Assembly: GCF_006538725.1 (NCBI RefSeq)
Contig: NZ_BJLQ01000002.1
Span: 62,001 to 126,000, forward strand
DNA: 64,000 nt
Direction of reading: 5' to 3'
Source: Cellulomonas gelida
Lineage (GTDB): Bacteria > Actinomycetota > Actinomycetes > Actinomycetales > Cellulomonadaceae
Of the stretch, positions 1 through 64,000 are shown piece after piece. The translations under genes were made by a program, and so were the position numbers. Below the pieces are notes generated by a model. It worked only from the letters and a program-made list of their open reading frames with translations. It was not told the origin of the DNA and did no database searches. Each line of letters starts with the position of its first letter. Within the stretch, counting starts at the first letter, position 1.

Positions 1-1033
1 CAGGTCATGCGACCGGTGTCGACCATGGTCTCCTGCACGACCGAGAGCGCCGTCTCGAGCCCGGTCATGCCGAACGCCGCGGCGGCCCACTCGCAGTCCT
101 TGTCCTCGCGAGGGTGGGGCGCGTGGTCGGTGGCCACGATGTCGATCGTCCCGTCCGCGAGTCCCTCGCGCACGGCCTCCACGTCGCGTTGGGTCCGCAG
201 CGGCGGGTTCACCTTGAACAGCGGGTCGTACCCTCGCGCGAGCTCGTCGGTGAGGATCAGGTGGTGAGGCGTGACCTCGGCCGTCACGTCGATGCCGCGC
301 GACTTGGCCCAGCGCACGATCTCCACCGAACCCGCGGTCGACAGGTGACACACGTGCAGGCGCGAGCCCACGTGCTCCGCGAGCAGGACGTCGCGCGCGA
401 CGATCGCCTCCTCGGCCACCGCGGGCCACCCCGCGAGCCCCAGCTCGGCGGAGACGACGCCCTCGTGCATCTGCGAGCCCTCGGTGAGCCGCGGCTCCTG
501 CGCGTGCTGCGCGATCACGCCGTCGAACGCCTTGACGTACTCCAGCGCACGCCGCATGACGACCGGGTCGTGCACGCACTTGCCGTCGTCGGAGAACACC
601 CGCACGCGCGCCTCGGACTCGGCCATGGCGCCCAGCTCGGCGAGCCGCTCTCCGCCCAGCCCGACCGTCACCGCGCCCACCGGGAACACGTCGACCCACC
701 CGGCACGGCGGCCCAGGTGCCAGACCTGCTCGACCACTCCCGCGGTGTCCTGGGTCGGGGTCGTGTTCGCCATCGCGTGCACCGCGGTGAAACCGCCCAG
801 GGCCGCAGCGCGCGTCCCGCTCGCGATCGTCTCGGCGTCCTCGCGACCCGGCTCCCGCAGGTGCGTGTGCAAGTCGACCAGACCGGGCAGCGCGACGAGC
901 CCGCGCCCGTCGATCTCGACGGCGTCCTGCGGGGCCTCGAGGGCCGAGCCGATCGCGGCGACCACCCCGTCGGCGAGCAGGATGTCCGTGCGCGCCTCCC
1001 CCAGCGGGGAGACGTCGCGCAGCAGGTACGTGG

Positions 1034-1037
<4 letters not shown>
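1..1037 (-). CDS. pyrC: dihydroorotase, partial (3' end outside window)
   Basis: Dihydroorotase closes carbamoyl-aspartate to dihydroorotate, the third step of de novo pyrimidine synthesis in the cytosol. About 345 N-terminal codons are present and the C-terminus lies beyond the left edge. The metal-binding motif [10 protein letters not shown] is at residues 55-64 (His57, His59), and later TPHHL and ATDHAPH segments supply the further metal and catalytic residues expected of the family. The GTG start at 1037 forms a GTGA overlap with the pyrB stop, so the genes are probably translationally coupled. It is the third gene of a pyrR-pyrB-pyrC operon. Confidence 0.95.
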
Positions 1038-2655
<1,618 letters not shown>

Positions 2656-2681
2656 TTAAAGGAAGGTCAGCGGTCCCGCTC

Positions 2682-2687
2682 ACCCTA
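2682..2687 (-). promoter_or_regulatory. -10 element of pyr operon promoter
   Basis: The minus strand reads TAGGGT followed by GAGCG, which fits the actinobacterial TANNNT -10 element. It would start a leader of about 55 nt that contains the PyrR loop. The same 11-base string TAGGGTGAGCG occurs upstream of the small membrane-protein gene at 52559. No good -35 box is visible. Confidence 0.45.
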
Positions 2688-2722
2688 CCCCGCGGCGGTC
2701 ACGGGAGCCGTCGCGTCACGGT

Positions 2723-2746
2723 GCGACGTGGCTCACGCCACGTCGC
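2723..2746 (-). terminator. hairpin after the PrmC-like methyltransferase gene
   Basis: This is a perfect 10-bp stem (GCGACGTGGC/GCCACGTCGC) around a TCAC loop, 6 bases past the stop of the methyltransferase gene. It has no U-run, which is usual for high-GC actinobacterial terminators. It separates that gene from the pyr promoter. Confidence 0.65.
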
Positions 2747-2752
2747 TCGCGG

Positions 2753-3550
2753 TCAGCTCAGCCCGTCCTCCGCGAGCCGACCGACCACCGCGGTGCCGTC
2801 GCGCTCGTCGTCGCGGTGCACCCGGACCGCGAGGCCCTGCGCCGCGAGCAGCGTGGCCGTCGTCGGCGCCTGCCGTTCGCTCGTCTCGACGAGCACCGCG
2901 CCCCCGACCTTCAGCCACGGCCGCACCTGCTCCGCGATCCGGCGGTGCACCGCGAGCCCGTCCTCACCGCCGTCCAGCGCGACCCGCGCCTCGTGGTCGC
3001 GCGCCTCGGGCGGCATCGTCGCGATCGCGGCCGTCGGCACGTAGGGCGCGTTGGCGACCACCACGTCGACGCGTCCCCGCAGGCTCGCCGGCAACGCGCT
3101 GAGCAGGTCGCCCGCGTGGACCCGGTCCGGCGGCAGGTTGTGCCGTGCGCACGCGACCGCCGCGGGGTCGACGTCCGCGGCATGCACCTGCGCCGCGGGG
3201 TGACGTGCGGCCACGGCGGCGCCTACCGCGCCGGTCCCGCAGCACAGGTCGACGACGAGCGCGTCGTCCGGCCCGTCGGCCAGGAGCTCGTCGACCAGGT
3301 CGACGAGCAGCTCGGTGCGCGTGCGCGGCACGAACACCCCGGGCTCGACGTGCACGCGCAGGCCGGCGAAGCGCGCCCAGCCGAGCACGGTCTCGAGCGG
3401 TTCGCCCGCACAGCGGCGTGCGACCATCGCGTCGAGCGCGGCGTCGTCGCCGTCCTCGGCGAGCAGGAGCGCCGCCTCGTCCTCCGCGAAGACGCAGCCC
3501 GCCGCCCGCAGCCGCGCGGCGAGTGCCACCGGGTCCCGCGCGTCGCTCAC
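2753..3550 (-). CDS. PrmC-related class I SAM methyltransferase, substrate unknown
   Basis: This 265-residue protein has the AdoMet-binding motif VVDLCCGTGAVG and resembles the release-factor glutamine methyltransferase PrmC/HemK. The catalytic loop reads NAPY where PrmC has NPPY. That, with the FVPRTRTELLVD segment, fits the paralogous family annotated as putative protein-(glutamine-N5) methyltransferase (TIGR03704-type) rather than true PrmC. The GTG start at 3550 overlaps the upstream subtilase stop (GTGA), so the two are likely co-transcribed although no functional link is evident. A hairpin terminator follows. Confidence 0.8.
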   Translation of the reverse strand: MSDARDPVALAARLRAAGCVFAEDEAALLLAEDGDDAALDAMVARRCAGEPLETVLGWARFAGLRVHVEPGVFVPRTRTELLVDLVDELLADGPDDALVVDLCCGTGAVGAAVAARHPAAQVHAADVDPAAVACARHNLPPDRVHAGDLLSALPASLRGRVDVVVANAPYVPTAAIATMPPEARDHEARVALDGGEDGLAVHRRIAEQVRPWLKVGGAVLVETSERQAPTTATLLAAQGLAVRVHRDDERDGTAVVGRLAEDGLS

Positions 3551-5292
3551 CGGCCGACCAGCAGTCCGCCGGACGAGGTGGAGCGCGCGTAGAACGACCC
3601 GGTGCTGCGGGGCGTGACCGTGACCGTGAGCCGCGCGCCGCGGTCCTGCGTGCCGACGCGGTACGTCCGTCCGGTCGCGCCCGCCACGGCCGCTCCGTTG
3701 CGGTACCAGCGGTAGCGGAGCTCCGTCACCTTGCCCGTGAAGCCCGCCGGCACGGCCGCGGTCACTCGCTGCCCGACCGCGCCGGTCCCGCTGATCGTGG
3801 CCGGTCCGAGCGGGGCGAGGACCTTCGACAGGTCGAGCCACCCGGCACCGCACTGGCTCCGCACGCACGCCCCGGACGCGTACGCCGGGAACTGCGAGAC
3901 GGCCGAGAGCAGCGCGCGTTCGAGCGCCGCGCCCTTGAGCCCCATGCCCGCGAGCAGCGCGGCGCCCCCGGCGACCGCCGGCGCCGCCTGGCTCGTGCCG
4001 TACATGCCGACCCAGGTCGGCTCGCCCGGCGAGTCCAGGCCGCTGTTCCAGGTCGACCACACGTAGCTCGACACGGAGCCGTCGGCGCCGGATCCCCCGG
4101 GGGCGGCGAGGTCGACGGCACGGCCCGTGTTCGTGTACGGCGTGCGCCGGCCGTCCCGGTCGAGGGCCGCGACCGTGATCACCCCCGCGCAGTTGGCGGG
4201 CACGGACTTCAGGGCGCTCTTGGCCGCGTTCCCCGCGGCCACGACGACCACCGCCCCCCGCGCCCGCGCGCCGTCGATCGCCTGCTGCAGCACCGCGGGG
4301 CACGCCAGGTCGACCTCGGTCTGGATCGACAGGTTGAGCACGCGAGCCGGCGTCGCGTTCTTCCGCGTGCCGGAGACCGTGCCGCCCGAGGCCCAGGTGA
4401 CGCCCGCCGCGATGTCCGCGAACGTGCCGCCGCCCGCGCCGAGGACGCGCACCGGCTGGATCCGCACGTTCGGCGCGACGCCCGCCATGCCGGTCCGGTC
4501 CGTCGTCGCGCCGACGATGCCCGCGACGTGCGTCCCGTGCCACGAGCTCGCCGTGCCCTGGCTCAGGTCCCCTTCGTCGGTCGGGTCGGCGTCCCGACCG
4601 TTCCCGTCACGCGCCGCGGACCGGCTCGAGATCATGTCGTAACCCGCGACGAGGCGGCCGTCGAGGTCCGGGTGCGGCGTGATCCCCGTGTCGAGGACCG
4701 CCACGACGGTGCCGTTCCCGCGCGTGCGCGGCCACAGCGACAACGCCCTCGTCGAGTACCCGCCCGCCGGGAGCCGCACGCCGCTCACCGAGCCGGTCCG
4801 GTAGTCCCACAGGTGCCACTGGTACTCGCGGAAGTACGCGTCGCGCGGCGTCACGGGGGGCGCCGCTGCGCTCGACGCCAGGTAGTTCGGCTCCGCCCAC
4901 TCGACCGCGGGGTCGCCCGCCAACGCCCGCGCGGCACGCAGAGCGGTGGAGGCGGGCACGGGCGTGGCGAAGTCGACGGCGACCGTGCCGTCACCCGCGG
5001 GGGCGGCGACCGTGCCGATCGGGGCCCCCGCGCTCGCGCCGGTGATCGCAGCGGCGGTGCTCGGCGCGATCGTCGCGCCGTCCCGGAGCCGGTAGACGAC
5101 CCCGGCCGCGAGCGGCTCCTGCTCTTGCGTCGCCGGTGGCTCGTACACGCCGAGGTCGCCGGCCGCTGCGGGCGTCGCGATCACGGGCCCGCCGACGAGC
5201 ACGCCCGCGAGGAGCGCGACCGCGGCACGCCTCGCGCGTCGTCCGCTCACCGAGAGTGTCCGCACCGGTCGTGCGTCGGCGATCGTGGTCAT
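3547..5292 (-). CDS. secreted S8 family serine peptidase (subtilase) 1
   Basis: This 581-residue secreted subtilisin-like protease has a twin-arginine-rich but Sec-like signal peptide ending near PAAA|GD (residue 44). An I9-like propeptide ends around VEWAEPNYL (130-138). The peptidase domain carries the intact triad Asp201 (VLDTGITPH), His252 (SSWHGTHVAGI) and Ser434 (GTSQAAPA), with AAGN as oxyanion segment. A C-terminal domain of about 90 residues with TVTPRSTGSFYA resembles an Ig-like repeat. No LPXTG or membrane anchor is present, so it is presumably released. It is a tandem paralogue of the next subtilase. Unlike that gene, its upstream region (5293-5363) shows no convincing FliA-like promoter. 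Confidence 0.92.
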   Translation of the reverse strand: MTTIADARPVRTLSVSGRRARRAAVALLAGVLVGGPVIATPAAAGDLGVYEPPATQEQEPLAAGVVYRLRDGATIAPSTAAAITGASAGAPIGTVAAPAGDGTVAVDFATPVPASTALRAARALAGDPAVEWAEPNYLASSAAAPPVTPRDAYFREYQWHLWDYRTGSVSGVRLPAGGYSTRALSLWPRTRGNGTVVAVLDTGITPHPDLDGRLVAGYDMISSRSAARDGNGRDADPTDEGDLSQGTASSWHGTHVAGIVGATTDRTGMAGVAPNVRIQPVRVLGAGGGTFADIAAGVTWASGGTVSGTRKNATPARVLNLSIQTEVDLACPAVLQQAIDGARARGAVVVVAAGNAAKSALKSVPANCAGVITVAALDRDGRRTPYTNTGRAVDLAAPGGSGADGSVSSYVWSTWNSGLDSPGEPTWVGMYGTSQAAPAVAGGAALLAGMGLKGAALERALLSAVSQFPAYASGACVRSQCGAGWLDLSKVLAPLGPATISGTGAVGQRVTAAVPAGFTGKVTELRYRWYRNGAAVAGATGRTYRVGTQDRGARLTVTVTPRSTGSFYARSTSSGGLLVGR

Positions 5293-5363
5293 GCGTGACG
5301 TCCCGTCGAGTCTGTCGTGCTGTGCGTGAGCGGACGCGCGTGTCCGCTCACCTGAGCCGAACG

Positions 5364-5407
5364 ACGCACGGGCACGGTCGTCGGTGAGGACGACCGTGCC
5401 CGTGCGT
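5364..5407 (-). terminator. strong hairpin terminator after subtilase 2
   Basis: This is a perfect 19-bp stem with a 6-base loop, 16 bases beyond the stop of the subtilase at 5424. It separates the two tandem subtilase genes into different transcripts, or strongly reduces read-through into the second. No U-run follows. Confidence 0.85.
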
Positions 5408-5423
5408 CAGTCTCTCAGGACCG

Positions 5424-7181
5424 TCAGCCCACCTTGCTCGTGGACAGCGACGTGGTGGTGATGCCGAGGTACGAGCCCGAGCCCTTGGGCGTGACCTTGA
5501 CCTTGATGGTCTTGCCCTTGTCCGCGGACGTCAGCTTGTACGTCGAGCTCTTCGCTCCGCTGATGACCGCACCGCTGCGGTACCAGGTGTAGCTACGGCC
5601 CGAGATCCTGCCCGTGAACGACGAGGACGCAGTCAGCGTGCGACCGACCTTGACCGTGCCGCTGATCGTGACACGGCTCTTCGGCGCGAGGACCTTCTGC
5701 AGGTCGAGGTAACCGGTGCCGCACTTGCCGCGGCAGGTCCACGACGGCGTCGACGGGTACTTCGGGAACGTCGAGACGGCCTTGACGATCCCGACCTCGA
5801 TCTGGCTGCGGCTCAGGCCGAGCGAGGCCAGCATCCCGGCCGCGGCCGACACCGCGGGCGCCGCCTGGCTCGTGCCCGCCATGGCACCCCAGGTCGCCGA
5901 CCCGGGCGTCGTGGTGCCGGAGTTCCACGTCGAGGCGACGAGACGGCCCGAGTCGCCGCCGGGCGCCGCGAGCTCGACGGCCGAACCGTAGTTGGAGTAC
6001 GACGCGCGCTCACCGAACTCGTCGGTGGCCGCGACGGTGATCACGTTCTTGCAGCTCGCGGGCGAGAACTTCAGCGCGCTCTCGTTCGAGTTGCCAGCCG
6101 AGACGACGACCACGGCCCCGCGCTTGCGCGCGCCGTCGATCGCCTTCTGCATGAACGACTCGCACGAGTGACGGCCGCCCAGCGACAGGTTGATGACCTT
6201 GGCGGGCGTCTTGTTCTTCGACGTGCCGCTCACCGAACCGCCCGACGCCCACGTGATGGCTGCAGCGATGTCCGCCGACGTCCCGCCGTCGCGGCCGAGC
6301 ACGCGCACGTGCTGGACCTTCAGGCCGGGCGCGTTGCCGATGCCCTGCTTGCCGTCGTGCGCGGCCGCGATGATGCCCGCGACGTGCGTGCCGTGCCAGG
6401 AGCTGTCGTCCGACGAGGTCCAGTCGCCCTGGTCCTTGGGGTTGGAGTCACGGCCGTTGCCGTCCCGCGCGGACGCCTTGCTCGAGATGAAGTCGTAGCC
6501 CGGGACCGTCGCCTTGGTGAGCTGCGCGTGCGTCGTCTGGCCGGTGTCGAGCACCGCCACGACCACCGACGACCTGCCCTTGGTCGCGGGCCAGAGCGCG
6601 AGCGCGTGGCTCGAGTAGCCACCCTTGGGGAAGGTGATGGAGTCGGCCACGCCCTCGCGGTAGTCCCAGATGTTCCACTGGTAGTCGCGCAGGTACGGGT
6701 CGCTCGGGTTGACCGGGGCGTTCGCGTCGGCGGTCGAGATGTAGTTCGGCTCGACATCGGTGACGCCCGGGAGCGCGTCGACCGCGGCGATCTTGGCGGC
6801 TGCGGCCTTGGCCGTGAGCGGGGACGCGAAGTCGACGGACCAGCTCGCGCCGCCGTCGACCGCGTGCGCGCCCTCGGCGAGCTTCGCGCCGGAGGCGGCG
6901 AGCGCCGCGCGCACGGAGCCCGCAGCTGCGCTCGCGGCCGTGCCGCTCGAGATCGAGGCGAGGCCTGAGACCCGGTACACGACACCCGCGACCAGGGAGT
7001 CCGGCTTCGCGGCCGGCGCCGTGCGCTGGGTCGGCTTCGTGCTCACCGCGGAGCCACGCGGCTCGCCCAGGCCGTTGTCAGCGGCGCTCGCCGGCGTCAC
7101 GGCGGCGACGGTGATCGTCGCGACCAGCCCCGTGCACGCCACTGCGGCGACTGCGCGCCGTGTCATCGTCCAGCTCGGCAT
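5424..7181 (-). CDS. secreted S8 family serine peptidase (subtilase) 2
   Basis: This 585-residue protease is a close paralogue of the neighbouring subtilase, with the same layout: signal peptide (cleavage near TPASA|AD, residue 34), propeptide ending at VTDVEPNYI, peptidase domain, and C-terminal Ig-like repeat ending in KVTPKGSGSY. Triad residues are Asp212 (VLDTGQTTH), His263 (SSWHGTHVAGI) and Ser438 (GTSQAAPA), with SAGN as oxyanion segment. I chose the ATG at 7181 because GGAGAA lies just upstream and the signal peptide begins there; an in-frame start 30 codons earlier would bury it. A FliA-like promoter lies at 7251-7279. The target is unknown. Confidence 0.92.
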   Translation of the reverse strand: MPSWTMTRRAVAAVACTGLVATITVAAVTPASAADNGLGEPRGSAVSTKPTQRTAPAAKPDSLVAGVVYRVSGLASISSGTAASAAAGSVRAALAASGAKLAEGAHAVDGGASWSVDFASPLTAKAAAAKIAAVDALPGVTDVEPNYISTADANAPVNPSDPYLRDYQWNIWDYREGVADSITFPKGGYSSHALALWPATKGRSSVVVAVLDTGQTTHAQLTKATVPGYDFISSKASARDGNGRDSNPKDQGDWTSSDDSSWHGTHVAGIIAAAHDGKQGIGNAPGLKVQHVRVLGRDGGTSADIAAAITWASGGSVSGTSKNKTPAKVINLSLGGRHSCESFMQKAIDGARKRGAVVVVSAGNSNESALKFSPASCKNVITVAATDEFGERASYSNYGSAVELAAPGGDSGRLVASTWNSGTTTPGSATWGAMAGTSQAAPAVSAAAGMLASLGLSRSQIEVGIVKAVSTFPKYPSTPSWTCRGKCGTGYLDLQKVLAPKSRVTISGTVKVGRTLTASSSFTGRISGRSYTWYRSGAVISGAKSSTYKLTSADKGKTIKVKVTPKGSGSYLGITTTSLSTSKVG

Positions 7182-7250
7182 CTGTTCTCCCACGTCGTCG
7201 TCGGTCGCCCGAGGCACCGGGCGCCCAGGGCAGGTTAGTGCCAGCTGCGC

Positions 7251-7279
7251 AGATCGGACATCCGGAACCACCGGGTGAG
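7251..7279 (-). promoter_or_regulatory. FliA/sigma-28-like promoter of subtilase 2
   Basis: On the minus strand CTCA (7279-7276) is followed by exactly 17 bases and then TCCGATCT (7258-7251). The spacing and the CTCA...CCGAT core are the same as at the pil promoters. The predicted leader is about 65 nt. It is divergent from the GGDEF-EAL promoter at 7323-7351. Confidence 0.55.
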
Positions 7280-7322
7280 ATGCGTTTTTCGCCCGCGCGG
7301 GTGCGGATCACCCGAATGCCCG

Positions 7323-7351
7323 TTCAGGTCGCGTCCCGCGCGAGCCGAACC
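7323..7351 (+). promoter_or_regulatory. FliA/sigma-28-like promoter of the GGDEF-EAL gene
   Basis: TTCA (7323-7326), 17 bases, then GCCGAACC (7344-7351). It has the spacing shared by the pil promoters and the GCCGAA form of -10 known for actinobacterial FliA. The transcript should start near 7358, at or next to the in-frame GTG at 7359, so translation may be leaderless. The segment 7341-7370 also forms an imperfect hairpin (CGAGCCGA...TCGGCTCG). Confidence 0.5.
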
Positions 7352-7358
7352 CTCAAGG

Positions 7359-9620
7359 GTGCTCGGCTCGGTTCCCCTGTGGGTCTGCGTGATCCAGCTC
7401 GTCGCGGCTGGCCTCGTCGCAGGCCTCTGCGTGCTGCAGTGGCTGTGGTGGCGCACCGACCGACGACCCGTCGGCGCCGTCTGGGCCCTGGCCTGGTCGG
7501 CGGACATCGGGATCATGCTTCTCGTCGGGGGCATCGCGGGCGTCCTGGCGCCGGGGGCCGCGCCCGCCACGCTCGGCTTCGTGCACGCCCTGTTCGTCGG
7601 AGGGTTCCTGCTCCTGGCGCTGCCCACGACGCGGTCGTTCGCCCACGGCCCCCGCGTGCGCTGGTGGGTGGCGGCGGGCTCCGTCCCGCTGGCCGCGTAC
7701 GCGCTCGCCTCCCTCTCCCCCGTCCTGGGCGGGGACGAGGTCGCCACCGACGTGGTCGGCGGCACGCTCCTGGCCGCGACGGTCATCGTGATCGCCTATG
7801 TCATCGTGACCCTCGGTCGGCACTCGGTCACGGCGTGGGGTCTGCTGCTCGTCGCGGCCGGCTTCGAGTCCGTCTGCATGCTCGTCGCGAGCGGGTTCAT
7901 GCCGGACCACGACATCGGCGCGCTGCTCGCGGCCCTGTGGTCGGTCCCGATCGCGTTCGGTCTCGCTGCGCTCGCGCTGGTGCGCGTCCGGCAGGCGCAG
8001 AACGCGGCCAACCGCCAGCACCGGATGCGCGACGCGATCGCCCGGGTCTCGAACTCCGCGTGGTTCGCGCACGACGCCGACGCGCTCCTGCACCAGGCCC
8101 GTGACGAGGCGCGCACCGTGCTCGGCGACCCGAGCGTCGAGGGCACGCTGCGCCCCATCGCGCACGGGCGTTACGTCTGCGAGCTCTTCGGGACCTCCCC
8201 GCACGACGCGCACGAACGCACCTTCCTGGTGGACCTGGCGCAGATCGTCTCCGCCGCGGCCGAGCGCTACACCCTGACGCGCCAGCTCAACCGCACGGCC
8301 TACGCCGACGCCCTCACGGGCCTGCCCAACCGGCGCGCGGTGCAGCAGCACCTGCACGAGGTGCTCGAGCGGGCCAACGTCGAGCGCACCCGAGTCTCGC
8401 TCGTGTACTGCGACCTCGACGGCTTCAAGCGTTTCAACGACGTGCACGGCCATGCCGGCGGCGACGACATGCTGTGCCGCGTGGCGCAGTACCTGCGCGG
8501 TGCGGTGCCCGGCGACGAGACGCTCGTCGGGCGGCTGGGCGGCGACGAGTTCGTCGTCGTCATCGCCCGCGCACCGCTCGACCCCGAGCTCGTCGCGATC
8601 GCCCGCAGCCTGCGCGAGGGGTTCGTCGACCGGTCGTCGGGCAGCCGACCCTCGCGCCTGTCCGTGGGGATCGCGACCTGGCAGCCCGGGGACGTCGTGG
8701 ACGTCGAAGCCCTCGTGCGGCACGCCGACACCGCGATGCTCGAGGCCAAGCGCTCGCGGTCGGGCTTCCGGGTCTTCGACCGCGCGCTGCGCCGGGCCGT
8801 CGAGGCCGAGCGCCTGCAGCGGTCCGCGCTCGAGGCTGCGGTCGCGGACGGGCTGTTCACGGCGCACTACCAGCCGATCGTCGACGCGCGCACGCTCGAG
8901 GTCCTGCAGGTCGAGGCGCTCGCCCGCTGGGACCACCACGGCCGTCTGCTGCTGCCCGCCGACTGGATCGACCTGGCCGAGGAGACCGGGCTCATCGTCC
9001 CGATCGGCCTGTCCATGCTCGGCCAGGCGCGCCGCGCCCTCGACCGGTTCCAGATGCCCGTGTCGGTCAACCTCGCGGCCCGGCACCTGTCCGAGCCCGA
9101 CGCGCTCGAGCAGATCGAGACCGCGTGGGGCACCACCTACTGGGAGCACCTGACCCTCGAGATCACCGAGAGCGCGCTCGTCCAGACGACCGCAGCCATC
9201 CCGGTGCTCTCCGAGCTGCGGGCGCGCGGGGCGCGGATCGCCGTCGACGACTTCGGCACCGGCTACTCCTCGCTCGCACGGCTCGCCCGCCTGCCGGTCG
9301 ACGTGCTCAAGATCGACCGCTCGTTCGTGCGCGAGGTCGACACCGACCGCGGCGCCTCGGTGGTACGGGCGATCGTCGAGCTCGCGTTCGCGCACGGGCT
9401 GGACGTCGTCGCCGAGGGCGTCGAGCGCGCCTCCGACCTCGACGCGCTGGTCGAGCTCGGGGTGCGGCGCGTCCAGGGCAACTTCCTCGGTCGGGCCGTA
9501 CCGACGGTGCCCGTGCGCGGGCCGCGTCCGGGTTCCGACTGGGAGGACACGCGTCCGCTGCGGATCGTGCCGTCTCCCCGCTCCGACGAGCGCCCCGAGC
9601 GGCTGCACCTGCACGCCTGA
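7359..9620 (+). CDS. membrane GGDEF-EAL protein (c-di-GMP cyclase/phosphodiesterase)
   Basis: This 753-residue protein should make and/or break cyclic di-GMP at the inner face of the membrane. Residues 5-210 form about seven hydrophobic helices of unrecognised sensor type. A linker follows, then a GGDEF domain with intact GGDEF at 394-398 and an EAL domain with intact VEALARW (518-524), DDFGTGYSS and EGVE. No RxxD inhibitory site is seen five residues before GGDEF. Both catalytic signatures are intact, so the net activity cannot be read from sequence. Start is uncertain: GTG 7359 fits the promoter (leaderless); GTG 7389 is the alternative. Neither has a clear Shine-Dalgarno. A FliA-like promoter lies immediately upstream. 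Confidence 0.9.
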   Translation: MLGSVPLWVCVIQLVAAGLVAGLCVLQWLWWRTDRRPVGAVWALAWSADIGIMLLVGGIAGVLAPGAAPATLGFVHALFVGGFLLLALPTTRSFAHGPRVRWWVAAGSVPLAAYALASLSPVLGGDEVATDVVGGTLLAATVIVIAYVIVTLGRHSVTAWGLLLVAAGFESVCMLVASGFMPDHDIGALLAALWSVPIAFGLAALALVRVRQAQNAANRQHRMRDAIARVSNSAWFAHDADALLHQARDEARTVLGDPSVEGTLRPIAHGRYVCELFGTSPHDAHERTFLVDLAQIVSAAAERYTLTRQLNRTAYADALTGLPNRRAVQQHLHEVLERANVERTRVSLVYCDLDGFKRFNDVHGHAGGDDMLCRVAQYLRGAVPGDETLVGRLGGDEFVVVIARAPLDPELVAIARSLREGFVDRSSGSRPSRLSVGIATWQPGDVVDVEALVRHADTAMLEAKRSRSGFRVFDRALRRAVEAERLQRSALEAAVADGLFTAHYQPIVDARTLEVLQVEALARWDHHGRLLLPADWIDLAEETGLIVPIGLSMLGQARRALDRFQMPVSVNLAARHLSEPDALEQIETAWGTTYWEHLTLEITESALVQTTAAIPVLSELRARGARIAVDDFGTGYSSLARLARLPVDVLKIDRSFVREVDTDRGASVVRAIVELAFAHGLDVVAEGVERASDLDALVELGVRRVQGNFLGRAVPTVPVRGPRPGSDWEDTRPLRIVPSPRSDERPERLHLHA

Positions 9621-9647
9621 GACGTCGCAGGAGGCCTGAGACGCCGC

Positions 9648-9675
9648 AGGCCCGGCCGAGGATCGGCACGGGCCT
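9648..9675. terminator. bidirectional hairpin between convergent genes
   Basis: The stem AGGCCCG+GCCGA pairs with TCGGC+CGGGCCT, with one bulged A and a 3-base loop. It sits between the convergent ends of the GGDEF-EAL gene (9620) and nusB (9695) and could serve both strands. Confidence 0.65.
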
Positions 9676-9694
9676 GACGGACGGGCGGACGGGC

Positions 9695-10111
9695 TCAGGC
9701 GAGGAGCATCGGCTTCAGCTCGACGACCCGGCCCAGCAGTCCGTTGACGAACGCGGGCGACTCGTCGGTCGACAGCGCCTTGACCAGGTCCACGGCCTCG
9801 TCGACGGCCACCGCGTCGGGCACGTCGTCGTTGAACAGGATCTCCCACGTGCCGACCCGCAGCACGGCGCGGTCGACCGCGGGCATGCGGTCGATCGTCC
9901 AGCCGTGCGAGTGGGACGCGAGCACCTCGTCGATGCGCACGAGCCGGGACACGACGCCCTCGACGATCTCGACCGCGTACTGCGGCAGGGCCGCCTCCGT
10001 CCCCGGCTCCGCGATCCGCTGCGCGAGCAGGGTCACCGGCGCGAGGCCGCGCTGGTCGGCCTCGAAGAGGACGTCGACTGCCCGCTTGCGGGCCTTGGAC
10101 CTGGCTCCCAC
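9695..10111 (-). CDS. nusB: transcription antitermination factor NusB
   Basis: NusB binds boxA RNA with NusE/S10 during rRNA antitermination. The 138 residues cover the whole all-helical fold, with the family segments ARKRAVDVLFEAD near the N-terminus, MPAVDRAVLRVGTWEIL, and DESPAFVNGLLGRV near the C-terminus. The GTG start at 10111 lies one base after the efp stop triplet, so efp-nusB is one operon, as in most actinobacteria. The convergent hairpin at 9648-9675 ends the unit. Confidence 0.95.
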   Translation of the reverse strand: MGARSKARKRAVDVLFEADQRGLAPVTLLAQRIAEPGTEAALPQYAVEIVEGVVSRLVRIDEVLASHSHGWTIDRMPAVDRAVLRVGTWEILFNDDVPDAVAVDEAVDLVKALSTDESPAFVNGLLGRVVELKPMLLA

Positions 10112-10112
10112 G

Positions 10113-10676
10113 TCAGTCGTTCACGCGGCCCAGGTAGGAGCCGTCGCGCGTGTCGACCTTCACCTTGGTGTTCGCCTCGAGGAACAGCGGGACCTGGATC
10201 TCGTAGCCGGTCTCGAGCGTCGCCGGCTTGGTGCCCGCGCTCGAGCGGTCGCCCTGGAGGCCCGGCTCGGTGTACGTCACGAGCAGCGTCACCGACGGCG
10301 GGAGCTCGACGTACAGCGGCGCGCCCTCGTTGGTCGCGACGAGCGCGCTCTGGTTCTCCAGCAGGAAGTTCGCGGCGTCGCCGACGGTCGCCGCCGGGAC
10401 GTGCAGCTGGTCGTACGTGTCCGTGTCCATGAACACGAAGTCGTCGCCGTCCTTGTAGAGGTACTGCATCTCGCGCTTGTCGACGTTGGCCGTCTCGACC
10501 TTGATGCCGGCGTTGAACGTCTTGTCGACGACCTTGCCGCTCAGCACGTTCTTCAGCTTGGTGCGCACGAACGCGCCACCCTTGCCCGGCTTGACGTGCT
10601 GGAACTCGACGACGGTCCAGAGCTGGCCGTCGATGCGCAGCACGGTGCCGTTCTTCAGGTCGTTGGTGGTCGCCAC
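10113..10676 (-). CDS. efp: translation elongation factor P
   Basis: EF-P rescues ribosomes stalled on polyproline stretches. The 187-residue length and three-domain KOW/OB layout are standard. The domain I loop reads KPGKGGAF with a lysine at the tip, the position modified in many bacteria; PGKGGA is typical of actinobacteria. The C-terminal signature [29 protein letters not shown] is split over residues 159-187. Polyproline-rich clients are present in this window (PilT N-terminus and the two proline/tyrosine-rich membrane proteins). The likely promoter lies in the intergenic region upstream. Confidence 0.97.
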
Positions 10677-11011
10677 GATTCGTCGCTTCCTGTCGAGGTG
10701 GATCGAGGCGGCCGGGACGCCTCACGCGGAATCGGCGAGCCTCTCGTGTCGAGACGCTCGTCCAGCGGTCAGCGGGGTGACCCGTCGAAGATCGCGTCCG
10801 GCCGCGGGCCGCCGACCATCGTACCGCCCCCGACGCTGCGCACCGTCGCGGTGGCCGTCGTTGCCTCTGCCGCGGACTGTTGGTCGCGGCTCCCGTCGCG
10901 GCCACAGTCCGCGCGCGTCGCGGCGACCTCGCGCGCGCCCGGCGGGTCCACTGGATGCCCGCCCTGCCCGAACCGCGCACCGGCACGGGCTCACTGTGGT
11001 TCGGTAGGCGC
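10677..11011. other. intergenic region between divergent efp and membrane-protein gene
   Basis: 335 bases hold no convincing gene; the downstream plus-strand reading frame is open through part of it, but the first start with a Shine-Dalgarno is at 11012. A minus-strand TACGAT (10823-10818) could be the efp -10 box, giving a leader of about 135 nt. I see no FliA-like CTCA-N17-CCGA pair here. Confidence 0.4.
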
Positions 11012-11473
11012 ATGCTGAAGGTGCTCGCGGCCGTCGCCGCGCTCGTCGTGTCCGTCGGCGGCGGCTGGTGGTTCGTGTCCGCCGTCCTGCGGCTCGCCTC
11101 GCGCACGCCCACATCCCGCGGCGCCTCGTCGGCCGGGCCGGCCACCGGCCCCTCGCCGGACCCGACGACCGTGGCGTCGGCGACGACGCCGACCCACCCC
11201 GGCGCGGCAGACCCGGCCGGGCCCGACGGTCCCGCCGCGCGGGCCGCACTGCGCGGCGGGTCGTGGATCGGGTTCCTCGAGCGACTCGCCGTCACGGCGT
11301 GCGTGCTCACCGGCCAGCCCGCGGGCGTCGCGATCGTCGTCGCGGTCAAGGGCCTCGGCCGCTACCCCGAGCTGAAGGACAACCCAGCGGCGTCCGAGCG
11401 GTTCGTGATCGGCACGCTCGCCTCACTCATCTGGGCCGCCGCGTGCGGCCTCGCGGCGAGCCTGGCGTTCTGA
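11012..11473 (+). CDS. small membrane protein of unknown function
   Basis: 153 residues with an N-terminal hydrophobic helix (LKVLAAVAALVVSVGGGWWFV), a Thr/Pro/Ala-rich linker of about 50 residues, then a conserved-looking C-terminal block. That block has two more hydrophobic helices around GFLERLAVTACVLTG and FVIGTLASLIWAAACG, separated by KGLGRYPELKDN. I recognise no named family. The ATG at 11012 was chosen for the GGTAGG Shine-Dalgarno; the frame is open further upstream. The gene converges with the SatD-like gene, and its stop codon lies inside the first copy of a 17-bp tandem repeat. Confidence 0.6.
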   Translation: MLKVLAAVAALVVSVGGGWWFVSAVLRLASRTPTSRGASSAGPATGPSPDPTTVASATTPTHPGAADPAGPDGPAARAALRGGSWIGFLERLAVTACVLTGQPAGVAIVVAVKGLGRYPELKDNPAASERFVIGTLASLIWAAACGLAASLAF

Positions 11474-11548
11474 CAAGCCCGGCGTTCTGACGAGCCCGGC
11501 GTTCTGACGAGCCCGGCGTTCTGACGAGCCCGGCGTTCTGACGAGCCC
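11464..11548. repeat. 17-bp tandem repeat, five copies
   Basis: Five head-to-tail copies of GGCGTTCTGACGAGCCC start at 11464, 11481, 11498, 11515 and 11532. The first has one change (ACAAG for ACGAG) and contains the TGA stop of the upstream gene. The repeat fills most of the gap between convergent genes and looks like recent slippage duplication of a gene's 3' end. Confidence 0.95.
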
Positions 11549-11564
11549 GGGCCGGCGCCGGCCC
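11549..11564. terminator. perfect 16-bp palindrome abutting the satD stop
   Basis: GGGCCGGCGCCGGCCC is its own reverse complement and lies directly before the stop codon of the minus-strand SatD-like gene (11565). It may act as a bidirectional terminator, though with no unpaired loop the RNA hairpin would need to open central pairs. Confidence 0.4.
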
Positions 11565-12203
11565 TCAGCCCTGGGCGCTCACGAGCAGGTGCGCGGCCGC
11601 ACGTGCCGCGGTCCGCGACTCGTCGTACAGCGCGGTGCGCAGCCGCTGGCTGACGGCCTGCTGCGAGACACCCATGGCCGCGGCGACGTCCTCCTGCCGG
11701 ACGTCCGGCCCGGCCGCCTCGAGCGCGTCGATCGCCTCCCACCCCGCGGCGGACCGACGGGCAGCCGTCGCGGCGACCAGCGTGAGCACCGACTCGGCGT
11801 CCAGGCCCGCCTGGTGGTGCGCACCGCGCACCGCGAGCGGCACGACGCGCTGCCGGCTCTTGGCCGCCTCGACCGCCTCGCGCGCGAGGACGAACGCCGG
11901 CCCGGACGCCGCACGCGCGTTCGGGGGCAGCGGCTCGTCGACCCGCCCGGCGCCGATCCCGACGCTCCACCCCCCGTGCCGCAGCACCCACGACACGATC
12001 TCGACGACCAGCCCGGCGTCCTCGAGCACCGCCTGCACCTCGTCCCCCACGGTGCGCTCGAAGCCCCGCACGCAGCCGGACGGCCGCGCGACGGTCGAGT
12101 CGGCGACGATCCCCGGCCAGCGCTCCTCGAGGGCGCGCAGGAGGTCGGGCACACGGTCGCCGTCGCGGCGGCTCCCCCGCTGGTCGATCGTCACGGCGAA
12201 CAT
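11565..12203 (-). CDS. SatD family HTH-containing protein
   Basis: This 212-residue protein begins with the MFAVTIDQRGSRR segment and DRVPDLLRAL typical of the SatD family (actinobacterial regulators with an N-terminal conserved domain). It ends with a helix-turn-helix around EDVAAAMGVSQQAVSQRLRTALY (split over residues 167-189). It is probably a DNA-binding regulator; the target is unknown. The ATG at 12203 was chosen because the family starts there and a promoter -10 box lies only six bases upstream, implying a leaderless mRNA. Three CTTGT/ACAAG half-sites overlap the promoter and suggest autoregulation. Confidence 0.8.
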   Translation of the reverse strand: MFAVTIDQRGSRRDGDRVPDLLRALEERWPGIVADSTVARPSGCVRGFERTVGDEVQAVLEDAGLVVEIVSWVLRHGGWSVGIGAGRVDEPLPPNARAASGPAFVLAREAVEAAKSRQRVVPLAVRGAHHQAGLDAESVLTLVAATAARRSAAGWEAIDALEAAGPDVRQEDVAAAMGVSQQAVSQRLRTALYDESRTAARAAAHLLVSAQG

Positions 12204-12209
12204 GGCACC

Positions 12210-12252
12210 AGGATAGAACCTTGTCAGACCCACAACAAGCGCAATGACTTGT
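12210..12252 (-). promoter_or_regulatory. satD promoter with three CTTGT/ACAAG half-sites
   Basis: Minus strand: -35 TTGTTG (12238-12233), 17-base spacer, -10 TATCCT (12215-12210), then the ATG after six bases. Half-sites CTTGT/ACAAG sit at 12220-12224, 12235-12239 and 12248-12252, alternating in orientation and straddling both boxes, the arrangement expected of an operator. Confidence 0.5.
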
Positions 12253-12266
12253 GCGGCCCCGGCGAC

Positions 12267-12698
12267 TCAGGTGAGCGCGGCCAGCGCCAGACGGTAGGAG
12301 TCGAGCGCGAACCCGGCGATCGTGCCCGTCGCAACCGGTCCGATCACCGAGTGGTGCCGGAACGTCTCTCGCGCGTACGGGTTGGTCAGGTGCACCTCGA
12401 TCAGCCGCAGGTGCGCGCCGGTGACCTGGGCCGCCGCGTCACGCAGCGCGTAGGAGTAGTGCGTGAACGCCGCGGGGTTGAGCACCACGTCGCAGCGCGA
12501 CTCGACCGCCTCGTGCAGCCAGCCGATGAGCACGGCCTCGTCGTCGGTCTGCCGGACGTCCGCCTCGAGCCCTCGCTCAGCCGCCCACGCCTGCACGGCC
12601 GATGTCAGGTCGGCCAGCGTCGCGGAGCCGTAGACCTCGGGTTCGCGGGTGCCCAACCGGGACAGGTTCGGGCCGTTGAGCACCAGCACTCGTGTCAT
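12267..12698 (-). CDS. aroQ: type II 3-dehydroquinate dehydratase
   Basis: AroQ removes water from 3-dehydroquinate, the third shikimate step. The 143-residue length is typical of the dodecameric type II enzyme. It has the N-terminal VLNGPNLSRLGTREPEVYG motif with the catalytic arginine (R18 in this numbering) and tyrosine, and the substrate-binding EVHLTNPYARETFRHHS segment with catalytic His. It follows aroB in the same direction after 91 bases that hold no other feature I can see. Confidence 0.96.
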   Translation of the reverse strand: MTRVLVLNGPNLSRLGTREPEVYGSATLADLTSAVQAWAAERGLEADVRQTDDEAVLIGWLHEAVESRCDVVLNPAAFTHYSYALRDAAAQVTGAHLRLIEVHLTNPYARETFRHHSVIGPVATGTIAGFALDSYRLALAALT

Positions 12699-12789
12699 GG
12701 GCGTCAGCGTAGTCAGGCCCGCCGCACGTCACCGTCACGCTTCCACCGACACGCGCTGCGGCCCCGAGACCCGGCGCACGCGCACGTGG

Positions 12790-13911
12790 TCACAACGAGA
12801 TCGCGGTCGACGACGTCGCACCCTCGGCGATCTCCGCGTACGCCGCGGCCAGCAGGGTCGGGTCCGGGCCCTCGAGCCGCACAGGCTTGCCGATGCCCTC
12901 GAGCACCACGAACCGCAGCAGGTCCCCGCGCGTCTTCTTGTCCCGGCGCATCGCAGCCAGCAGGCGCTCCCAGCGGTCGCCGCGGTAGGTCGTCGGCAGG
13001 CCGAGCGAGGTGAGCACCGCGCGGTGCCGCGCGACCACGTCGTCGGGCAACCGGCCGGCGAGCCGCGCGAGCTCGGCCACGTAGACCATCCCCACGGACA
13101 CGGCCGCGCCGTGCCGCCACTGGTACCGCTCGACGTGCTCGATGGCGTGGCCGAACGTATGGCCGTAGTTGAGGATCTCGCGCAGGCCGGCCTCCTTGAG
13201 GTCCTCGCCGACAACCTCGGCCTTGACCACGACCGCCCGCTCGACGAGCTCGAGCAGCACCTCCGATCGCGCAGCGGCCACCGGGTCCTTCAGGAGGTCC
13301 ACGTGACCCTCCACGAGCTCGAGGATCCGCGGGTCGGCGATGAAGCCCGCCTTGACGATCTCAGCGAGCCCTGCCACGAAGTCGAACGGCTGCATCGACT
13401 CGAGCGCCGCGAGGTCGCACAGCACGGCGGCGGGCGGGTGGAACGCGCCGACGAGGTTCTTGCCCTCGGCCGTGTTGATGCCCGTCTTGCCTCCGACGGC
13501 CGCATCCACCATCGCGAGCACCGTCGTCGGGACCTGCACCACCTGGATGCCGCGCAACCACGTCGCGGCCACGAACCCGCCCAGGTCGGTCGTGGCACCG
13601 CCACCGACCGCGACGATCGCGTCGGACCGCGTGAAGTCCGCCTGGCCGAGCACGCCCCACAGGAACGCGGCGACCTGCGCGGTCTTCGCCTCCTCGGCGT
13701 CGGGCACCTCCGCGCCGAACGTCTCGTACCCGTGCGCGCGCAGGTCCTCGATCACCGCGTCCGCGGTGGTCGCCAGCGCCGCCGGGTGCACGACGAGCAC
13801 GCGACGCACGGACTTCCCGAGCGTCGCCGGGAGCTCGGCCAGCAGGTTCCGGCCGATCACCACGTCGTACGGGCGCTCGCCCGTCACCGTGACACGTCGC
13901 ACGTCGCTCAC
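12790..13911 (-). CDS. aroB: 3-dehydroquinate synthase
   Basis: AroB turns DAHP into 3-dehydroquinate using NAD and a divalent metal. Length 373 residues. The NAD-binding VGGGATTDLGGFVAAT and the PTTVLAMVDAAVGGKTGIN block are intact, as are the metal ligands in GLAEIVKAG (Glu) and NYGHTFGHAIEH (His). The GTG start at 13911 overlaps the aroK stop by four bases. It belongs to the aroK-aroB-aroQ run. Confidence 0.97.
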   Translation of the reverse strand: MSDVRRVTVTGERPYDVVIGRNLLAELPATLGKSVRRVLVVHPAALATTADAVIEDLRAHGYETFGAEVPDAEEAKTAQVAAFLWGVLGQADFTRSDAIVAVGGGATTDLGGFVAATWLRGIQVVQVPTTVLAMVDAAVGGKTGINTAEGKNLVGAFHPPAAVLCDLAALESMQPFDFVAGLAEIVKAGFIADPRILELVEGHVDLLKDPVAAARSEVLLELVERAVVVKAEVVGEDLKEAGLREILNYGHTFGHAIEHVERYQWRHGAAVSVGMVYVAELARLAGRLPDDVVARHRAVLTSLGLPTTYRGDRWERLLAAMRRDKKTRGDLLRFVVLEGIGKPVRLEGPDPTLLAAAYAEIAEGATSSTAISL

Positions 13912-14513
13912 TCGTCCCCCTCGTTCGTCGTCGGCACCGGCGCTGCCGCCGGGTCGTTCGTGGCACGCGCGACCCGCAGCGCGGCCAGCTCCCCCTCGAT
14001 GGCCTCGGCCACGTCAGCCGGCCGCAGACCGTCCGTCAGCACCCGCATCGTCGCGACCCGTTCGTACACGGGCCGGCGGGCCTCCATGAGCGCCTGCCAC
14101 TGCGCGCGCGGGTTGCCCAGCAGCAGCGGCCGCGACTGGTTGAACCCCACGCGCGGAGCGGCGTGCGTGAGCGTCACGTCCAGGAAGACGACGACGCCGC
14201 CCCCGTGCTCGTAGTCGGCCAGGACCCGCTGCGTGCGCTCGTCCAGCACGGCGCCGCCGCCGAGCGCGAGCACGCCGTCGTGCTCGGCGACCGCCGCGGC
14301 GACGGCCGCGCGCTCGAGCTCGCGGAACGCCGGCTCGCCGTCGTCGAAGAAGATCTCGGGGATCGTCTTGCCGACGGTCGTCTCGACGTCGCTGTCCGTG
14401 TCCCGCAGGGCCAGGTGCCACCGCTCGGCGAGCGCCGCACCGACCGTCGACTTGCCCGATCCGGGTGGCCCGACGAGGACGATGCGGGGTCCGGGACCCT
14501 CGGTGTTCGGCAC
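13908..14513 (-). CDS. aroK: shikimate kinase
   Basis: AroK phosphorylates shikimate at O3 with ATP. The 201-residue protein has Walker A GPPGSGKSTVG at residues 13-23, the shikimate-binding DTDSDVE, the GGGAV loop, and NQSRPLL in the lid region. Its C-terminal tail of about 25 residues (ARATNDPAAAPVPTTNEGDE) is longer than usual. The GTG at 14513 is the start nearest the P-loop. In related genomes aroC lies directly upstream of aroK; here the fibronectin-III gene is inserted between them, so aroK needs its own promoter in 14514-14624. Confidence 0.95.
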   Translation of the reverse strand: MPNTEGPGPRIVLVGPPGSGKSTVGAALAERWHLALRDTDSDVETTVGKTIPEIFFDDGEPAFRELERAAVAAAVAEHDGVLALGGGAVLDERTQRVLADYEHGGGVVVFLDVTLTHAAPRVGFNQSRPLLLGNPRAQWQALMEARRPVYERVATMRVLTDGLRPADVAEAIEGELAALRVARATNDPAAAPVPTTNEGDE

Positions 14514-14624
14514 GTCCGCGAGGTTAGCCCAGCCCGCCGCGCACCTCGGTGCGCGTCCCGGCTGCTGATCCACCACCCGACGCTGTGCCAGACGAGTGAA
14601 TCGTCCGGCTTCTGCGCACTCGCG

Positions 14625-14653
14625 CTCACCTGGGGCTCGTGACGTGCCGATGA
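14625..14653 (+). promoter_or_regulatory. FliA/sigma-28-like promoter of the fibronectin-III gene
   Basis: CTCA (14625-14628), exactly 17 bases, then GCCGATGA (14646-14653). The -10 octamer is identical to that of pilT. The predicted start near 14659 leaves a leader of about 32 nt ending in the TGGAGG Shine-Dalgarno. Confidence 0.65.
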
Positions 14654-14690
14654 GCCGACGATCCGTGTGACAAGCGTGCCTGGAGGCATT

Positions 14691-17600
14691 GTGATCCTGC
14701 GCAGAACGGCCGCTGCCCTGGTGGCAGCCGCACTCGTCGCGGTCGGAGGCGCAGCGACGTTCGTCGCGCCCGCCACCGCGGCCACCATCTCCGTCCTGCT
14801 GCCGGCGCCGCAGAACCTCGGCACCCGCGTCGTCAACGGCGACACGCAGTTCACGTGGGACGGTGTCGACGGCGCGACGACGTACGTGATCGAGGTCGCC
14901 ACGGACGACCAGTTCGCGACGTCGAACGTCATCGCCACGCGCACGACGACCGCGCTGAGCTGGATCCCGGAGCGCACGCTCGGCTCGACCGAGGCGCGCG
15001 GCCTCTACTGGCGCGTGGCCGCACAGGCCACCACGAGCGTCTCCACGCGCGGCGACTTCTCCGCGCCCGCGTTCGTGGACGTCGACGCCGCCCGCACGCC
15101 GACCCTCGTCGCGCCCGCGCAGGACGCGGTGTTCGACTACCCGGACCCCGTGTCGTTCCGCTGGAGCCCGGTCGAGGGAGCGGTCTCGTACACGCTGACG
15201 TACTCCTCGAGCCCCGAGTGGGCCTCGGGCGTCACGACCGTCGTCCCCAACCTCACCGGCACGCACCACACGCCGACCGCTCCGCTCGAGCGCACCTCCA
15301 GCGGCGCCCCCGTGCAGCTGTACTGGAAGGTGCAGGCGGTCTTCGCCAACCCGCTCTCGGCGACGGCGACGACCAACCCCGTGACCGGTCCCGCGCAGAC
15401 CGAGGCGGGCCGGTTCACCGTCCGCTGGACCGCGGCGAGCTCGGCTCCGACGCTCCTGTCCCCGATCGGCACGTCGACGATCCAGAGCGACCTCACCTTC
15501 CGCTGGACGCCCGTGCCCGGCGCCGCGCGGTACTCGATCGCCATCGGCCAGTCGGTCGACGGCGCGACCGGGGTGGTCACGACCGTGAAGATCACCGGCG
15601 ACTCCACGAGCACGACGTACGTCCCGCTCACGCAGCTCGTCGACGGCAACTACTTCTGGCAGGTCACGGCGTACGACCCGGCCGGCGCGCCCGGCCAGCC
15701 CTCGACCGCGGTCGAGTTCCGCAAGGCGTGGGGCGGCCAGGACGCCGCGACGACGAGCGCGGCGGGCTTCACCAAGACGTACCCCGTCCCGACGTTCGGC
15801 TCGACCGACGTCGCGAACCCGACGCCCGTCGCGCTCGACCAGGTCCACCTCACGTGGAACCCCGTCCCCCGCGCGACGCTGTACGAGGTCGAGGCCCTCC
15901 CGATCCTGAGCAGCCCCGAGGACAACCGCAAGGCCCTGACCTGCCGCACCGCGTCGACCTCCGTCTCGATCGTCGGGAAGATCGTCGAGGGGACCAACGA
16001 CGGCCAGGCGCTCGACGGCGACCGCGAGTGCCTGTGGAACTCGGCGAAGTCGCAGCGCATGGACGCCGGGGGCCTCTACGAGTGGCGCGTGCGCGCGATC
16101 GACTACTCGGGGAACGCATCGACGACCCTCCAGGCGACGACCCCCGCCGGCTCGCAGGAGTCCCTGTGGTCGGACGTCGACAACGGCGACACGAGCCGCA
16201 AGCGGTACTTCACGGTCTCCGCGGCGCGCGAGGGCACGGGCCCCACGACCGTGGTCGACGAGGCGTCGTGGGCCACCCAGTCGACGACGTCGATCGGCAA
16301 GCCCGCGCCGCTCATGCGGTGGTCCCCCGTCACCGGGGCGAACGCGTACGAGGTCAAGGTCTTCCACGACTACGACTGCAGCGTCCACGTGACGACCCAG
16401 TACACGATGCAGACGCACCTGCAGATCAACGGCGTGTTCGACGACGAGACGTCGGGCGAGTACTGCTGGCAGGTCCGCGGCATCGTGATGAACGACGCCT
16501 TCACGGAGTTCACGATCCCGGTCGGCTCGACGTTCACCACGGGGAGCTTCTGGCAGAAGAGCAGCACGCCGATCGACTTCGCGGGCGTCACCCCGGTGAC
16601 GACCGCCGCCGACGGCTCCGTCGTCTTCTCCTGGCGCCCGCAGTCGCTGTCCGCACCGAACGACGGCGGCAGCCGCGGATACGCGGTGACGATCCTCAAC
16701 TCGTCGAACACGTCGCTGGGCATGCTCAAGGTCGAGTACCCGTGGTACGTCGCCAAGACGCTCGACGCCGCGCAGAAGCCGCTCGCGCCCGGGAGCTACT
16801 CGTTCAAGGTCGCGGCGCTCGACGCGCTCGGCAACCCCGGCAACTTCACGTCGAGCGTGCCGTTCACCGTGGCCGGGCCTGCTCCCGCGGCGCTCACCAC
16901 GACCGTCGACGGGACGTCCGCCACCCTGGCCTGGACGGGCACCACCGCGGCCGCCAAGTACGGCGTCAAGGTCCGCGCGGTCGGCTCGTCCTGGCCGAGC
17001 GCGATCACGCAGGTCACGCAGACCGCGACCACCGTGCGCGACCTCGACGACGGCACGTACGAGTGGCTGGTCTTCTCGTACGACCACAGCGGCTACCAGT
17101 CGCTCGAGGCCACGTCGGGCACCTTCACGATCGCAGCGCCCGTCCCGGCGCGCGTCACGGTCGACGGCGCCGTGCTCACGACGGGGAACCGCGTGCTCGA
17201 CTGGGAACCGGTCGCGGGTGCCTCGCGCTACCTGGTGCAGTACGCGAACGCCGCCGGCTCGCTCGACAGCGCGACGGCCGCGGAGACCCTGGCCACCTCG
17301 TACACCATCCCGACGACGCTCGCGTACGGCACGACCTACTACTGGCAGGTCACCGCCGTGCCGGAGAAGGTCAGCACGTCGACGACCCGAGTCAAGCTCG
17401 GCCGGTCGAGCGTCGGGACCTTCAGCGTCGTCAACCCGCCGGCGGGCGTCGCGATCTCGAAGCTCACGATCACCGGCACGTCGGCGACGGTGCAGTGGGT
17501 CACGCCCGCGGGCGCCAACCGCGGCTCGTCCGAGGCACCCGCCTACCGCCTCGCGTACCGCGCCTCGAACGGCACCGGCGCCACGACCGAGTGGGAGGTG

Positions 17601-18620
17601 CTCGAGATCGACCCCGGCGTCGAGTCGCGCACCCTGACCGGGCTCGCGGTCGCCACGACGTACGAGTTCCAGCTCCAGGCGTACAACGCCCAGGGCGCGA
17701 GCGCGTGGTCGGGCATCAAGTCGGCGGCCACCCCCGGTGCGCCGAAGGCGGGCGTCACCAACCTCGCCGCGACGGCGACCACGAGCACGCTCAAGGTCTC
17801 GTGGACGGCACCGAGCTCGACCAACAACGGCGGCTCGCCGATCACGGGCTACGCGGTGCAGTACCGCAAGGGCACCGGCAGCTGGGTCACCGTCACGGCC
17901 GCCCGGACGTCGACCTCCGCGTCGGTCACGCTGACCGGCCTGTCGGCCAAGGCGAGCTACACGATCAGCGTCGCGCCGCTCAACGTGATCGGTGCCGGCC
18001 CCGCCGCGACGCTCAGCGCCGCGACGCTCGGGCTGCCCACCGCACCCCGCTACGTCAAGGCGGTCCGCGGCGACCGGTCCGCGGCGATCTCCTGGACCGC
18101 ACCCTCGTCCAACGGGGGCTCGGCCGTCACCGGGTACGTCGTCGAGCGACGCGCCCAGGACCCGAAGACGCTCAAGTGGAGCGCGTGGACCTCGGTGCGC
18201 ACGACCAGCGCCACGACCCTCACCACGAGCCTGTCCAGCTTGACCAACGGCACGACGTACCAGGTGCGGGTCGCCGCGCGGTCGCAGCTCGGCACGGGCA
18301 CGTACTCGAGCGGGGTGTCCGTCAAGCCTGCCGGCAAGCCGTACGCGCCGACAGGCGTCAAGGCGGCCGCGACGGCCTCCAGGACGATCAAGGTCACGTG
18401 GACCAAGTCGCTCACCAACGGCTCGACGATCTCCGGGTACGCCGTCCAGTACTCGACCAACGGCTCGACGTGGAAGACGCTCAAGACGACGACGGCGAGC
18501 GCGACGAGCTACAGCTGGACGTCGGCGACGAAGGGCAAGCGCTACTGGTTCCGCGTCGTGGCGCGCAGCAACATCGGCAGCAGCGCGGCGAGCTCGGCGG
18601 TCTCGGTCGTCGCCCGCTGA
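14691..18620 (+). CDS. large secreted fibronectin type III repeat protein
   Basis: This 1,309-residue protein has a signal peptide (ILRRTAAALVAAALVAVGG..., cleavage near TAA|T, residue about 32). The N-terminal two thirds hold several Fn3-like beta domains, each with a W-x-P/G-V-x-G-A-x-x-Y motif (e.g. FTWDGVDGATTY, FRWSPVEGAVSY, FRWTPVPGAARY, MRWSPVTGANAY). Four canonical Fn3 domains start at about 916, 1014, 1113 and 1214. No LPXTG, transmembrane tail or catalytic domain is seen, so it is a secreted structural or adhesive protein of unknown partner. The GTG at 14691 follows GGAGG. It lies on the opposite strand inside the aro cluster and shares the FliA-like promoter of the pil genes. Confidence 0.88.
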   Translation: MILRRTAAALVAAALVAVGGAATFVAPATAATISVLLPAPQNLGTRVVNGDTQFTWDGVDGATTYVIEVATDDQFATSNVIATRTTTALSWIPERTLGSTEARGLYWRVAAQATTSVSTRGDFSAPAFVDVDAARTPTLVAPAQDAVFDYPDPVSFRWSPVEGAVSYTLTYSSSPEWASGVTTVVPNLTGTHHTPTAPLERTSSGAPVQLYWKVQAVFANPLSATATTNPVTGPAQTEAGRFTVRWTAASSAPTLLSPIGTSTIQSDLTFRWTPVPGAARYSIAIGQSVDGATGVVTTVKITGDSTSTTYVPLTQLVDGNYFWQVTAYDPAGAPGQPSTAVEFRKAWGGQDAATTSAAGFTKTYPVPTFGSTDVANPTPVALDQVHLTWNPVPRATLYEVEALPILSSPEDNRKALTCRTASTSVSIVGKIVEGTNDGQALDGDRECLWNSAKSQRMDAGGLYEWRVRAIDYSGNASTTLQATTPAGSQESLWSDVDNGDTSRKRYFTVSAAREGTGPTTVVDEASWATQSTTSIGKPAPLMRWSPVTGANAYEVKVFHDYDCSVHVTTQYTMQTHLQINGVFDDETSGEYCWQVRGIVMNDAFTEFTIPVGSTFTTGSFWQKSSTPIDFAGVTPVTTAADGSVVFSWRPQSLSAPNDGGSRGYAVTILNSSNTSLGMLKVEYPWYVAKTLDAAQKPLAPGSYSFKVAALDALGNPGNFTSSVPFTVAGPAPAALTTTVDGTSATLAWTGTTAAAKYGVKVRAVGSSWPSAITQVTQTATTVRDLDDGTYEWLVFSYDHSGYQSLEATSGTFTIAAPVPARVTVDGAVLTTGNRVLDWEPVAGASRYLVQYANAAGSLDSATAAETLATSYTIPTTLAYGTTYYWQVTAVPEKVSTSTTRVKLGRSSVGTFSVVNPPAGVAISKLTITGTSATVQWVTPAGANRGSSEAPAYRLAYRASNGTGATTEWEVLEIDPGVESRTLTGLAVATTYEFQLQAYNAQGASAWSGIKSAATPGAPKAGVTNLAATATTSTLKVSWTAPSSTNNGGSPITGYAVQYRKGTGSWVTVTAARTSTSASVTLTGLSAKASYTISVAPLNVIGAGPAATLSAATLGLPTAPRYVKAVRGDRSAAISWTAPSSNGGSAVTGYVVERRAQDPKTLKWSAWTSVRTTSATTLTTSLSSLTNGTTYQVRVAARSQLGTGTYSSGVSVKPAGKPYAPTGVKAAATASRTIKVTWTKSLTNGSTISGYAVQYSTNGSTWKTLKTTTASATSYSWTSATKGKRYWFRVVARSNIGSSAASSAVSVVAR

Positions 18621-18627
18621 TCGCACC

Positions 18628-18676
18628 GACGACGAAGGTCCGGCACCCCGAGCGGGGTGACCGGACCTTCGTCGTC
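18628..18676 (+). terminator. terminator of the fibronectin-III gene
   Basis: A 22-bp stem with one bulged A and a GAGC loop begins 8 bases past the stop codon (GACGACGAAGGTCCGG pairs with CCGGACCTTCGTCGTC, plus six inner pairs). It is one of the strongest hairpins in the window and may also stop transcripts coming from aroC on the other strand. Confidence 0.9.
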
Positions 18677-18735
18677 GAGGGGTGCTCAGCGGCCCTGGGA
18701 CCGCGTGCACTGCCGCGGCGCGAGCGAGCCGCGGA

Positions 18736-19923
18736 TCAGCGGAGCAGCTCGGGGATCGCTGCGACGTACGCGGTGAGGTTGCGGCGCACCTCCGCGACGG
18801 AGTCGCCCCCGGTCTTCTCGAGCAGTGCGTCCGCGAGCACGAGGGCGACCATCGCCTCGGCGACCACCGCGGCGGGCGGCACGGCGCACACGTCGGAGCG
18901 CTGGTGCTGGGCCTTGGCCGGCTCACCCGTGCTCGTGTCGATCGTCGCGAGCGCACGGGGCACCGTCGAGATCGGCTTCATGGCGGCGCGCACGCGGACG
19001 ATCTCGCCGTTGGTCATGCCACCCTCGAGCCCGCCGGCGCGGTTGGAGCGCCGCTGGACGCGCCCGTCGACGCGGTCGATCTCGTCGTGCGCGGCCGAGC
19101 CCCGACGCGTGGCCGTGCGGAAGCCGTCGCCGACCTCGACGCCCTTGATCGCCTGGATGCCCATGAGCGCGCTCGCGAGGCGAGCGTCGAGGCGCCGGTC
19201 GGCGTGGACGTACGAACCGAGCCCGGAGGGCACGCCGTAGGCCAGCACCTCGACCACTCCCCCGAGCGTGTCGCCGTCCTTGTGGCACTCGTCGATCTCG
19301 GCGACCATCGCGGCCGACGTCGCGGCGTGCAGGCAGCGCACCGGGTCCGCGTCGAGTGCCGCCACGTCGTCCGGGGTCGGCAGGTCGGCGTCGTCCGGCA
19401 CGGCGACCGGACCGATGCCGACGACGTGCGAGACGAGCCGGATGCCCGCGGCCTGCTCGAGCAGCTTCGCCGCCACGGTGCCGAGTGCGACGCGGGTGGC
19501 CGTCTCACGCGCCGAGGCGCGCTCGAGCACGGGCCGCGCGTCGTCGAACGCGTACTTGCGCATGCCGACGAGGTCGGCGTGGCCCGGTCGCGGGCGCGTG
19601 AGCGGCGCGTTGCGCGCGCGCTCGAGCACGCTCGGGTCCTCGACCGGGTCGGCGGACATGACCTCGACCCACTTGGGCCACTCGGTGTTGCCGATCTCGA
19701 TCGCGAGCGGTCCGCCCTGGCTGACGCCGTGGCGCAGCCCGCCCAGGATCCGCACCTCGTCCTGCTCGAACTTCATGCGTGCGCCGCGCCCGTACCCGAG
19801 CCGGCGCCGCGCGAGCGCTTCCTGGATGTCCGCCGTCACGACCTCGACGCCGGCCGGAAGCCCCTCGAGGACCCCGACCAGCGCCTGACCGTGCGACTCA
19901 CCAGCCGTCAACCACCGCAGCAT
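18736..19923 (-). CDS. aroC: chorismate synthase
   Basis: AroC converts EPSP to chorismate with reduced FMN, giving the precursor of tryptophan made by the trp genes further right. 395 residues. Signatures [16 protein letters not shown] at residues 8-23, the [16 protein letters not shown] segment, [14 protein letters not shown] and the C-terminal [20 protein letters not shown] block (split) are present. The ATG at 19923 has AAAGGATCA upstream. Only 24 bases separate it from the hairpin ending the pil transcript, and no promoter is visible between them. Confidence 0.97.
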
Positions 19924-19946
19924 GCCGTGATCCTTTCATGCGGCAA

Positions 19947-19984
19947 CGGGCGCCCACGGTGTCGGTCCACACCGCGGGCGCCCG
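19947..19984 (-). terminator. hairpin between pilO and aroC
   Basis: A 16-bp stem with one mismatch (CGGGCGCCCACGGTGT against ACACCGCGGGCGCCCG) and a 6-base loop lies 31 bases after the pilO stop and 24 bases before the aroC start. It probably ends the pilMNO transcript, but its position allows a role in limiting read-through into aroC. Confidence 0.7.
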
Positions 19985-20015
19985 CTGTCGTCGTGCGAGA
20001 AGTGCTGTGACCCGG

Positions 20016-20813
20016 TCAGTCGCCCTGGACGGGGAGCAGCGGGTTCTTGCCGGGCTTGGACGGGAGCTCGATCGGGCCGGCCGGGGGCTCGCTCGTCTCC
20101 GGGGTCAGCTTGTTCGGCAGCACGTAGATGTACCCCGTGATGACGAGCTCCTGGTCGCCGCTCGCCGTCGCCGGCTTCCCTGCGGTGCCCTCGGACTCCT
20201 TCTGCGAGGTGCCCGTGAGCGCCGAGACCAGGAAGACCCGGGGCGTCGTGCGGTACACGTCGTCGAGGAAGGCCATGGTGCTGTCGTACGTGCCCAGGAC
20301 CGTCACGGAGACCGGGATCGCCGTGAGCCCCTCGGGGATCTTCGGGCCCTTCTTCTCTTCCTTGTCCGCAGCGTTCGAGTCAGAGGTCTCCTCGTCCGTC
20401 GCGGCGTCCTCGGAGTCCGCGGACTCCGAGGGGGTCGGCGTGGGCTCCTCGACCTCCGCGAGGACGAACTCCTCCGGCGTCCCGGCGGTCGCGGCCGTGA
20501 TCGTCACCCCGCGGGCGACCGCGATCGCGTCGAGGCCGTCCAGGTACGTCTCCAGCTGCGCCTGCGGCGGGATCTGCGTCTCGGCCGCGGCCAGGTCCGC
20601 CTTGTAGGTGTCGAGCTTGCCGAAGTCGGACTTGAGCTTGGCGAGCTTGAGGTTGAGGACGTCGTTGAACGCGCGCGTGTCCTCGGCCTCCGCCCGGCGC
20701 TCCGAGGCCGCCGTCAGGTTCGGCGAGACGGCGAAGAACCACGAGCCGGCGGCCAGCACGGCGGCGGCGAACGCGGTGCCGCCGATCCAGGCGCGCTTCG
20801 CGTTGGAAGCCAT
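20016..20813 (-). CDS. pilO: type IV pilus inner-membrane protein PilO-like
   Basis: This 265-residue bitopic protein has one N-terminal helix (AFAAAVLAAGSWFFAV), a coiled-coil stretch (residues about 35-80), an acidic low-complexity insert (PTPTPSESADSEDAATDEE, about 133-155), and a C-terminal ferredoxin-like domain. It is assigned PilO by position after pilM and pilN and by this topology; sequence similarity to PilO is weak, as is normal in monoderms. With PilN it would form the alignment subcomplex linking cytoplasmic PilM to the pilus. The ATG lies one base past the pilN stop triplet. Confidence 0.75.
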   Translation of the reverse strand: MASNAKRAWIGGTAFAAAVLAAGSWFFAVSPNLTAASERRAEAEDTRAFNDVLNLKLAKLKSDFGKLDTYKADLAAAETQIPPQAQLETYLDGLDAIAVARGVTITAATAGTPEEFVLAEVEEPTPTPSESADSEDAATDEETSDSNAADKEEKKGPKIPEGLTAIPVSVTVLGTYDSTMAFLDDVYRTTPRVFLVSALTGTSQKESEGTAGKPATASGDQELVITGYIYVLPNKLTPETSEPPAGPIELPSKPGKNPLLPVQGD

Positions 20814-20814
20814 G

Positions 20815-21570
20815 TCAGTTCTCCGTCTTCGTGTCGTCGGCCGCCTTGTCCGTGGCCGCGTCGCCCGTGGGGACTGGGCCGAAGCGGTGCGTCAGCGCGA
20901 GGTCGGAGACCTGCACCGTGGACGAGAACGCGTAGTAGTCGCCGCTCTCCTCGTCGCCGGTCACCGCCGTCGAGTCCAGCCACGCGTCCTGGAAGCCCGG
21001 GACGGAGTTGAGCGCCTTGAGCCATGCGGCCGTGTCGGGAACCGCCACCGAGCGACCCGAGAAGGCGATCTGGCCGAGGCTCGGTGCCTGCAGCGGGGAG
21101 GTCGGCTCCGGGGCGCCCTCCATGGGCGTCGCGTACGTCACGGTGAACGAGTCGATGCTCGCACCCTCCGGGAGCACGGCGGCGATCGCCCCGACGTAGC
21201 CCGACCAGTTGACGTCGGTCGACATCGCGAGCGGCAGCGCCAGCTTGCTCGCGTCGAGCGCGCCGAGGACCTTGGGCACCTCGGCGTACTTCGGGTCGGC
21301 CAGCTGCCCCTGGATCCGCAGCGTGTCCTCGTCGGCGGCATCCAGGTCCGACTGCGCGGTCGAGGCCTCGAACAGCGAGAACACCCAGGCGAGCGCGCAG
21401 AACGCGAGCGTGCCGAGCAGGACGAACACCAGCATCCGCTTGGTCCTGCGCAGCCCGCGGGCCGCACGCACCTCGGGCGGGAGCAGGTTGACCTGCGGGA
21501 GGGTGGTTCCGACGATCGTCTGCGCCCCACCCTTGGTCTTGAGGCGGGGACGCTCCAGCAGCGCGCTCAT
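20815..21570 (-). CDS. pilN: type IV pilus assembly protein PilN-like
   Basis: This 251-residue protein has a cytoplasmic N-terminus carrying LPQVNLLPPEVRAAR (residues 24-38), the PilM-binding NLLP motif of PilN. One transmembrane helix (MLVFVLLGTLAFCALAWVFSLF, split around residue 55) and an extracytoplasmic coiled-coil/ferredoxin-like domain follow. The ATG at 21570 overlaps the pilM stop (ATGA). An upstream in-frame start 14 codons earlier lies inside pilM and lacks the motif context. It is expected to bind PilM and pair with PilO. Confidence 0.82.
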   Translation of the reverse strand: MSALLERPRLKTKGGAQTIVGTTLPQVNLLPPEVRAARGLRRTKRMLVFVLLGTLAFCALAWVFSLFEASTAQSDLDAADEDTLRIQGQLADPKYAEVPKVLGALDASKLALPLAMSTDVNWSGYVGAIAAVLPEGASIDSFTVTYATPMEGAPEPTSPLQAPSLGQIAFSGRSVAVPDTAAWLKALNSVPGFQDAWLDSTAVTGDEESGDYYAFSSTVQVSDLALTHRFGPVPTGDAATDKAADDTKTEN

Positions 21571-22631
21571 GCGGCAACTCCGTAGGCGAGTCCGACCGGG
21601 AGAGCCACGCACGACTCACGTCCGGTGATCTGGTCGCGGCGCGCGGTCTTCGCCATGCGCAGACCGGCGAGCGGGTCGGCGAGCGTCACCGGGAGCCGGC
21701 TCGCGCTCGACAGGTACTGGCCGAGGCCGGGCAGGTGCGAACCGCCGCCCGACAGCACGACGACGTCGATGGCGCCGCCGGGGTTGTTCCCCGCGTAGTA
21801 GACGAACGTGTTGCGGACGGACTCGACGAGCCCGCGCACCACGTGCGTGACCGCCTCGGCGGCGTCCTGCCGGTCCGGGGACACCGCGTAGCCGATGCCG
21901 ATCTCGCGCTTGAGCGCCTCGGCCTCCGGCGCGGAGATGCTCCGCGCGGTCGCGAGCGCGTTCGTCACGTGCTGACCACCGGAGGGCAGCGAGCGCACCA
22001 GGCGCGGGACCCCGCGTGCGGCCACGACGACCGTCGTGATGGTCGCACCGATGTCGACGAAGGCCGCGGTCGCGTTGGCGAGGTCTCCGCGGGCCAGCGC
22101 GCGCAGCAGCGCGAACGCGTTCAGGTCGACCATCTGCGGCTGCAGACCGGCCGCCTCCGCGGCGAGCACGTTCGCCGTCACGGTGTCGCGCTGGGCGGCG
22201 ACGAGCATGCCGCGTGCCTGCCGGCCCTGCGGCGAGTCCGTCTCGCCCGTCGGGTAGAAGTCGAGGAGCGCGTCGTCGACCGCCATCGGGAGCATCTCGC
22301 CCACCTGGTACGGCAGCGACTCCTTGATCTGCGCGACGGGCATCCACGGCACCTCGAGCTCGCGCACGAGGACACGCTGGTTGCCGACGCCGAGGATGAC
22401 TTCCTTCGACTCGAACTTGGCCTGCGACCAGAGCTGGCGCAGCGCGGTGGCCACGCTCTCAGGCTGGATGACCTCGCCGTCGCGGACGGCGCCGAGCGGC
22501 ACCGGCACCTCTCCGTAGCGCACCAGAGTCGGCGGCGTCTTCCCCTTCGGTCCACCGGCGCCGAACTCGAGCTCGGCCGCGCGAACCGCGGACGTGCCGA
22601 TGTCGAGGCCGATGACACGTGTGTTGGCCAC
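21567..22631 (-). CDS. pilM: type IV pilus assembly ATPase-fold protein PilM
   Basis: This 354-residue actin-like protein has phosphate motifs GLDIGTSAVRAAEL (residues 8-21), FVDIGATITTVVV and VLSGGGSHLPGL, plus the PilM-typical VPWMPVAQIKESLPYQVGE segment (split) in the insertion. It is the cytoplasmic member of the PilMNO alignment complex. The GTG at 22631 has a GAAGGGA Shine-Dalgarno. It is the first gene of the pilM-pilN-pilO transcript, with its own FliA-like promoter at 22674-22702. Confidence 0.93.
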   Translation of the reverse strand: MANTRVIGLDIGTSAVRAAELEFGAGGPKGKTPPTLVRYGEVPVPLGAVRDGEVIQPESVATALRQLWSQAKFESKEVILGVGNQRVLVRELEVPWMPVAQIKESLPYQVGEMLPMAVDDALLDFYPTGETDSPQGRQARGMLVAAQRDTVTANVLAAEAAGLQPQMVDLNAFALLRALARGDLANATAAFVDIGATITTVVVAARGVPRLVRSLPSGGQHVTNALATARSISAPEAEALKREIGIGYAVSPDRQDAAEAVTHVVRGLVESVRNTFVYYAGNNPGGAIDVVVLSGGGSHLPGLGQYLSSASRLPVTLADPLAGLRMAKTARRDQITGRESCVALPVGLAYGVAA

Positions 22632-22673
22632 GGGTGTCCCTTCATGCGCAGACGGCGAGCGGATTCCTCTGAC

Positions 22674-22702
22674 CTATCGGGAGCGATCACTCCCGACTTG
22701 AG
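22674..22702 (-). promoter_or_regulatory. FliA/sigma-28-like promoter of pilM
   Basis: Minus strand CTCA (22702-22699), 17 bases, CCCGATAG (22681-22674). The extended -35 CTCAAGTCGGG is identical to that of pilT, and CCGATAGGTC is identical to pilB. The predicted leader is about 37 nt. Confidence 0.7.
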
Positions 22703-22761
22703 CGGAATCGGTGATCGCTTGCGGCTCGTCCGCGCTGCTCCGGTCGCGCCTCAGACGCAGG

Positions 22762-23547
22762 TCAGATGCTGCCCAGGTACCAGGTCCACAGGGGCTCCCC
22801 CGCGACGATCCCGAAGGCCGCGCCGAGCAGCATCCAGGGCCCGAACGGGATCGCCGACTTGCGCCCGGCCCGCCCACGCGCGAGCAGTGCGACCGCGTAG
22901 ACGCCGCCCAGCACGAAGGCCGCGAACCAGCCGAGCGCGAGCGCGCCCCAGCCGAACCACCCGAGATAGAGACCGAGCACCCCGGCGAGCTTGACGTCGC
23001 CGAAGCCCATGCCCGCGGGGTAGACGAGCACCGTCACGAAGTAGACCGCGTACAGCACCGCGCCGCCGATGAGCGCGCGCACGAGCGCCTGCCAGTCCGC
23101 GTCCCCGGTGGGGTTCCAGCTCGCGAGGGCGAGCAGCACCACAGCGACCGGGTACGACGGCAGCACGATCGCGTTGGGCAGGCGGTGCGTGTCGATGTCG
23201 ATGAGCGCGAGCGCGACGCTGATCGCCACGAGGTACAGCAGCGCCGGCAGCACCCACTCGGGGCCCGTCCACCAGGCCGTCAGCGCGAACAGCACGCCGG
23301 TCCCGAGCTCGACGAGCGGGTAGCGCGGCGAGATCGGCTCCCCGCAGTCGCGGCAGCGACCACGCAGCACGAGCCACGAGAGCACCGGGACGTTGTCCCG
23401 CCCGCGGATCGCGTGCCCGCACCTCGGGCACGCCGACGGCGGGTGCACCACGGACTCACCCCGCGGGACACGCCAGACGACGACGTTGAGGAACGAGCCG
23501 ATCGCCAGGCCGACGAGACCCGACAGGAGGACGAGTGCTGCGCTCAT
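22762..23547 (-). CDS. pilD: prepilin peptidase / N-methyltransferase
   Basis: This 261-residue polytopic membrane protein cuts prepilin leaders after glycine and methylates the new N-terminus. The N-terminal zinc site CPRCGH...CRDCG is intact, and both catalytic aspartates are present in LIDIDTHRLPN and GFGDVKL. About seven to eight hydrophobic helices follow. It starts 5 bases after the stop of the preceding PilX-like gene, so it ends the minor-prepilin operon. It should process PilA and the minor prepilins encoded to its right. Confidence 0.95.
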   Translation of the reverse strand: MSAALVLLSGLVGLAIGSFLNVVVWRVPRGESVVHPPSACPRCGHAIRGRDNVPVLSWLVLRGRCRDCGEPISPRYPLVELGTGVLFALTAWWTGPEWVLPALLYLVAISVALALIDIDTHRLPNAIVLPSYPVAVVLLALASWNPTGDADWQALVRALIGGAVLYAVYFVTVLVYPAGMGFGDVKLAGVLGLYLGWFGWGALALGWFAAFVLGGVYAVALLARGRAGRKSAIPFGPWMLLGAAFGIVAGEPLWTWYLGSI

Positions 23548-23551
23548 GCGC

Positions 23552-25124
23552 TCAGGGAGTTCCGATCTCGCGCTTGTAGACGACGTCCACGCGATAGCCC
23601 GCGTTGCCGACCGGGTCCGTCGAGGGCAGGTCGACGCCCGGGATGCCGATCGGGACGTAGTTGATCGTCACGGGGTTGCGAAGGTTGACGGTGCCACCGT
23701 AGAGCTGTCCGTGGATCTGCGTGTCGTTGTTCGTGTCGATCGTGCACGGCGTGTACATGAAGACCGTGATCGGGGCGACCGCGAGGCTGCCCGAGTCGCC
23801 CTTGATGTTGCCGATCCCGCCCGCGCACTCCGCGACGCCGTTCGGGTTCTTGTCGGGCACGATGATCCAGAACTTGTGCTGGGCGCCGTCGGCCGAGGTC
23901 ACGCGGAAGTTGCCGGTCGAGTAGAAGCTGTTCGCGAAGATCACCATGTCGGACCGGAGCTTGATGTTCAGACCGTTCTCGAACTGCGTCGTCGCGCAGT
24001 TGCGCGTGTCGAACACCGTGGGCACGGTCGGGCCGACGAGCGGGCCGTTGAGGTCGTAGCTCGCGCCGGCGACCGTGCACTGCGTGCCGCTCGCGTTCAT
24101 GGAGCTCGCCCAGCTCGGCGCGCCGTTCGCGGCCGCGTTCGCCCGGACCCACGTGCGGTAGGCCGCCTGCCGGTCCCCCGTGTTCGCGAAGCCGACCCAG
24201 TCCGACGGGCGGTAGGTGACCTCGGGGAGGCCCTTCTTGATGTACTGCGGGATCTGCGCGGCGCCGACACCGGTGCGGATCGCGCCGCCGACCTGGATCG
24301 GGCCCCACTGCGTGAGCGCACCGGTCAGCACGACGTCCTGCCCGATCTTCACGCCCGAGTTCATGCGCGCGTTGGCGGTCGCGAACAGCGACTGGCCGAC
24401 GCTCTGCAGGCCACCCGTGTGGGCCTGGGAGATCTCGACGTCCTTCTTGCTCCACAGGTTGCCCGTGACCCGGCAGGCCCCCGAGATGCGCACCCCCCCC
24501 GCTGACGACGATCAGGTTGCCGTTGACGGTGACGCCCGAGTTGCAGTCGACGTCCCCCGAGTCGACCCACACGTCGACGGCGGTGTCGGGCAGCGCGGTC
24601 GTCACGGTGAACGAGTTGGTCGTCATGATGCTGTTCGCCGCGAAGATCGCCGCTCCGCGCCCCGTGATCACCGAGGGCGTCAGCGCGACCTTCGACTGCA
24701 TGGTGCGCGTCGAGCCGTCGCCCTCCTTCGCCGTCGCCGTCACGACGGCCGTGGCGGCCGTCCCGCCGGTGACCGCGCCGGACGCGCAGGTGAGCGCCTT
24801 GCCGTCCTTGTCGAAGTACGCGATCGTCGCGTTGCCCGTGACGCGCGACGGAGTGGTGCCCGCGCTGGCGCTCCCCGTGGCCGGCCAGCGGCACGGCGTC
24901 GCGGTCTCGAGGTCGGCGTAGACGTGGTCGACGATGCCCTCGGCCGCGTGCACCTCGGTGCTGCGCGCGCGGTCCTTGCCCGAGCTGCGCGTCGCGACGA
25001 TGACCGAGCCGACCACCGTGAGCGCGAGCATCACGCCGACGATCGCGACCGCGACGGCGGCGACGAGCACACTGCCCCGGTCGTCGCGGACGCCCGCGAG
25101 CCGGCGGCGGATGACTGCACGCAT
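23552..25124 (-). pseudogene. PilX-like pilus-associated protein, frameshifted at a G8 tract
   Basis: The N-terminus (RDDRGSVLVAAVAVAIVGVML) is a PilX-like class III-type hydrophobic stretch without the usual Glu5; a long extracytoplasmic domain follows. The frame shifts at eight G residues (24493-24500, minus strand). With seven G the protein would be 523 residues, joining VVSGG to VRISGACRVTGN and a well-formed second half that ends FDTRNC...VVYKREIGTP. With eight G the frame stays open to 23544 (526 residues) but the second half is low-complexity Gly/Arg/Ala-rich shadow. It may be phase-variable, broken, or a sequencing error. The ATG at 25124 has GAGGAG upstream. It sits between a PilW-like gene and pilD. 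Confidence 0.75.
24493..24500 (-). repeat. G8 mononucleotide tract at the frameshift
   Basis: Eight consecutive G on the coding (minus) strand. Removing one base restores the full-length frame of the PilX-like gene. It sits exactly at the point where the sensible reading frame changes. Confidence 0.9.
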
Positions 25125-25141
25125 GCTGCTCCTCCTCGTCC

Positions 25142-25834
25142 TCACGCCGGCGGGACCGGCGAGCAGGTGTCGGCCGGGTAGCCGAAGATCGTGTTGCGCC
25201 CCGTGAGCGTCGACGTGACAGTCGCGGCCTTCGAGTCCTCGCGCTGGTCGGGGTCCTTGACGCGCAGCGTCACGCGGATGGTCTGCGCGTTGGACGACGA
25301 CTCGGCGTTGGTCTGCTCGACGAAGAACGGCGGCCAGGTGCTCGGGTCGGTCTCGACGACCGTCGCCGACGTCGGCCGCACGACGTCGCGAGCGACCGTG
25401 CGCCACGACTCGACGCCACCGGTGGACTGCCACGACGGCTTCCACGACCGGTACTCCAGGCGCCCGAACTCCGAGGTCGCGCCGAACACGACGCGCCACT
25501 GCACGCACTGGTAGACGCCGTCGGTCTGGGTGTACACGCGCAGCGAGTAGTGGGTGTCGGCGCCCGACATCGCGAACGTCTCGGCGGCCGGGTCGGAGAT
25601 CACGTTCCCCGAGCGCACCTGCCGGTCGATCTGCATGAGCCCGATCCGGACCTGCTCGGTCGCCTCGGTGCGGGCCAGGTTGTCCTTCGTCTGGCGCGCC
25701 ATCGTGAGCATGATCCCGAACACGATCGTCATGAGACCCATGAAGATCCCCATGACCACGAGGAGCTCGACGAGCGTGTAGCCCGACTCGTCACGCCGCT
25801 GCAGCGCGCGCACGCGCGCGATCGACTCACGCAC
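25142..25834 (-). CDS. minor prepilin, PilW/PilJ-like
   Basis: This 230-residue pseudopilin has prepilin cleavage site RDESG|YTLVELLVVMGIF with Gly-1 and Glu5, followed by a hydrophobic alpha-1 helix. The head domain (VYQCVQWRVVFGATSEFGRLEYRSW, split) resembles PilW/type II secretion J-like prepilins. The GTG at 25834 overlaps the end of the previous gene by eight bases and has AAGGCGG upstream; GTG 25870 is possible but would give an unusually long leader. It should be processed by the PilD gene downstream and help prime pilus assembly. Confidence 0.82.
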   Translation of the reverse strand: MRESIARVRALQRRDESGYTLVELLVVMGIFMGLMTIVFGIMLTMARQTKDNLARTEATEQVRIGLMQIDRQVRSGNVISDPAAETFAMSGADTHYSLRVYTQTDGVYQCVQWRVVFGATSEFGRLEYRSWKPSWQSTGGVESWRTVARDVVRPTSATVVETDPSTWPPFFVEQTNAESSSNAQTIRVTLRVKDPDQREDSKAATVTSTLTGRNTIFGYPADTCSPVPPA

Positions 25835-27617
25835 CGGGAGCCGCCTTGAAGCCGGCCGCCGCGCGGGCACCGCCGAGGCTCGTCGTGACGACGAACGCGA
25901 AGGTGCCGGACGGGCCCGTGACGCGGTAGTGCACGGCGAGGGTGATCGCGCCGGTCTCCGACGAGATCGAGCATCCCTCGCCCGTGCAGCCCGCGGGATC
26001 CGCCGCGGACGCGAGCGACGAGACCGGGGTGACGGAGACCTGACCGCTCGCGGTCACGGTGTAGGCGCCGCTGGCCCAGGTGACCGCGCCCGTGTTCGCG
26101 GTGATGTTCGTCGCCCCCGAGAGCGTCACGGTCGTGTACGCCGAGCCGTTCCAGTACCGCACCGATCCCGAGCGCGTCGTGACGGCGGCCGAGGTCCGCT
26201 GCGCGAGGCCGCGGTCCACCCGCGTCGCGTCCGTGTAGGACGTGACCTGCAGCAGACCGCTGCTCGCCTTGCCCCCGGACCACGGCCCGGAGCCGGAGGT
26301 GACGGTGCCCAGGCTGCGCGATGCACCGGCCGCCGTGCAGCCGGGGCCCGACAACGTGGTGCAGCCGATGGCGGAGGCGCCCACGGCCGTGCTCAGGCGC
26401 GCCCCGAACGTGGTCATGCTCGAGCTGCCGATCCGGCTGAGCTCGAACGTGGTCCCGGTGATCGTCAGCGCCGTGACGGACGGCGAGGACGACGTCAGGA
26501 CCGAGGCGGCACAGGGCGCCGCCGCGGGGATCCCGGTCGCGCACGACGTCACCGTCGAGGAGCTGACCTTCCCCTGGTCCCCGGAGCCGGGCGTGAGGGC
26601 GAGCCGCAGCGGGCCGGTGTCGACCGCGAGCGTGCCCGCGACACCCACGGACGTCACCGGCGCGGGGTCGAGCGGAGCGGCGCCAGCCGACCCGACGTCG
26701 TTGGAGGCCTGGATCGCGGCCTTGTCACCGCCCGTCGTCGCGCTCGGGTCGGTCGCGCCGGCGGCGGTCAGCGCGCCGCTCGCGTGCAGCGCGCTGGACT
26801 CCGCGTTCGTCGACTGCTGCGCCGTGACGCCGACGCCGGCCTGACCGACGCGCAACGAGGCGACGGTCGTGTCGGTGCCCGGCAGGATCGGCGTGGTCGA
26901 GTCGACCGCGGGGTCGCCGACGACTCCGCCGAACGCGGCCGTGATGGTCGTCTGCGGTCCGGTGCCACCCGCGCTGGACGAGAACAGCGCCTGGCACGCG
27001 CCGAGGTACGGCTGGTTGTTGGCGTCACCGCAGCCGCCCTGCGGCGCGTAGGCGCTCGAGCGCATGACCACGTGGCGCTGCTTGGCCTGCTGGTTCGCCT
27101 TCCAGGTCGTGATGACGGTCAGCGTGAGCACGTCGGGATCCGCTGCGGCCCGGGTGACGTAGGAGCGCGACGTGAAGCGGATCCCCGGTGCCTCCGGGTT
27201 GCTCGTGCGCGTGACGTTCGAGCCGCTGGCGCCGGACAACGGTGCGCGGTTGGTGGCCTGAGCGGTGCTCGTGATGAGCACCTCGTCGATGCTGGGCTCC
27301 ATCGGCGGGCGCAGGTGCGTGCCGGACACGTTCGGGTCGACGCCGTCGGCGCTCGCGAAGCCCGCGTGCAGGCCCTTGTTGAGCGTGTTCCACGGCAGTG
27401 CGCGCAGCTGCTCCATGACCTGGTTGGTCACCGCGGTCCCGAGGGTGCGCTGCCGCGTCTGCGCGGTCGTCACCAGTGCGGAGGTCTGCACCGCGGCCAG
27501 GCCGAGCAGCACCCCGCCGATGATGATCATCGCGACGAGGAGCTCCATGAGCGTGAACCCGGAGTCGTCCTCGCTCGTCGGCGGTCGAACCTCGGCCACG
27601 GACGACCTCCCACTCAT
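25827..27617 (-). CDS. minor prepilin, PilV-like, with very large C-terminal domain
   Basis: 596 residues with cleavage site SEDDSG|FTLMELLVAMIIIGG (Gly-1, Glu5) about 19 residues from the start. The first 200 residues look like a PilV-like prepilin. The remainder, about 400 residues, is Ser/Thr/Ala/Gly-rich beta-type sequence with CGDANNQPYLGAC and AGCTGEGC cysteine pairs. Typical PilV proteins are 150-200 residues, so this is likely a tip or cargo-bearing subunit. The ATG at 27617 has GGGAG upstream. A FliA-like promoter at 27660-27688 lies in the 146-base gap before it. Confidence 0.82.
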   Translation of the reverse strand: MSGRSSVAEVRPPTSEDDSGFTLMELLVAMIIIGGVLLGLAAVQTSALVTTAQTRQRTLGTAVTNQVMEQLRALPWNTLNKGLHAGFASADGVDPNVSGTHLRPPMEPSIDEVLITSTAQATNRAPLSGASGSNVTRTSNPEAPGIRFTSRSYVTRAAADPDVLTLTVITTWKANQQAKQRHVVMRSSAYAPQGGCGDANNQPYLGACQALFSSSAGGTGPQTTITAAFGGVVGDPAVDSTTPILPGTDTTVASLRVGQAGVGVTAQQSTNAESSALHASGALTAAGATDPSATTGGDKAAIQASNDVGSAGAAPLDPAPVTSVGVAGTLAVDTGPLRLALTPGSGDQGKVSSSTVTSCATGIPAAAPCAASVLTSSSPSVTALTITGTTFELSRIGSSSMTTFGARLSTAVGASAIGCTTLSGPGCTAAGASRSLGTVTSGSGPWSGGKASSGLLQVTSYTDATRVDRGLAQRTSAAVTTRSGSVRYWNGSAYTTVTLSGATNITANTGAVTWASGAYTVTASGQVSVTPVSSLASAADPAGCTGEGCSISSETGAITLAVHYRVTGPSGTFAFVVTTSLGGARAAAGFKAAPGA

Positions 27618-27659
27618 GACACCGCTCCCACGGACAGTCGTCCAGGAGTCCTGACCGAC

Positions 27660-27688
27660 GTATCGGCGCAACTCGGCGCCACCATGAG
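27660..27688 (-). promoter_or_regulatory. FliA/sigma-28-like promoter inside the minor-prepilin run
   Basis: Minus strand CTCA (27688-27685), 17 bases, GCCGATAC (27667-27660). The predicted leader to the ATG at 27617 is about 37 nt. It would start a transcript covering the two PilV/PilW-like genes, the frameshifted PilX-like gene and pilD. Confidence 0.65.
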
Positions 27689-27763
27689 CCCCGCCGGCCG
27701 CGTGCACACGCACGTCTTGGCTGACGAGACGGGCGAAAGCGACGCGGCAGGAGGAACGCGGCA

Positions 27764-29716
27764 TCAGGTCCGGGTCGCGGCGGGCGTGTTCACCTCTCCG
27801 GAGTAACGCAGCGTGTACTTCGCGTTGGCCCACTTCGGGAAGTAGGGCGGCGTCGTGAACTGCAGGCGCGTGTCGTACTGGTAGAGCTTCGTGTAGCCGT
27901 TCTGGGTCCCGCTCACCGTCTGGCCGACGACGCCGCGCCAACGCTGCGCGATCGAGCCCTTGACGAACAGCGTGCCCTTGTCCCCGCCGACGTTGTACTT
28001 CTGCACGTAGAACGAGTGCAGCAGGGTCTGGATCGACCCGGCGATCTGGATGCCCTTCGTCGGGACGTACGCGGGTGCGCCCGGCTCCTTGTAGCGCTGG
28101 GGCCAGCCCGAGACCTCACCGACGCTCTCGAGCGCGCTCTTCCACTCGAACTGCGTCGAGCTGTACGTCTTGCACGTGCCGTTGGAGTAGAAGACCGCGC
28201 ACTTCGCCTGGGCCTTCATGGTGCCGAGCCGCGGGTGGAAGACCTCGACGGAGTCGGTGGCGACCAGGCCGAGCAGGTCCGTGCCGGTCACCGTCCCGCC
28301 GTTGAGCACCAGGTCACCGGTCGCGATGATCGACTGGGCCGAGGCGAGCGTCACGCGGCCGTTCAGCACGCCCTCCGCGTAGAGGTTGCCCCGGCCGCAC
28401 TGCTTCGTCAGCTCGAGCATGTTCTCGTCGGCCGTGTACGTCGAGCTCGCCGACGTCGGGTTGGCGCCCGTGAACGAGCCGACCGGGAGGGTGGATCCCG
28501 TCGGTCCGCCGAGCTCGCCGGCGAAGCACTGCCGGTTCGCAGCGCCGGAGTGGTCCGCGTAGATGACCATGTCGGTCGGCACGGGCACCGTCGCGCCGGA
28601 CGCGCTGTTGAGCTGCGCGAGCGTCCCGCAGGTCGGTGCGGTGCCGCCGGGGGCGGCAGTCGGCGTCGGCGCCTTGCCGCCGTTCACCGCCGTCTTGTTC
28701 CAGACCCGCATGGTGCCGTTGGCGGCGAACACGACGCGCGTCGAGCCGTAGTAGTGGCAGCCGGGCGTGGACGCGAAGGCCGCGGAGTTGTCCGGGAGGT
28801 ACAGCGGGTCGTGGTACTTCGGCCTGACCCCGTTGAAGTCGGCGACGCTCCCCGAGCGCAGGCACTTGGACTCCCACGTGGACGACGACGCCGTGGCCGT
28901 CGCGCACTTGGGGTCGGCGGTCCAGACCTGCTTGACGAAGCGCGGCTTCAGACCGGAGTAGGCGGTGCCGAGGATCGTGTCGTTGGTGAACACCTCGCCG
29001 TCCAGCGAGTCACCGCCGATGAACGTGATCTCGGTGCAGCCCTTGCCCGAACGGCTCGGGACCGAGTGCCAGTACGACGCGCTCGACGAGCCGTCCTTGC
29101 CGCACGCGACGACCGAGGTGCCGCCCGCGCCGTACGCCTGGACGTTCGCGGGGTCGGCCGACTCGAAGTCCGTGTAGTAGACGTAGTCGGTCGAGCCACC
29201 CTTGCCGACGGTCGTGTCGATCGTGCGGTACGTGTCGCGGACCCGGCCCGTGACGACGAGCCGGTAGGTGCCCTGCGCCCGCTGCGAGGAGTCGACCGTG
29301 TAGTGGAAGTGCGGCGCGCGCGGGTTCGTCTGCCCGGGCTCGACCGGCAACCAGCCCACCGCCGTCGACGGGCCCCAGCCGCACGCGTTGCTGCTCGCCG
29401 GCATCGGGCCGCGCCACGCCGCGTTCGTGCAGTCCGGGGTGTAGCCGTACGCGTCCATCCGGTTGATCCGGCTGATGAAGTCGTCCACACCCGACTGCGC
29501 CGCCGCCATCGCGGAGGAGTAGTCCTGGTCGTACCGCGCGAACTTCTGGCTGCTCATCGTGTACGTCAGCCCGGTCATCGCGAGCATGCCGAGGATGAGC
29601 ATCGTCCCGACGACGACCACGAGGATCGACCCGCGCTCCCCGTCGGGTGCCGTGCGGGGTGCGAGCACCCGCGTCCGCACACGCTGCCGCACGCGGACTG
29701 CTCGGGCCGGGCTCAT
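27764..29716 (-). CDS. large PilX-like pilus-associated protein
   Basis: 650 residues. An N-terminal arginine-rich stretch is followed by DGERGSILVVVVGTMLILGMLAMTGL (split), a PilX-type hydrophobic helix without Glu5, then ARYDQDYSSAMAAAQSGVDDFISRIN typical of PilX-like proteins. The extracytoplasmic part is long, cysteine-containing and beta-rich, with no recognised catalytic motif. Architecture matches the frameshifted gene at 23552-25124, so the operon carries two such proteins. The ATG at 29716 overlaps the previous stop (ATGA) and has GGGGAGG upstream. Role inferred: pilus tip or assembly factor. Confidence 0.75.
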   Translation of the reverse strand: MSPARAVRVRQRVRTRVLAPRTAPDGERGSILVVVVGTMLILGMLAMTGLTYTMSSQKFARYDQDYSSAMAAAQSGVDDFISRINRMDAYGYTPDCTNAAWRGPMPASSNACGWGPSTAVGWLPVEPGQTNPRAPHFHYTVDSSQRAQGTYRLVVTGRVRDTYRTIDTTVGKGGSTDYVYYTDFESADPANVQAYGAGGTSVVACGKDGSSSASYWHSVPSRSGKGCTEITFIGGDSLDGEVFTNDTILGTAYSGLKPRFVKQVWTADPKCATATASSSTWESKCLRSGSVADFNGVRPKYHDPLYLPDNSAAFASTPGCHYYGSTRVVFAANGTMRVWNKTAVNGGKAPTPTAAPGGTAPTCGTLAQLNSASGATVPVPTDMVIYADHSGAANRQCFAGELGGPTGSTLPVGSFTGANPTSASSTYTADENMLELTKQCGRGNLYAEGVLNGRVTLASAQSIIATGDLVLNGGTVTGTDLLGLVATDSVEVFHPRLGTMKAQAKCAVFYSNGTCKTYSSTQFEWKSALESVGEVSGWPQRYKEPGAPAYVPTKGIQIAGSIQTLLHSFYVQKYNVGGDKGTLFVKGSIAQRWRGVVGQTVSGTQNGYTKLYQYDTRLQFTTPPYFPKWANAKYTLRYSGEVNTPAATRT

Positions 29717-30471
29717 TCGTCCTCCCCTGGACGCAGCACGGCCTGCGAGTTCGGGAGCAGGACGCGCTGGATGTAGGTCGTGGGTCCCGTGGAGTTCCGG
29801 TCGTCGGACCGGACCCGCAGGGTGAACTCGATCGACAGGACCTGGTCGATCTGCAGGGCCGTCAAGGCACCGCCCGACCCGGGGGTCATGGCGTCGCCGT
29901 CGTTGTTGAAGTAGACGAGCGGAGCGACCGGCCCGTCCGTCTGCACGCCCTCGGCCAGGACCTTCGTCGTCATGCGCGCCTTGCACGTCCCGGAGGCGCC
30001 CGCTGCGAGGGCGTCGCAGTAGCTGTAGCCGTTGCTCCCGGGGGTCGACGAGTCCGGGCGCTGCACGCGCTCGACGAGCCGCGCCTCGCCCGCGCCCGTC
30101 GGCTCGAGCGTGTAGGTCACCTGACGCGGCCCCACGGCGTTCCCCGCGTTGTCGAGGTTCGCGTAGAACTTCATGGACGTCGACGACGCGCTCACGAAGG
30201 CATCGAGCTCGGAGCACGTCGACGTCACGCAGTTGATGAGCTGGCTCGGCTTGACTGCCGTGCGCACCACCTTCGTGAGCCGTTCAGCGGCCGTGCGCGC
30301 CGCGTCGACCTGGTCCTGGCGGGCGATGCTCTGCGCGTTGACGCGGTGGTACCCGATCGCGAGCGTCGTGAGGGCGGCCATGAGGATCGAGAAGATGGTC
30401 ATGCCGATCAGCAGCTCGGCCAGGCTCGTGCCGCGCTCGTCGCGGCGCAGGCGGTCCAGACGTGGTCTCAT
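29713..30471 (-). CDS. minor prepilin, PilW-like
   Basis: 252 residues with cleavage site RDERG|TSLAELLIGMTIF (Gly-1, Glu5), 14-residue leader and a hydrophobic alpha-1 helix. The head contains two pairs of closely spaced cysteines (NCVTSTCSEL; SYCDALAAGASGTC). Length and position after a PilV-like gene fit a PilW/J-like minor prepilin. The TGATG junction with the previous gene and the four-base overlap with the next imply tight translational coupling. Confidence 0.85.
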   Translation of the reverse strand: MRPRLDRLRRDERGTSLAELLIGMTIFSILMAALTTLAIGYHRVNAQSIARQDQVDAARTAAERLTKVVRTAVKPSQLINCVTSTCSELDAFVSASSTSMKFYANLDNAGNAVGPRQVTYTLEPTGAGEARLVERVQRPDSSTPGSNGYSYCDALAAGASGTCKARMTTKVLAEGVQTDGPVAPLVYFNNDGDAMTPGSGGALTALQIDQVLSIEFTLRVRSDDRNSTGPTTYIQRVLLPNSQAVLRPGEDE

Positions 30472-31535
30472 CACGGCACCACCACGTCGATGGTCGGGAT
30501 GCCGGGTCCGCCCGGGGCGACCGTGGCGTAGCCGCCTGCGGGAGGCAGGGTGCCCAGGTAGGCGCCGTACTGCGTCGGCCACAGCCCCGTGAGGTCGACG
30601 ACCGCGGCGTCGGCGACGAGGAGCCGGGCGCCCGAGGCTCCTGCGTACTCCGCCGCGACGAGCGTGTACGGCTGGCCCGCGACATCCGAGTCGGCCACGA
30701 GGTCGCCGGCCGCGTCGACGAACCGGATCCGCAGGGCCATGGCCTTGTCGTACGCGAAGGTCGTGTTGTTGTTGAGCTTGCCGCGTTCCACCAGGCCTAC
30801 GGACTTCACCGGCTCGGCCGTGCCGGAGACGTCGACGTAGCCGGAGTCCGACAGCCTGGCGGAGTACAGGGTGCCCGAGCTCGCAGGGTTCACCTGCACC
30901 ACCGCGCAGCCGGACGCGTCGGTGACGCCCGAGCGCGTCTCCGTGGCCGAGTACACGATCACCGACCGGCCCGAGCTGGGTGCCCCCTTGGCGGTCGAGA
31001 CCTTGACGGCCACGTAACCGTGCGTGCCGACGACCTTGTCGTCCTTGCGCGGCGCGAGCGCCGCGACCGACGTCACCGGCGCCACCTGACCCATGCCGTC
31101 CCAGGTGACCTCGACGGCCACCCGCAGCGTCGGGTAGTTGACGACCGAGCCGCCGTCGCACGCGGAGACCCCGTGCCCGGTGAGGTTCCAGGCACTCGTG
31201 CGGCGCACGGTGTACGACGTCCCGTCGACCACGAGCGCCTGACCCGCGACCTGACCGGTGAGCGGGTGCGGGTTGTCGACCGTGCCCTCGTCCGCGACCT
31301 CGGCCGGCGCGTCGGCGTCCCGGCTGAACTCCTCGCGCACGATGTCGAGCTCGCGCGCCGCGAGGTTGGCCGCAGCGACCCTGCTGCGGTTCGAGACGCT
31401 CATCGCCTGGGTCTGCAGCACGATCCCGACCACGACCATCGACAGGATGCCCAGGACGAGCATCGCGACGGTCAGCTCGACCATCGAGAAGCCGTCGTCC
31501 CCGCGCTCGTCGCGCTTCGTCGCACGTTCAGGCAT
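30471..31535 (-). CDS. minor prepilin, PilV-like, with Ig/carboxypeptidase-regulatory-like domain
   Basis: 354 residues with cleavage site RGDDG|FSMVELTVAMLVLG (Gly-1, Glu5). After the prepilin core, residues about 170-260 contain SGRSVIVYSATETRSGVTDAS and GCAVVQVNPASSG, which look like the repeat fold of carboxypeptidase-regulatory or Cna-B-like domains, a plausible adhesive decoration. The ATG at 31535 has GGAAG upstream. It is the first gene of the minor-prepilin operon; no FliA-like pair with correct spacing is visible ahead of it (a GCCGATTC at 31619-31612 lacks a -35). Confidence 0.82.
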   Translation of the reverse strand: MPERATKRDERGDDGFSMVELTVAMLVLGILSMVVVGIVLQTQAMSVSNRSRVAAANLAARELDIVREEFSRDADAPAEVADEGTVDNPHPLTGQVAGQALVVDGTSYTVRRTSAWNLTGHGVSACDGGSVVNYPTLRVAVEVTWDGMGQVAPVTSVAALAPRKDDKVVGTHGYVAVKVSTAKGAPSSGRSVIVYSATETRSGVTDASGCAVVQVNPASSGTLYSARLSDSGYVDVSGTAEPVKSVGLVERGKLNNNTTFAYDKAMALRIRFVDAAGDLVADSDVAGQPYTLVAAEYAGASGARLLVADAAVVDLTGLWPTQYGAYLGTLPPAGGYATVAPGGPGIPTIDVVVP

Positions 31536-31688
31536 CTGACTTCCAACGCCTTTCCTTGAAGCGGCCGCACTCGCGGCCTTCCCCCATCCAACTGCGGTGG
31601 GAATCGCATGGGAATCGGCCGGAAGGGTGAGATCACGGGGTCTAGAGTACGAATCCGATAACCGGACATAAATCGGGCATCGAGCCTC

Positions 31689-31726
31689 CGAGAAAGGGCG
31701 GGAGTCGAAACTCCCGCCCTTTCTCG
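31689..31726 (-). terminator. pilA terminator
   Basis: A perfect 17-bp stem closing a four-base loop, 13 bases after the pilA stop. It would isolate the abundant pilA transcript from the minor-prepilin operon. Confidence 0.9.
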
Positions 31727-31739
31727 TCAAAGCGTCAGA

Positions 31740-32165
31740 TCAGCAGGTGCCCTCTTCGAGGCCGCCCGCGGCGGAGTACTTGTAGCCGGTCGCGGCCTTG
31801 TCACCCTTGTCGTTGGTGACGTAGACGCACCAGTCCTGGTCGTCCGACGCGCCGGTCAGGTTGCCGAAGTCGACGTTCTTCGACGCGTTGCCGACCGCCT
31901 CGCCGTTCACCGTGAGCTTGCCGCCCGTGATGTCGGCCGTGACGGCAGTGGTGCCGTCCCAGTCCACGAAGTACGTGGCGATCTCCTTGCCGAGCGTGGA
32001 GACGTCCGCCTTGGCCGCCGAGTCCTCGGCCTTCTTGCGCTGGTTGAGGAACACCGGGATCGCGATGGCCGCGAGGATGCCGATGATGATCATGACGACG
32101 AGGAGCTCGATCAGGGTGAAGCCCTGGTCCTTCTCCTGCATGGACTTGCGGATGCGAGCGATCAT
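31740..32165 (-). CDS. pilA: major type IVa pilin
   Basis: This 141-residue prepilin has a 15-residue leader ending KDQG|FTLIELLVVMIIIGILAAIA (Gly-1, Glu5), the canonical type IVa sequence. The globular domain carries two cysteines (DWCVYV and the C-terminal Cys of EEGTC), expected to close the D-region disulphide. It has its own transcript, with a strong terminator behind and a degenerate FliA-like promoter (32249-32277) ahead. AGGAGCTC precedes the ATG at 32165. Confidence 0.95.
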   Translation of the reverse strand: MIARIRKSMQEKDQGFTLIELLVVMIIIGILAAIAIPVFLNQRKKAEDSAAKADVSTLGKEIATYFVDWDGTTAVTADITGGKLTVNGEAVGNASKNVDFGNLTGASDDQDWCVYVTNDKGDKAATGYKYSAAGGLEEGTC

Positions 32166-32214
32166 TGCTGAGCTCCTGAAGTCGAGTGCGAATGCTGTGG
32201 ATGTCCAACTCAGT

Positions 32215-32230
32215 CCGGCCGCAGGGCCGG
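32215..32230 (-). other. small hairpin in the pilA leader
   Basis: CCGGCC and GGCCGG pair perfectly around a four-base loop, about 50 bases upstream of the pilA start and within the predicted 78-nt leader. It could stabilise the pilin mRNA. No riboswitch fold is evident. Confidence 0.4.
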
Positions 32231-32248
32231 TTCAGAACTACTCCCGCA

Positions 32249-32277
32249 AGATCGTCCGCTGGTGCCCCGGACTTAAG
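32249..32277 (-). promoter_or_regulatory. degenerate FliA-like promoter of pilA
   Basis: Minus strand CTTA (32277-32274), 17 bases, GACGATCT (32256-32249). Extended -35 CTTAAGTCCGG resembles CTCAAGTCGGG of pilM and pilT; the -10 matches GCCGATAG at five of eight positions. Spacing is identical, but the weaker boxes leave doubt. Confidence 0.4.
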
Positions 32278-32349
32278 CGTGAGTTCCAGTTCGACGCAGA
32301 TTCACCCGAACGGCGCACGGTGATCCTTTGCCGGGCATCGACGGACAAA

Positions 32350-32384
32350 ACGCAACGCCGCCGTGAGGACCGGCGGCGTTGCGT
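32350..32384 (-). terminator. terminator of the pilT-pilC transcript
   Basis: A perfect 14-bp stem (ACGCAACGCCGCCG) with a 7-base loop, followed on the minus strand by TTTT. It is the only hairpin in the window with a clear U-run and lies 42 bases past the pilC stop. Confidence 0.92.
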
Positions 32385-32426
32385 GGGGCGTCGTGGAGGC
32401 CCGGTACCCGGACCCGTGCCTGCGAC

Positions 32427-33650
32427 CTACTCGATGAGGTTGAAGATCCCGAAGATCGGCATGTACATCGCGATGACCATGCTGCCGATGATCGCGCCGA
32501 TGACGACGATCATGATCGGCTCGATGAGGCTCGTGAGCTGGTCGGTGGTCGCCTCGACCTCGTCGTCGTAGAAGTCGGCGACCTTGCCGAGCATCGTGTC
32601 GAGCGCGCCCGTGTCCTCGCCGACCGCCATCATCTGCACGACCATGGGCGGGAAGACGGCGTGGTGCGCGAGCGGGCCGGCGAGCGACTCACCACGGCGC
32701 ACGGACTCCTGCACGTCCTTGGCGGCGTGCTCGACGACCATGTTGCCGCTCGTCTCGCCGACCACCTCGAGCGCCTGCAGCAGCGGGACGCCCGAGCTGA
32801 TCATGGTGCCGAAGTTGCGGGTGAACCGCGCGACCGCGATCTTGCGGAACAGGTTGCCGAACACCGGCAGGCGCAGCTTGAGCGGGTCGATCTTCTCGCG
32901 CACCGCGCGGTCGTTCTTGTGCTTGCCCCACCAGCCGCTGAAGACCGCGAGGGCGATCACGAGCGGGATGATGGTGATCTTCATGAACTCCGAGAGCTGG
33001 ACCAGGATCTTGGTCGGCAGCGGCAGGTCGCCGCCGAGCGTCGTGAACATCCCCGCGAAGACCGGGACGATGAACAGCAGCATGCCGATCGTCGCGAGGA
33101 TCGCGACCACGAACACCACGACCGGGTAGGTCATCGCCGACTTGATCTTGTTCTTGAGCTTGACCTCGGCCTCGAAGTTGTCCGCGATCGAGACCATCGC
33201 CTTGTCGAGGAAGCCGCCGACCTCCCCCGCCTTGACCATGTTGATCATGAGCGGCGGGAAGATGTGGTCGTGCTTCGCGAACGCGATCGACAGCGCGGTG
33301 CCGACCTCGACGTCGTTGCGGACCTGGCCGATGATCCGCGCGAGCGGCTTGCTCTCGGTCTGCTCGGCCAGGATCGACAGCGCGCGCAGCAGTGACAGGC
33401 CCGAGTCGATCATCGTCGCCATCTGGCGCGACATGACCGCGAGGTCCTTGAGCCCGACGCGTTCCCCACCGATGTTGATCTCGCGGTTGAGGCCGCCGGA
33501 GCTGACCTCGGAGATCGAGACCGCGGCCAGGCCCATGTCCCGCAGACGGTTCGCGACCGCCGCCTGGGTGGGCGCCTCGACGCGGCCCTTGACGAGCTTG
33601 CCGCTCTTGTCGCGGACCGCGTACTCGAACGTCTTCGCCTCGTTCGACAT
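32427..33650 (-). CDS. pilC: type IV pilus inner-membrane platform protein
   Basis: This 407-residue GspF-family protein has two tandem cytoplasmic GspF domains (DLAVMSRQMATMIDSGLSLLRALSIL near 75-100 and its repeat ARFTRNFGTMISSGVPLLQALEVV near 275-300) and three to four membrane helices. It is the platform on which the PilB and PilT motors act. The ATG at 33650 shares a base with the pilT stop (TGATG). It ends the pilT-pilC unit, followed by a U-tailed terminator. Confidence 0.95.
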   Translation of the reverse strand: MSNEAKTFEYAVRDKSGKLVKGRVEAPTQAAVANRLRDMGLAAVSISEVSSGGLNREINIGGERVGLKDLAVMSRQMATMIDSGLSLLRALSILAEQTESKPLARIIGQVRNDVEVGTALSIAFAKHDHIFPPLMINMVKAGEVGGFLDKAMVSIADNFEAEVKLKNKIKSAMTYPVVVFVVAILATIGMLLFIVPVFAGMFTTLGGDLPLPTKILVQLSEFMKITIIPLVIALAVFSGWWGKHKNDRAVREKIDPLKLRLPVFGNLFRKIAVARFTRNFGTMISSGVPLLQALEVVGETSGNMVVEHAAKDVQESVRRGESLAGPLAHHAVFPPMVVQMMAVGEDTGALDTMLGKVADFYDDEVEATTDQLTSLIEPIMIVVIGAIIGSMVIAMYMPIFGIFNLIE

Positions 33651-35437
33651 CACATCACCTGTCCGTGCGTGGCGCCGAGCATCGGCTCGCCGGTCATCAC
33701 AGGGTCGGCCAGGTTGGCGCTGCCCTGCGTGGCACCGGAGAACCGGCCGGTCAGCCGGTTGAAGTCCTCGGCGTGGTGGCACTTCTCGAGGCCGACCTCG
33801 TAGGTGATCTTCCCCTGCTTCACGAGCTCGGCCAGGTGCTGGTCCATCGTGTGCATGCCCTGCTTCGCGCCGGCCTGCATGGACGAGTAGATCTGGTGCG
33901 TCTTGCCCTCACGGATGAGGTTGCGGATCGCGGGCGTGGCCACGAGCACCTCGGTCGCGACCGCGCGGCCGGGCGAGTCCGCCCGCTTGCAGAGCGTCTG
34001 ACAGACGACGCCCTGCAGCGCGCCCGCGAGCTGCGTGCGGACCTGGTCCTGCTGGTGCGCGGGGAACACGTCGATGACACGGTCGATGGTCTGCGCGGCG
34101 TCCTGCGTGTGCAGCGTCGCGAAGACCAGGTGGCCCGTCTCGGCTGCGGTGAGCGCTACCGAGATCGTCTCGAGGTCGCGCATCTCGCCGACGAGGATGA
34201 TGTCCGGGTCCTGCCGGAGCACGTGCTTGAGCGCGTTGGCGAACGACAGTGTGTCCGCGCCGACCTCGCGCTGGTTGACCAGCGACTTCTTGTGCCGGTG
34301 CAGGAACTCGATCGGGTCCTCGACCGTCATGATGTGGTCCTCGCGCGTGCGGTTCGCGAGGTCGACGATCGAGGCGAGCGTCGTCGACTTGCCCGAGCCC
34401 GTGGGGCCTGTGACCAGGACGAGGCCACGCGGCAGGCCCGCGAAGTTCGCGACGACCGCGGGGACGCCGAGCTCCTCGAGCGGCTTGATCTCGTACGGGA
34501 TCACGCGGAACGCGGCACCGATCGACTCACGCTGCTGGTAGAGGTTCACTCGGAAGCGCGCGAGCCCGCGCACCGCGTGCGAGAAGTCCAGCTCGAGGTT
34601 CGTCTCGAACGTCTCGCGCTGCTTCTGCGTGAGGATCGAGTACAGCGTGCGCCGCAGCGGCTCCGGCATCATCGCCGGGAAGCCCTCGAGCGGCTTGAGC
34701 GCCCCCGAGATGCGGACCATCGGCGGGGCGCCGGTGGTGAAGTGGACGTCCGACGCGTTGAGCTCGACCATCTGGGTCAGCACGTTGTCGATCGAGATGT
34801 CCCCCTCCTGCGCCTCCTGCGCCATGCCGACCCGCGCTGCGGCACGGTCACGACGCTGAGCGGTCGGCTGGCCGCCTGCGGGCGCCTGCCCCGGGCGCGG
34901 CCCCTGCGGTGCGGCCGGTGCCTGCTGCGCCGGTGCGGGCGTGAAGGTGCCGACCGGTGCGGCGGCCGCGGGTGCCGGTGGCTGCGACTGGGACGGCACC
35001 GGGCTGAACGTGGCACCGCCGGGGGTGAAGGTGGCGGGCGCCGCCGGACCGTTCGGGTGGAACGTCGCGGCCGGTGCGGGCGTCGTTCCACCGGGCGTGA
35101 AGGCGGCCGCGGGGCCGGGCGTGCCGCCCCCGGGCGCGTACGCGGCGCCGGCCGGCGTGAAGGTCGGGTGCGCGACGCTCCCCGTCGCCGGCGACGCCGG
35201 GGTGCGGAACTGCTCGCGCGCCGCCGCGACCGACAGCGTCGCTCCCGCCGCGGCGGGCTGCGGCTGAGCGACGGGCTGCTGGGCAGTCGGCGGCAACGGC
35301 GCACCGACGGACTGGGAGGGGATCGGTGAGAACGTCGGCTGACCGCCCGCCGCGGGGGCTCCGGCCTGCGGCCCTGCCGGGCGGTACGGCGGCAGGGGGC
35401 GCGTCGGCTCGCCCTGCGGCTGGTAGTACTCGCTCAC
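33650..35437 (-). CDS. pilT: type IV pilus retraction ATPase with proline-rich N-terminal extension
   Basis: The hexameric ATPase core occupies residues about 205-560: LNASDVHFTTG, Walker A GPTGSGKST (344-352), the TVEDPIEF Asp-box, Walker B IILVGEMRD (413-421), LHTQDA His-box, and the PilT-specific AIRNLIREGKTHQIYS near the C-terminus. Residues 1-200 are a Pro/Ala/Gly/Gln-rich disordered extension absent from standard 350-residue PilT. The GTG at 35437 has GGGAGGAAATGAC upstream; a shorter internal start before MAQEAQEGDISID cannot be excluded but lacks that site. It is co-transcribed with pilC. Confidence 0.93.
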   Translation of the reverse strand: MSEYYQPQGEPTRPLPPYRPAGPQAGAPAAGGQPTFSPIPSQSVGAPLPPTAQQPVAQPQPAAAGATLSVAAAREQFRTPASPATGSVAHPTFTPAGAAYAPGGGTPGPAAAFTPGGTTPAPAATFHPNGPAAPATFTPGGATFSPVPSQSQPPAPAAAAPVGTFTPAPAQQAPAAPQGPRPGQAPAGGQPTAQRRDRAAARVGMAQEAQEGDISIDNVLTQMVELNASDVHFTTGAPPMVRISGALKPLEGFPAMMPEPLRRTLYSILTQKQRETFETNLELDFSHAVRGLARFRVNLYQQRESIGAAFRVIPYEIKPLEELGVPAVVANFAGLPRGLVLVTGPTGSGKSTTLASIVDLANRTREDHIMTVEDPIEFLHRHKKSLVNQREVGADTLSFANALKHVLRQDPDIILVGEMRDLETISVALTAAETGHLVFATLHTQDAAQTIDRVIDVFPAHQQDQVRTQLAGALQGVVCQTLCKRADSPGRAVATEVLVATPAIRNLIREGKTHQIYSSMQAGAKQGMHTMDQHLAELVKQGKITYEVGLEKCHHAEDFNRLTGRFSGATQGSANLADPVMTGEPMLGATHGQVM

Positions 35438-35500
35438 GTCATTTCCTCCCGGGTGTCGCGCAGCCCGCGACGTCAGGTCGGCCTCCTGGCCCCGGTCGCT

Positions 35501-35529
35501 TCATCGGCGGTCGCCGCACCCGACTTGAG
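35501..35529 (-). promoter_or_regulatory. FliA/sigma-28-like promoter of pilT-pilC
   Basis: Minus strand CTCA (35529-35526), 17 bases, GCCGATGA (35508-35501). The extended -35 CTCAAGTCGGG is identical to pilM and the -10 octamer is identical to the fibronectin-III gene. The predicted leader is about 58 nt. Confidence 0.72.
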
Positions 35530-35576
35530 CAGATCGCCCCAGGTACTTCGACCCCGGACCCACGCCGGAGACCAGG

Positions 35577-37250
35577 TCAGGCGACGACGCGCAGGATCTC
35601 CTCGATCGAGGTCTGACCCATGACGACCTTGTACCAGCCGTCGTTGCGGAGCGAGGTCATGCCCTGCTGCATGGCGGTGTTCGCGATGTCGGCGGCCGAC
35701 GAGTGCGCGACGGCGTGCCGCTCGATCTCCTCGGTGACCCGCATGACCTCGTGCAGCGCGAGCCGTCCCTTGTAACCGGTCTTGGAGCATGCCGTGCACC
35801 CGCCCGGCCGGAACAGCTCGGGCACGGGCTCCCCCGGGACCCACGGGAACCGTGCGGCCTCCATCTCCTCGACGGACGGCTGGTACGGCACCTTGCACTT
35901 CGAGCACAGGCGCCGCGCGAGGCGCTGGGCGACGACGCAGTCGAGCGCGGACCCGACGAGGAACGGCTCGATGCCCATCTCCGTCAGACGCGTCACGGCA
36001 GACGGGGCGTCGTTGGTGTGCAGGGTGGACAGCACGAGGTGTCCCGTGAGGGCTGCCTCGATGGCGATCTGCGCGGTCTCGTGGTCACGGATCTCACCGA
36101 GCAGCACCACGTCCGGGTCCGAGCGCAGGATCGACCGCAGCGCGGCCGCGAACGTGAGCCCGGCCTTCGGGTTGACCTGCACCTGGTTGATGCCCGCGAG
36201 GCGGTACTCGACCGGGTCCTCGACGGTGATCACGTTGATGTCGGGCTTGGAGACGGCGTTCAGCGTGGCGTAGAGCGTCGTCGACTTCCCCGAGCCGGTG
36301 GGACCGGTGACCAGGATCATGCCGTACGGCTTGGTGTACGACTCCTTGTACGTCTCGTAGTTGTGGTCGAGGAAGGACAGGTCGCGCAGGTCCAGGCTCG
36401 CGGTGGAGTTGTCGAGGATGCGCATGACGATCTTCTCGCCCCACACCGTCGGCAGCGTCGCCACGCGCAGGTCGATCTTGCGACCGTTGTGCACCACCGA
36501 CATGCGGCCGTCCTGCGGCTTGCGCTTCTCGGCGATGTCGATGTCGCTCATGATCTTCACGCGGGAGATGACGCCGCCGGTGATGTTCTTGGGCGAGCGC
36601 TGCGTCTCGTGCAGCACGCCGTCGATGCGGTAGCGCACCCGCAGGTCGTGCTCGGACGGCTCGATGTGGATGTCCGAGGCGCGGTCGGTGATCGCCTGCG
36701 TCACGAGCAGGTTCACGTACCGCACGATCGGCGCGTCGTCGTCGACGAAGTCGCCCATCTTCGACAGGTCCGCCTCGGGCTCGACCTGCGCGTCCTCGAA
36801 CGCCGACGAGAGGTTCTCCATCTCGCCGTCGGCACGCACGAACCGGTCGATCGCGCGCACGACGTTGTCGTAGGTCGCGATCACCGGGGTGACCTGCATC
36901 CCCGACATCGTGCGCACGTCGTCGACCGCCATGACGTTGCCCGGGTCCGCCGTCGCCAGGATCAGCACGCCGTTCTGGATGGCGATGGGCAGCACGCTGT
37001 ACCGACGGCACAGCGCGCCGGGGACCATCGCGACCGCGGCGCGGTCCACGGGGTGCTCGTCGAGGTCGATGAACTGCATCCCGACCTGCGCGGCGAGCGC
37101 CTGGACGAGCTGGTTCTCCGTCAGCATCCCGAGCTCGACCAGCGTGCGCCCCAGGGACGTGCCCGACACGAGCTGCTCGTCGAGCGCAGACAGCAGCTGC
37201 GCCTCGGTGACCAGACCCTCTTCGAGCAGAATCTCGCCCAGCTGCTTCAC
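35577..37250 (-). CDS. pilB: type IV pilus assembly (extension) ATPase
   Basis: 557-residue GspE-family motor. An N-terminal MshEN-type module has two helical repeats (QLGEILLEEGLVTEAQL, 3-19; SLGRTLVELGMLTENQL, 32-48). Then come ASDIHIEP, Walker A GPTGSGKST (316-324), Walker B VVLLGEIRD and a tetracysteine zinc site (Cys449, 452, 485, 488). I chose the GTG at 37250 because GGGAGGTGCT lies directly before it and the FliA-like -10 box ends only four bases before the in-frame ATG at 37280, which therefore lies at or ahead of the transcript start. The longer alternative would be 567 residues. Confidence 0.94.
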   Translation of the reverse strand: MKQLGEILLEEGLVTEAQLLSALDEQLVSGTSLGRTLVELGMLTENQLVQALAAQVGMQFIDLDEHPVDRAAVAMVPGALCRRYSVLPIAIQNGVLILATADPGNVMAVDDVRTMSGMQVTPVIATYDNVVRAIDRFVRADGEMENLSSAFEDAQVEPEADLSKMGDFVDDDAPIVRYVNLLVTQAITDRASDIHIEPSEHDLRVRYRIDGVLHETQRSPKNITGGVISRVKIMSDIDIAEKRKPQDGRMSVVHNGRKIDLRVATLPTVWGEKIVMRILDNSTASLDLRDLSFLDHNYETYKESYTKPYGMILVTGPTGSGKSTTLYATLNAVSKPDINVITVEDPVEYRLAGINQVQVNPKAGLTFAAALRSILRSDPDVVLLGEIRDHETAQIAIEAALTGHLVLSTLHTNDAPSAVTRLTEMGIEPFLVGSALDCVVAQRLARRLCSKCKVPYQPSVEEMEAARFPWVPGEPVPELFRPGGCTACSKTGYKGRLALHEVMRVTEEIERHAVAHSSAADIANTAMQQGMTSLRNDGWYKVVMGQTSIEEILRVVA

Positions 37251-37260
37251 AGCACCTCCC
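37251..37260 (-). promoter_or_regulatory. Shine-Dalgarno deciding the pilB start
   Basis: GGGAGGTGCT on the minus strand directly precedes GTG 37250. Together with the predicted transcription start near 37279 it argues against the upstream ATG at 37280. Confidence 0.55.
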
Positions 37261-37284
37261 AGTGACACGACGGCCGTCATCGAC

Positions 37285-37313
37285 CTATCGGCACCCGACC
37301 GACCGCGCCTGAG
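37285..37313 (-). promoter_or_regulatory. FliA/sigma-28-like promoter of pilB
   Basis: Minus strand CTCA (37313-37310), 17 bases, GCCGATAG (37292-37285), followed by GTC as at pilM. This is the closest match in the window to the sigma-28 -10 consensus GCCGATAA. Confidence 0.72.
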
Positions 37314-37368
37314 CAGAACGGGACGATCGATGGCGGGGCGGGTCGTGCGTCCGCCGTGGGGAGACCTC

Positions 37369-38217
37369 GTGCACGCCGGCCGTCCATCAGGGCGCTCCCA
37401 GACGGCGCGCGTATGCTCGCGCCAGTCCCCACGCCAGGAGCTCGTCATCAGCACCCCTGCACTCCCCCGCACCGCCGCGTCCCCCCGCGCGACCCGCCCC
37501 ACGCTCGTCGTCGACCCGGCCCCAGACGCCGCCGCAGTCGCCCACGCCGCACGGCAGATCGGCGCCGAGGCGCGCCCGATCGTCCTCGTGCACGGCACGC
37601 GCACGTCGTCGGCCATCTGGGCGCCCCAGGTCGCCGAGCTCGAGCGACTCGGGCACGTCGCCGTCGCGATCGACCTTCCCGGGCACGGCGCGCGGTCCCA
37701 CGAGCGGTTCACGCTCGAGGGCGCGCTCGAGGCCGTCGACGCGGCGGTCGCGGGCTGCTCGGCTCCCCCGCTGCTGGTCGGGCTCTCGCTCGGCGGGTAC
37801 GTGACCCTCGCCTACGCCGGTCGCCACGAGGACCGCATCGCCGGCGTCGTCGCAGCGGGGTGCTCGACGCAGACCCGCGGGCCGCTGCTGCGCGGCTACA
37901 GCCGGGTCTCGACCGGTGTCACCCGCGCGCTGCGGCTCGGCGGCGGCTCGTGGCACGTCGTCACCGACATGCTGCACGCCCTGGCCGCCTACTCGCCGCT
38001 GTCCGACCTGCGCCGCCTGACGCTGCCCGTCTGGCTCGTGAACGGTCGCCGCGACCCGCTGCGCCTCGAGGAGCGTCGGTACCTGCGCGCGCACGCCGGC
38101 GCCCGCCTCACGGTCGTCCCCCGCGCGGGACACGACGTCAACACGCACGCTCCCGACGCGTTCAACCGCGTCCTGGTGGACGCGCTGCGCGAGCTCGCGC
38201 CGCAGCACACCCCCTGA
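37369..38217 (+). CDS. alpha/beta hydrolase family protein
   Basis: About 282 residues with oxyanion segment VLVHGTRTSSAIW, nucleophile elbow GLSLGGY (Ser in GxSxG), acid in NGRRDPLR and catalytic His in AGHDVN, so the triad is complete. The substrate is unknown. The start is uncertain: GTG 37369 has GGGGAG upstream and is used here. A GGAG-like site also precedes codons for VISTPALP, but no standard start codon lies there. The gene is divergent from pilB and shares its 119-base promoter region, without a visible FliA-like box on this strand. Confidence 0.82.
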   Translation: MHAGRPSGRSQTARVCSRQSPRQELVISTPALPRTAASPRATRPTLVVDPAPDAAAVAHAARQIGAEARPIVLVHGTRTSSAIWAPQVAELERLGHVAVAIDLPGHGARSHERFTLEGALEAVDAAVAGCSAPPLLVGLSLGGYVTLAYAGRHEDRIAGVVAAGCSTQTRGPLLRGYSRVSTGVTRALRLGGGSWHVVTDMLHALAAYSPLSDLRRLTLPVWLVNGRRDPLRLEERRYLRAHAGARLTVVPRAGHDVNTHAPDAFNRVLVDALRELAPQHTP

Positions 38218-38243
38218 CGCTCGGGCCGTCCTGCGCGTACGAC

Positions 38244-38289
38244 GACGGGCCCGCCGCGCCGGTCACGTGGACCGGGCGACGGGCCCGTC
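38244..38289. terminator. hairpin between convergent hydrolase and pyk genes
   Basis: GACGGGCCCG pairs with CGGGCCCGTC, with a second inner stem CCGGTC/GACCGG. It lies between two convergent stop codons (38217 and 38302) and could terminate both. Confidence 0.75.
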
Positions 38290-38301
38290 GAGGTCAGGAC
38301 G

Positions 38302-39729
38302 TCAGGCGATGCGCTCGGACTCGTCGCCGATCTTGTGCACGACGATCGAGTTCGTCGAGCCCACGACGCCCACGGGCGCGCCGGACACGACCACCACGTA
38401 GTCGCCGGTCTCGGCGAGACCGTTGGCCTGCAGCGTCTTGTCGACCTGGTCGACCATCTCGTCGGTGCTCGAGACGGTCGGGACCTGGTAGGTCTGCACG
38501 CCCCAGCTCAGCGAGAGCACGTTGCGCACCGACTCGACCGGCGTGAACGCGAGCAGCGGGATCGGCGAACGCAGGCGCGACATGCGCCGCGCCGAGTCGC
38601 CGGACTGCGTGAACGTGACGAGGTACTTCACGCCGATCCGCTCGCCGATCTCGGCGGCGGCACGGGTGATCGCTCCACCACGCGTGTGGGGCGTCGAGCC
38701 GAGCGGCGCGATGCGCTCGCGACCGAGCTGCTCGGTGGCCTCGATGATCCGAGCCATCGTGCGGACGGTCTCGATCGGGTAGTCGCCCACGCTGGTCTCG
38801 CCCGAGAGCATGACCGCGTCGGCGCCGTCGAGCACGGCGTTGGCGCAGTCCGAGGCCTCGGCACGCGTCGGGCGGGGGTTCGTCGTCATCGACTCGAGCA
38901 CCTGGGTGGCGACGATGACCGGCTTGGCGTTACGACGAGCGAGCTCGACGGCGCGCTTCTGCACGAGCGGGACCTGCTCGAGCGGCAGCTCCACACCCAG
39001 GTCGCCGCGGGCGACCATGATGCCGTCGAACGCCTGGACGATCTCGGCGAGGTTCTCGACGGCCTGCGGCTTCTCGATCTTGGCGACGACCGGGACGACC
39101 CGGCCCTCCTCCTCCATGATCTGGCGGACGCGGTCGTAGTCCGAGGCGGCCCGGACGAACGAGAGCGCGATGAAGTCGGCGCCCTGCGCCAGGCCCCAGC
39201 GCAGGTCGGCCTCGTCCTTGTCGCTCATGGCGGGGACGGACACGGCCACGCCGGGCAGGTTGAGGCCCTTGTTGTTGGAGACGGTGCCGGGCACCTCGAC
39301 GCGCGTGACGACGTCGTTGCCGACGACCTCGATGACGCGGACGAGCACCTTGCCGTCGTCGATCAGGATCGGGTCGCCGGGCTTCACGTCGCCGATCAGG
39401 CCCTTGAACGTCGTCGAGACGCGCTCCTTGGTGCCCTCGACGTCGTCGACCGTGATGGTGAACGTGTCACCCACGGCGACGTCGTGCTTGCCCTCGATGA
39501 AACGGCCGAGGCGGATCTTGGGGCCCTGCAGGTCCACGAGGACCGCGACCGAGCGACCGGACGCCTGGGCGGCGGCACGGACGTTCTTGATGACCTTGGC
39601 GTGTTCCTCGGGCTCGCCGTGGCTCCGGTTGATCCGGGCGACGTCCATGCCGGCGTCGACCAGCGCCTGGATCATGTCGAGCGACTCCGTCGCCGGGCCA
39701 AGGGTGCAGACGATCTTTGCTCTACGCAT
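38302..39729 (-). CDS. pyk: pyruvate kinase
   Basis: Pyruvate kinase makes pyruvate and ATP from PEP and ADP. The 475-residue length is standard. The N-terminal RRAKIVCTLGPATES, the ARINRSHG substrate motif, the catalytic-lysine/metal region VVAKIEKPQAVENL and MVARGDLGVELPLEQVP are intact. An actinobacterial C-terminal allosteric domain is present. The ATG at 39729 lies seven bases past a TAGGCT -10 box, so the mRNA may be leaderless; no Shine-Dalgarno is seen. It is downstream of gltD but likely has its own promoter. Confidence 0.97.
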   Translation of the reverse strand: MRRAKIVCTLGPATESLDMIQALVDAGMDVARINRSHGEPEEHAKVIKNVRAAAQASGRSVAVLVDLQGPKIRLGRFIEGKHDVAVGDTFTITVDDVEGTKERVSTTFKGLIGDVKPGDPILIDDGKVLVRVIEVVGNDVVTRVEVPGTVSNNKGLNLPGVAVSVPAMSDKDEADLRWGLAQGADFIALSFVRAASDYDRVRQIMEEEGRVVPVVAKIEKPQAVENLAEIVQAFDGIMVARGDLGVELPLEQVPLVQKRAVELARRNAKPVIVATQVLESMTTNPRPTRAEASDCANAVLDGADAVMLSGETSVGDYPIETVRTMARIIEATEQLGRERIAPLGSTPHTRGGAITRAAAEIGERIGVKYLVTFTQSGDSARRMSRLRSPIPLLAFTPVESVRNVLSLSWGVQTYQVPTVSSTDEMVDQVDKTLQANGLAETGDYVVVVSGAPVGVVGSTNSIVVHKIGDESERIA

Positions 39730-39736
39730 GAAGGCG

Positions 39737-39742
39737 AGCCTA
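39737..39742 (-). promoter_or_regulatory. candidate -10 of a leaderless pyk promoter
   Basis: TAGGCT on the minus strand, seven bases before the pyk ATG, fits TANNNT. The -35 region (CAAGCA at 17-base spacing) is poor. Leaderless initiation is common in actinobacteria. Confidence 0.35.
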
Positions 39743-39765
39743 TGCCTTTCGATGATTTGTGCTTG

Positions 39766-39787
39766 GGTCCGAACGTCCCGTCGGACC
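39766..39787 (-). terminator. hairpin after gltD
   Basis: GGTCCGA and TCGGACC pair around an 8-base loop, 23 bases past the gltD stop. It is a modest stem, possibly a terminator separating gltBD from pyk. Confidence 0.4.
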
Positions 39788-39810
39788 ACCGAGGCCCGCG
39801 GGTAGGGGGG

Positions 39811-41280
39811 TCAGGGGCGAAGAGCCAGAGTGCTGGCTTCGACGGGGCTGGGGAGCTCCGTCGCACCTGACAGGTACGTGTCGACGGCGGCGGCCGCGGC
39901 GCGGCCCTCCGCGATCGCCCACACGACGAGTGACTGGCCGCGACCGGCATCCCCCGCGACGAACACGCCCGGCACCGCCGTGGCGAAGTCGTCGGAGCGG
40001 GCGAACGCACCGCGCGATGTGAGGCCGAGACCGAGCTGGGCGACCGCGGTCTGCGTCTCCGGGCCCGTGAAGCCCATGGCGACGAGCACCAGGTCGACGG
40101 GCAGCTCACGCTCGGTGCCCGCGGTCGGGACGCGACGTCCGTCCGGCAGGTACTGCGTGGTCGCCAGGCGCAGCGACGCGACGCGCGTGCCGGTCTCGTC
40201 GGGCTCGAAGGCCACCGTCGACGCGAGGTACGCGCGCTCGCCGCCCTCCTCGTGCGAGGACGAGACCTCGAACAGGATCGGGTCGGTCGGCCAGGGCTGG
40301 TTCGCCGGACGGTCCGTGGGCGGGCGCTTGCCGATCGCGAGCGTCGTGACGGAGGCCGCACCCTGACGCAGCGCGGTGCCGAGGCAGTCCGAGCCGGTGT
40401 CGCCGCCGCCGATGATGACCACGTGCTTGCCCTCGGCAGTGACCTGGTCCGCGACCGTCTTGCCCGCGGCCACGGCGTTCGCCGGGTGCAGGTAGTCCAT
40501 CGCGAACATGACGCCCTCGAGGTCGTTGCCCGGCACGCTCAGCTCGCGCGGCACCGTGGCACCGGTCGCGATGACGATCGCGTCGTAGCGCGCCTGCAGC
40601 TGCGCCCAGGTGAGGTCGCGACCGATCTCGACACCCGGGCGGAAGCGCGTGCCCTCGGCCTCCATCTGGGCCAGGCGACGGTCGATGTGGATCTTCTCGA
40701 GCTTGAAGTCCGGGACGCCGTAGCGCAGCAGCCCGCCGATCGCGTCGTCCCGCTCGTACACCGCGACGGTGTGGCCGGCGCGCGTGAGCTGCTGCGCGGC
40801 CGCCAGGCCCGCCGGGCCTGAGCCGACGACGGCGACCGTGTGCCCCGTGAGGCGCTGCGGCACCTGCGGCGTGACCAGGCCGCGGTCGAACGCCTCGTCG
40901 ATGATCGAGACCTCGACGTTCTTGATCGTCACCGGCGGCTGGTTGATCCCGAGCACGCACGACGACTCGCACGGGGCCGGGCAGATGCGCCCGGTGAACT
41001 CGGGGAAGTTGTTGGTCGCGTGCAGGCGCTCGATCGCGTCGCCCCACTGGCCGCGCCACACGAGGTCGTTCCACTCGGGGATGAGGTTCCCGAGCGGGCA
41101 CCCGTTGTGGCAGAACGGCACGCCGCAGTCCATGCACCGGCCGGCCTGCTCCCTGAGGAACGGCTGACCCTCCTCGAGGTGCGCGTGCACGTCCTTCCAG
41201 TCACGCAGCCGCACCTCGACGGGGCGGTTCGGCGGGAGCTCGCGCTCCCGCACCTTCAGAAAGCCACGGTGGTCAGCCAC
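39811..41280 (-). CDS. gltD: glutamate synthase small subunit
   Basis: 489 residues. The beta subunit of NAD(P)H-dependent glutamate synthase passes electrons from NAD(P)H through FAD and iron-sulphur clusters to GltB. N-terminal cluster cysteines are in [17 protein letters not shown] and CPAPCESSC. The FAD motif is [15 protein letters not shown] and the NAD(P)H motif [13 protein letters not shown]. The GTG at 41280 overlaps the gltB stop by eight bases and has GGAGGTGGCCC upstream, so the two are co-translated. Confidence 0.97.
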
Positions 41281-44200
41281 GGGCCACCTCCAGGATCTGG
41301 TCCCACACGCCGGGCGCCGCGGGGTCGAGGCCGTCGGCCTCGGCCTGCGCGAGCGCGCGTCGGACGCGTGCGTACTCGGTGGGCAGGAGACGGGTGAAGC
41401 GCGAGCGCCAGTCACCCTCGAGCAGCTCGGCGGCGACGGGCGAGCCCGTGTCCTGTGCGTACCGCACGAGGAGCGAGCCGACGAGCGCCGCGTCGTCGTC
41501 GTCGAGCGGCGTGAGCGAGAGCTCGCCCGAGCGCAGCGCGTCGACGTTCACGAGCTCGGGCTCGAGGTCGAGGACGTACGCCGTCCCGCCCGACATGCCG
41601 GCGCCGAAGTTGCGGCCCGTCCGGCCGAGGACGACGACCGTGCCGCCGGTCATGTACTCGCACGCGTGGTCGCCCACGCCCTCGACGACGAGCGTCGCGC
41701 CGGAGTTGCGCACCGCGAACCGCTCACCGGTCAGGCCGCGCAGGAACGCCTCGCCCGACGTCGCGCCGTAGCCGATCACGTTGCCCGCGATGACGTTGTG
41801 GCTCGACGAGAGCACCGAGCTGCGGTCCGGCCGGACGATCACGCGACCGCCGGACAGGCCCTTGGCGACGTAGTCGTTCGCGTCGCCGAACAGGCGCAGC
41901 GTGACGCCACGAGGCAGGAAGGCGCCGAACGACTGCCCGCCCGATCCCGTGAGCGTGACGTCGATGGTGTCGTCGGGCAGTCCCTGCCCGCCGTAGCGAC
42001 GCGTGACCTCGTGCCCGAGCATCGTGCCGACCGTGCGGTTGACGTTGCGCACGGGCAGCGAGATGCGCACCGGCTCACCGCGCTCGAGCGCGTCGGCCGA
42101 CAGCGCGATGAGGCGGTTGTCGAGCGCGCGGTCGAGACCGTGGTCCTGGTTCTTGGTGTGGTGCAGCGCCGAGCCGGGCTTGGGCTGCGGCACGGCCAGG
42201 ACGGGCGACAGGTCGAGACCCTCCGCCTTCCAGTGGTCGATCGCCGCACGCGTCTCGAGCAGCTCGACGTGGCCGACAGCCTCCTCGATCGAGCGGAAGC
42301 CGAGCGCGGCGAGGTGCTCGCGGACCTCGGTGGCGATGAACTCGAAGAACGCCTCGACGAACTGCGGCTTGCCCGAGAACCGCGCACGCAGCTCCGGATT
42401 CTGGGTCGCGACGCCGACCGGGCAGGTGTCGAGGTGGCAGACGCGCATCATGATGCAGCCCGAGACGACCAGCGGCGCGGTCGCGAAGCCGAACTCCTCG
42501 GCGCCGAGCAGCGCACCGACCACCACGTCACGGCCGGTCTTGAGCTGACCGTCGACCTGCACCACGACCCGGTCGCGCAGGTCGTTCATGACGAGCGTCT
42601 GCTGCGTCTCGGCGAGGCCGATCTCCCACGGCGTGCCCGCGTGCTTGAGCGACGTGAGCGGGCTCGCGCCCGTCCCGCCGTCGTGCCCCGAGATCAGCAC
42701 CACGTCCGAGTGCGCCTTGGCCACGCCGGCCGCGATCGTGCCGACGCCGAACTCCGAGACGAGCTTGGTGTGGATGCGTGCCCGCGGGTTCGCGTTCTTC
42801 GCGTCGTGGATGAGCTGCGCGAGGTCCTCGATCGAGTAGATGTCGTGGTGCGGCGGCGGCGAGATCAGGCCGACGCCGGGCGTCGAGTGCCGGGTCTTGG
42901 CGATCCACGGGTACACCTTGTGGCCCGGCAGCTGACCACCCTCGCCTGGCTTGGCGCCCTGCGCGAGCTTGATCTGGATGTCGTCGGCGTTCGTCAGGTA
43001 CTCCGAGGTGACGCCGAACCGGCCGGAGGCGATCTGCTTGATCGCGGAGCGCCGCTCGGGGTCGTGCAGGCGCTCGGGGTCCTCGCCGCCCTCGCCCGTG
43101 TTCGACTTGCCGCCGATCCGGTTCATCGCGACGGCCAGCGTCTCGTGCGCCTCGGCCGAGATCGAGCCGTAGGACATCGCACCCGTGCTGAACCGCTTGA
43201 GGATCTCGCTCACCGGCTCGACCTCGTCGAGCGGGACGGGCGCGCGCACGCCCTCCTTGAAGCTCAGCAGCCCGCGCAGCGTCATGAGGCGCTTGCTCTG
43301 CTCGTCGACGCGCTGCGTGTACTGGCGGAAGACGTCCATCTGCCGCGTGCGCGTCGCGTGCTGCAGGCGGAAGACCGTCTCAGGGTCGAACAGGTGGTCC
43401 TCACCGTCGCGGCGCCACTGGTACTCGCCACCGACCGCGAGGCGCTGGTGCGGCTGCCGGTTCCCGGACGCCGGGTACGCGTCGGCGTGCCGCGCCGCGA
43501 CCTCGGCCGCGATCACGTCGAGGCCGATGCCCCCGAGCCGGCTCGTCGTGCCGGTGAAGTACCGGTCGACGAGCGGCTGCGACAGCCCGATCGCCTCGAA
43601 CACCTGCGCGCCGCGGTAGGACGCGATCGTCGAGATGCCCATCTTGGACATGACCTTCAGGACGCCCTTGCCGAGCGCCTTGATGAGGTTCTTGACCGCC
43701 TTCTCCGGGCCGACCTCACCGAGGTACCCGTTGCGGGCGAGCTCCTCGACCGTCTCCATCGCGAGGTACGGGTTCACCGCGGCCGCGCCGTAGCCGATGA
43801 GCAGCGCGACGTGGTGCACCTCGCGCACGTCGCCTGCCTCGACGACGAGCGAGATCTGGGTCCGCGTGTGCCGGCGCAGCGTGTGGTGGTGCACGGCGCT
43901 CAGGAGCAGCAGCGACGGGATCGGCGCGAGCTCGGCGTCCGAGTTGCGGTCGGAGAGCACGACGAAGCTGACGCCGTCGGCGACCGCGCGGTCGACCTCG
44001 GCGAAGATCTCCTCGAGCCGCGCCTCGAGGGCTGCTCCCCCGCCGGACGCCTTGTACAGGCCGCGGATCGTCGTCGCGCGGAAGCCGTGCCTCGGCTCCT
44101 TGTGGACGTGCACGATCTTGGCGAGCTGGTCGTTGTCGAGCACCGGGAACGGCAGGACGAGCTTGCGCGCGTGCTCCGGGCCGTCGGCCAGCAGGTTCGG

Positions 44201-45832
44201 CTCGGGACCGATCGCACCACCGATCGCGGTGACGAGCTCCTCGCGGATCGCGTCCAACGGCGGGTTCGTGACCTGCGCGAACATCTGGGTGAAGTAGTCG
44301 AACAGGAGCCGCGGGCGCTGCGAGAGCACCGCGACCGGCGTGTCGGAGCCCATCGCGCCGAGCGGCTCGGCGCCGTTCGCCGCCATCGGCGTCAGGAGGA
44401 CCTTGAGCTCCTCCTCGGTGTAGCCGAACGCACGCTGCCGCCGGCGGACCGAGGCCGCCGAGTGGGCGACGTGGTCACGCTCGGGCAGCTGCTCGAGGTA
44501 GACCGAGTTCTCCTGCACCCACTGCGCGTAGGGCCGCTGCGCGGCGAGGCTCGCCATGACCTCGGAGTCCGCGACGATCCGGCCCTGACCGGTGTCGACG
44601 AGGAAGAACAGGCCCGGCTCGAGGCGGCCCTTCGCGACGATCGACGCGGGGTCGAGGTCGAGCACGCCCGCCTCGGACGCGCAGACGACGAGACCGTCCT
44701 CGGTCACCCAGTACCGACCCGGGCGCAGCCCGTTGCGGTCCTGCACGGCACCGATGAGCGTCCCGTCGGTGAACGTCATGGCGGCCGGCCCGTCCCACGG
44801 CTCCATGAGCGTGGAGTGGTACTCGAAGAACGCGCGCGTGGACGGGTCCATCTGCGCGTGGTTCTCCCACGGCTCCGGGATCATCATCATGACCGCGTGC
44901 GGCAGGGACCGGCCCGAGAGGTGGAGCAGCTCGAGCACCTCGTCGAAGCTGCCCGAGTCCGACCCACCCGGGGTACAGACGGGCAGCAGCGGCGCCAGGT
45001 CACCCAGCTCCTCGGACGCGAGCATGCCCTCGCGCGCCGCCATCCAGTTGCGGTTGCCGCGCACCGTGTTGATCTCGCCGTTGTGCGCGACCATCCGGAA
45101 CGGCTGCGCGAGCGGCCAGGACGGGAACGTGTTGGTCGAGAAGCGCGAGTGCACGAGCGCGATCTCGGAGGCGTACCGCGGGTCCGACAGGTCGGCGAAG
45201 AACGGCTCGAGCTGGCCGGTCGTCAGCATGCCCTTGTAGGTGATGGTGCGCGCAGACAGCGACGCGAAGTACACGCCGTGCTCGCGCTCCGCGCGCTTGC
45301 GCAGGCGGTAGGCCCGCCGGTCCAGCGCGATCCCCGACAGCTCCCGCGACGGGTCCGCGACGACGAGCTGACGGAACACGGGCATCGACGCGCGTGCGGT
45401 CGGGCCCACGAGGTCGGCCGTCACGACGACGTCGCGCCAGGCCAGGACGTCGAGCTTCTCCTCGGCCGCGACCGCCTCGACGGCGGCGACGACCGCGGCG
45501 CGCTCGGCCTCGTCCTGCGGCAGGAAGGCCATGCCGATGGCGTAGTAGCCGACCGGCGGCAGGTCGGCGTCGACCACGTCGCGCAGGAACGCGTCGGGGA
45601 TCTGGGTGAGGATGCCCGCGCCGTCACCGGAGTCCTCCTCGGCGCCGACGGCACCGCGGTGGTCGAGGTTGAGCAGGGCGGTCAGGCCGGCGTCGACGAT
45701 GTCGCGTCCGGGCGTCCCGCGCAGCGTCGCGACGAACGCGAAGCCGCAGGCGTCGTGCTCGGCCGACGCGTCGTACAGGGGGTACGACGCGGGGTCGAGC
45801 GACGTGCTCGGCAGACCGCTGGGCGACGTCAT
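41273..45832 (-). CDS. gltB: glutamate synthase large subunit
   Basis: 1,519 residues. The enzyme transfers the glutamine amide to 2-oxoglutarate to make two glutamates. The N-terminal glutaminase domain has its nucleophile in EHDACGFAF (Cys about 28), which implies removal of a short propeptide. Then come the central domain, the FMN domain with the 3Fe-4S cysteines in [15 protein letters not shown], and the C-terminal beta-helix rich in glycine. The ATG at 45832 is preferred (GAGG/GGTAGAG upstream); a GTG five codons earlier at 45847 is possible. A hairpin sits in the leader. Confidence 0.97.
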
Positions 45833-45850
45833 CTCTACCGTCCTCACAGT

Positions 45851-45870
45851 GCCCCGGAACGGACCGGGGC
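45851..45870 (-). promoter_or_regulatory. hairpin in the gltB leader
   Basis: A perfect 7-bp stem (GCCCCGG/CCGGGGC) with a 6-base loop lies 19 bases upstream of the gltB ATG. A possible -10 TATCGT (45927-45922, minus strand) lies beyond it. No clear GlnR box is seen. Confidence 0.35.
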
Positions 45871-46013
45871 TCGCACGAAAACATGGGGGGATCGGGACGT
45901 CGTCGGCCCTTGTGCTGGGCGACGATACAACCCGTCGGAACGGGGAGCCGCATCGCCCTGTGTGACCTGGCTCACAGGGAGCTGGTCGGTTCTCAGGCGG
46001 TCCGCGCCTGCCG

Positions 46014-46979
46014 TCACGTGGCCAGGCGACCGTCCTCGTCGTCCGCCGGGACAGGGGCCTCGTCGGCCTCCGCGCCCTGCGGGACGTCCTCGCGCTGGTC
46101 CTCCTGCTGCGAGGGGGGTACCTCCAGGCCGTCCAGCGTCACGGTCGATTCACGTCCGGGATGGCGACGTCCGACCAGGATGAACGCTACCAGCGCGCCG
46201 AGGCCCACCAGGATCGACGTCCAGACGTTGAGGCGCAGCCCGAGGAAGCCGTGCGCGGGGTCGATCCGCAGCGCCTCGATCCACAGCCGTCCCGAGGTGT
46301 AGACGACGACGTAGAGCCAGAACACGCGGCCGTGGCCCAGCCGGAACCGGCGGTCCGCCCACACCAGCAGCGCGGCACCGAGCAGGTTCCACACCATCTC
46401 GTACAGGAACGTCGGGTGGAACAGGGTCCCGGCGGGGTGCCCCGCCGCGACCGCTACCGCGTCGTCGACGCGCAGGCCCCACGGCAGCGTCGTCGGACCG
46501 CCGAAGAGCTCCTGGTTGAACCAGTTGCCGAGCCGTCCGACCGCCTGGGCGACCAGCAAGCCGGGGGCCAGGGCGTCGGCGAACACCGTCAGCCGCACGC
46601 CGAGGCGGCGGCAGCCGATCCACGCACCGACCGCACCGAGCGCCACCGCGCCCCAGATGCCGAGTCCGCCCTCCCAGATCGCGAACGCCTTCCAGGGGTC
46701 ACCGCCCTTGCCGAAGTACGCGTCCGGCGACGTGATCAGGTGGTAGATGCGACCGCCGAGGATGCCGAACGGCACCGCCCAGAACGCGATCTCCACCACC
46801 TGGTCGGGATCCCCGCCCCGCTCCTTCCACCGCCGCTGCGTGATGAGCACGGCGGCGACGATGCCGATGAGGATCGCGATCGCGTAGGCCCGCACCGGGA
46901 ACGGCCCCAGGTGCCACACGCCCTGGGACGGGCTGGGGATCGCCGCGGGCACGCTCGCCAGGAGCGCGGACGCGGTCAT
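46014..46979 (-). CDS. lgt: prolipoprotein diacylglyceryl transferase
   Basis: Lgt adds diacylglycerol to the lipobox cysteine of preprolipoproteins in the membrane. 321 residues, about seven helices, with [17 protein letters not shown] at the start, the family signature [15 protein letters not shown] and R/E residues in [12 protein letters not shown] charged 45-residue cytoplasmic tail ([17 protein letters not shown]...) follows the last helix. The ATG at 46979 overlaps the trpA stop by four bases, the usual trpA-lgt linkage in actinobacteria. One lipoprotein client, the FKBP protein, is encoded in this window. Confidence 0.96.
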
Positions 46980-47836
46980 CGGCCGGCTCCGCGAGACGTC
47001 GTGCGGTCCGCCGCACGCACGCCCGCGGCGAGCTCGGACGTCAGCGTCGCGAGCCGGTCCAGGCCCGTCTTCTCGTCGGGGGCGTCCACGAGCGCTCGCA
47101 CGAGGGCGGAGCCCACGATCACCCCGTCGGCATACGTCGCGACCTGCGTCGCCTGCTCGGGCGTCGAGACGCCGACACCGACGCAGACCCGCGCGGCGCC
47201 GGCCGCACGCGTGTCGGCCACGAGCTGCTGCGCGCGCGCGCCGACCGTGGCCCGCTCCCCCGTGACGCCCATCGTCGAGGCCGCGTAGACGAAGCCGCGG
47301 GACGCCGCGGCGGTGCTCGCGAGCCGCTCGGGCGTCGAGCTCGGCGCCACGAGGAACACGCGGTCCAGCCCGTGCGCGTCGGACGCGGCGATCCACTCCT
47401 GCGCCTCGTCGGGGATGAGATCCGGCGTGATGAGCCCCGCGCCGCCTGCGGCGGCGAGATCGCGCGCGTACGCCTCGACGCCGTAGCGCAGGACGAGGTT
47501 CCAGTACGTCATGACGAGGATCGGCGCGCCGCGCCCGGCCGTCTGCTCGACCGCCGCCAGGGTGTCGCGCACGCGCGTGCCGCCCTGCAGCGCGTGGTCC
47601 ACCGCGCGCTGGATGATCGGACCGTCCATGACCGGATCCGTGTAGGGCATGCCGAGCTCGACGACGTCAGCGCCCGCGTCGATCAGCGTGCGGACCGCAT
47701 CGACCGATCCCGGCACGGACGGGTAACCGACCGGGAGGTAGCCCACCAGCGCGGCACGGCCCTGCTCCGCGAGCCCGTCGAGCAGGGGCCCGCAGGTGGC
47801 ACCTGCCGCGCTCGTCGTCGCCTCCACCGCGCTCAC
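46976..47836 (-). CDS. trpA: tryptophan synthase alpha subunit
   Basis: 286 residues. TrpA cleaves indole-3-glycerol phosphate and channels indole to TrpB. The catalytic Glu is in [12 protein letters not shown] and the Asp in PYTDPVMDG, with phosphate-binding [10 protein letters not shown] and GVIVGSALV near the end. The GTG at 47836 overlaps the trpB stop (GTGA). It is part of trpC-trpB-trpA-lgt. Confidence 0.96.
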
Positions 47837-49116
47837 CGGACTCCCTCGCCGTCGTTCTCGTCCAGCAGGCCGAACCACGCAGCGGCCGTGGCCACGTCCT
47901 TGTCGCCGCGACCCGACAGGTTCACCAGGATCACGGGCTCGTCGGACCACTGCGCCGCCTGCGGACCCAGCTGGATCGCGCCCGCGAGGGCGTGCGCCGA
48001 CTCGATCGCCGGGATGATGCCCTCGGTGCGGCACAGCAGCCGGAAGGCCTCCATCGCCTCGTCGTCCGAGACGGGCAGGTAGGTCGCGCGGCCGATGTCG
48101 TGCAGCCACGAGTGCTCGGGACCGACGCTCGGGTAGTCGAGACCCGCCGAGACCGAGTGGCTGGGGATCGTCTGGCCGTCCTCGTCCTGCAGCAGGTAGG
48201 AACGGGCTCCGTGCAGCACGCCGGGCGCACCGCCCTGGAAGCGCGCAGCGTGGTCGCCGTGACCGAGCCCACGACCACCCGCCTCGAAGCCGAACAGGCG
48301 GACACCCTCGTCGTCGAGGAACGCGTTGAAGATGCCCATCGCGTTGGACCCGCCGCCCACGCAGGCCACCACCGCGTCGGGCAGGCGCCCGATCTCGGCC
48401 AGCAGCTGCGCGCGGGCCTCCTCGCCGATCACCTTGTGGAAGTCGCGCACCATCTCGGGGAAGGGGTGTGGCCCCGTCACGGTGCCGAGCAGGTAGTGCG
48501 TGGTCTCGACGTTCGCGACCCAGTCCCGCAGCGCCTCGTTGATCGCGTCCTTGAGGGTCCGCGTGCCGATCGTCACGGGCACGACCTCGGCGCCCAGCAG
48601 GCGCATGCGCGCCACGTTGAGCGCCTGGCGCTGCGTGTCCTCCTCGCCCATGTAAACCGTGCACTCGAGGCCCAGCAGCGCGGCCGCCGTGGCGGTCGCG
48701 ACGCCGTGCTGCCCCGCTCCCGTCTCGGCGATCACGCGGGTCTTGCCGAGGCGCTTGACCAGCAGCGCCTGGCCGAGCACGTTGTTGATCTTGTGCGAGC
48801 CGGTGTGGTTCAGGTCCTCACGCTTGAGGAACACCCGCGCGCCGCCGCCGACGTGCGCCGCGAACCGCGGCACCTCGGTCAGCGGGCTCGGCCGTCCCGT
48901 GTACGTGCGGTGCAGGCGTGCGAGCTCGGCGCCGAATGCCGGGTCGGCCAACGCCTTGTGGTACGCCGTGTCGAGCTCGTCCAGCGCGGCGATGAGCGCC
49001 TCCGGGACGAACCTGCCGCCGAACTCACCCCAGTACGGCCCGACGTGCGTCGCGAGCGATCCGACGCGCTCCTCCTGACCGGGCACGAGCGGGCGACCGC
49101 CCACGTCCGCCGTCAC
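47833..49116 (-). CDS. trpB: tryptophan synthase beta subunit
   Basis: 427 residues. This PLP enzyme condenses indole with serine. The PLP lysine is in HTGSHKINN, with the catalytic Glu/Gly loop ETGAGQHG and phosphate-binding GGGSNAMG. The N-terminal segment [18 protein letters not shown] (split) is the TrpB1 type that pairs with TrpA. The GTG at 49116 overlaps the trpC stop by four bases. Confidence 0.97.
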
Positions 49117-49925
49117 TGGCGCACCGCGCGCAGCGACGGGTGGGCACCTGCGGCGACGAGGTCGGCGACCGAGCGGCGGGGCGCGTCGTCCGTGACGAGC
49201 GCCTCCCCCACGAGCACCGCGTCGGCGCCCGCACGGGCGTAGTCCATGACGTCGTGCGGGCCGCGCACGCCGGACTCCGCGATCTTGACGATGTAGGACG
49301 GGATCGACGGCGCGACGCGCGCGAACGTGCCGCGGTCGACCTCCAGGGAGCGCAGGTCGCGAGCGTTCACGCCGATGACCCGGGCGCCCGCGTCGACCGC
49401 GCGCGCCACCTCGTCCTCGTCGTGCACCTCCACGAGCGCCGTCATGCCGAGCGAGTGCACCCGCTCGACGAGCGACTCCAGCACGGTCTGCTCGAGCGCG
49501 GCGACGATCAGCAGGCACAGGTCGGCACCGTGCGCCCGCGCCTCCCACACCTGGTACGGCGTCACGACGAAGTCCTTGCGCAGCACCGGGATGTCCACCC
49601 GCGCCCGCACGGCGTCGAGGTCGGCGAGCGACCCGTTGAACCGCCGCTCCTCGGTGAGGACCGAGATCGCAGCGGCACCGCCGGTCTCGTACTCGGCGGC
49701 CAGGGCTGCCGGGTCCGAGATCGCGGCGAGCTCGCCCTTCGACGGGCTCGAGCGCTTCACCTCGGCGATCACCGTGACGGCGTCCTCGACCCGCAGCCGC
49801 GCGACGGCGTCGATCGCCGACGGCCTGCGAGCCGCCAGCTCCTTGACCTGCGCCAGCGGCGTGAGAGCCTCTCGTGCGGCCAGGTCCTCCCGGACACCGG
49901 CGACGATCTCGTCGAGCACGCTCAT
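49113..49925 (-). CDS. trpC: indole-3-glycerol-phosphate synthase
   Basis: 270 residues, a (beta/alpha)8 enzyme closing the indole ring. [13 protein letters not shown] contains the catalytic lysine, LRKDFVV the second, and [10 protein letters not shown] and KIAESGV complete the active site. It is not fused to TrpF. Upstream 150 bases hold a possible promoter (TACGAT at 50004-49999, minus strand) with a leader of about 70 nt. No leader peptide rich in Trp codons is evident. Confidence 0.96.
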
Positions 49926-49998
49926 GGCAGCCTCACCCCTCGTTCACGACCCCGGGGAACCCCACGGCACTGCGGCGCGTGCGGGTCCTCTCACCGTC

Positions 49999-50004
49999 AT
50001 CGTA
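49999..50004 (-). promoter_or_regulatory. candidate -10 of the trpCBA promoter
   Basis: TACGAT on the minus strand in the 150-base gap between the DUF4190 gene and trpC. The same hexamer occurs ahead of efp. No clear -35 is seen. Confidence 0.3.
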
Positions 50005-50075
50005 GAGGGGCCCGAGAGTGACCCCGAACACGGCCCGCCTGGTGGACCCCGGGACCCGGGAACGCCCGGACGGGC

Positions 50076-50627
50076 TCAGGGGGACGTCTGCCAGACCGAC
50101 AGCAGGCCGACGATCGCGATGAGCACCCCGACGCCGGACAGGATCGTGCCGATCCAGCCCGTGACGATGCCACCGGTGGCGAGGCTCTCGTTGTTCGCCT
50201 CACCCGCGGCGACCGCGCGCTTGGCGTTGTTCCCGACGATGATCGCGGGGATGCCGGAGAAGAACCCGCACAGCACGATGCTCGCGATGCCGAGCACGAG
50301 TGACCAGACACCCAGGCTGTTCTTCGGCAGCGTGGCCGGGTAGCCACCCGCGTAGCCCGGGGCCTGCCCGTACGCGGGCGCCTGGCCGTAGGCCGGAGGC
50401 TGCCCGTACGCCGGCGGCTGGCCGTAGGCGGGTGCCTGACCGTACGCGGGCGGCTGGCCGTACGCAGGAGGCTGCCCGTACGCGGGCGGCTGGCCGTAGG
50501 AGGGGGCCGCACCGGGCTCGGGCACCGCGGGGGACGACGCGCCCTCGGGCGGCGGGGCGTACGGCGACGAGCCGGCACCCGGCTCGCTCGGCTGCTGCGG
50601 GTCGGTGGGCTGGTCCGGCGTGCTCAT
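50076..50627 (-). CDS. DUF4190-type membrane protein with QPPAYG repeats
   Basis: 183 residues. The first 95 residues are a Pro/Tyr/Gly/Gln-rich cytoplasmic tail with about eight AYGQ(P/A)P repeats (44-90). Two membrane helices follow ([21 protein letters not shown] and the last 25 residues) with [23 protein letters not shown] between them, the DUF4190 pattern. Function unknown. A second protein of the same design is encoded at 51167-52165. Polyproline content makes it a likely EF-P client. Confidence 0.8.
50358..50498 (-). repeat. 18-bp coding repeats (QPPAYG)
   Basis: About eight near-identical 18-bp units encode AYGQ(P/A)P. The copy number is a good candidate for variation between strains. 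Confidence 0.85.
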
Positions 50628-50713
50628 CAGGCGTTCTCCCGTTCGGATCTCAGGACGGCTCTCTCAGGTCACACTCTGCCAGGCCGGGCCCCTGCGACGC
50701 GGGAGCGCGCCGA

Positions 50714-51133
50714 TCAGGGTGCGAGGACCTCGAAGCCCGGCAGGTTGCGCAGCACGCCGAACCCGACGAGGAGCACGAGCAGCAGCCAGGCCGACCACGA
50801 GGGCAGCACGGGCGCGCCGCGCCCGCGGCTCACCCGCACGACCCACCAGAACCACAGACCCACCAGCACCGGCACCATCGAGACCCACAGCGGGTTCATC
50901 GACCAGGCGGCCGCGAGATCGCCGTGCGCGAGGTCGTGCGTCGCCCGCAGACCGCCGCAGGCGGGGCACGCCAACCCCGTCACGGCGGCCAACGGGCAGA
51001 ACCCGTAGCTGCCCGACTGGTGCGGGTCACGGACCGCCAGGACGAGGGTCGCGACACCGACGACGCCCGCCGTCAGCGCAGGGCCGCGCCACGCGCGCAC
51101 GTCGCGTCGGACGCGGTGCTCGACCGTGCTCAC
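50714..51133 (-). CDS. DUF2752 family membrane protein
   Basis: 139 residues with three to four helices and the DUF2752 signature CPLAAVTGLACPACGGLRATHDL followed by HGDLAAAWSMNPL (His, Cys and Gly residues conserved). Function unknown; the cysteine cluster could bind a metal or a lipid-modification partner. The GTG at 51133 is chosen because CGGGAGGGG lies upstream; an ATG seven codons earlier is possible. It lies between two DUF4190-type genes in the trp region. Confidence 0.82.
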   Translation of the reverse strand: MSTVEHRVRRDVRAWRGPALTAGVVGVATLVLAVRDPHQSGSYGFCPLAAVTGLACPACGGLRATHDLAHGDLAAAWSMNPLWVSMVPVLVGLWFWWVVRVSRGRGAPVLPSWSAWLLLVLLVGFGVLRNLPGFEVLAP

Positions 51134-51166
51134 GTGCGCCCCCTCCCGATGCATCCGGAGACCGAC

Positions 51167-52165
51167 CTAGAACCCGCTCGAGCTCAGCGAGTTGGCTCCG
51201 CGGGCGACGAACGTCAGGACGGTCAGTCCGACGCCGACCCACCCCAGCACGACGCCCGCCTTCGCCGCGCCGAGGTTGACGGGCAGGCCGCGCGCGGCCG
51301 ACGCCTTCGCCCGGCCACCCACCACGATCGCCCCGATCGCGGCACCGAGCGCCGGGAACGTGCACGCGCAGGCGAGCACGACACTCAGGATGCCCAGCAC
51401 GAGCGCCCAGGTCGAGAGCGAGCCGCTCGAGCTGCCCGGCCCGGCGGGATGCTGCGGAGCGCCGTACGCGGGCGGAGCGCCGTACGCGGGCGGTGGCCCG
51501 TAGGCAGGCGGTGGGCCATAGGCAGGTGGTGGGCCGTAGGGCGACTGCCCGGGCTGGCCGGAGCCCGCGCCGTACGCGGGCGGCGTCCCGTAGGGCGGGG
51601 GCGTCCCGTACGTCGGCGACGTGCCGTAGCCGGCGGGCGGGCCGTACGCGGGAGCGTCGTGCGCCGGGCTCGGCGGCGGTGTCCCGTACTCCGGGATGCT
51701 CGATCCGGGCAGGGCAGTCGGCGGTTCCTCGGACACCCGCTCACCGGACGCCTGCTCACCGGACACGTGCCCACCGGGCACGTGGTGACCGGGCGCCTCG
51801 CCGGCAGGCGACTGGCCCGCGGGCGACGACGGGCCGGCCACGGCGGCCCCGAACGTCGCGGGCGCCTGGTAGCCCGGGGGCGCGGTGTACGTCGGCGGCG
51901 GCTCGTACGCCGGCGGGGCGGTGTAGGCCGCCGAGCCGGTCTCCGGACCGGGGCCGGGCGCCTCGGCACCCGCGGCCTCTGCCTTGGCTGTCTCGACCTT
52001 CGCTGGCTCGACCTTCGCGACCTCGGGCTCCGACGGCTCGAGCTCCGACGGCTCAAGCAACGGCGGCTCGGGCTCCGACGGGTCGGCGAGAGGCCTGGAC
52101 GGGTCCAGCGGTGCGGACGGCTCTTGTGGCTCGTCGGGGCTGGGCGGCTGCGCAGGAGTGCTCAT
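51167..52165 (-). CDS. long DUF4190-like membrane protein with proline/tyrosine-rich tail
   Basis: 332 residues. Residues 1-70 are acidic and proline-rich (EPSEPEVAKVEPAKVETAK). Residues 80-240 are Pro/Tyr/Gly repeats, ending in several YGPPPA units. Two C-terminal helices (LSTWALVLGILSVVLACACTF; AGVVLGWVGVGLTVLTFVA) bracket GGRAKASAARGLPVNLGAAK. It looks like an expanded paralogue of the gene at 50076-50627. Function unknown. Confidence 0.75.
   Translation of the reverse strand: MSTPAQPPSPDEPQEPSAPLDPSRPLADPSEPEPPLLEPSELEPSEPEVAKVEPAKVETAKAEAAGAEAPGPGPETGSAAYTAPPAYEPPPTYTAPPGYQAPATFGAAVAGPSSPAGQSPAGEAPGHHVPGGHVSGEQASGERVSEEPPTALPGSSIPEYGTPPPSPAHDAPAYGPPAGYGTSPTYGTPPPYGTPPAYGAGSGQPGQSPYGPPPAYGPPPAYGPPPAYGAPPAYGAPQHPAGPGSSSGSLSTWALVLGILSVVLACACTFPALGAAIGAIVVGGRAKASAARGLPVNLGAAKAGVVLGWVGVGLTVLTFVARGANSLSSSGF
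51446..51688 (-). repeat. coding repeats (YGPPPA/YGTPP)
   Basis: Imperfect repeats of 15-24 bp encode YGPPPA and YGTPP units, the last four nearly identical at DNA level. Confidence 0.7.
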
Positions 52166-52253
52166 CTGTCCTCTTCGTCGGGGAACACGATCACGCCGAC
52201 CGACCGGGCGCGACCGGACCGCGTCCGCGCCCTACCGGCCGTCCGCCCAGAGC

Positions 52254-52559
52254 TCAGTGACCACCGCGGGCCGACTGCTTGGCGAGGGTCGCGGCGCCGC
52301 CCTGGCCGTAGCCGAGGACCTGCAGCACCTTGCCGATCACGATCCCGAGCACGCACACCCCGAGCCCGGCCCACACGAGCCAGACCTGGGCGAAGACCAT
52401 CGCCAGAGCGGCGATCACGGCGCCCGCGACGACCACCCAGGTGGTGGTCCACGCCGCCACGGTGTGCCCGTGGTTCGTCGGCGGAGCGCTCGGCGGCAGG
52501 TGCACCGCCTCGGTGACGGTGGGGTTCTGCGCGCGGTGCGCGAGGGTGTTGTCGGCCAT
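52254..52559 (-). CDS. small membrane protein with HGxxxAAW motif
   Basis: 101 residues with the motif NHGHTVAAWTTTWV before two membrane helices and a basic tail ending QSARGGH. This matches the small membrane proteins (HGxxPAAW type) found beside trp genes in actinobacteria, here with Val for Pro. Function unknown. A TAGGGT -10 box sits about 31 bases upstream of the ATG. Confidence 0.75.
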   Translation of the reverse strand: MADNTLAHRAQNPTVTEAVHLPPSAPPTNHGHTVAAWTTTWVVVAGAVIAALAMVFAQVWLVWAGLGVCVLGIVIGKVLQVLGYGQGGAATLAKQSARGGH

Positions 52560-52589
52560 GGTCGACCCTTCTCCAGTGGTTCTGCGCTC

Positions 52590-52595
52590 ACCCTA
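52590..52595 (-). promoter_or_regulatory. -10 element ahead of the HGxxxAAW membrane-protein gene
   Basis: Minus strand TAGGGT followed by GAGCG, the same 11 bases as at the pyr promoter. The -35 region is unclear. Confidence 0.4.
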
Positions 52596-52670
52596 GCGTG
52601 CAGGCCAGGGCGCTTCGTGGCACGTCCGCTGCGACGGTGGACACACGCCTGCGTACCGGGTCACGCGGTG

Positions 52671-53360
52671 TCAGTGGGGCTCGTCGTCCGCCTGCTCGGT
52701 CGGGTCGTCGCCGCGCGACAGCGCGTCCCACTGGTCCCGCTCGTCGACCGGCCTGGCGGCACGCGCCGTCGACCCCGCCGCCGCGCCGTCGCGAGCACCC
52801 GTGGCGGCTGCCCCAGCGGTCCGGTCGTGCCGTCCCGCGACGGACCACCCGCCTGACACGCGCGCGAGCCAGACCGCGACCGCGACGACGAGGAGCCCGA
52901 CGCCGAGCGCGACCCACGGCCAGGGCGACACCGCGACCTCGCCGACGACCCGCTCGATCCCGATGCGGTCCGCGACGGTCGGTGCGGCGGCCGCGGCCGG
53001 GTCCCGCAGGACGCTCACGGCACCGCCCACGACGAGCAGTCCCGCCAGCAGCACCGTCGCGACCACCAGCCATCGCCCGATCCGGCCCACGAGCGCGATC
53101 GCCCCGGTCGCCGCGAGGAGCACGAGCGCCGCGGCCACGAGGGCGGGAGCTGCCGAGCCGCCGGAGACGCGGACCGTCTCGGTGACCCCGAGCACGGAGT
53201 CGGTGGGCACGCTCAACCAGGTCGGCACCGCGCACACACCCGTGAGCGCAGCCGTCAGGAGGAGCACTCCGGCCGCGCGGCCGCGCCCGGCGCGCGCGCC
53301 CCCGGCAGCCGGCGGTGTCGCGGGCGCCTCGCCGGCCGGGCCCGGGCTCGTCGTCGTCAC
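52671..53360 (-). CDS. Trp biosynthesis-associated membrane protein
   Basis: 229 residues with four hydrophobic helices and the C-terminal motif RDQWDALSRGDDPT, diagnostic of the actinobacterial trp-operon-associated membrane protein family (TIGR02234-type). Between helices two and three lies the conserved VGRIGRWLVV segment. The biochemical role is unknown. The GTG at 53360 overlaps the trpE stop by four bases. Confidence 0.88.
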   Translation of the reverse strand: MTTTSPGPAGEAPATPPAAGGARAGRGRAAGVLLLTAALTGVCAVPTWLSVPTDSVLGVTETVRVSGGSAAPALVAAALVLLAATGAIALVGRIGRWLVVATVLLAGLLVVGGAVSVLRDPAAAAAPTVADRIGIERVVGEVAVSPWPWVALGVGLLVVAVAVWLARVSGGWSVAGRHDRTAGAAATGARDGAAAGSTARAARPVDERDQWDALSRGDDPTEQADDEPH

Positions 53361-54907
53361 GCGTCGGCGCGGCGCAGGCGGGACGCGACCTGGATGGCGC
53401 GCACCGCGGCCTGCGCCTTGTTGCGCGACTCGGCGTACTCCAGGTCGGGCACGGAGTCGGCCACGATCCCGCCGCCGGCCTGCACCGAGGCACGACCGTC
53501 GCGGATGAGCGCCGTGCGGATCGCGATCGCCATGTCCATGTTCCCGGCGAAGTCGAAGTACCCGACCGTGCCGCCGTAGATCCCCCGGCGCGCGGGCTCG
53601 ACCTCGTCGATGAGCGCGATGGCCCGCTGCTTGGGGGCGCCCGACAGCGTCCCGGCGGGGAACGTCGCCATGAGGGTCTGGAGCGCGGTGGCTCCCGCGC
53701 GCAGCCGTCCGACGACGGTCGACGTGATGTGCATGATGTGCGAGAACCGTCGGACGGCCATGAACTCCACGACCTCGACGCTCGTCGGGTCGCAGACCTT
53801 GACGAGGTCGTTGCGCGACAGGTCGACGAGCATGATGTGCTCGGCGCGCTCCTTGAGGTCGGCGAGGACCTCGTCGGCGAGCTCGCGGTCCTCCTCGGGC
53901 GTCGCGCCGCGGGGACGCGAACCCGCGATGGGGTACGTCGTGACGTGCCCCTCGTCGACCTTCACGAGCGTCTCGGGGCTCGACCCGACGACCGCGAAGT
54001 CGCGCCCGTCGGCGTCCTGCAGCTGCAGGTAGTACATGTACGGGCTCGGGTTGATCGTGCGCAGCACCCGGTAGACGTCGAGCGGCTCGGCCGGGCAGTC
54101 GAGGTCGAGTCGCTGCGACATGACGACCTGGAACACCTCGCCGTCGCGGATCGCGTCCTTGCCGAAGCGCACTGCGTGGTCGAACTCCTCGCGCGTCGAC
54201 CGGAACCGCAGCTCGGGCTCGGGCACGTCCGCGAGCACGGCGATCCCCGAGGGCGCGGGGTGCAGGAGCGAGGCCTGCATCGCGTCCAGGCGGGCGACGG
54301 CGTCCGCGTGCGCGTCGTCGACCCGCTCGTCGGTGTCGTCGAAGTTGATCGCGTTCGCCACGAGCCAGACGGAGCCGTCCTGGTGGTCGACCACCGCGAG
54401 GTCGGTGGCGAGCAGCAGCGTCAGCTCGGGGACCTCGAGCTCGTCGGGCGCCTTCTTCGGCAGCGTCGGCTCCCAGTGGTGCACGATGTCCCAGCCCAGC
54501 GCGCCGACGAGCCCGCTGGTCAGCGGCGGGAGCCCGGGTAGGACGGGGGTACGCAGCACGTCGAGCGTCTCGTTGAGCACGTCGAGCACGTCGCCGCTCG
54601 TCGGGATGCCGACCGGCACGTCGCCCGTCCATGCGGCCTCGCCGTCGCGCACCGTCAGCGTCGCGCGCGAGCGCACCCCGACGAAGGACCAACGCGCCCA
54701 GGTCCCGTCCGCCTCGGCGGACTCGAGGATGAACGTGCCCGGCCGGCCCGCGCCGAGCGTGCGGTACAGGCCCACGGGCGTCACGTCGTCGGCCAGCAGC
54801 CGCCGCACCACGGGCACGACCCGACGGTCGCGCGCGAGCTCGCGGAAGCCCTCGAGCGTGGGCCACGTGCCACCCCAGGGCACCTGCGCGGAGGTGTCGG
54901 CGGTCAT
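53357..54907 (-). CDS. trpE: anthranilate synthase component I
   Basis: 516 residues. TrpE makes anthranilate from chorismate; ammonia comes from a glutaminase subunit not encoded here. Chorismate-binding signatures [41 protein letters not shown] and [14 protein letters not shown] are intact. The tryptophan feedback segment FILESAE replaces the usual LLESA. The ATG at 54907 overlaps the hisI stop. The enzyme uses chorismate from AroC. Confidence 0.96.
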
Positions 54908-55296
54908 CGCGCGTCCCCCGTCGTCTCCTCGGACCCCGTCGTCTCGCCGGACGTGACCGGCAGCGGGCCGCCCGCCTCGAAGCATGTGCGGGCGCCCGTG
55001 TGGCACGCCGCCCCCACCTGGTCGACCTCGACCAGCAGCGCGTCGCCGTCGCAGTCGATGCTCACGGCCTTGACGTGCTGGACGTGACCCGACGTGTCGC
55101 CCTTGCGCCAGTACTCCTGACGCGAGCGGGACCAGAAGGTCACGCGACCGGACGACAGCGTGCGGCGCAGCGCCTCGTCGTCCATCCAGCCGAGCATGAG
55201 CACCTCGCGCGTGTCGTGCTGCTGCACGATCGCGGCGACGAGGCCTGCCTCGTCACGCTTGAGGCGCGAGGCGACTGCGGGATCCAGGGTGGGCAC
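54904..55296 (-). CDS. hisI: phosphoribosyl-AMP cyclohydrolase
   Basis: 130 residues. HisI opens the adenine ring of phosphoribosyl-AMP in histidine synthesis. The motifs [42 protein letters not shown] and [12 protein letters not shown] contain the zinc and magnesium ligands. It is a single-domain enzyme, not fused to HisE. The GTG at 55296 has AGGATTC upstream. It pairs with hisF nearby, from which it is separated by the ABC exporter genes. Confidence 0.95.
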
Positions 55297-55375
55297 CCGA
55301 GAATCCTGCCACGCCCGGCGCGACCGACCACGGGGTGTCCGCGCGCACCGGGACCGGCGCTCGCCGCCGTGCCGC

Positions 55376-57283
55376 TCAGCGTGTCTGGGAGACCCAGGCG
55401 CCGTGCATCGTGGCGTACAGGCCGTCGGCCGCGACGAGGTCGTCGTGGTGGCCCTGCTCGACGACACGGCCCGCGTCGACCACGACGACCGCGTCGGCGG
55501 CCTCGGCGGTCGAGAGCCGGTGGGCGATCGTGATCGTGGTGCGACCCTCGGTCAGGCTCGCCAGCGCCCGAGCGAGGCGCACCTCGGTCGCGGGGTCGAC
55601 CGCGGACGTCGCCTCGTCGAGCAGCAGCAGGTCGGCGTCGGCGAGGTAGGCGCGCGCGAGCGCGACGAGCTGTCGCTCACCGGCGGAGAGCGACTCGCCG
55701 CGCTGGCCGACGGGCGTGTCCAGCCCGGCGACGAGCTCGTCGACCCACGGGCCCAGGCCGAGCGCGTCGACCGCCTCGCGCACGCGCGGGTCGTCGTGCG
55801 GCGGCGTCCAGGACGCGTCCTCGTCGTCGCGCAGTCCGTACGCGATGTTCTGCGCGAGCGTCCCGTCGAAGAGGAATCCCTCCTGCGGCACGAGCACGAC
55901 GCGACGGCGCAGCTGGTCGTGCCGGATGTCGCGCAGGTCGGTGCCGTCGAGCAGGATCCGGCCGTGCGTCGGGTCCACGAGCCGCGCGACGAGGCGCGCG
56001 ATCGTCGTCTTGCCGGAGCCCGTCGCCCCCACCACCGCGACCGACGAGCCCGCGGGGACGACCACATCCACGTCGCGCAGGACCGGCGGCCCGTCGGGGT
56101 AGGCGAACCCGACCCCCCGCAGCTCGACGTGCGCGGGCGCGCGGGGGCTCGGCGTCCCCCGCTCGCCCGGGTCGACGAGCTCCACAGGCGTCTCGAGCAC
56201 GCCGAGCACCCGGCGCCAGCCCGCGACCGCGTTCTGCAGCTCGTTGAGGATCTCGGTCGCCATCTGCACGGGACCGGTGAAGAGCTGGACCAGGAACAGG
56301 AACGCCAGCAGGCGACCCGCGGTCAGGTCCCCCGCGACCCCGAGGTACGTCCCCGCGACGACGACCACCGCGAGCACCAGGTTCGCGGTGAGCACGCCCG
56401 ACGAGAAGACGGTGGCGACCAGGTTCTGCGCACGGACCATCGCACGGCGGGTCGCGCCGATCGCGGCGTCGGTCGAGCGCTGCGTGCGGTCCGCGACGCC
56501 GTACGCGCGGATCGTCTCAGCGCCCACGACCGACTCGGAGACAGCACCGAGCATGGCGCCGTACCGCTCGCGCACCCGGGAGTACCGGGCGTTGACGCGC
56601 TTCTGCAGCGGCTGCAGCGCGACGACCAGCGGCACGAACCCGAGCCAGACGATGAGGGTGAGCTGCCACGAGTAGACGGCCATGAGCGCGGTCGCCACGA
56701 GGATCTGCAGCACTGAGACCAGCAGCATGATCCCGCCCCACTGCACGAACAGCGAGATGGTGTCGACGTCCGACGTGACGCGCGAGACCAGGCTGCCGCG
56801 GCGCTCGGTGCCGCGCGTGAGGACCGACAGGTCGTGCACGTGCCGGAACGCGCGCGTGCGCAGCTGCAGCAAGCCGGCCTCGCTCGAACGGAACAGGCGG
56901 ATGTTGACGGCCGCCGAGCACAGCGCGCCGAGCACGAGGCCCGCCAGGGCGATCGTGGCGAGCACCGCCACCCGGCCGACGTCCGGCCCGCCCGCGGCGA
57001 GGATCCCCGTGTCGACCGTCTGCTGCACCGCGATCGGGACCAGCACGCGCCCGACCGCGGCGAGCGTCGCGAGCACGATCGTGAGCCCGAGCCCCTCCAC
57101 GAGACGAGGCGAGATCTCGATGCCGCGGCGCAGGGTCGCGAGCACCCCCAGCGAGCTCGCCGAGCCCATCGAGTGACCGCTCGAGCTCGTGCCCTCGGAT
57201 CCTGACCCGGGCGTGCTCTCAGTCGCCTCGGCCGGCGTGGAGCGGGACGACGTCGCTGTCGACTCCTTGCGCGAGCCCGTCAT
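55376..57283 (-). CDS. ABC exporter half-transporter, canonical catalytic NBD
   Basis: 635 residues: about 45 Ser/Thr-rich residues, a six-helix transmembrane domain (50-340), and an ATPase domain with Walker [12 protein letters not shown]-loop LVPQEG, signature LSAGERQ (degenerate from LSGGQ), Walker [12 protein letters not shown] with catalytic Glu, and H-loop IAHRLST. It pairs with the next gene as a heterodimer: this subunit supplies the intact Walker B/His side and the degenerate signature. The ATG at 57283 overlaps the partner's stop. The substrate is unknown; multidrug- or lipid-type exporters share this architecture. Confidence 0.92.
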
Positions 57284-59253
57284 CGTGCGTCCACCGTCTC
57301 GTCCGTCTCGTCCGCGGCATACCCGTCGTCGCCGGTCTCGTCGTCGCCGGTCTCGTCGTCGACGTCCTCCTCGTCCCAGTCGCGGCCCGCACGTCGCTCG
57401 CTCTCCCGCTCGTACGCGGTCGCGAGGTCGCGGTACCCCTGGTCGCGCGCGAGCAGCTCGGCGTGGGTCCCGCGGTCGACGACGCGACCTCCGTCCAGGT
57501 GCACCACCTCGTCGGCGAGCAGCACCGACGACATGCGGTAGGCGACGAGCAGGACCGTGGGCCCCGGCTCCCCCGCCGACCCACGCAGGCCGCGCAGGAT
57601 CTCCTGCTCGACGCGCGGGTCGACTGCCGAGGTCGCGTCGTCGAGCACCAGGACGCTCGGTCGCCGCACGAGCGCACGCGCGAGCGCGAGCCGCTGCCGC
57701 TGCCCGCCGGACAGGTTCGCGCCGCGCTCCCCGAGGTGTGCGTCGAGCCCGTCCGGCAGCGCACGGACGACGTCGTCGACCCGCGCGACCCGCAGCGCGT
57801 GCCACACCTCGTCGTCCGACGGAGCCGCCGGGTCGTCCGGGTCGGCCAGGGTCACGTTGCCGCGGACGGTGTCCTCGAACACGAACGCGTGCTGCGCGAC
57901 GAGTGCCACGTGCTGCGCCAGGTCGTGCGGGTCGAGCTCGCGCAGGTCCACGCCGTCGACCAGGACGGCGCCGCGGTCCGGGTCGGCCAACCGCGAGACG
58001 AGCGTGACGAGGCTCGTCTTCCCGGCGCCCGTGGGTCCGACGACGGCCACGACGCGGCCCGCCGCGAGGTCGAGGTCGACGTCGTCCACGAGGGTCAGCG
58101 GACCCTGCGCGGTCTCGACGGTGCGCGTCGCGTGGTCGAACCGCACGCTCGCGCCGGTCGACGTGGACGACCAGCGCGTCGAGCCCGCGGGGAGCGCTCC
58201 GGTGCTGTCGACGACCCGCGCGATGCGGTCGTAGCCGACCAGCGCACGCGGGATCTCGCCCAGCACCCAGCCGAAGGCGCGCACGGGCACCGCGAGCAGC
58301 GTCAGCAGATACGCGGCCGCGACGACGTCACCGGTGTCGATGTTCCCCGTCGAGACCCGCCACGTCCCGACCACGAGGACGGCGAGCGTGCCCACCTGCG
58401 GCAGCAGGTCGATCACCGGGTCGAAGAACGCCCGGACGACGCCGACGCGCACGTTGGCGTCCGCGAGCCGGCCCGCGCGGTCCGCGAACCGTGCTTCCTC
58501 GCGCGCCTGCGTGCCGAGCGACGTCACGAGCAGCGCGGCCTCGAAGCTCTCGTGCGCGACGTCGGCGACCTCGGCCCGCAGCTGCTGCGCGTGCGTGATC
58601 GCGGGCGACATGCGGCGCTGGAACCAGGCGTTGGCGGCGATCGCGAGCGGGACGACGACGAGCGCGGCGAGCGCGAGCCACAGGTCCGTGCGCACCAGCG
58701 CGACCGTCGCCACCGCGAGCATCACCACGACGCCGAGCGCGAACGGCAGCGGGTTGAACACCGACGTCGACGCCTCGACGTCGGCACCCGCGTTGGACAG
58801 CAGCTGCCCGGTCGGGTGCTTGCGGTGCCAGGACATCGGCAGCCGCAGGTACTGGCGCGTGACCTTGAGCCGGTGGTCCTCCTGGACCAGCGCGTACCCC
58901 ATCCCCGCGAACACGCGGCGCCCGGCCACGCTCAGCGCGAGGGTCACGGCGACGAGCACGATCGCCCCGCCGGCCCACCAGATGCGTCCCTGTGCGCCCT
59001 CGTCCCCGGCCAGCGCCGGGACGACGACGTCGTCGGTCACCCAGCCGAGCACCCGGCTGACCGCCACCGTCGCGACACCGAACACGGCGGACGTGCCCAC
59101 CGCCGCGGCATAGGTCCACGGGTGCGCGCGCATGCCGCGCCAGATCAGGGTCGTGGCCCGGCGCGGGGTCGACCCCGTCAGCCGCATCGGAGCCGTCGGC
59201 CGGTCCCGGTCGGGGGGCGCCGAGGACGGCGACGACGACCGGGGCGAGGGCAT
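57280..59253 (-). CDS. ABC exporter half-transporter, degenerate NBD
   Basis: About 657 residues with a six-helix domain (40-330) and an ATPase domain: Walker A VGPTGAGKTS, intact signature LSGGQRQ, but Walker B VLVLDDATSAVD with Asp in place of the catalytic Glu, and AYRMSS with Tyr in place of the switch His. These losses are on the site opposite to that of its partner's defective signature. The tail of about 35 residues is strongly acidic (DEEDVDDETGDDETGDDG). The ATG at 59253 has GGAAGG upstream; ATG 59292 (670 residues) is an alternative. Confidence 0.92.
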   Translation of the reverse strand: MPSPRSSSPSSAPPDRDRPTAPMRLTGSTPRRATTLIWRGMRAHPWTYAAAVGTSAVFGVATVAVSRVLGWVTDDVVVPALAGDEGAQGRIWWAGGAIVLVAVTLALSVAGRRVFAGMGYALVQEDHRLKVTRQYLRLPMSWHRKHPTGQLLSNAGADVEASTSVFNPLPFALGVVVMLAVATVALVRTDLWLALAALVVVPLAIAANAWFQRRMSPAITHAQQLRAEVADVAHESFEAALLVTSLGTQAREEARFADRAGRLADANVRVGVVRAFFDPVIDLLPQVGTLAVLVVGTWRVSTGNIDTGDVVAAAYLLTLLAVPVRAFGWVLGEIPRALVGYDRIARVVDSTGALPAGSTRWSSTSTGASVRFDHATRTVETAQGPLTLVDDVDLDLAAGRVVAVVGPTGAGKTSLVTLVSRLADPDRGAVLVDGVDLRELDPHDLAQHVALVAQHAFVFEDTVRGNVTLADPDDPAAPSDDEVWHALRVARVDDVVRALPDGLDAHLGERGANLSGGQRQRLALARALVRRPSVLVLDDATSAVDPRVEQEILRGLRGSAGEPGPTVLLVAYRMSSVLLADEVVHLDGGRVVDRGTHAELLARDQGYRDLATAYERESERRAGRDWDEEDVDDETGDDETGDDGYAADETDETVDAR

Positions 59254-59368
59254 GACGACGAGCCTTCCGACGGGGAGGTGAGCAGCGCTCATCGTCTCAC
59301 GCACCTCCGACACCTCCCGTGGCGGCCCTCTGCGCGAAGGGCCGCGAGGACGACCGAGGAGTGGGACC

Positions 59369-60025
59369 ATGGCGTCCATGACGTGGCACGAGACCCTCCG
59401 CGCCGACCTCACGGACGCCCTGCGCGCCGCGACCCCCGACGCACCGACGCTCTGCGAGGGCTGGCAGGCGCGGCACCTCGCGGCGCACGTCGTGCTGCGC
59501 GAGAGCTCGCTGCGCGTCGGGGCCGGTATCGCGGTCCCCGCGCTCGCCGGCGCCGCCGAGCGCGCGATCGACGAGCTCGCGCAGACCGCGACCACACCCG
59601 AGGGCTACGCGGCCCTCGTCGACCGGGTCGCTGCCGGTCCGTCGCGCTGGCACCCGATGTCCGTGGCGGGCGACGCCGCGAACCTCGTCGAGTTCTACGT
59701 GCACGGCGAGGACGTCCGACGAGGCGCCGGCCCGGTGCCGCCGCGCGAGCTCGACCCCGCGCTGGCCGACGCGCTGTGGAAGGACGTCCGCCGGTTCGCG
59801 CGGGCTCGCACGCACAAGGTGCCCGTCGGCCTCGTGCTGGTGAACGCCGACGGTCCGCGGGCCCGCGTCAAGGGTCCGAAGGGCGAGCACGGCACCGTCG
59901 TCGTGCGGGGTGACGCGGGAGAGCTCGTGCTGTGGCTGTCGGGCCGGGGCGCGGCGTCCACCGTCGTCGCCCAGGGCGCGCCCGTCGACGTCGCGCTGCT
60001 CGCGGCACGCTTCCCGCTCCCCTGA
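59369..60025 (+). CDS. TIGR03085-like / mycothiol-dependent maleylpyruvate isomerase-fold protein
   Basis: 218 residues with a DinB-like four-helix domain (TLCEGWQARHLAAHVVLRES carries the usual His) and a C-terminal sterol-carrier-like domain with KGPKGEHGTVVVRGDAGELV (split) and LWLSGRG. This layout is that of the actinobacterial TIGR03085 family, related to mycothiol-dependent isomerases; the reaction is unknown. The ATG at 59369 has GAGGAG seven bases upstream. It is convergent with hisF and divergent from the ABC genes. Confidence 0.85.
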   Translation: MASMTWHETLRADLTDALRAATPDAPTLCEGWQARHLAAHVVLRESSLRVGAGIAVPALAGAAERAIDELAQTATTPEGYAALVDRVAAGPSRWHPMSVAGDAANLVEFYVHGEDVRRGAGPVPPRELDPALADALWKDVRRFARARTHKVPVGLVLVNADGPRARVKGPKGEHGTVVVRGDAGELVLWLSGRGAASTVVAQGAPVDVALLAARFPLP

Positions 60026-60056
60026 CGCTGCGGCGTCGTCAGCGGCCCGCCCTGCG

Positions 60057-60827
60057 TCAGCGGACGGTGATCCCCGCGTCGCGCAACGCCGCCTTCACCT
60101 CGCCGATCGTCAGCGTGCCGAAGTGGAACACGCTCGCGGCCAGGACCGCATCAGCACCCGCACGGGCCGCCTCGACGAAGTGCTCCGGCGTTCCCGCGCC
60201 TCCGCTCGCGATGAGCGGGACCGCGACCTCGGCACGGACGTCACGCAGCATCTCGAGGTCGAAGCCTGCCGTCGTCCCGTCGGCGTCCATCGAGTTGAGG
60301 AGCACCTCCCCGGCGCCCAGCTCGGCCGCCCGGACGGCCCACTGCACCGCGTCGATGCCCGTGCCACGACGACCGCCGTGCGTCGTGACCTCGTAGCCCG
60401 AGTCGGTCCGCACGTCGCCCGTCACGCGCCGCGCGTCGACCGACAGCACGAGCACCTGCGAGCCGAACCGGTCGGCGATCTCCGCGATGAGCTCGGGCCG
60501 CGCGATCGCCGCCGTGTTGACGCCGACCTTGTCCGCGCCCGCGCGCAGGAGCTTGTCCACGTCGTCGGCCGAGCGCACGCCGCCCCCCACGGTGAGCGGG
60601 ACGAACACCTCCTCGGCCGTGCGGCGCACCACGTCGAACGTCGTCTCGCGGTTACCGGACGACGCCGACACGTCGAGGAACGTCAGCTCGTCGGCGCCCT
60701 CCGTGTCGTACCGGTGCGCGAGCTCGACCGGGTCGCCCGCGTCGCGCAGGTTCTCGAAGTTCACACCCTTGACGACGCGGCCCGCGTCGACGTCGAGGCA
60801 CGGGATGACGCGCAGGGCGAGGCTCAC
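60057..60827 (-). CDS. hisF: imidazole glycerol phosphate synthase cyclase subunit
   Basis: 256 residues. HisF makes imidazole glycerol phosphate and AICAR from PRFAR with ammonia from HisH. Catalytic aspartates are in [14 protein letters not shown] (Asp about 11) and VLSVDARR. The (beta/alpha)8 phosphate loops GGGVRS and ASGGAGT are present. The GTG at 60827 overlaps the FKBP gene's stop by four bases, an unusual neighbour for a his gene. Confidence 0.96.
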
Positions 60828-61705
60828 GAGGTCCCTCCGGGGGTCCGGGCGTTGAGGATGTCCACGACGAACACGACGGTCTGCCCGGCGAGCTCCTCGC
60901 TCTGCGTCACGCCGAGCGCGTACGACGGCGGCACCACGAGCATCACGCGGCTCCCGACGGGCTGGTCGACGAGCCCCTCCTGCCAGGCGGGCACGTCTTG
61001 CAGCGAGAACGACAGCGGCAGGCCGGAGGCCCACGTGGTGTCGAACTGCTCGCCACCCGTCCACGACCATCCCGTGAGCTGCACGGTCACGGTGTCCGTC
61101 GCGACCACCTGGCGCCCCGTGCCGCGCAGCAGCGGCTGCACGCGCAGGGTGGCGGGCGGCTCGGTCTCGAGCGGGGTCAGCTGGGGAGAGCCGTCCTTCG
61201 CCTCGGTGACGGTCGGGAAGCCCTCGCCCGGTGTGACCGGCGTCCCCTGGGCACGCGTCGGGAGCACGTCGATCACGGTCGCGGTCGGGTATGGGTCACC
61301 GTGCTCGGAGCCCGGGACGACCTGCAGGAGCCGCGCGCCGACGCGCTGGTCGCTCAGCGTCTCGTACAGGTCGAGGCCCAGGTCGGCCTCCGTGAGGAGC
61401 TGCGACGTGGGGCTGCTCGAGTAGCTCTCGCGCACGAGGCTGGCGTCGTCGGCGTTCTCGAGCCAGTAGTCGATGAGCACCGGCGCGCCGTCGACCAGCT
61501 CTGGCCCCGTCCCGGCCCAGATGGCCTCGCGGAACTCCTTCTCGACCGTCAGCGGCGCGACGTACACGAGCGTCGGGGCTGCCCCGGCATCACCGGTGAC
61601 GGTGATCTCCACGGGGACCTCGTCGGGCGTGGAGCAGGCCGCGAGGGCCAGCAGCCCGACGACCAGGGCGACGGCCCCGCCCCGCGCACGTCGCAGTCCT
61701 CGCAC
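60824..61705 (-). CDS. FKBP-type peptidyl-prolyl isomerase lipoprotein
   Basis: 293 residues. Signal sequence with lipobox LLALAAC|S gives a lipoprotein, which Lgt would modify. Two FKBP-like halves: the first (residues about 45-150) is degenerate, with [13 protein letters not shown] in place of the usual GTVFDSS-like core; the second (about 195-293) has [49 protein letters not shown] (split) and is the likely isomerase. The GTG at 61705 has AAGGA upstream. It lies downstream of pafA, common in actinobacteria. Confidence 0.87.
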
Positions 61706-61811
61706 CCCAGGTCCTTCGTCTCGTCGTCCGGCCGCAGTCCAGCGGCCCCGGGTCCGACCCCGGCGGACCGACACTCTACGTCCCCTGCCTGCGCACCCCG
61801 GGAGCGGGGCG

Positions 61812-63173
61812 TCACATGGACTCGATGAGCCGCTCCACCCGGTCGTCGACGCTGCGGAACGGGTCCTTGCACAGGACCGTGCGCTGCGCCTGGTCGTTGA
61901 GCTTGAGGTGCACCCAGTCCACCGTGTAGTCGCGGCGGGCCTCCTGAGCGGCGCGGACGAAGTCGCCGCGCAGCTTGGCGCGCGTCGTCTGCGGCGGCAC
62001 CGATGTCGCCTCGAACACCTCGAGGTCCGTGGTCAGCCGCTCCACGAGGCCCTTGGCCGCGAGCAGGTTGTACAGGCCCTCGGTGCGCGAGATGTCGTGG
62101 TACGCGAGGTCGAGCCGCTGCACGCGGACGTCCGACAGCGGCAGGTCGTGCTTGGCGCGGTACCGCTCGATCAGCCGGTACTTGATGACCCAGTCGAGCT
62201 CGCGCTCCACGAGGGACAGGTCGCCCGTGCGCAGCGCGTGCAGGCCCCGCTCCCACAGCTCGAGCACCTGCTTGTCCTGCGGCGAGCCGCCGCCGCGCTG
62301 GGCCACGAAGTCGCTGACCCGCGCCAGGTACTCCTCCTGCAGGTCGACGGCCGTGGCCGTGCGTCCGTTCGCGAGGGTGATGGGCGCCAGCCCGGTCATG
62401 TCGTGGCTGATGTCCCGGATCGCGCGGATCGGGTTCTCGAGCGACAGGTCCCGCATCGGGATGCCGGCCTCGACCAGCCGCAGCAGCAGGTCGGTCGCGC
62501 CGACCTTGAGCATGGTCGTGGACTCCGACATCGAGGAGTCGCCGACGATCACGTGCAGGCGACGGAAGTGCTCGGCGTCGGCGTGCGGCTCGTCGCGCGT
62601 GTTGATGATCGGCCGCGACCTGGTCGTCGCGCTCGAGACCGCCTCCCAGATGTGGTCGGCGCGCTGCGACAGGCAGTAGACCGCGCCGCGCGGTGTCGAC
62701 AGCACCTTTCCCGCGCCCGTGAGGACCTGCCGCGTGATGAGGAACGGCACGAGCACGTCCGACAGCCGTCCGAAGTCACCCTGCCGCCGCACGAGGTAGT
62801 TCTCGTGGCAGCCGTAGGAGTTGCCGGCTGAGTCGGTGTTGTTCTTGAAGAGGTGGATGGTGCCGGGCAGGCCCTCGTGCTCGAGCCGCTGCTGCGCGTC
62901 GGCGACGAGCCCTTCGAGGATCCGCTCCCCCGCGCGGTCGTGCGTGACGAGCTGCCGCACGTCGTCGCACTCGGCCGTCGCGTACTCGGGGTGCGAGCCG
63001 ACGTCGAGGTACAGCCGCGAGCCGTTGCGCAGGAAGACGTTCGACGAGCGCCCCCACGCGACGACCTTGCGGAACAGGTACCGCGCCACCTCGTCGGCCG
63101 ACAGACCGCGCCCGTCGGTGGCGGCGCACGTGACGCCGTACTCGGTCTCCAGACCGAAGATCCGCTTGTCCAT
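61812..63173 (-). CDS. pafA: Pup-protein ligase
   Basis: 453 residues. PafA attaches the small protein Pup to lysines, marking proteins for the proteasome. The carboxylate-amine-ligase fold shows [13 protein letters not shown] at the start (Mg/ATP Glu), [13 protein letters not shown] with the catalytic Asp, and [19 protein letters not shown] (split). The start shares a base region with the prcA stop, so prcB-prcA-pafA is one unit. Length and motifs match PafA rather than the depupylase Dop. Confidence 0.96.
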
Positions 63174-63871
63174 CAGCCCTCCAGCAGGTCCTCCAGCAGC
63201 GGCCCCGCCAGACGGCGGAACGCGCGGCGCGGACGGGTCCGGTCCAGCACGGCGACCTCGAGCTGCGCGGCCGGCAGCGTGCGCTGCTCACCACCCTCCT
63301 CGGGTGCCGAGCCCAGCGCGCGCACGGCGAGCTGGAGCACCTGCGGCAGGCTCAGACCCGGCTGCCACTCGCCCTCGACGAGGCCCGCGAGCCGCTCGGC
63401 CTGGCCGCCCATGACGACCCAGCCGTGCTCGTCGGCCACCGAGCCGTCGTACGTGAGGCGGTAGATCTGGTCGGTGTCCGCGGTGCGGCCCACCTCGGCG
63501 ACGACGAGCTCGACCTCGAGCGGCTTCGACTCGGTGGTGAACACCGTGCCCAGCGTCTGCGCGTAGGCGTTCGCCAGCGCACGCGCCGTGACGTCCTCAC
63601 GGTCGTAGGAGTAGCCACGCAGGTCGGCGTACCGCACCCCGGCCACGCGCAGGTTCTCGAACTCGTTGTACTTGCCGACGGCCGCGAACGCGATGCGGTC
63701 GTAGATCTCCGAGACCTTGTGCAGCGCGCGCGAGGCGTTCTCGGTCGCGAACGCGATCCCCTCGTCGTACTGCACGACGACCACGCTGCGGCCACGCGCG
63801 ATGCCCTTGCGCGCGTAGTCCGCGCGGTCCTTCATCAGCTGCTCGGGCGAGACGTAGAACGGCATGCTCAT
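63173..63871 (-). CDS. prcA: proteasome alpha subunit
   Basis: 232 residues. N-terminal gate helix with [22 protein letters not shown], then [21 protein letters not shown] typical of actinobacterial alpha subunits, and a C-terminal tail extending past [12 protein letters not shown]. It forms the outer rings of the 20S core. The ATG at 63871 overlaps the prcB stop (ATGA). Confidence 0.96.
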
Positions 63872-64000
63872 GCGCGCTCACCTCCACGGGCGTGACCGTG
63901 CTGCGCACGGCGGTCGGCGACGACGGTCTCGACGACGCCCTCGAGCGTCTCGTCCGGCACCCGCAGGTACCCGGACCGCGTGACGGTCGCGACGACGGGC
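63868..64000 (-). CDS. prcB: proteasome beta subunit, C-terminal fragment
   Basis: Only the last 44 codons are in the window, ending [18 protein letters not shown]. The stretch [17 protein letters not shown] and the overlap with prcA identify it as the catalytic beta subunit's C-terminus. The active-site threonine lies outside the window. Confidence 0.85.

Follow-up and report, generated by a model that had tools for sequence, protein, structure and literature searches.

Putative WhiG-type promoters precede type IV pilus genes in Cellulomonas gelida and its relatives

The type IV pilus (pil) genes of Cellulomonas gelida and related Cellulomonadaceae are preceded by a conserved motif, CTCA-N17-[GC]CCGAT, which is most likely a sigma-28-class promoter read by an orthologue of WhiG and not by the flagellar sigma factor FliA. 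Flagellar sites in this group of genomes are one base shorter in the spacer. Judged from sequence, one cell may thereby keep two look-alike gene switches apart.

Promoter sites in the pil cluster of C. gelida

The window analyzed here is a stretch of 64,000 nt from C. gelida (contig NZ_BJLQ01000002.1, positions 62,001 to 126,000), in which we delineated the pil cluster and its candidate promoters (Table 1). A first-pass annotation of this DNA had claimed four sites of this type, and all are present in the orientation given: exact copies precede pilB, pilT and pilM, and a degenerate copy with two mismatches precedes pilA. The annotated intervals were 2 bases too long at their low end, the true site length being 27 bases. 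The sequences annotated as common to the pilM and pilT sites (CTCAAGTCGGG) and to the pilB and pilM sites (CCGATAGGTC) are indeed shared. The last base of the −10 box lies 36 (pilB), 65 (pilT), 44 (pilM) and 85 (pilA) bases from the start codon. The boxes, fixed spacing and upstream position bear out the annotated sigma-28/FliA-like class; classical sigma-28 flagellar promoters likewise combine a TAAA-like −35 with a GCCGAT −10 (PMC8325347).

Table 1 Pil cluster genes and candidate promoter sites in the C. gelida window.
Feature	Position	Strand	Remarks
Secreted protein with fn3 repeats	14667..18620	+	Follows the 14625 site; first GTG taken as start
pilO	20016..20813	-	22 bits, exactly equal to cut-off
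pilN position	20815..21612	-	Inferred from gene order; no Pfam match
pilM	21567..22631	-	
pilD, prepilin peptidase	22762..23547	-	
pilA, type IV pilin	31740..32165	-	N-methylation motif
pilC	32427..33782	-	T2SSF
pilT-like ATPase	33650..35437	-	
pilB, extension ATPase	35577..37250	-	MshEN and T2SSE domains; GTG start at 37250
Candidate site upstream of secreted fn3 (fibronectin-III) protein	14625..14651	+	Exact pattern; matrix score 17.3
Predicted WhiG-type promoter, pilM	22676..22702	-	CTCAAG-N15-CCCGAT; matrix score 28.1
Weak candidate site upstream of minor-pilin-like gene	27662..27688	-	Exact pattern; matrix score 16.4
Degenerate predicted WhiG-type promoter, pilA	32251..32277	-	CTTAAG-N15-GACGAT; matrix score 13.8
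Predicted WhiG-type promoter, pilT	35503..35529	-	CTCAAG-N15-GCCGAT; matrix score 28.3, highest in window
Predicted WhiG-type promoter, pilB	37287..37313	-	CTCA-N17-GCCGAT

Scanning the window at spacings of 12–21 gave five exact matches at spacing 17 and at most two at every other spacing. A score matrix trained on the sites of relatives only, then run on the window, gave its three top scores to the exact pilB, pilT and pilM sites, and the reversed window sequence yielded zero matches. Two positions were rejected as promoters, namely 20636, inside the pilO frame (matrix score 9.9), and a spacing-13 match at 32537 that falls within pilC.

Two of the five exact window matches, at 14625 (+) and 27662 (−), were absent from the earlier annotation. 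At the equivalent of the latter in L120, the sole relative whose DNA aligned there, no matrix match of at least 15 was found.

Conservation at pil loci of relatives

We compared 80 related pil loci, 29 from the Cellulomonadaceae group and 51 others. Exact upstream sites numbered 71 at spacing 17, 7 at spacing 16 and 4 at spacing 13, all of them within the group. At spacing 17 they were found for pilB in 21 of 70 and for pilT in 16 of 62 cases, with zero at other spacings, for pilM in 23 of 72 (two more at 16) and for pilA in 11 of 80 (five at 16, four at 13); shuffled controls gave at most 0.3 per combination of gene and spacing. The four spacing-13 matches lie 264–286 bases upstream of pilA. 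Outside the group (40–51 loci per gene), the pil upstream regions contained no exact site at spacings 13–21, and the looser −35 pattern CT[ACT]A gave none at spacings 15–17.

Allowing one mismatch, the N17 site precedes pilB in 22 of 26 group loci, the remaining four carrying a spacing-16 site. It is conserved at 19 of 22 pilT and 25 of 27 pilM loci, and at pilA a copy with at most one mismatch occurs in 20 of 29, mostly 68–96 bases ahead of the start. The AAG extension of the −35 box is missing from most pilB sites. The spacing-16 exceptions in the group comprise two pilM and five pilA exact sites and the four pilB sites with one mismatch. In all, 11 pilB regions of the group match at spacing 16 if one mismatch is allowed: in these four (L133, L137, L142, L147) the match is the pilB site itself, in L130 it overlaps the N17 site, and in the other six it is another stretch, 127–242 bases upstream.

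Across the 29 group loci the matrix gave 97 matches of at least 15, a count that includes the training sites; 82 precede pilB, pilT, pilM or pilA, and the reversed control gave zero; the 51 other loci gave 18, none upstream of these genes. A second, unlinked pilT carries the N17 site with at most one mismatch in 27 of 29 orthologues. Its GTG mostly lies 9 bases past the −10 box, a near-constant gap, and the gene appears to be leaderless.

Flagellar sites differ by one spacer base

The flagellar regions of the group contain 32 exact sites at spacing 16 and one at 17. At fliC, the C. gelida site has spacing 16, as do exact sites in 9 of 19 relatives (none at 17). Of 16 Microbacteriaceae-type loci that could be read, 14 have nearly the same boxes, CTAA or CTTA-N16-CCGAT, upstream of fliC. 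The last observation bears on whether the motif is a sigma site at all. With its transcription starts predicted from sequence, the motif might instead be the operator of a DNA-binding activator, a reading we regard as extremely improbable: besides the fliC sites, the boxes, the orientation, the distance to the start codon and the near-constant GTG gap of the second pilT fit a promoter.

The ratio of spacing 17 to spacing 16 is 71:7 at pil genes vs 1:32 in flagellar regions (Fisher p 6e-20, descent ignored). This sharp split argues against the idea that both sigma factors read both sets, with WhiG dominant at the pili, FliA additive and the one-base difference tuning strength only. Nearly identical boxes, the 7 of 82 exact pil-gene sites at spacing 16 and the tolerance of sigma-28 for spacer change speak for it, and we consider it unlikely, though less so than the operator.

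WhiG and FliA as candidate sigma factors

A genome search for fliA and whiG, as proposed with the first-pass annotation, found both in C. gelida: a WhiG-type gene on C19 and the flagellar FliA gene on C31, adjoining fliC. The C19 gene scored 261.6 bits with TIGR02479 (curated cut-off 189.6). In a phylogenetic tree its product groups with S. venezuelae WhiG (support 0.978), and all FliA-type proteins form a group with support 1.0. Its best PDB matches were to WhiG (289 bits) vs FliA (161 bits), going by the presumed source organisms of the matched chains. The neighbors of whiG were read by eye from the open reading frames of L029, the surroundings expected for whiG being xerC, rpsB and tsf.

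Among 50 genomes, 27 have a WhiG-type gene (at least 257 bits); these 27 are all among the 29 group genomes, and none is among the 21 genomes outside the group, which are also without pil sites. G003 yielded no WhiG, though sites precede pilM and pilA in its locus L122; G001 has WhiG only as a 109-residue end piece, and in G012 the WhiG match contains an in-frame stop, though L131 holds four exact sites. Because the site-bearing genomes form one related group, this correlation counts few independent events. Losses of FliA are a better test than WhiG co-occurrence, though these too may be few. Five group genomes (G005, G006, G009, G010 and G020) have no FliA-type match, yet keep their pil sites; FlhA gave no match in four of them and only 61- and 31-bit matches in G006. 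G018 and G021 are FlhA-negative, yet possess FliA-type genes.

The first-pass annotation had placed the pili under a motility sigma factor encoded elsewhere in the genome. As to family this holds, since a sigma-28-family gene does lie elsewhere; as to the paralogue it probably does not, WhiG being likelier. That FliA itself transcribes the pil genes and couples swimming to pili would agree with the identical promoter class, with the FliA gene beside fliC in C. gelida and with the sequence SRISQ common to the region-4 helices of both C. gelida sigmas. We nevertheless reject FliA as the pil sigma and rate this reading as very unlikely, because the five relatives with no FliA-type match keep their sites, because 17 of the 21 outside genomes have a FliA-type sigma and FlhA, yet none of the 21 has a WhiG-type sigma or an exact pil site at spacings 13–21, and because flagellar promoters within the group have a spacer of 16 bases. 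The likely pil sigma is WhiG.

We propose, as a reading of the sequences, that WhiG polymerase would bind CTCAAG (−35) and [GC]CCGAT (−10), CTCA and the −10 box lying 17 bases apart, and would start transcripts of pilB, of pilT, of pilM and the genes behind it, of pilA and of the unlinked second pilT. The 16-base gap between nearly identical boxes at flagellar genes fits FliA; given this gap, the extra base and, at most pil sites, the AAG after CTC probably help to separate both regulons.

An RsiG-like protein as a possible anti-sigma factor

RsiG is the c-di-GMP-dependent anti-sigma factor of WhiG. Of 30 genomes, 25, C. gelida included, have a small, divergent RsiG-like protein, whose gene sits between nth and crp; it was not found in G003, G013, G022, G027 and G028, the last four of which possess WhiG. 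A strict spacing-17 site lies upstream of the gene in 16 of 25 cases (shuffles 0.015). The −10 box at this gene is usually CCGAA; C. gelida has a degenerate copy and shares GCCGTA with two near relatives. At the whiG loci, only 2 of 27 have any matrix match of at least 13, its position relative to the gene being unplaced, and none is attributable to whiG.

We consider it reasonably probable that this protein is a WhiG anti-sigma factor. RsiG (PF22802) is the sole Pfam match of the C. gelida protein (E 2.2e-5), and the profile matches 20 of 20 aligned members, which had been collected with the same profile; in the six WhiG-less genomes searched it found nothing better than E 0.03. The WhiG-type site of the gene points the same way. 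The cut-off of 27 is exceeded in 3 of 36 genomes, however, and the C. gelida protein stays below it (25.9 bits in the genome search, 24.5 as a protein). A PDB profile search with the family placed RsiG at just E 1.4, with designed helices and those of apolipoproteins ranking ahead of it and no confident match, and NCBIfam gave nothing relevant. RsiG helix 1 scored 11.5 against a maximum of 11.0 in 2000 shuffles, a small margin, and the helix-5 piece was equalled by 21 of 2000 shuffles. The small protein could thus be a coiled coil with a different role and no more than a likeness to RsiG, an alternative we hold to be less probable though plausible.

The altered c-di-GMP residues also favor this alternative. 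Across 25 homologs, tallied for helix 1 (helix 5 excluded), the motif E(X)3S(X)2R(X)3[Q/H](X)3D is not kept: R and D are present in all 25, Q in one (R in 23, K in one) and S in two (T in two), and E is never in place and always one residue earlier. WhiG-type proteins retain K57 in 0, G61 in 21 and R62 in 27 of 28 cases.

If the protein is an anti-sigma factor, it would hold WhiG, and, because the RsiG-like gene has the same promoter type, WhiG in its active state would increase the supply of this inhibitor and so limit pilus output; the spacing-17 site thus suggests feedback. The full scheme, in which two sigma-28 paralogues are insulated mainly by one-base spacing, a rewired RsiG restrains WhiG while WhiG drives this anti-sigma factor, and the change of the nucleotide face from E-S-R-Q-D to a conserved E-R-R-D, with the loss of WhiG K57, makes the readout c-di-GMP-independent or new, is offered tentatively and is less likely than not to hold in all parts.

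Relation to known systems

In Rubrobacter radiotolerans, type IV pili have been proposed to be under the control of WhiG (PMC8325347). The systems are alike in the WhiG orthologue, the flagellar-class promoters in the pil cluster and the RsiG-family protein in the genome. In Rubrobacter, however, the promoter search used TAAA and GCCGATAA, with mapped starts, and RsiG has a single motif and binds c-di-GMP (PMC8325347), whereas the C. gelida motif is changed. C. gelida further differs in its separate flagellar FliA, in pil and flagellar spacings one base apart and in the promoter site that the RsiG-like gene of its group itself carries.

The Streptomyces RsiG-WhiG pair is similar in combining a WhiG orthologue with an RsiG-like protein, for which two helices are predicted here. 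Unlike the C. gelida system, it governs sporulation and has kept an intact c-di-GMP motif; c-di-GMP is contacted there by K57 of WhiG (PMC8325347), the residue that is replaced in all WhiG-type proteins here.

The first-pass link of FliA to pili in Actinoplanes finds second-hand support: WhiG-like flagellar sigmas direct pilus and flagellar genes there (Kimura 2019, via the Discussion of PMC8325347). Actinoplanes missouriensis has the FliA-family sigmas FliA1-3 (PMC13293333). According to PMC8325347, Actinoplanes is without RsiG, whereas C. gelida has an RsiG-like protein.

Control of pili by WhiG or RsiG in Cellulomonas is undescribed among the matches listed, from mostly open-access literature. 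The genomes of the group, including relatives apparently without FliA, offer a clear, testable assignment to type IV pili and a candidate case in which a single spacing base keeps two near-identical sigma regulons apart. They also suggest a WhiG/RsiG-like circuit, with changed ligand motif and feedback promoter, outside the main holder families named in PMC8325347.

Pattern counts across the genome and further candidate targets

CTCA-N17-[GC]CCGAT occurs 21 times in the C. gelida genome vs 2 for the reversed pattern, and CTCAAGTCS-N13-CCGAT with at most two mismatches 57 times vs 12; a pattern one base longer that specified one base less, an unplanned spacing control, gave 64 vs 57. The bare pattern has chance matches, because many of the 21 sit in coding sequence as judged by an open-frame and codon-composition script; conservation in relatives is stronger evidence. 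In 6 of 11 genome sites with at most one mismatch, an ATG or GTG follows 8–10 bases past the −10 box (binomial 5e-5, for a range picked after inspecting the sites and including C12:87068, whose frame is unconfirmed).

Further candidate targets in C. gelida are a LuxR-type regulator (C28:1628), a CAP-domain protein (C30:8542), a gene with a weak CAP match below cut-off (C25:13761) and four without Pfam match (C4:7278, C58:359, C58:10269 and C43:4375).

Conserved predicted promoter sites upstream of pil genes

The four pil sites described in the first-pass annotation were recovered in the same orientation, each two bases shorter than its interval there (Table). The exact pattern CTCA-N17-[GC]CCGAT occurs five times in the window, including three of these sites (pilB, pilT and pilM), and 21 times genome-wide, versus two for the reversed pattern. 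Because many of the 21 matches apparently lie in coding sequence, the bare pattern is insufficient to decide. A promoter weight matrix built from 113 Cellulomonadaceae group sites, none from the window, ranked pilT, pilM and pilB on top, followed by 14625, 27688, 63457 and pilA; the reversed window yielded no score of at least 9.

Table. Features of the C. gelida genome and of related loci; positions without a prefix are those of the window (C2:62001-126000).
Feature	Position	Strand	Remarks
pilB site	37287-37313	-	
pilT site	35503-35529	-	
pilM site	22676-22702	-	
pilA site	32251-32277	-	degenerate
pil cluster	20016-37250	-	pilB (start 37250), pilT, pilC, pilA, minor-pilin-like genes, pilD, pilM, pilN position, pilO
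fn3 protein	14667-18620		secreted
Site close to window end	63431-63457	-	CTCA-N17-GCCGAC, score 14.0
Second pilT	C3:45133-46221		unlinked to cluster; site 10 bases ahead of its GTG
WhiG-type sigma	C19:22732-23406		261.6 bits, FliA/WhiG family search
FliA-type sigma	C31:14315-14962		162.9 bits, FliA/WhiG family search
RsiG profile match	C45:13574-13684		25.9 bits, E 2.9e-5
Top-scoring site	C16:64354-64380	-	score 29.5; L030 9355-9381
Second WhiG-type match, G007	G007:C21:10069-10731		253.9 bits
HDOD gene site, L093	L093:18684-18709	+	spacing 16

A scan for PilC relatives provided 161 loci, of which the best 80 were used. We labeled 29 of them, from Cellulomonas, Cellulosimicrobium, Sanguibacter, Actinotalea and Pengzhenrongella, the Cellulomonadaceae group; the remaining 51 are mostly Microbacteriaceae. 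Among these best 80 loci, exact sites with 17 bases between CTCA and the −10 element precede pilB in 21/70, pilT in 16/62, pilM in 23/72 (plus 2 at spacing 16) and pilA in 11/80 (plus 5 at 16 and 4 at 13, the latter 264-286 bases upstream), with none at 14, 15 or 18-21; shuffled controls gave at most 0.3 exact sites per cell of gene and spacing. Every exact site belongs to the group, and none was found at spacings 13-21 in non-group loci (pilB 44, pilT 40, pilM 45, pilA 51 loci). Allowing up to one mismatch at spacing 17, and after removal of unreadable gene starts from the 29 group loci, sites are present at 22/26 pilB, 19/22 pilT, 25/27 pilM and 20/29 pilA genes; four group pilB sites have spacing 16. 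One-mismatch sites at spacing 17 outside the group are restricted to pilT (1/40), with none at pilB, pilM or pilA.

Across the 29 group loci, which include the training sites of the matrix, 97 matches scored at least 15 (reversed, none), 82 of them labeled upstream of pilB, pilT, pilM or pilA. According to our reading of positions, 9 of the 15 unlabeled matches fall in the pilB-pilC interval of loci whose pilT start was unread. The 51 non-group loci gave 18 such matches, none upstream of these four genes and none reversed.

Orthologs of the second pilT (75-98 %) were identified in 29/29 group genomes, while the six non-group genomes searched gave matches of 46-50 % only. Except for L269 and L278, all orthologs (27/29) carry a spacing-17 site (up to one mismatch), whose computed distance from the start is 8-13 bases, mostly 9; this short distance suggests a leaderless transcript.

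The second PilT (98 %) and FliC (97.6 %) of C. gelida are closest to those of the genome holding the C. persica locus L149. DNA identity to L149 is 91 % at 37559-43000, 80 % at 32432-37514 and 73 % at 20588-23534, and PilC shares 89 % identity with C. rhizosphaerae versus 67 % with C. persica. The pil cluster therefore appears mosaic, and its exchange between species is likely.

Spacing of flagellar sites

The C. gelida fliC site has spacing 16. We examined flagellar regions from 20 of the 24 group genomes with FliA-type genes. Upstream of the 19 group fliC genes with readable start, exact sites number 9 at spacing 16 and 1 at 15, with none at 17; when one mismatch is allowed, 13 genes have a spacing-16 site and one has a spacing-17 site. 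Over 21 flagellar regions, C. gelida included (237,506 bases), we counted 32 exact sites at 16, 1 at 17, 2 at 15 and 9 altogether at 14 and 19-21. The 17:16 split is 71:7 at pil genes versus 1:32 in flagellar regions (Fisher p 6e-20, only descriptive because the sequences are related). Outside the group, fliC was readable in 16/17 regions, and 14 have a one-mismatch site at spacing 16 (−35 CTAA in 12, CTTA in 2) and none at 17. In the flagellar cluster of L093, an HDOD-domain gene lies downstream of flgL, and its predicted start overlaps with a spacing-16 site.

WhiG-type and FliA-type sigma factors

The C. gelida genome (3.79 Mb, 91 contigs) encodes one WhiG-type and one FliA-type sigma factor (Table); five weaker family matches are other sigma factors. 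The WhiG-type gene is flanked by xerC-like and rpsB-like genes (neighbors read by eye), the FliA-type gene adjoins fliC. In the PDB, the WhiG-type protein matched WhiG chain 6pfj with 289 bits and FliA chain 6pmi with 161, which we take to be the S. venezuelae and E. coli proteins, respectively. In a phylogeny built on 28 WhiG-type and 41 FliA-type proteins plus two references, the WhiG-type proteins and the reference WhiG formed one clade (support 0.978), and all FliA-type proteins another (1.0).

We searched 50 of the 80 genomes with loci (29 group, 21 others). WhiG-type genes of at least 257 bits were found in 27/50, all in the group (27/29), and none in the 21 non-group genomes searched. 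C. chitinilytica (G007, locus L126) has a second match beside one of 264.9 bits, G001 has a 109-residue WhiG end piece at a contig start (80 % identical to the C. gelida protein), and the search of G003 found no WhiG. The match in C. cellasea NBRC 3753 (G012, L218) has an in-frame TAG, which may mean a genuine pseudogene or an error in the sequence; its pil locus L131 carries four exact sites.

FliA-type genes occur in 24/29 group genomes and 17/21 others. Down to 30 bits, G005, G006, G009, G010 and G020 gave no FliA-type match, and the loci of these genomes (L124, L125, L128, L129, L139) have exact pilB and pilT sites at spacing 17. In genome searches FlhA was absent from G005, G009, G010 and G020, and G006 gave 61- and 31-bit matches only. 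G003, G018 and G021 likewise gave no FlhA match although they have FliA-type genes, so FlhA is an imperfect marker in draft genomes. The first-pass annotation had assigned the pil sites to a motility sigma factor. Judged from sequence alone, the family was right, the paralog FliA is probably wrong, and the pil promoters are probably of the WhiG type.

An RsiG-like anti-sigma candidate between nth and crp

RsiG holds WhiG in Rubrobacter and Streptomyces, according to PMC8325347. The single C. gelida match to the RsiG profile PF22802 lies below the cut-off of 27, which was exceeded in 3/36 genomes; weak matches with E > 0.03 are common, controls included, and the six WhiG-less genomes searched gave none better than E 0.03. 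The better matches form one family of ~137 residues, present in 25/30 group genomes including C. gelida and not found in G003, G013, G022, G027 and G028. In 24/26 loci compared, the gene is flanked by nth and crp; L307, close to a contig end, has crp only, and L325 (G027) is no homolog.

RsiG is the sole Pfam match of the C. gelida protein (E 2.2e-5) and is matched by 20/20 aligned members, but these were found with that profile. Against the PDB, the family profile reached RsiG only at E 1.4, after unrelated helical proteins. Tested directly, helix 1 from one RsiG reached a score of 11.5, above 2000/2000 shuffles (maximum 11.0); the Rubrobacter helix exceeded 1997/2000 and the helix-5 piece 1979/2000. 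In the helix-1 c-di-GMP motif, R and D are kept in 25/25 members, the Q position holds R in 23, K in 1 and Q in 1, S is present in 2/25, and E is shifted by one residue in 25/25. In WhiG, the c-di-GMP contact K57 is replaced in 28/28 proteins, with G61 kept in 21/28 and R62 in 27/28. By these comparisons, the nth-crp protein is RsiG-like yet falls short on two family-defining features, the profile cut-off and the c-di-GMP motif.

The pil-trained matrix predicted a site scoring at least 9 on the gene's strand at 22/25 RsiG-like loci, 9-67 bases ahead of the start in the 17 with an assigned start; the other three loci, C. gelida among them, have no such match. The strict pattern CTCAAG-N15-xCCGA has spacing 17 in 16/25 loci and 18 in one (shuffles 0.015), with none at 12-16 or 19-22; in five loci with long frames, the upstream region was fixed by helix position instead of start codon. 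Such sites would fit a feedback in which WhiG drives its own putative anti-sigma factor. The final −10 base is usually A, not T. In C. gelida and two near relatives the −10 reads GCCGTA, hence the C. gelida copy is degenerate.

Relation to known systems and further candidate targets

PMC8325347 reports transcription starts mapped at 12 R. radiotolerans promoters of the flagellar class, including 3 inside the pilus cluster, and its authors conclude that pili there are controlled by the RsiG-WhiG switch. In Actinoplanes, described in the same paper as lacking RsiG, WhiG-like flagellar sigma factors are reported to direct pilus and flagellar genes. With these precedents, the promoter class at pili is not new. 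Among the literature matches listed, we found neither an assignment of pil sites to WhiG beside a separate FliA in this group, nor the 17 versus 16 spacing difference, nor an RsiG-like gene at nth-crp with its own promoter site.

Further sites were observed elsewhere. An exact CTCA-N17-GCCGAT at 14625-14651 (+) precedes the gene of the fn3 protein (1317 residues, several fn3 repeats, a weak F5/F8 type C match below cut-off), possibly a surface adhesin co-produced with pili. The top-scoring site among 58 C. gelida matches scored has no evident same-strand gene downstream and may instead serve an antisense or small RNA. Additional C. gelida sites (L019, L020, L066, L068, L069, L027, L026) lie upstream of seven genes. 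Four of the encoded proteins have no Pfam match; the others are a regulator of LuxR type, a secreted CAP-domain protein and another protein whose CAP match is below cut-off. In 5/7, the start codon follows 9-10 bases past the −10, as if leaderless.
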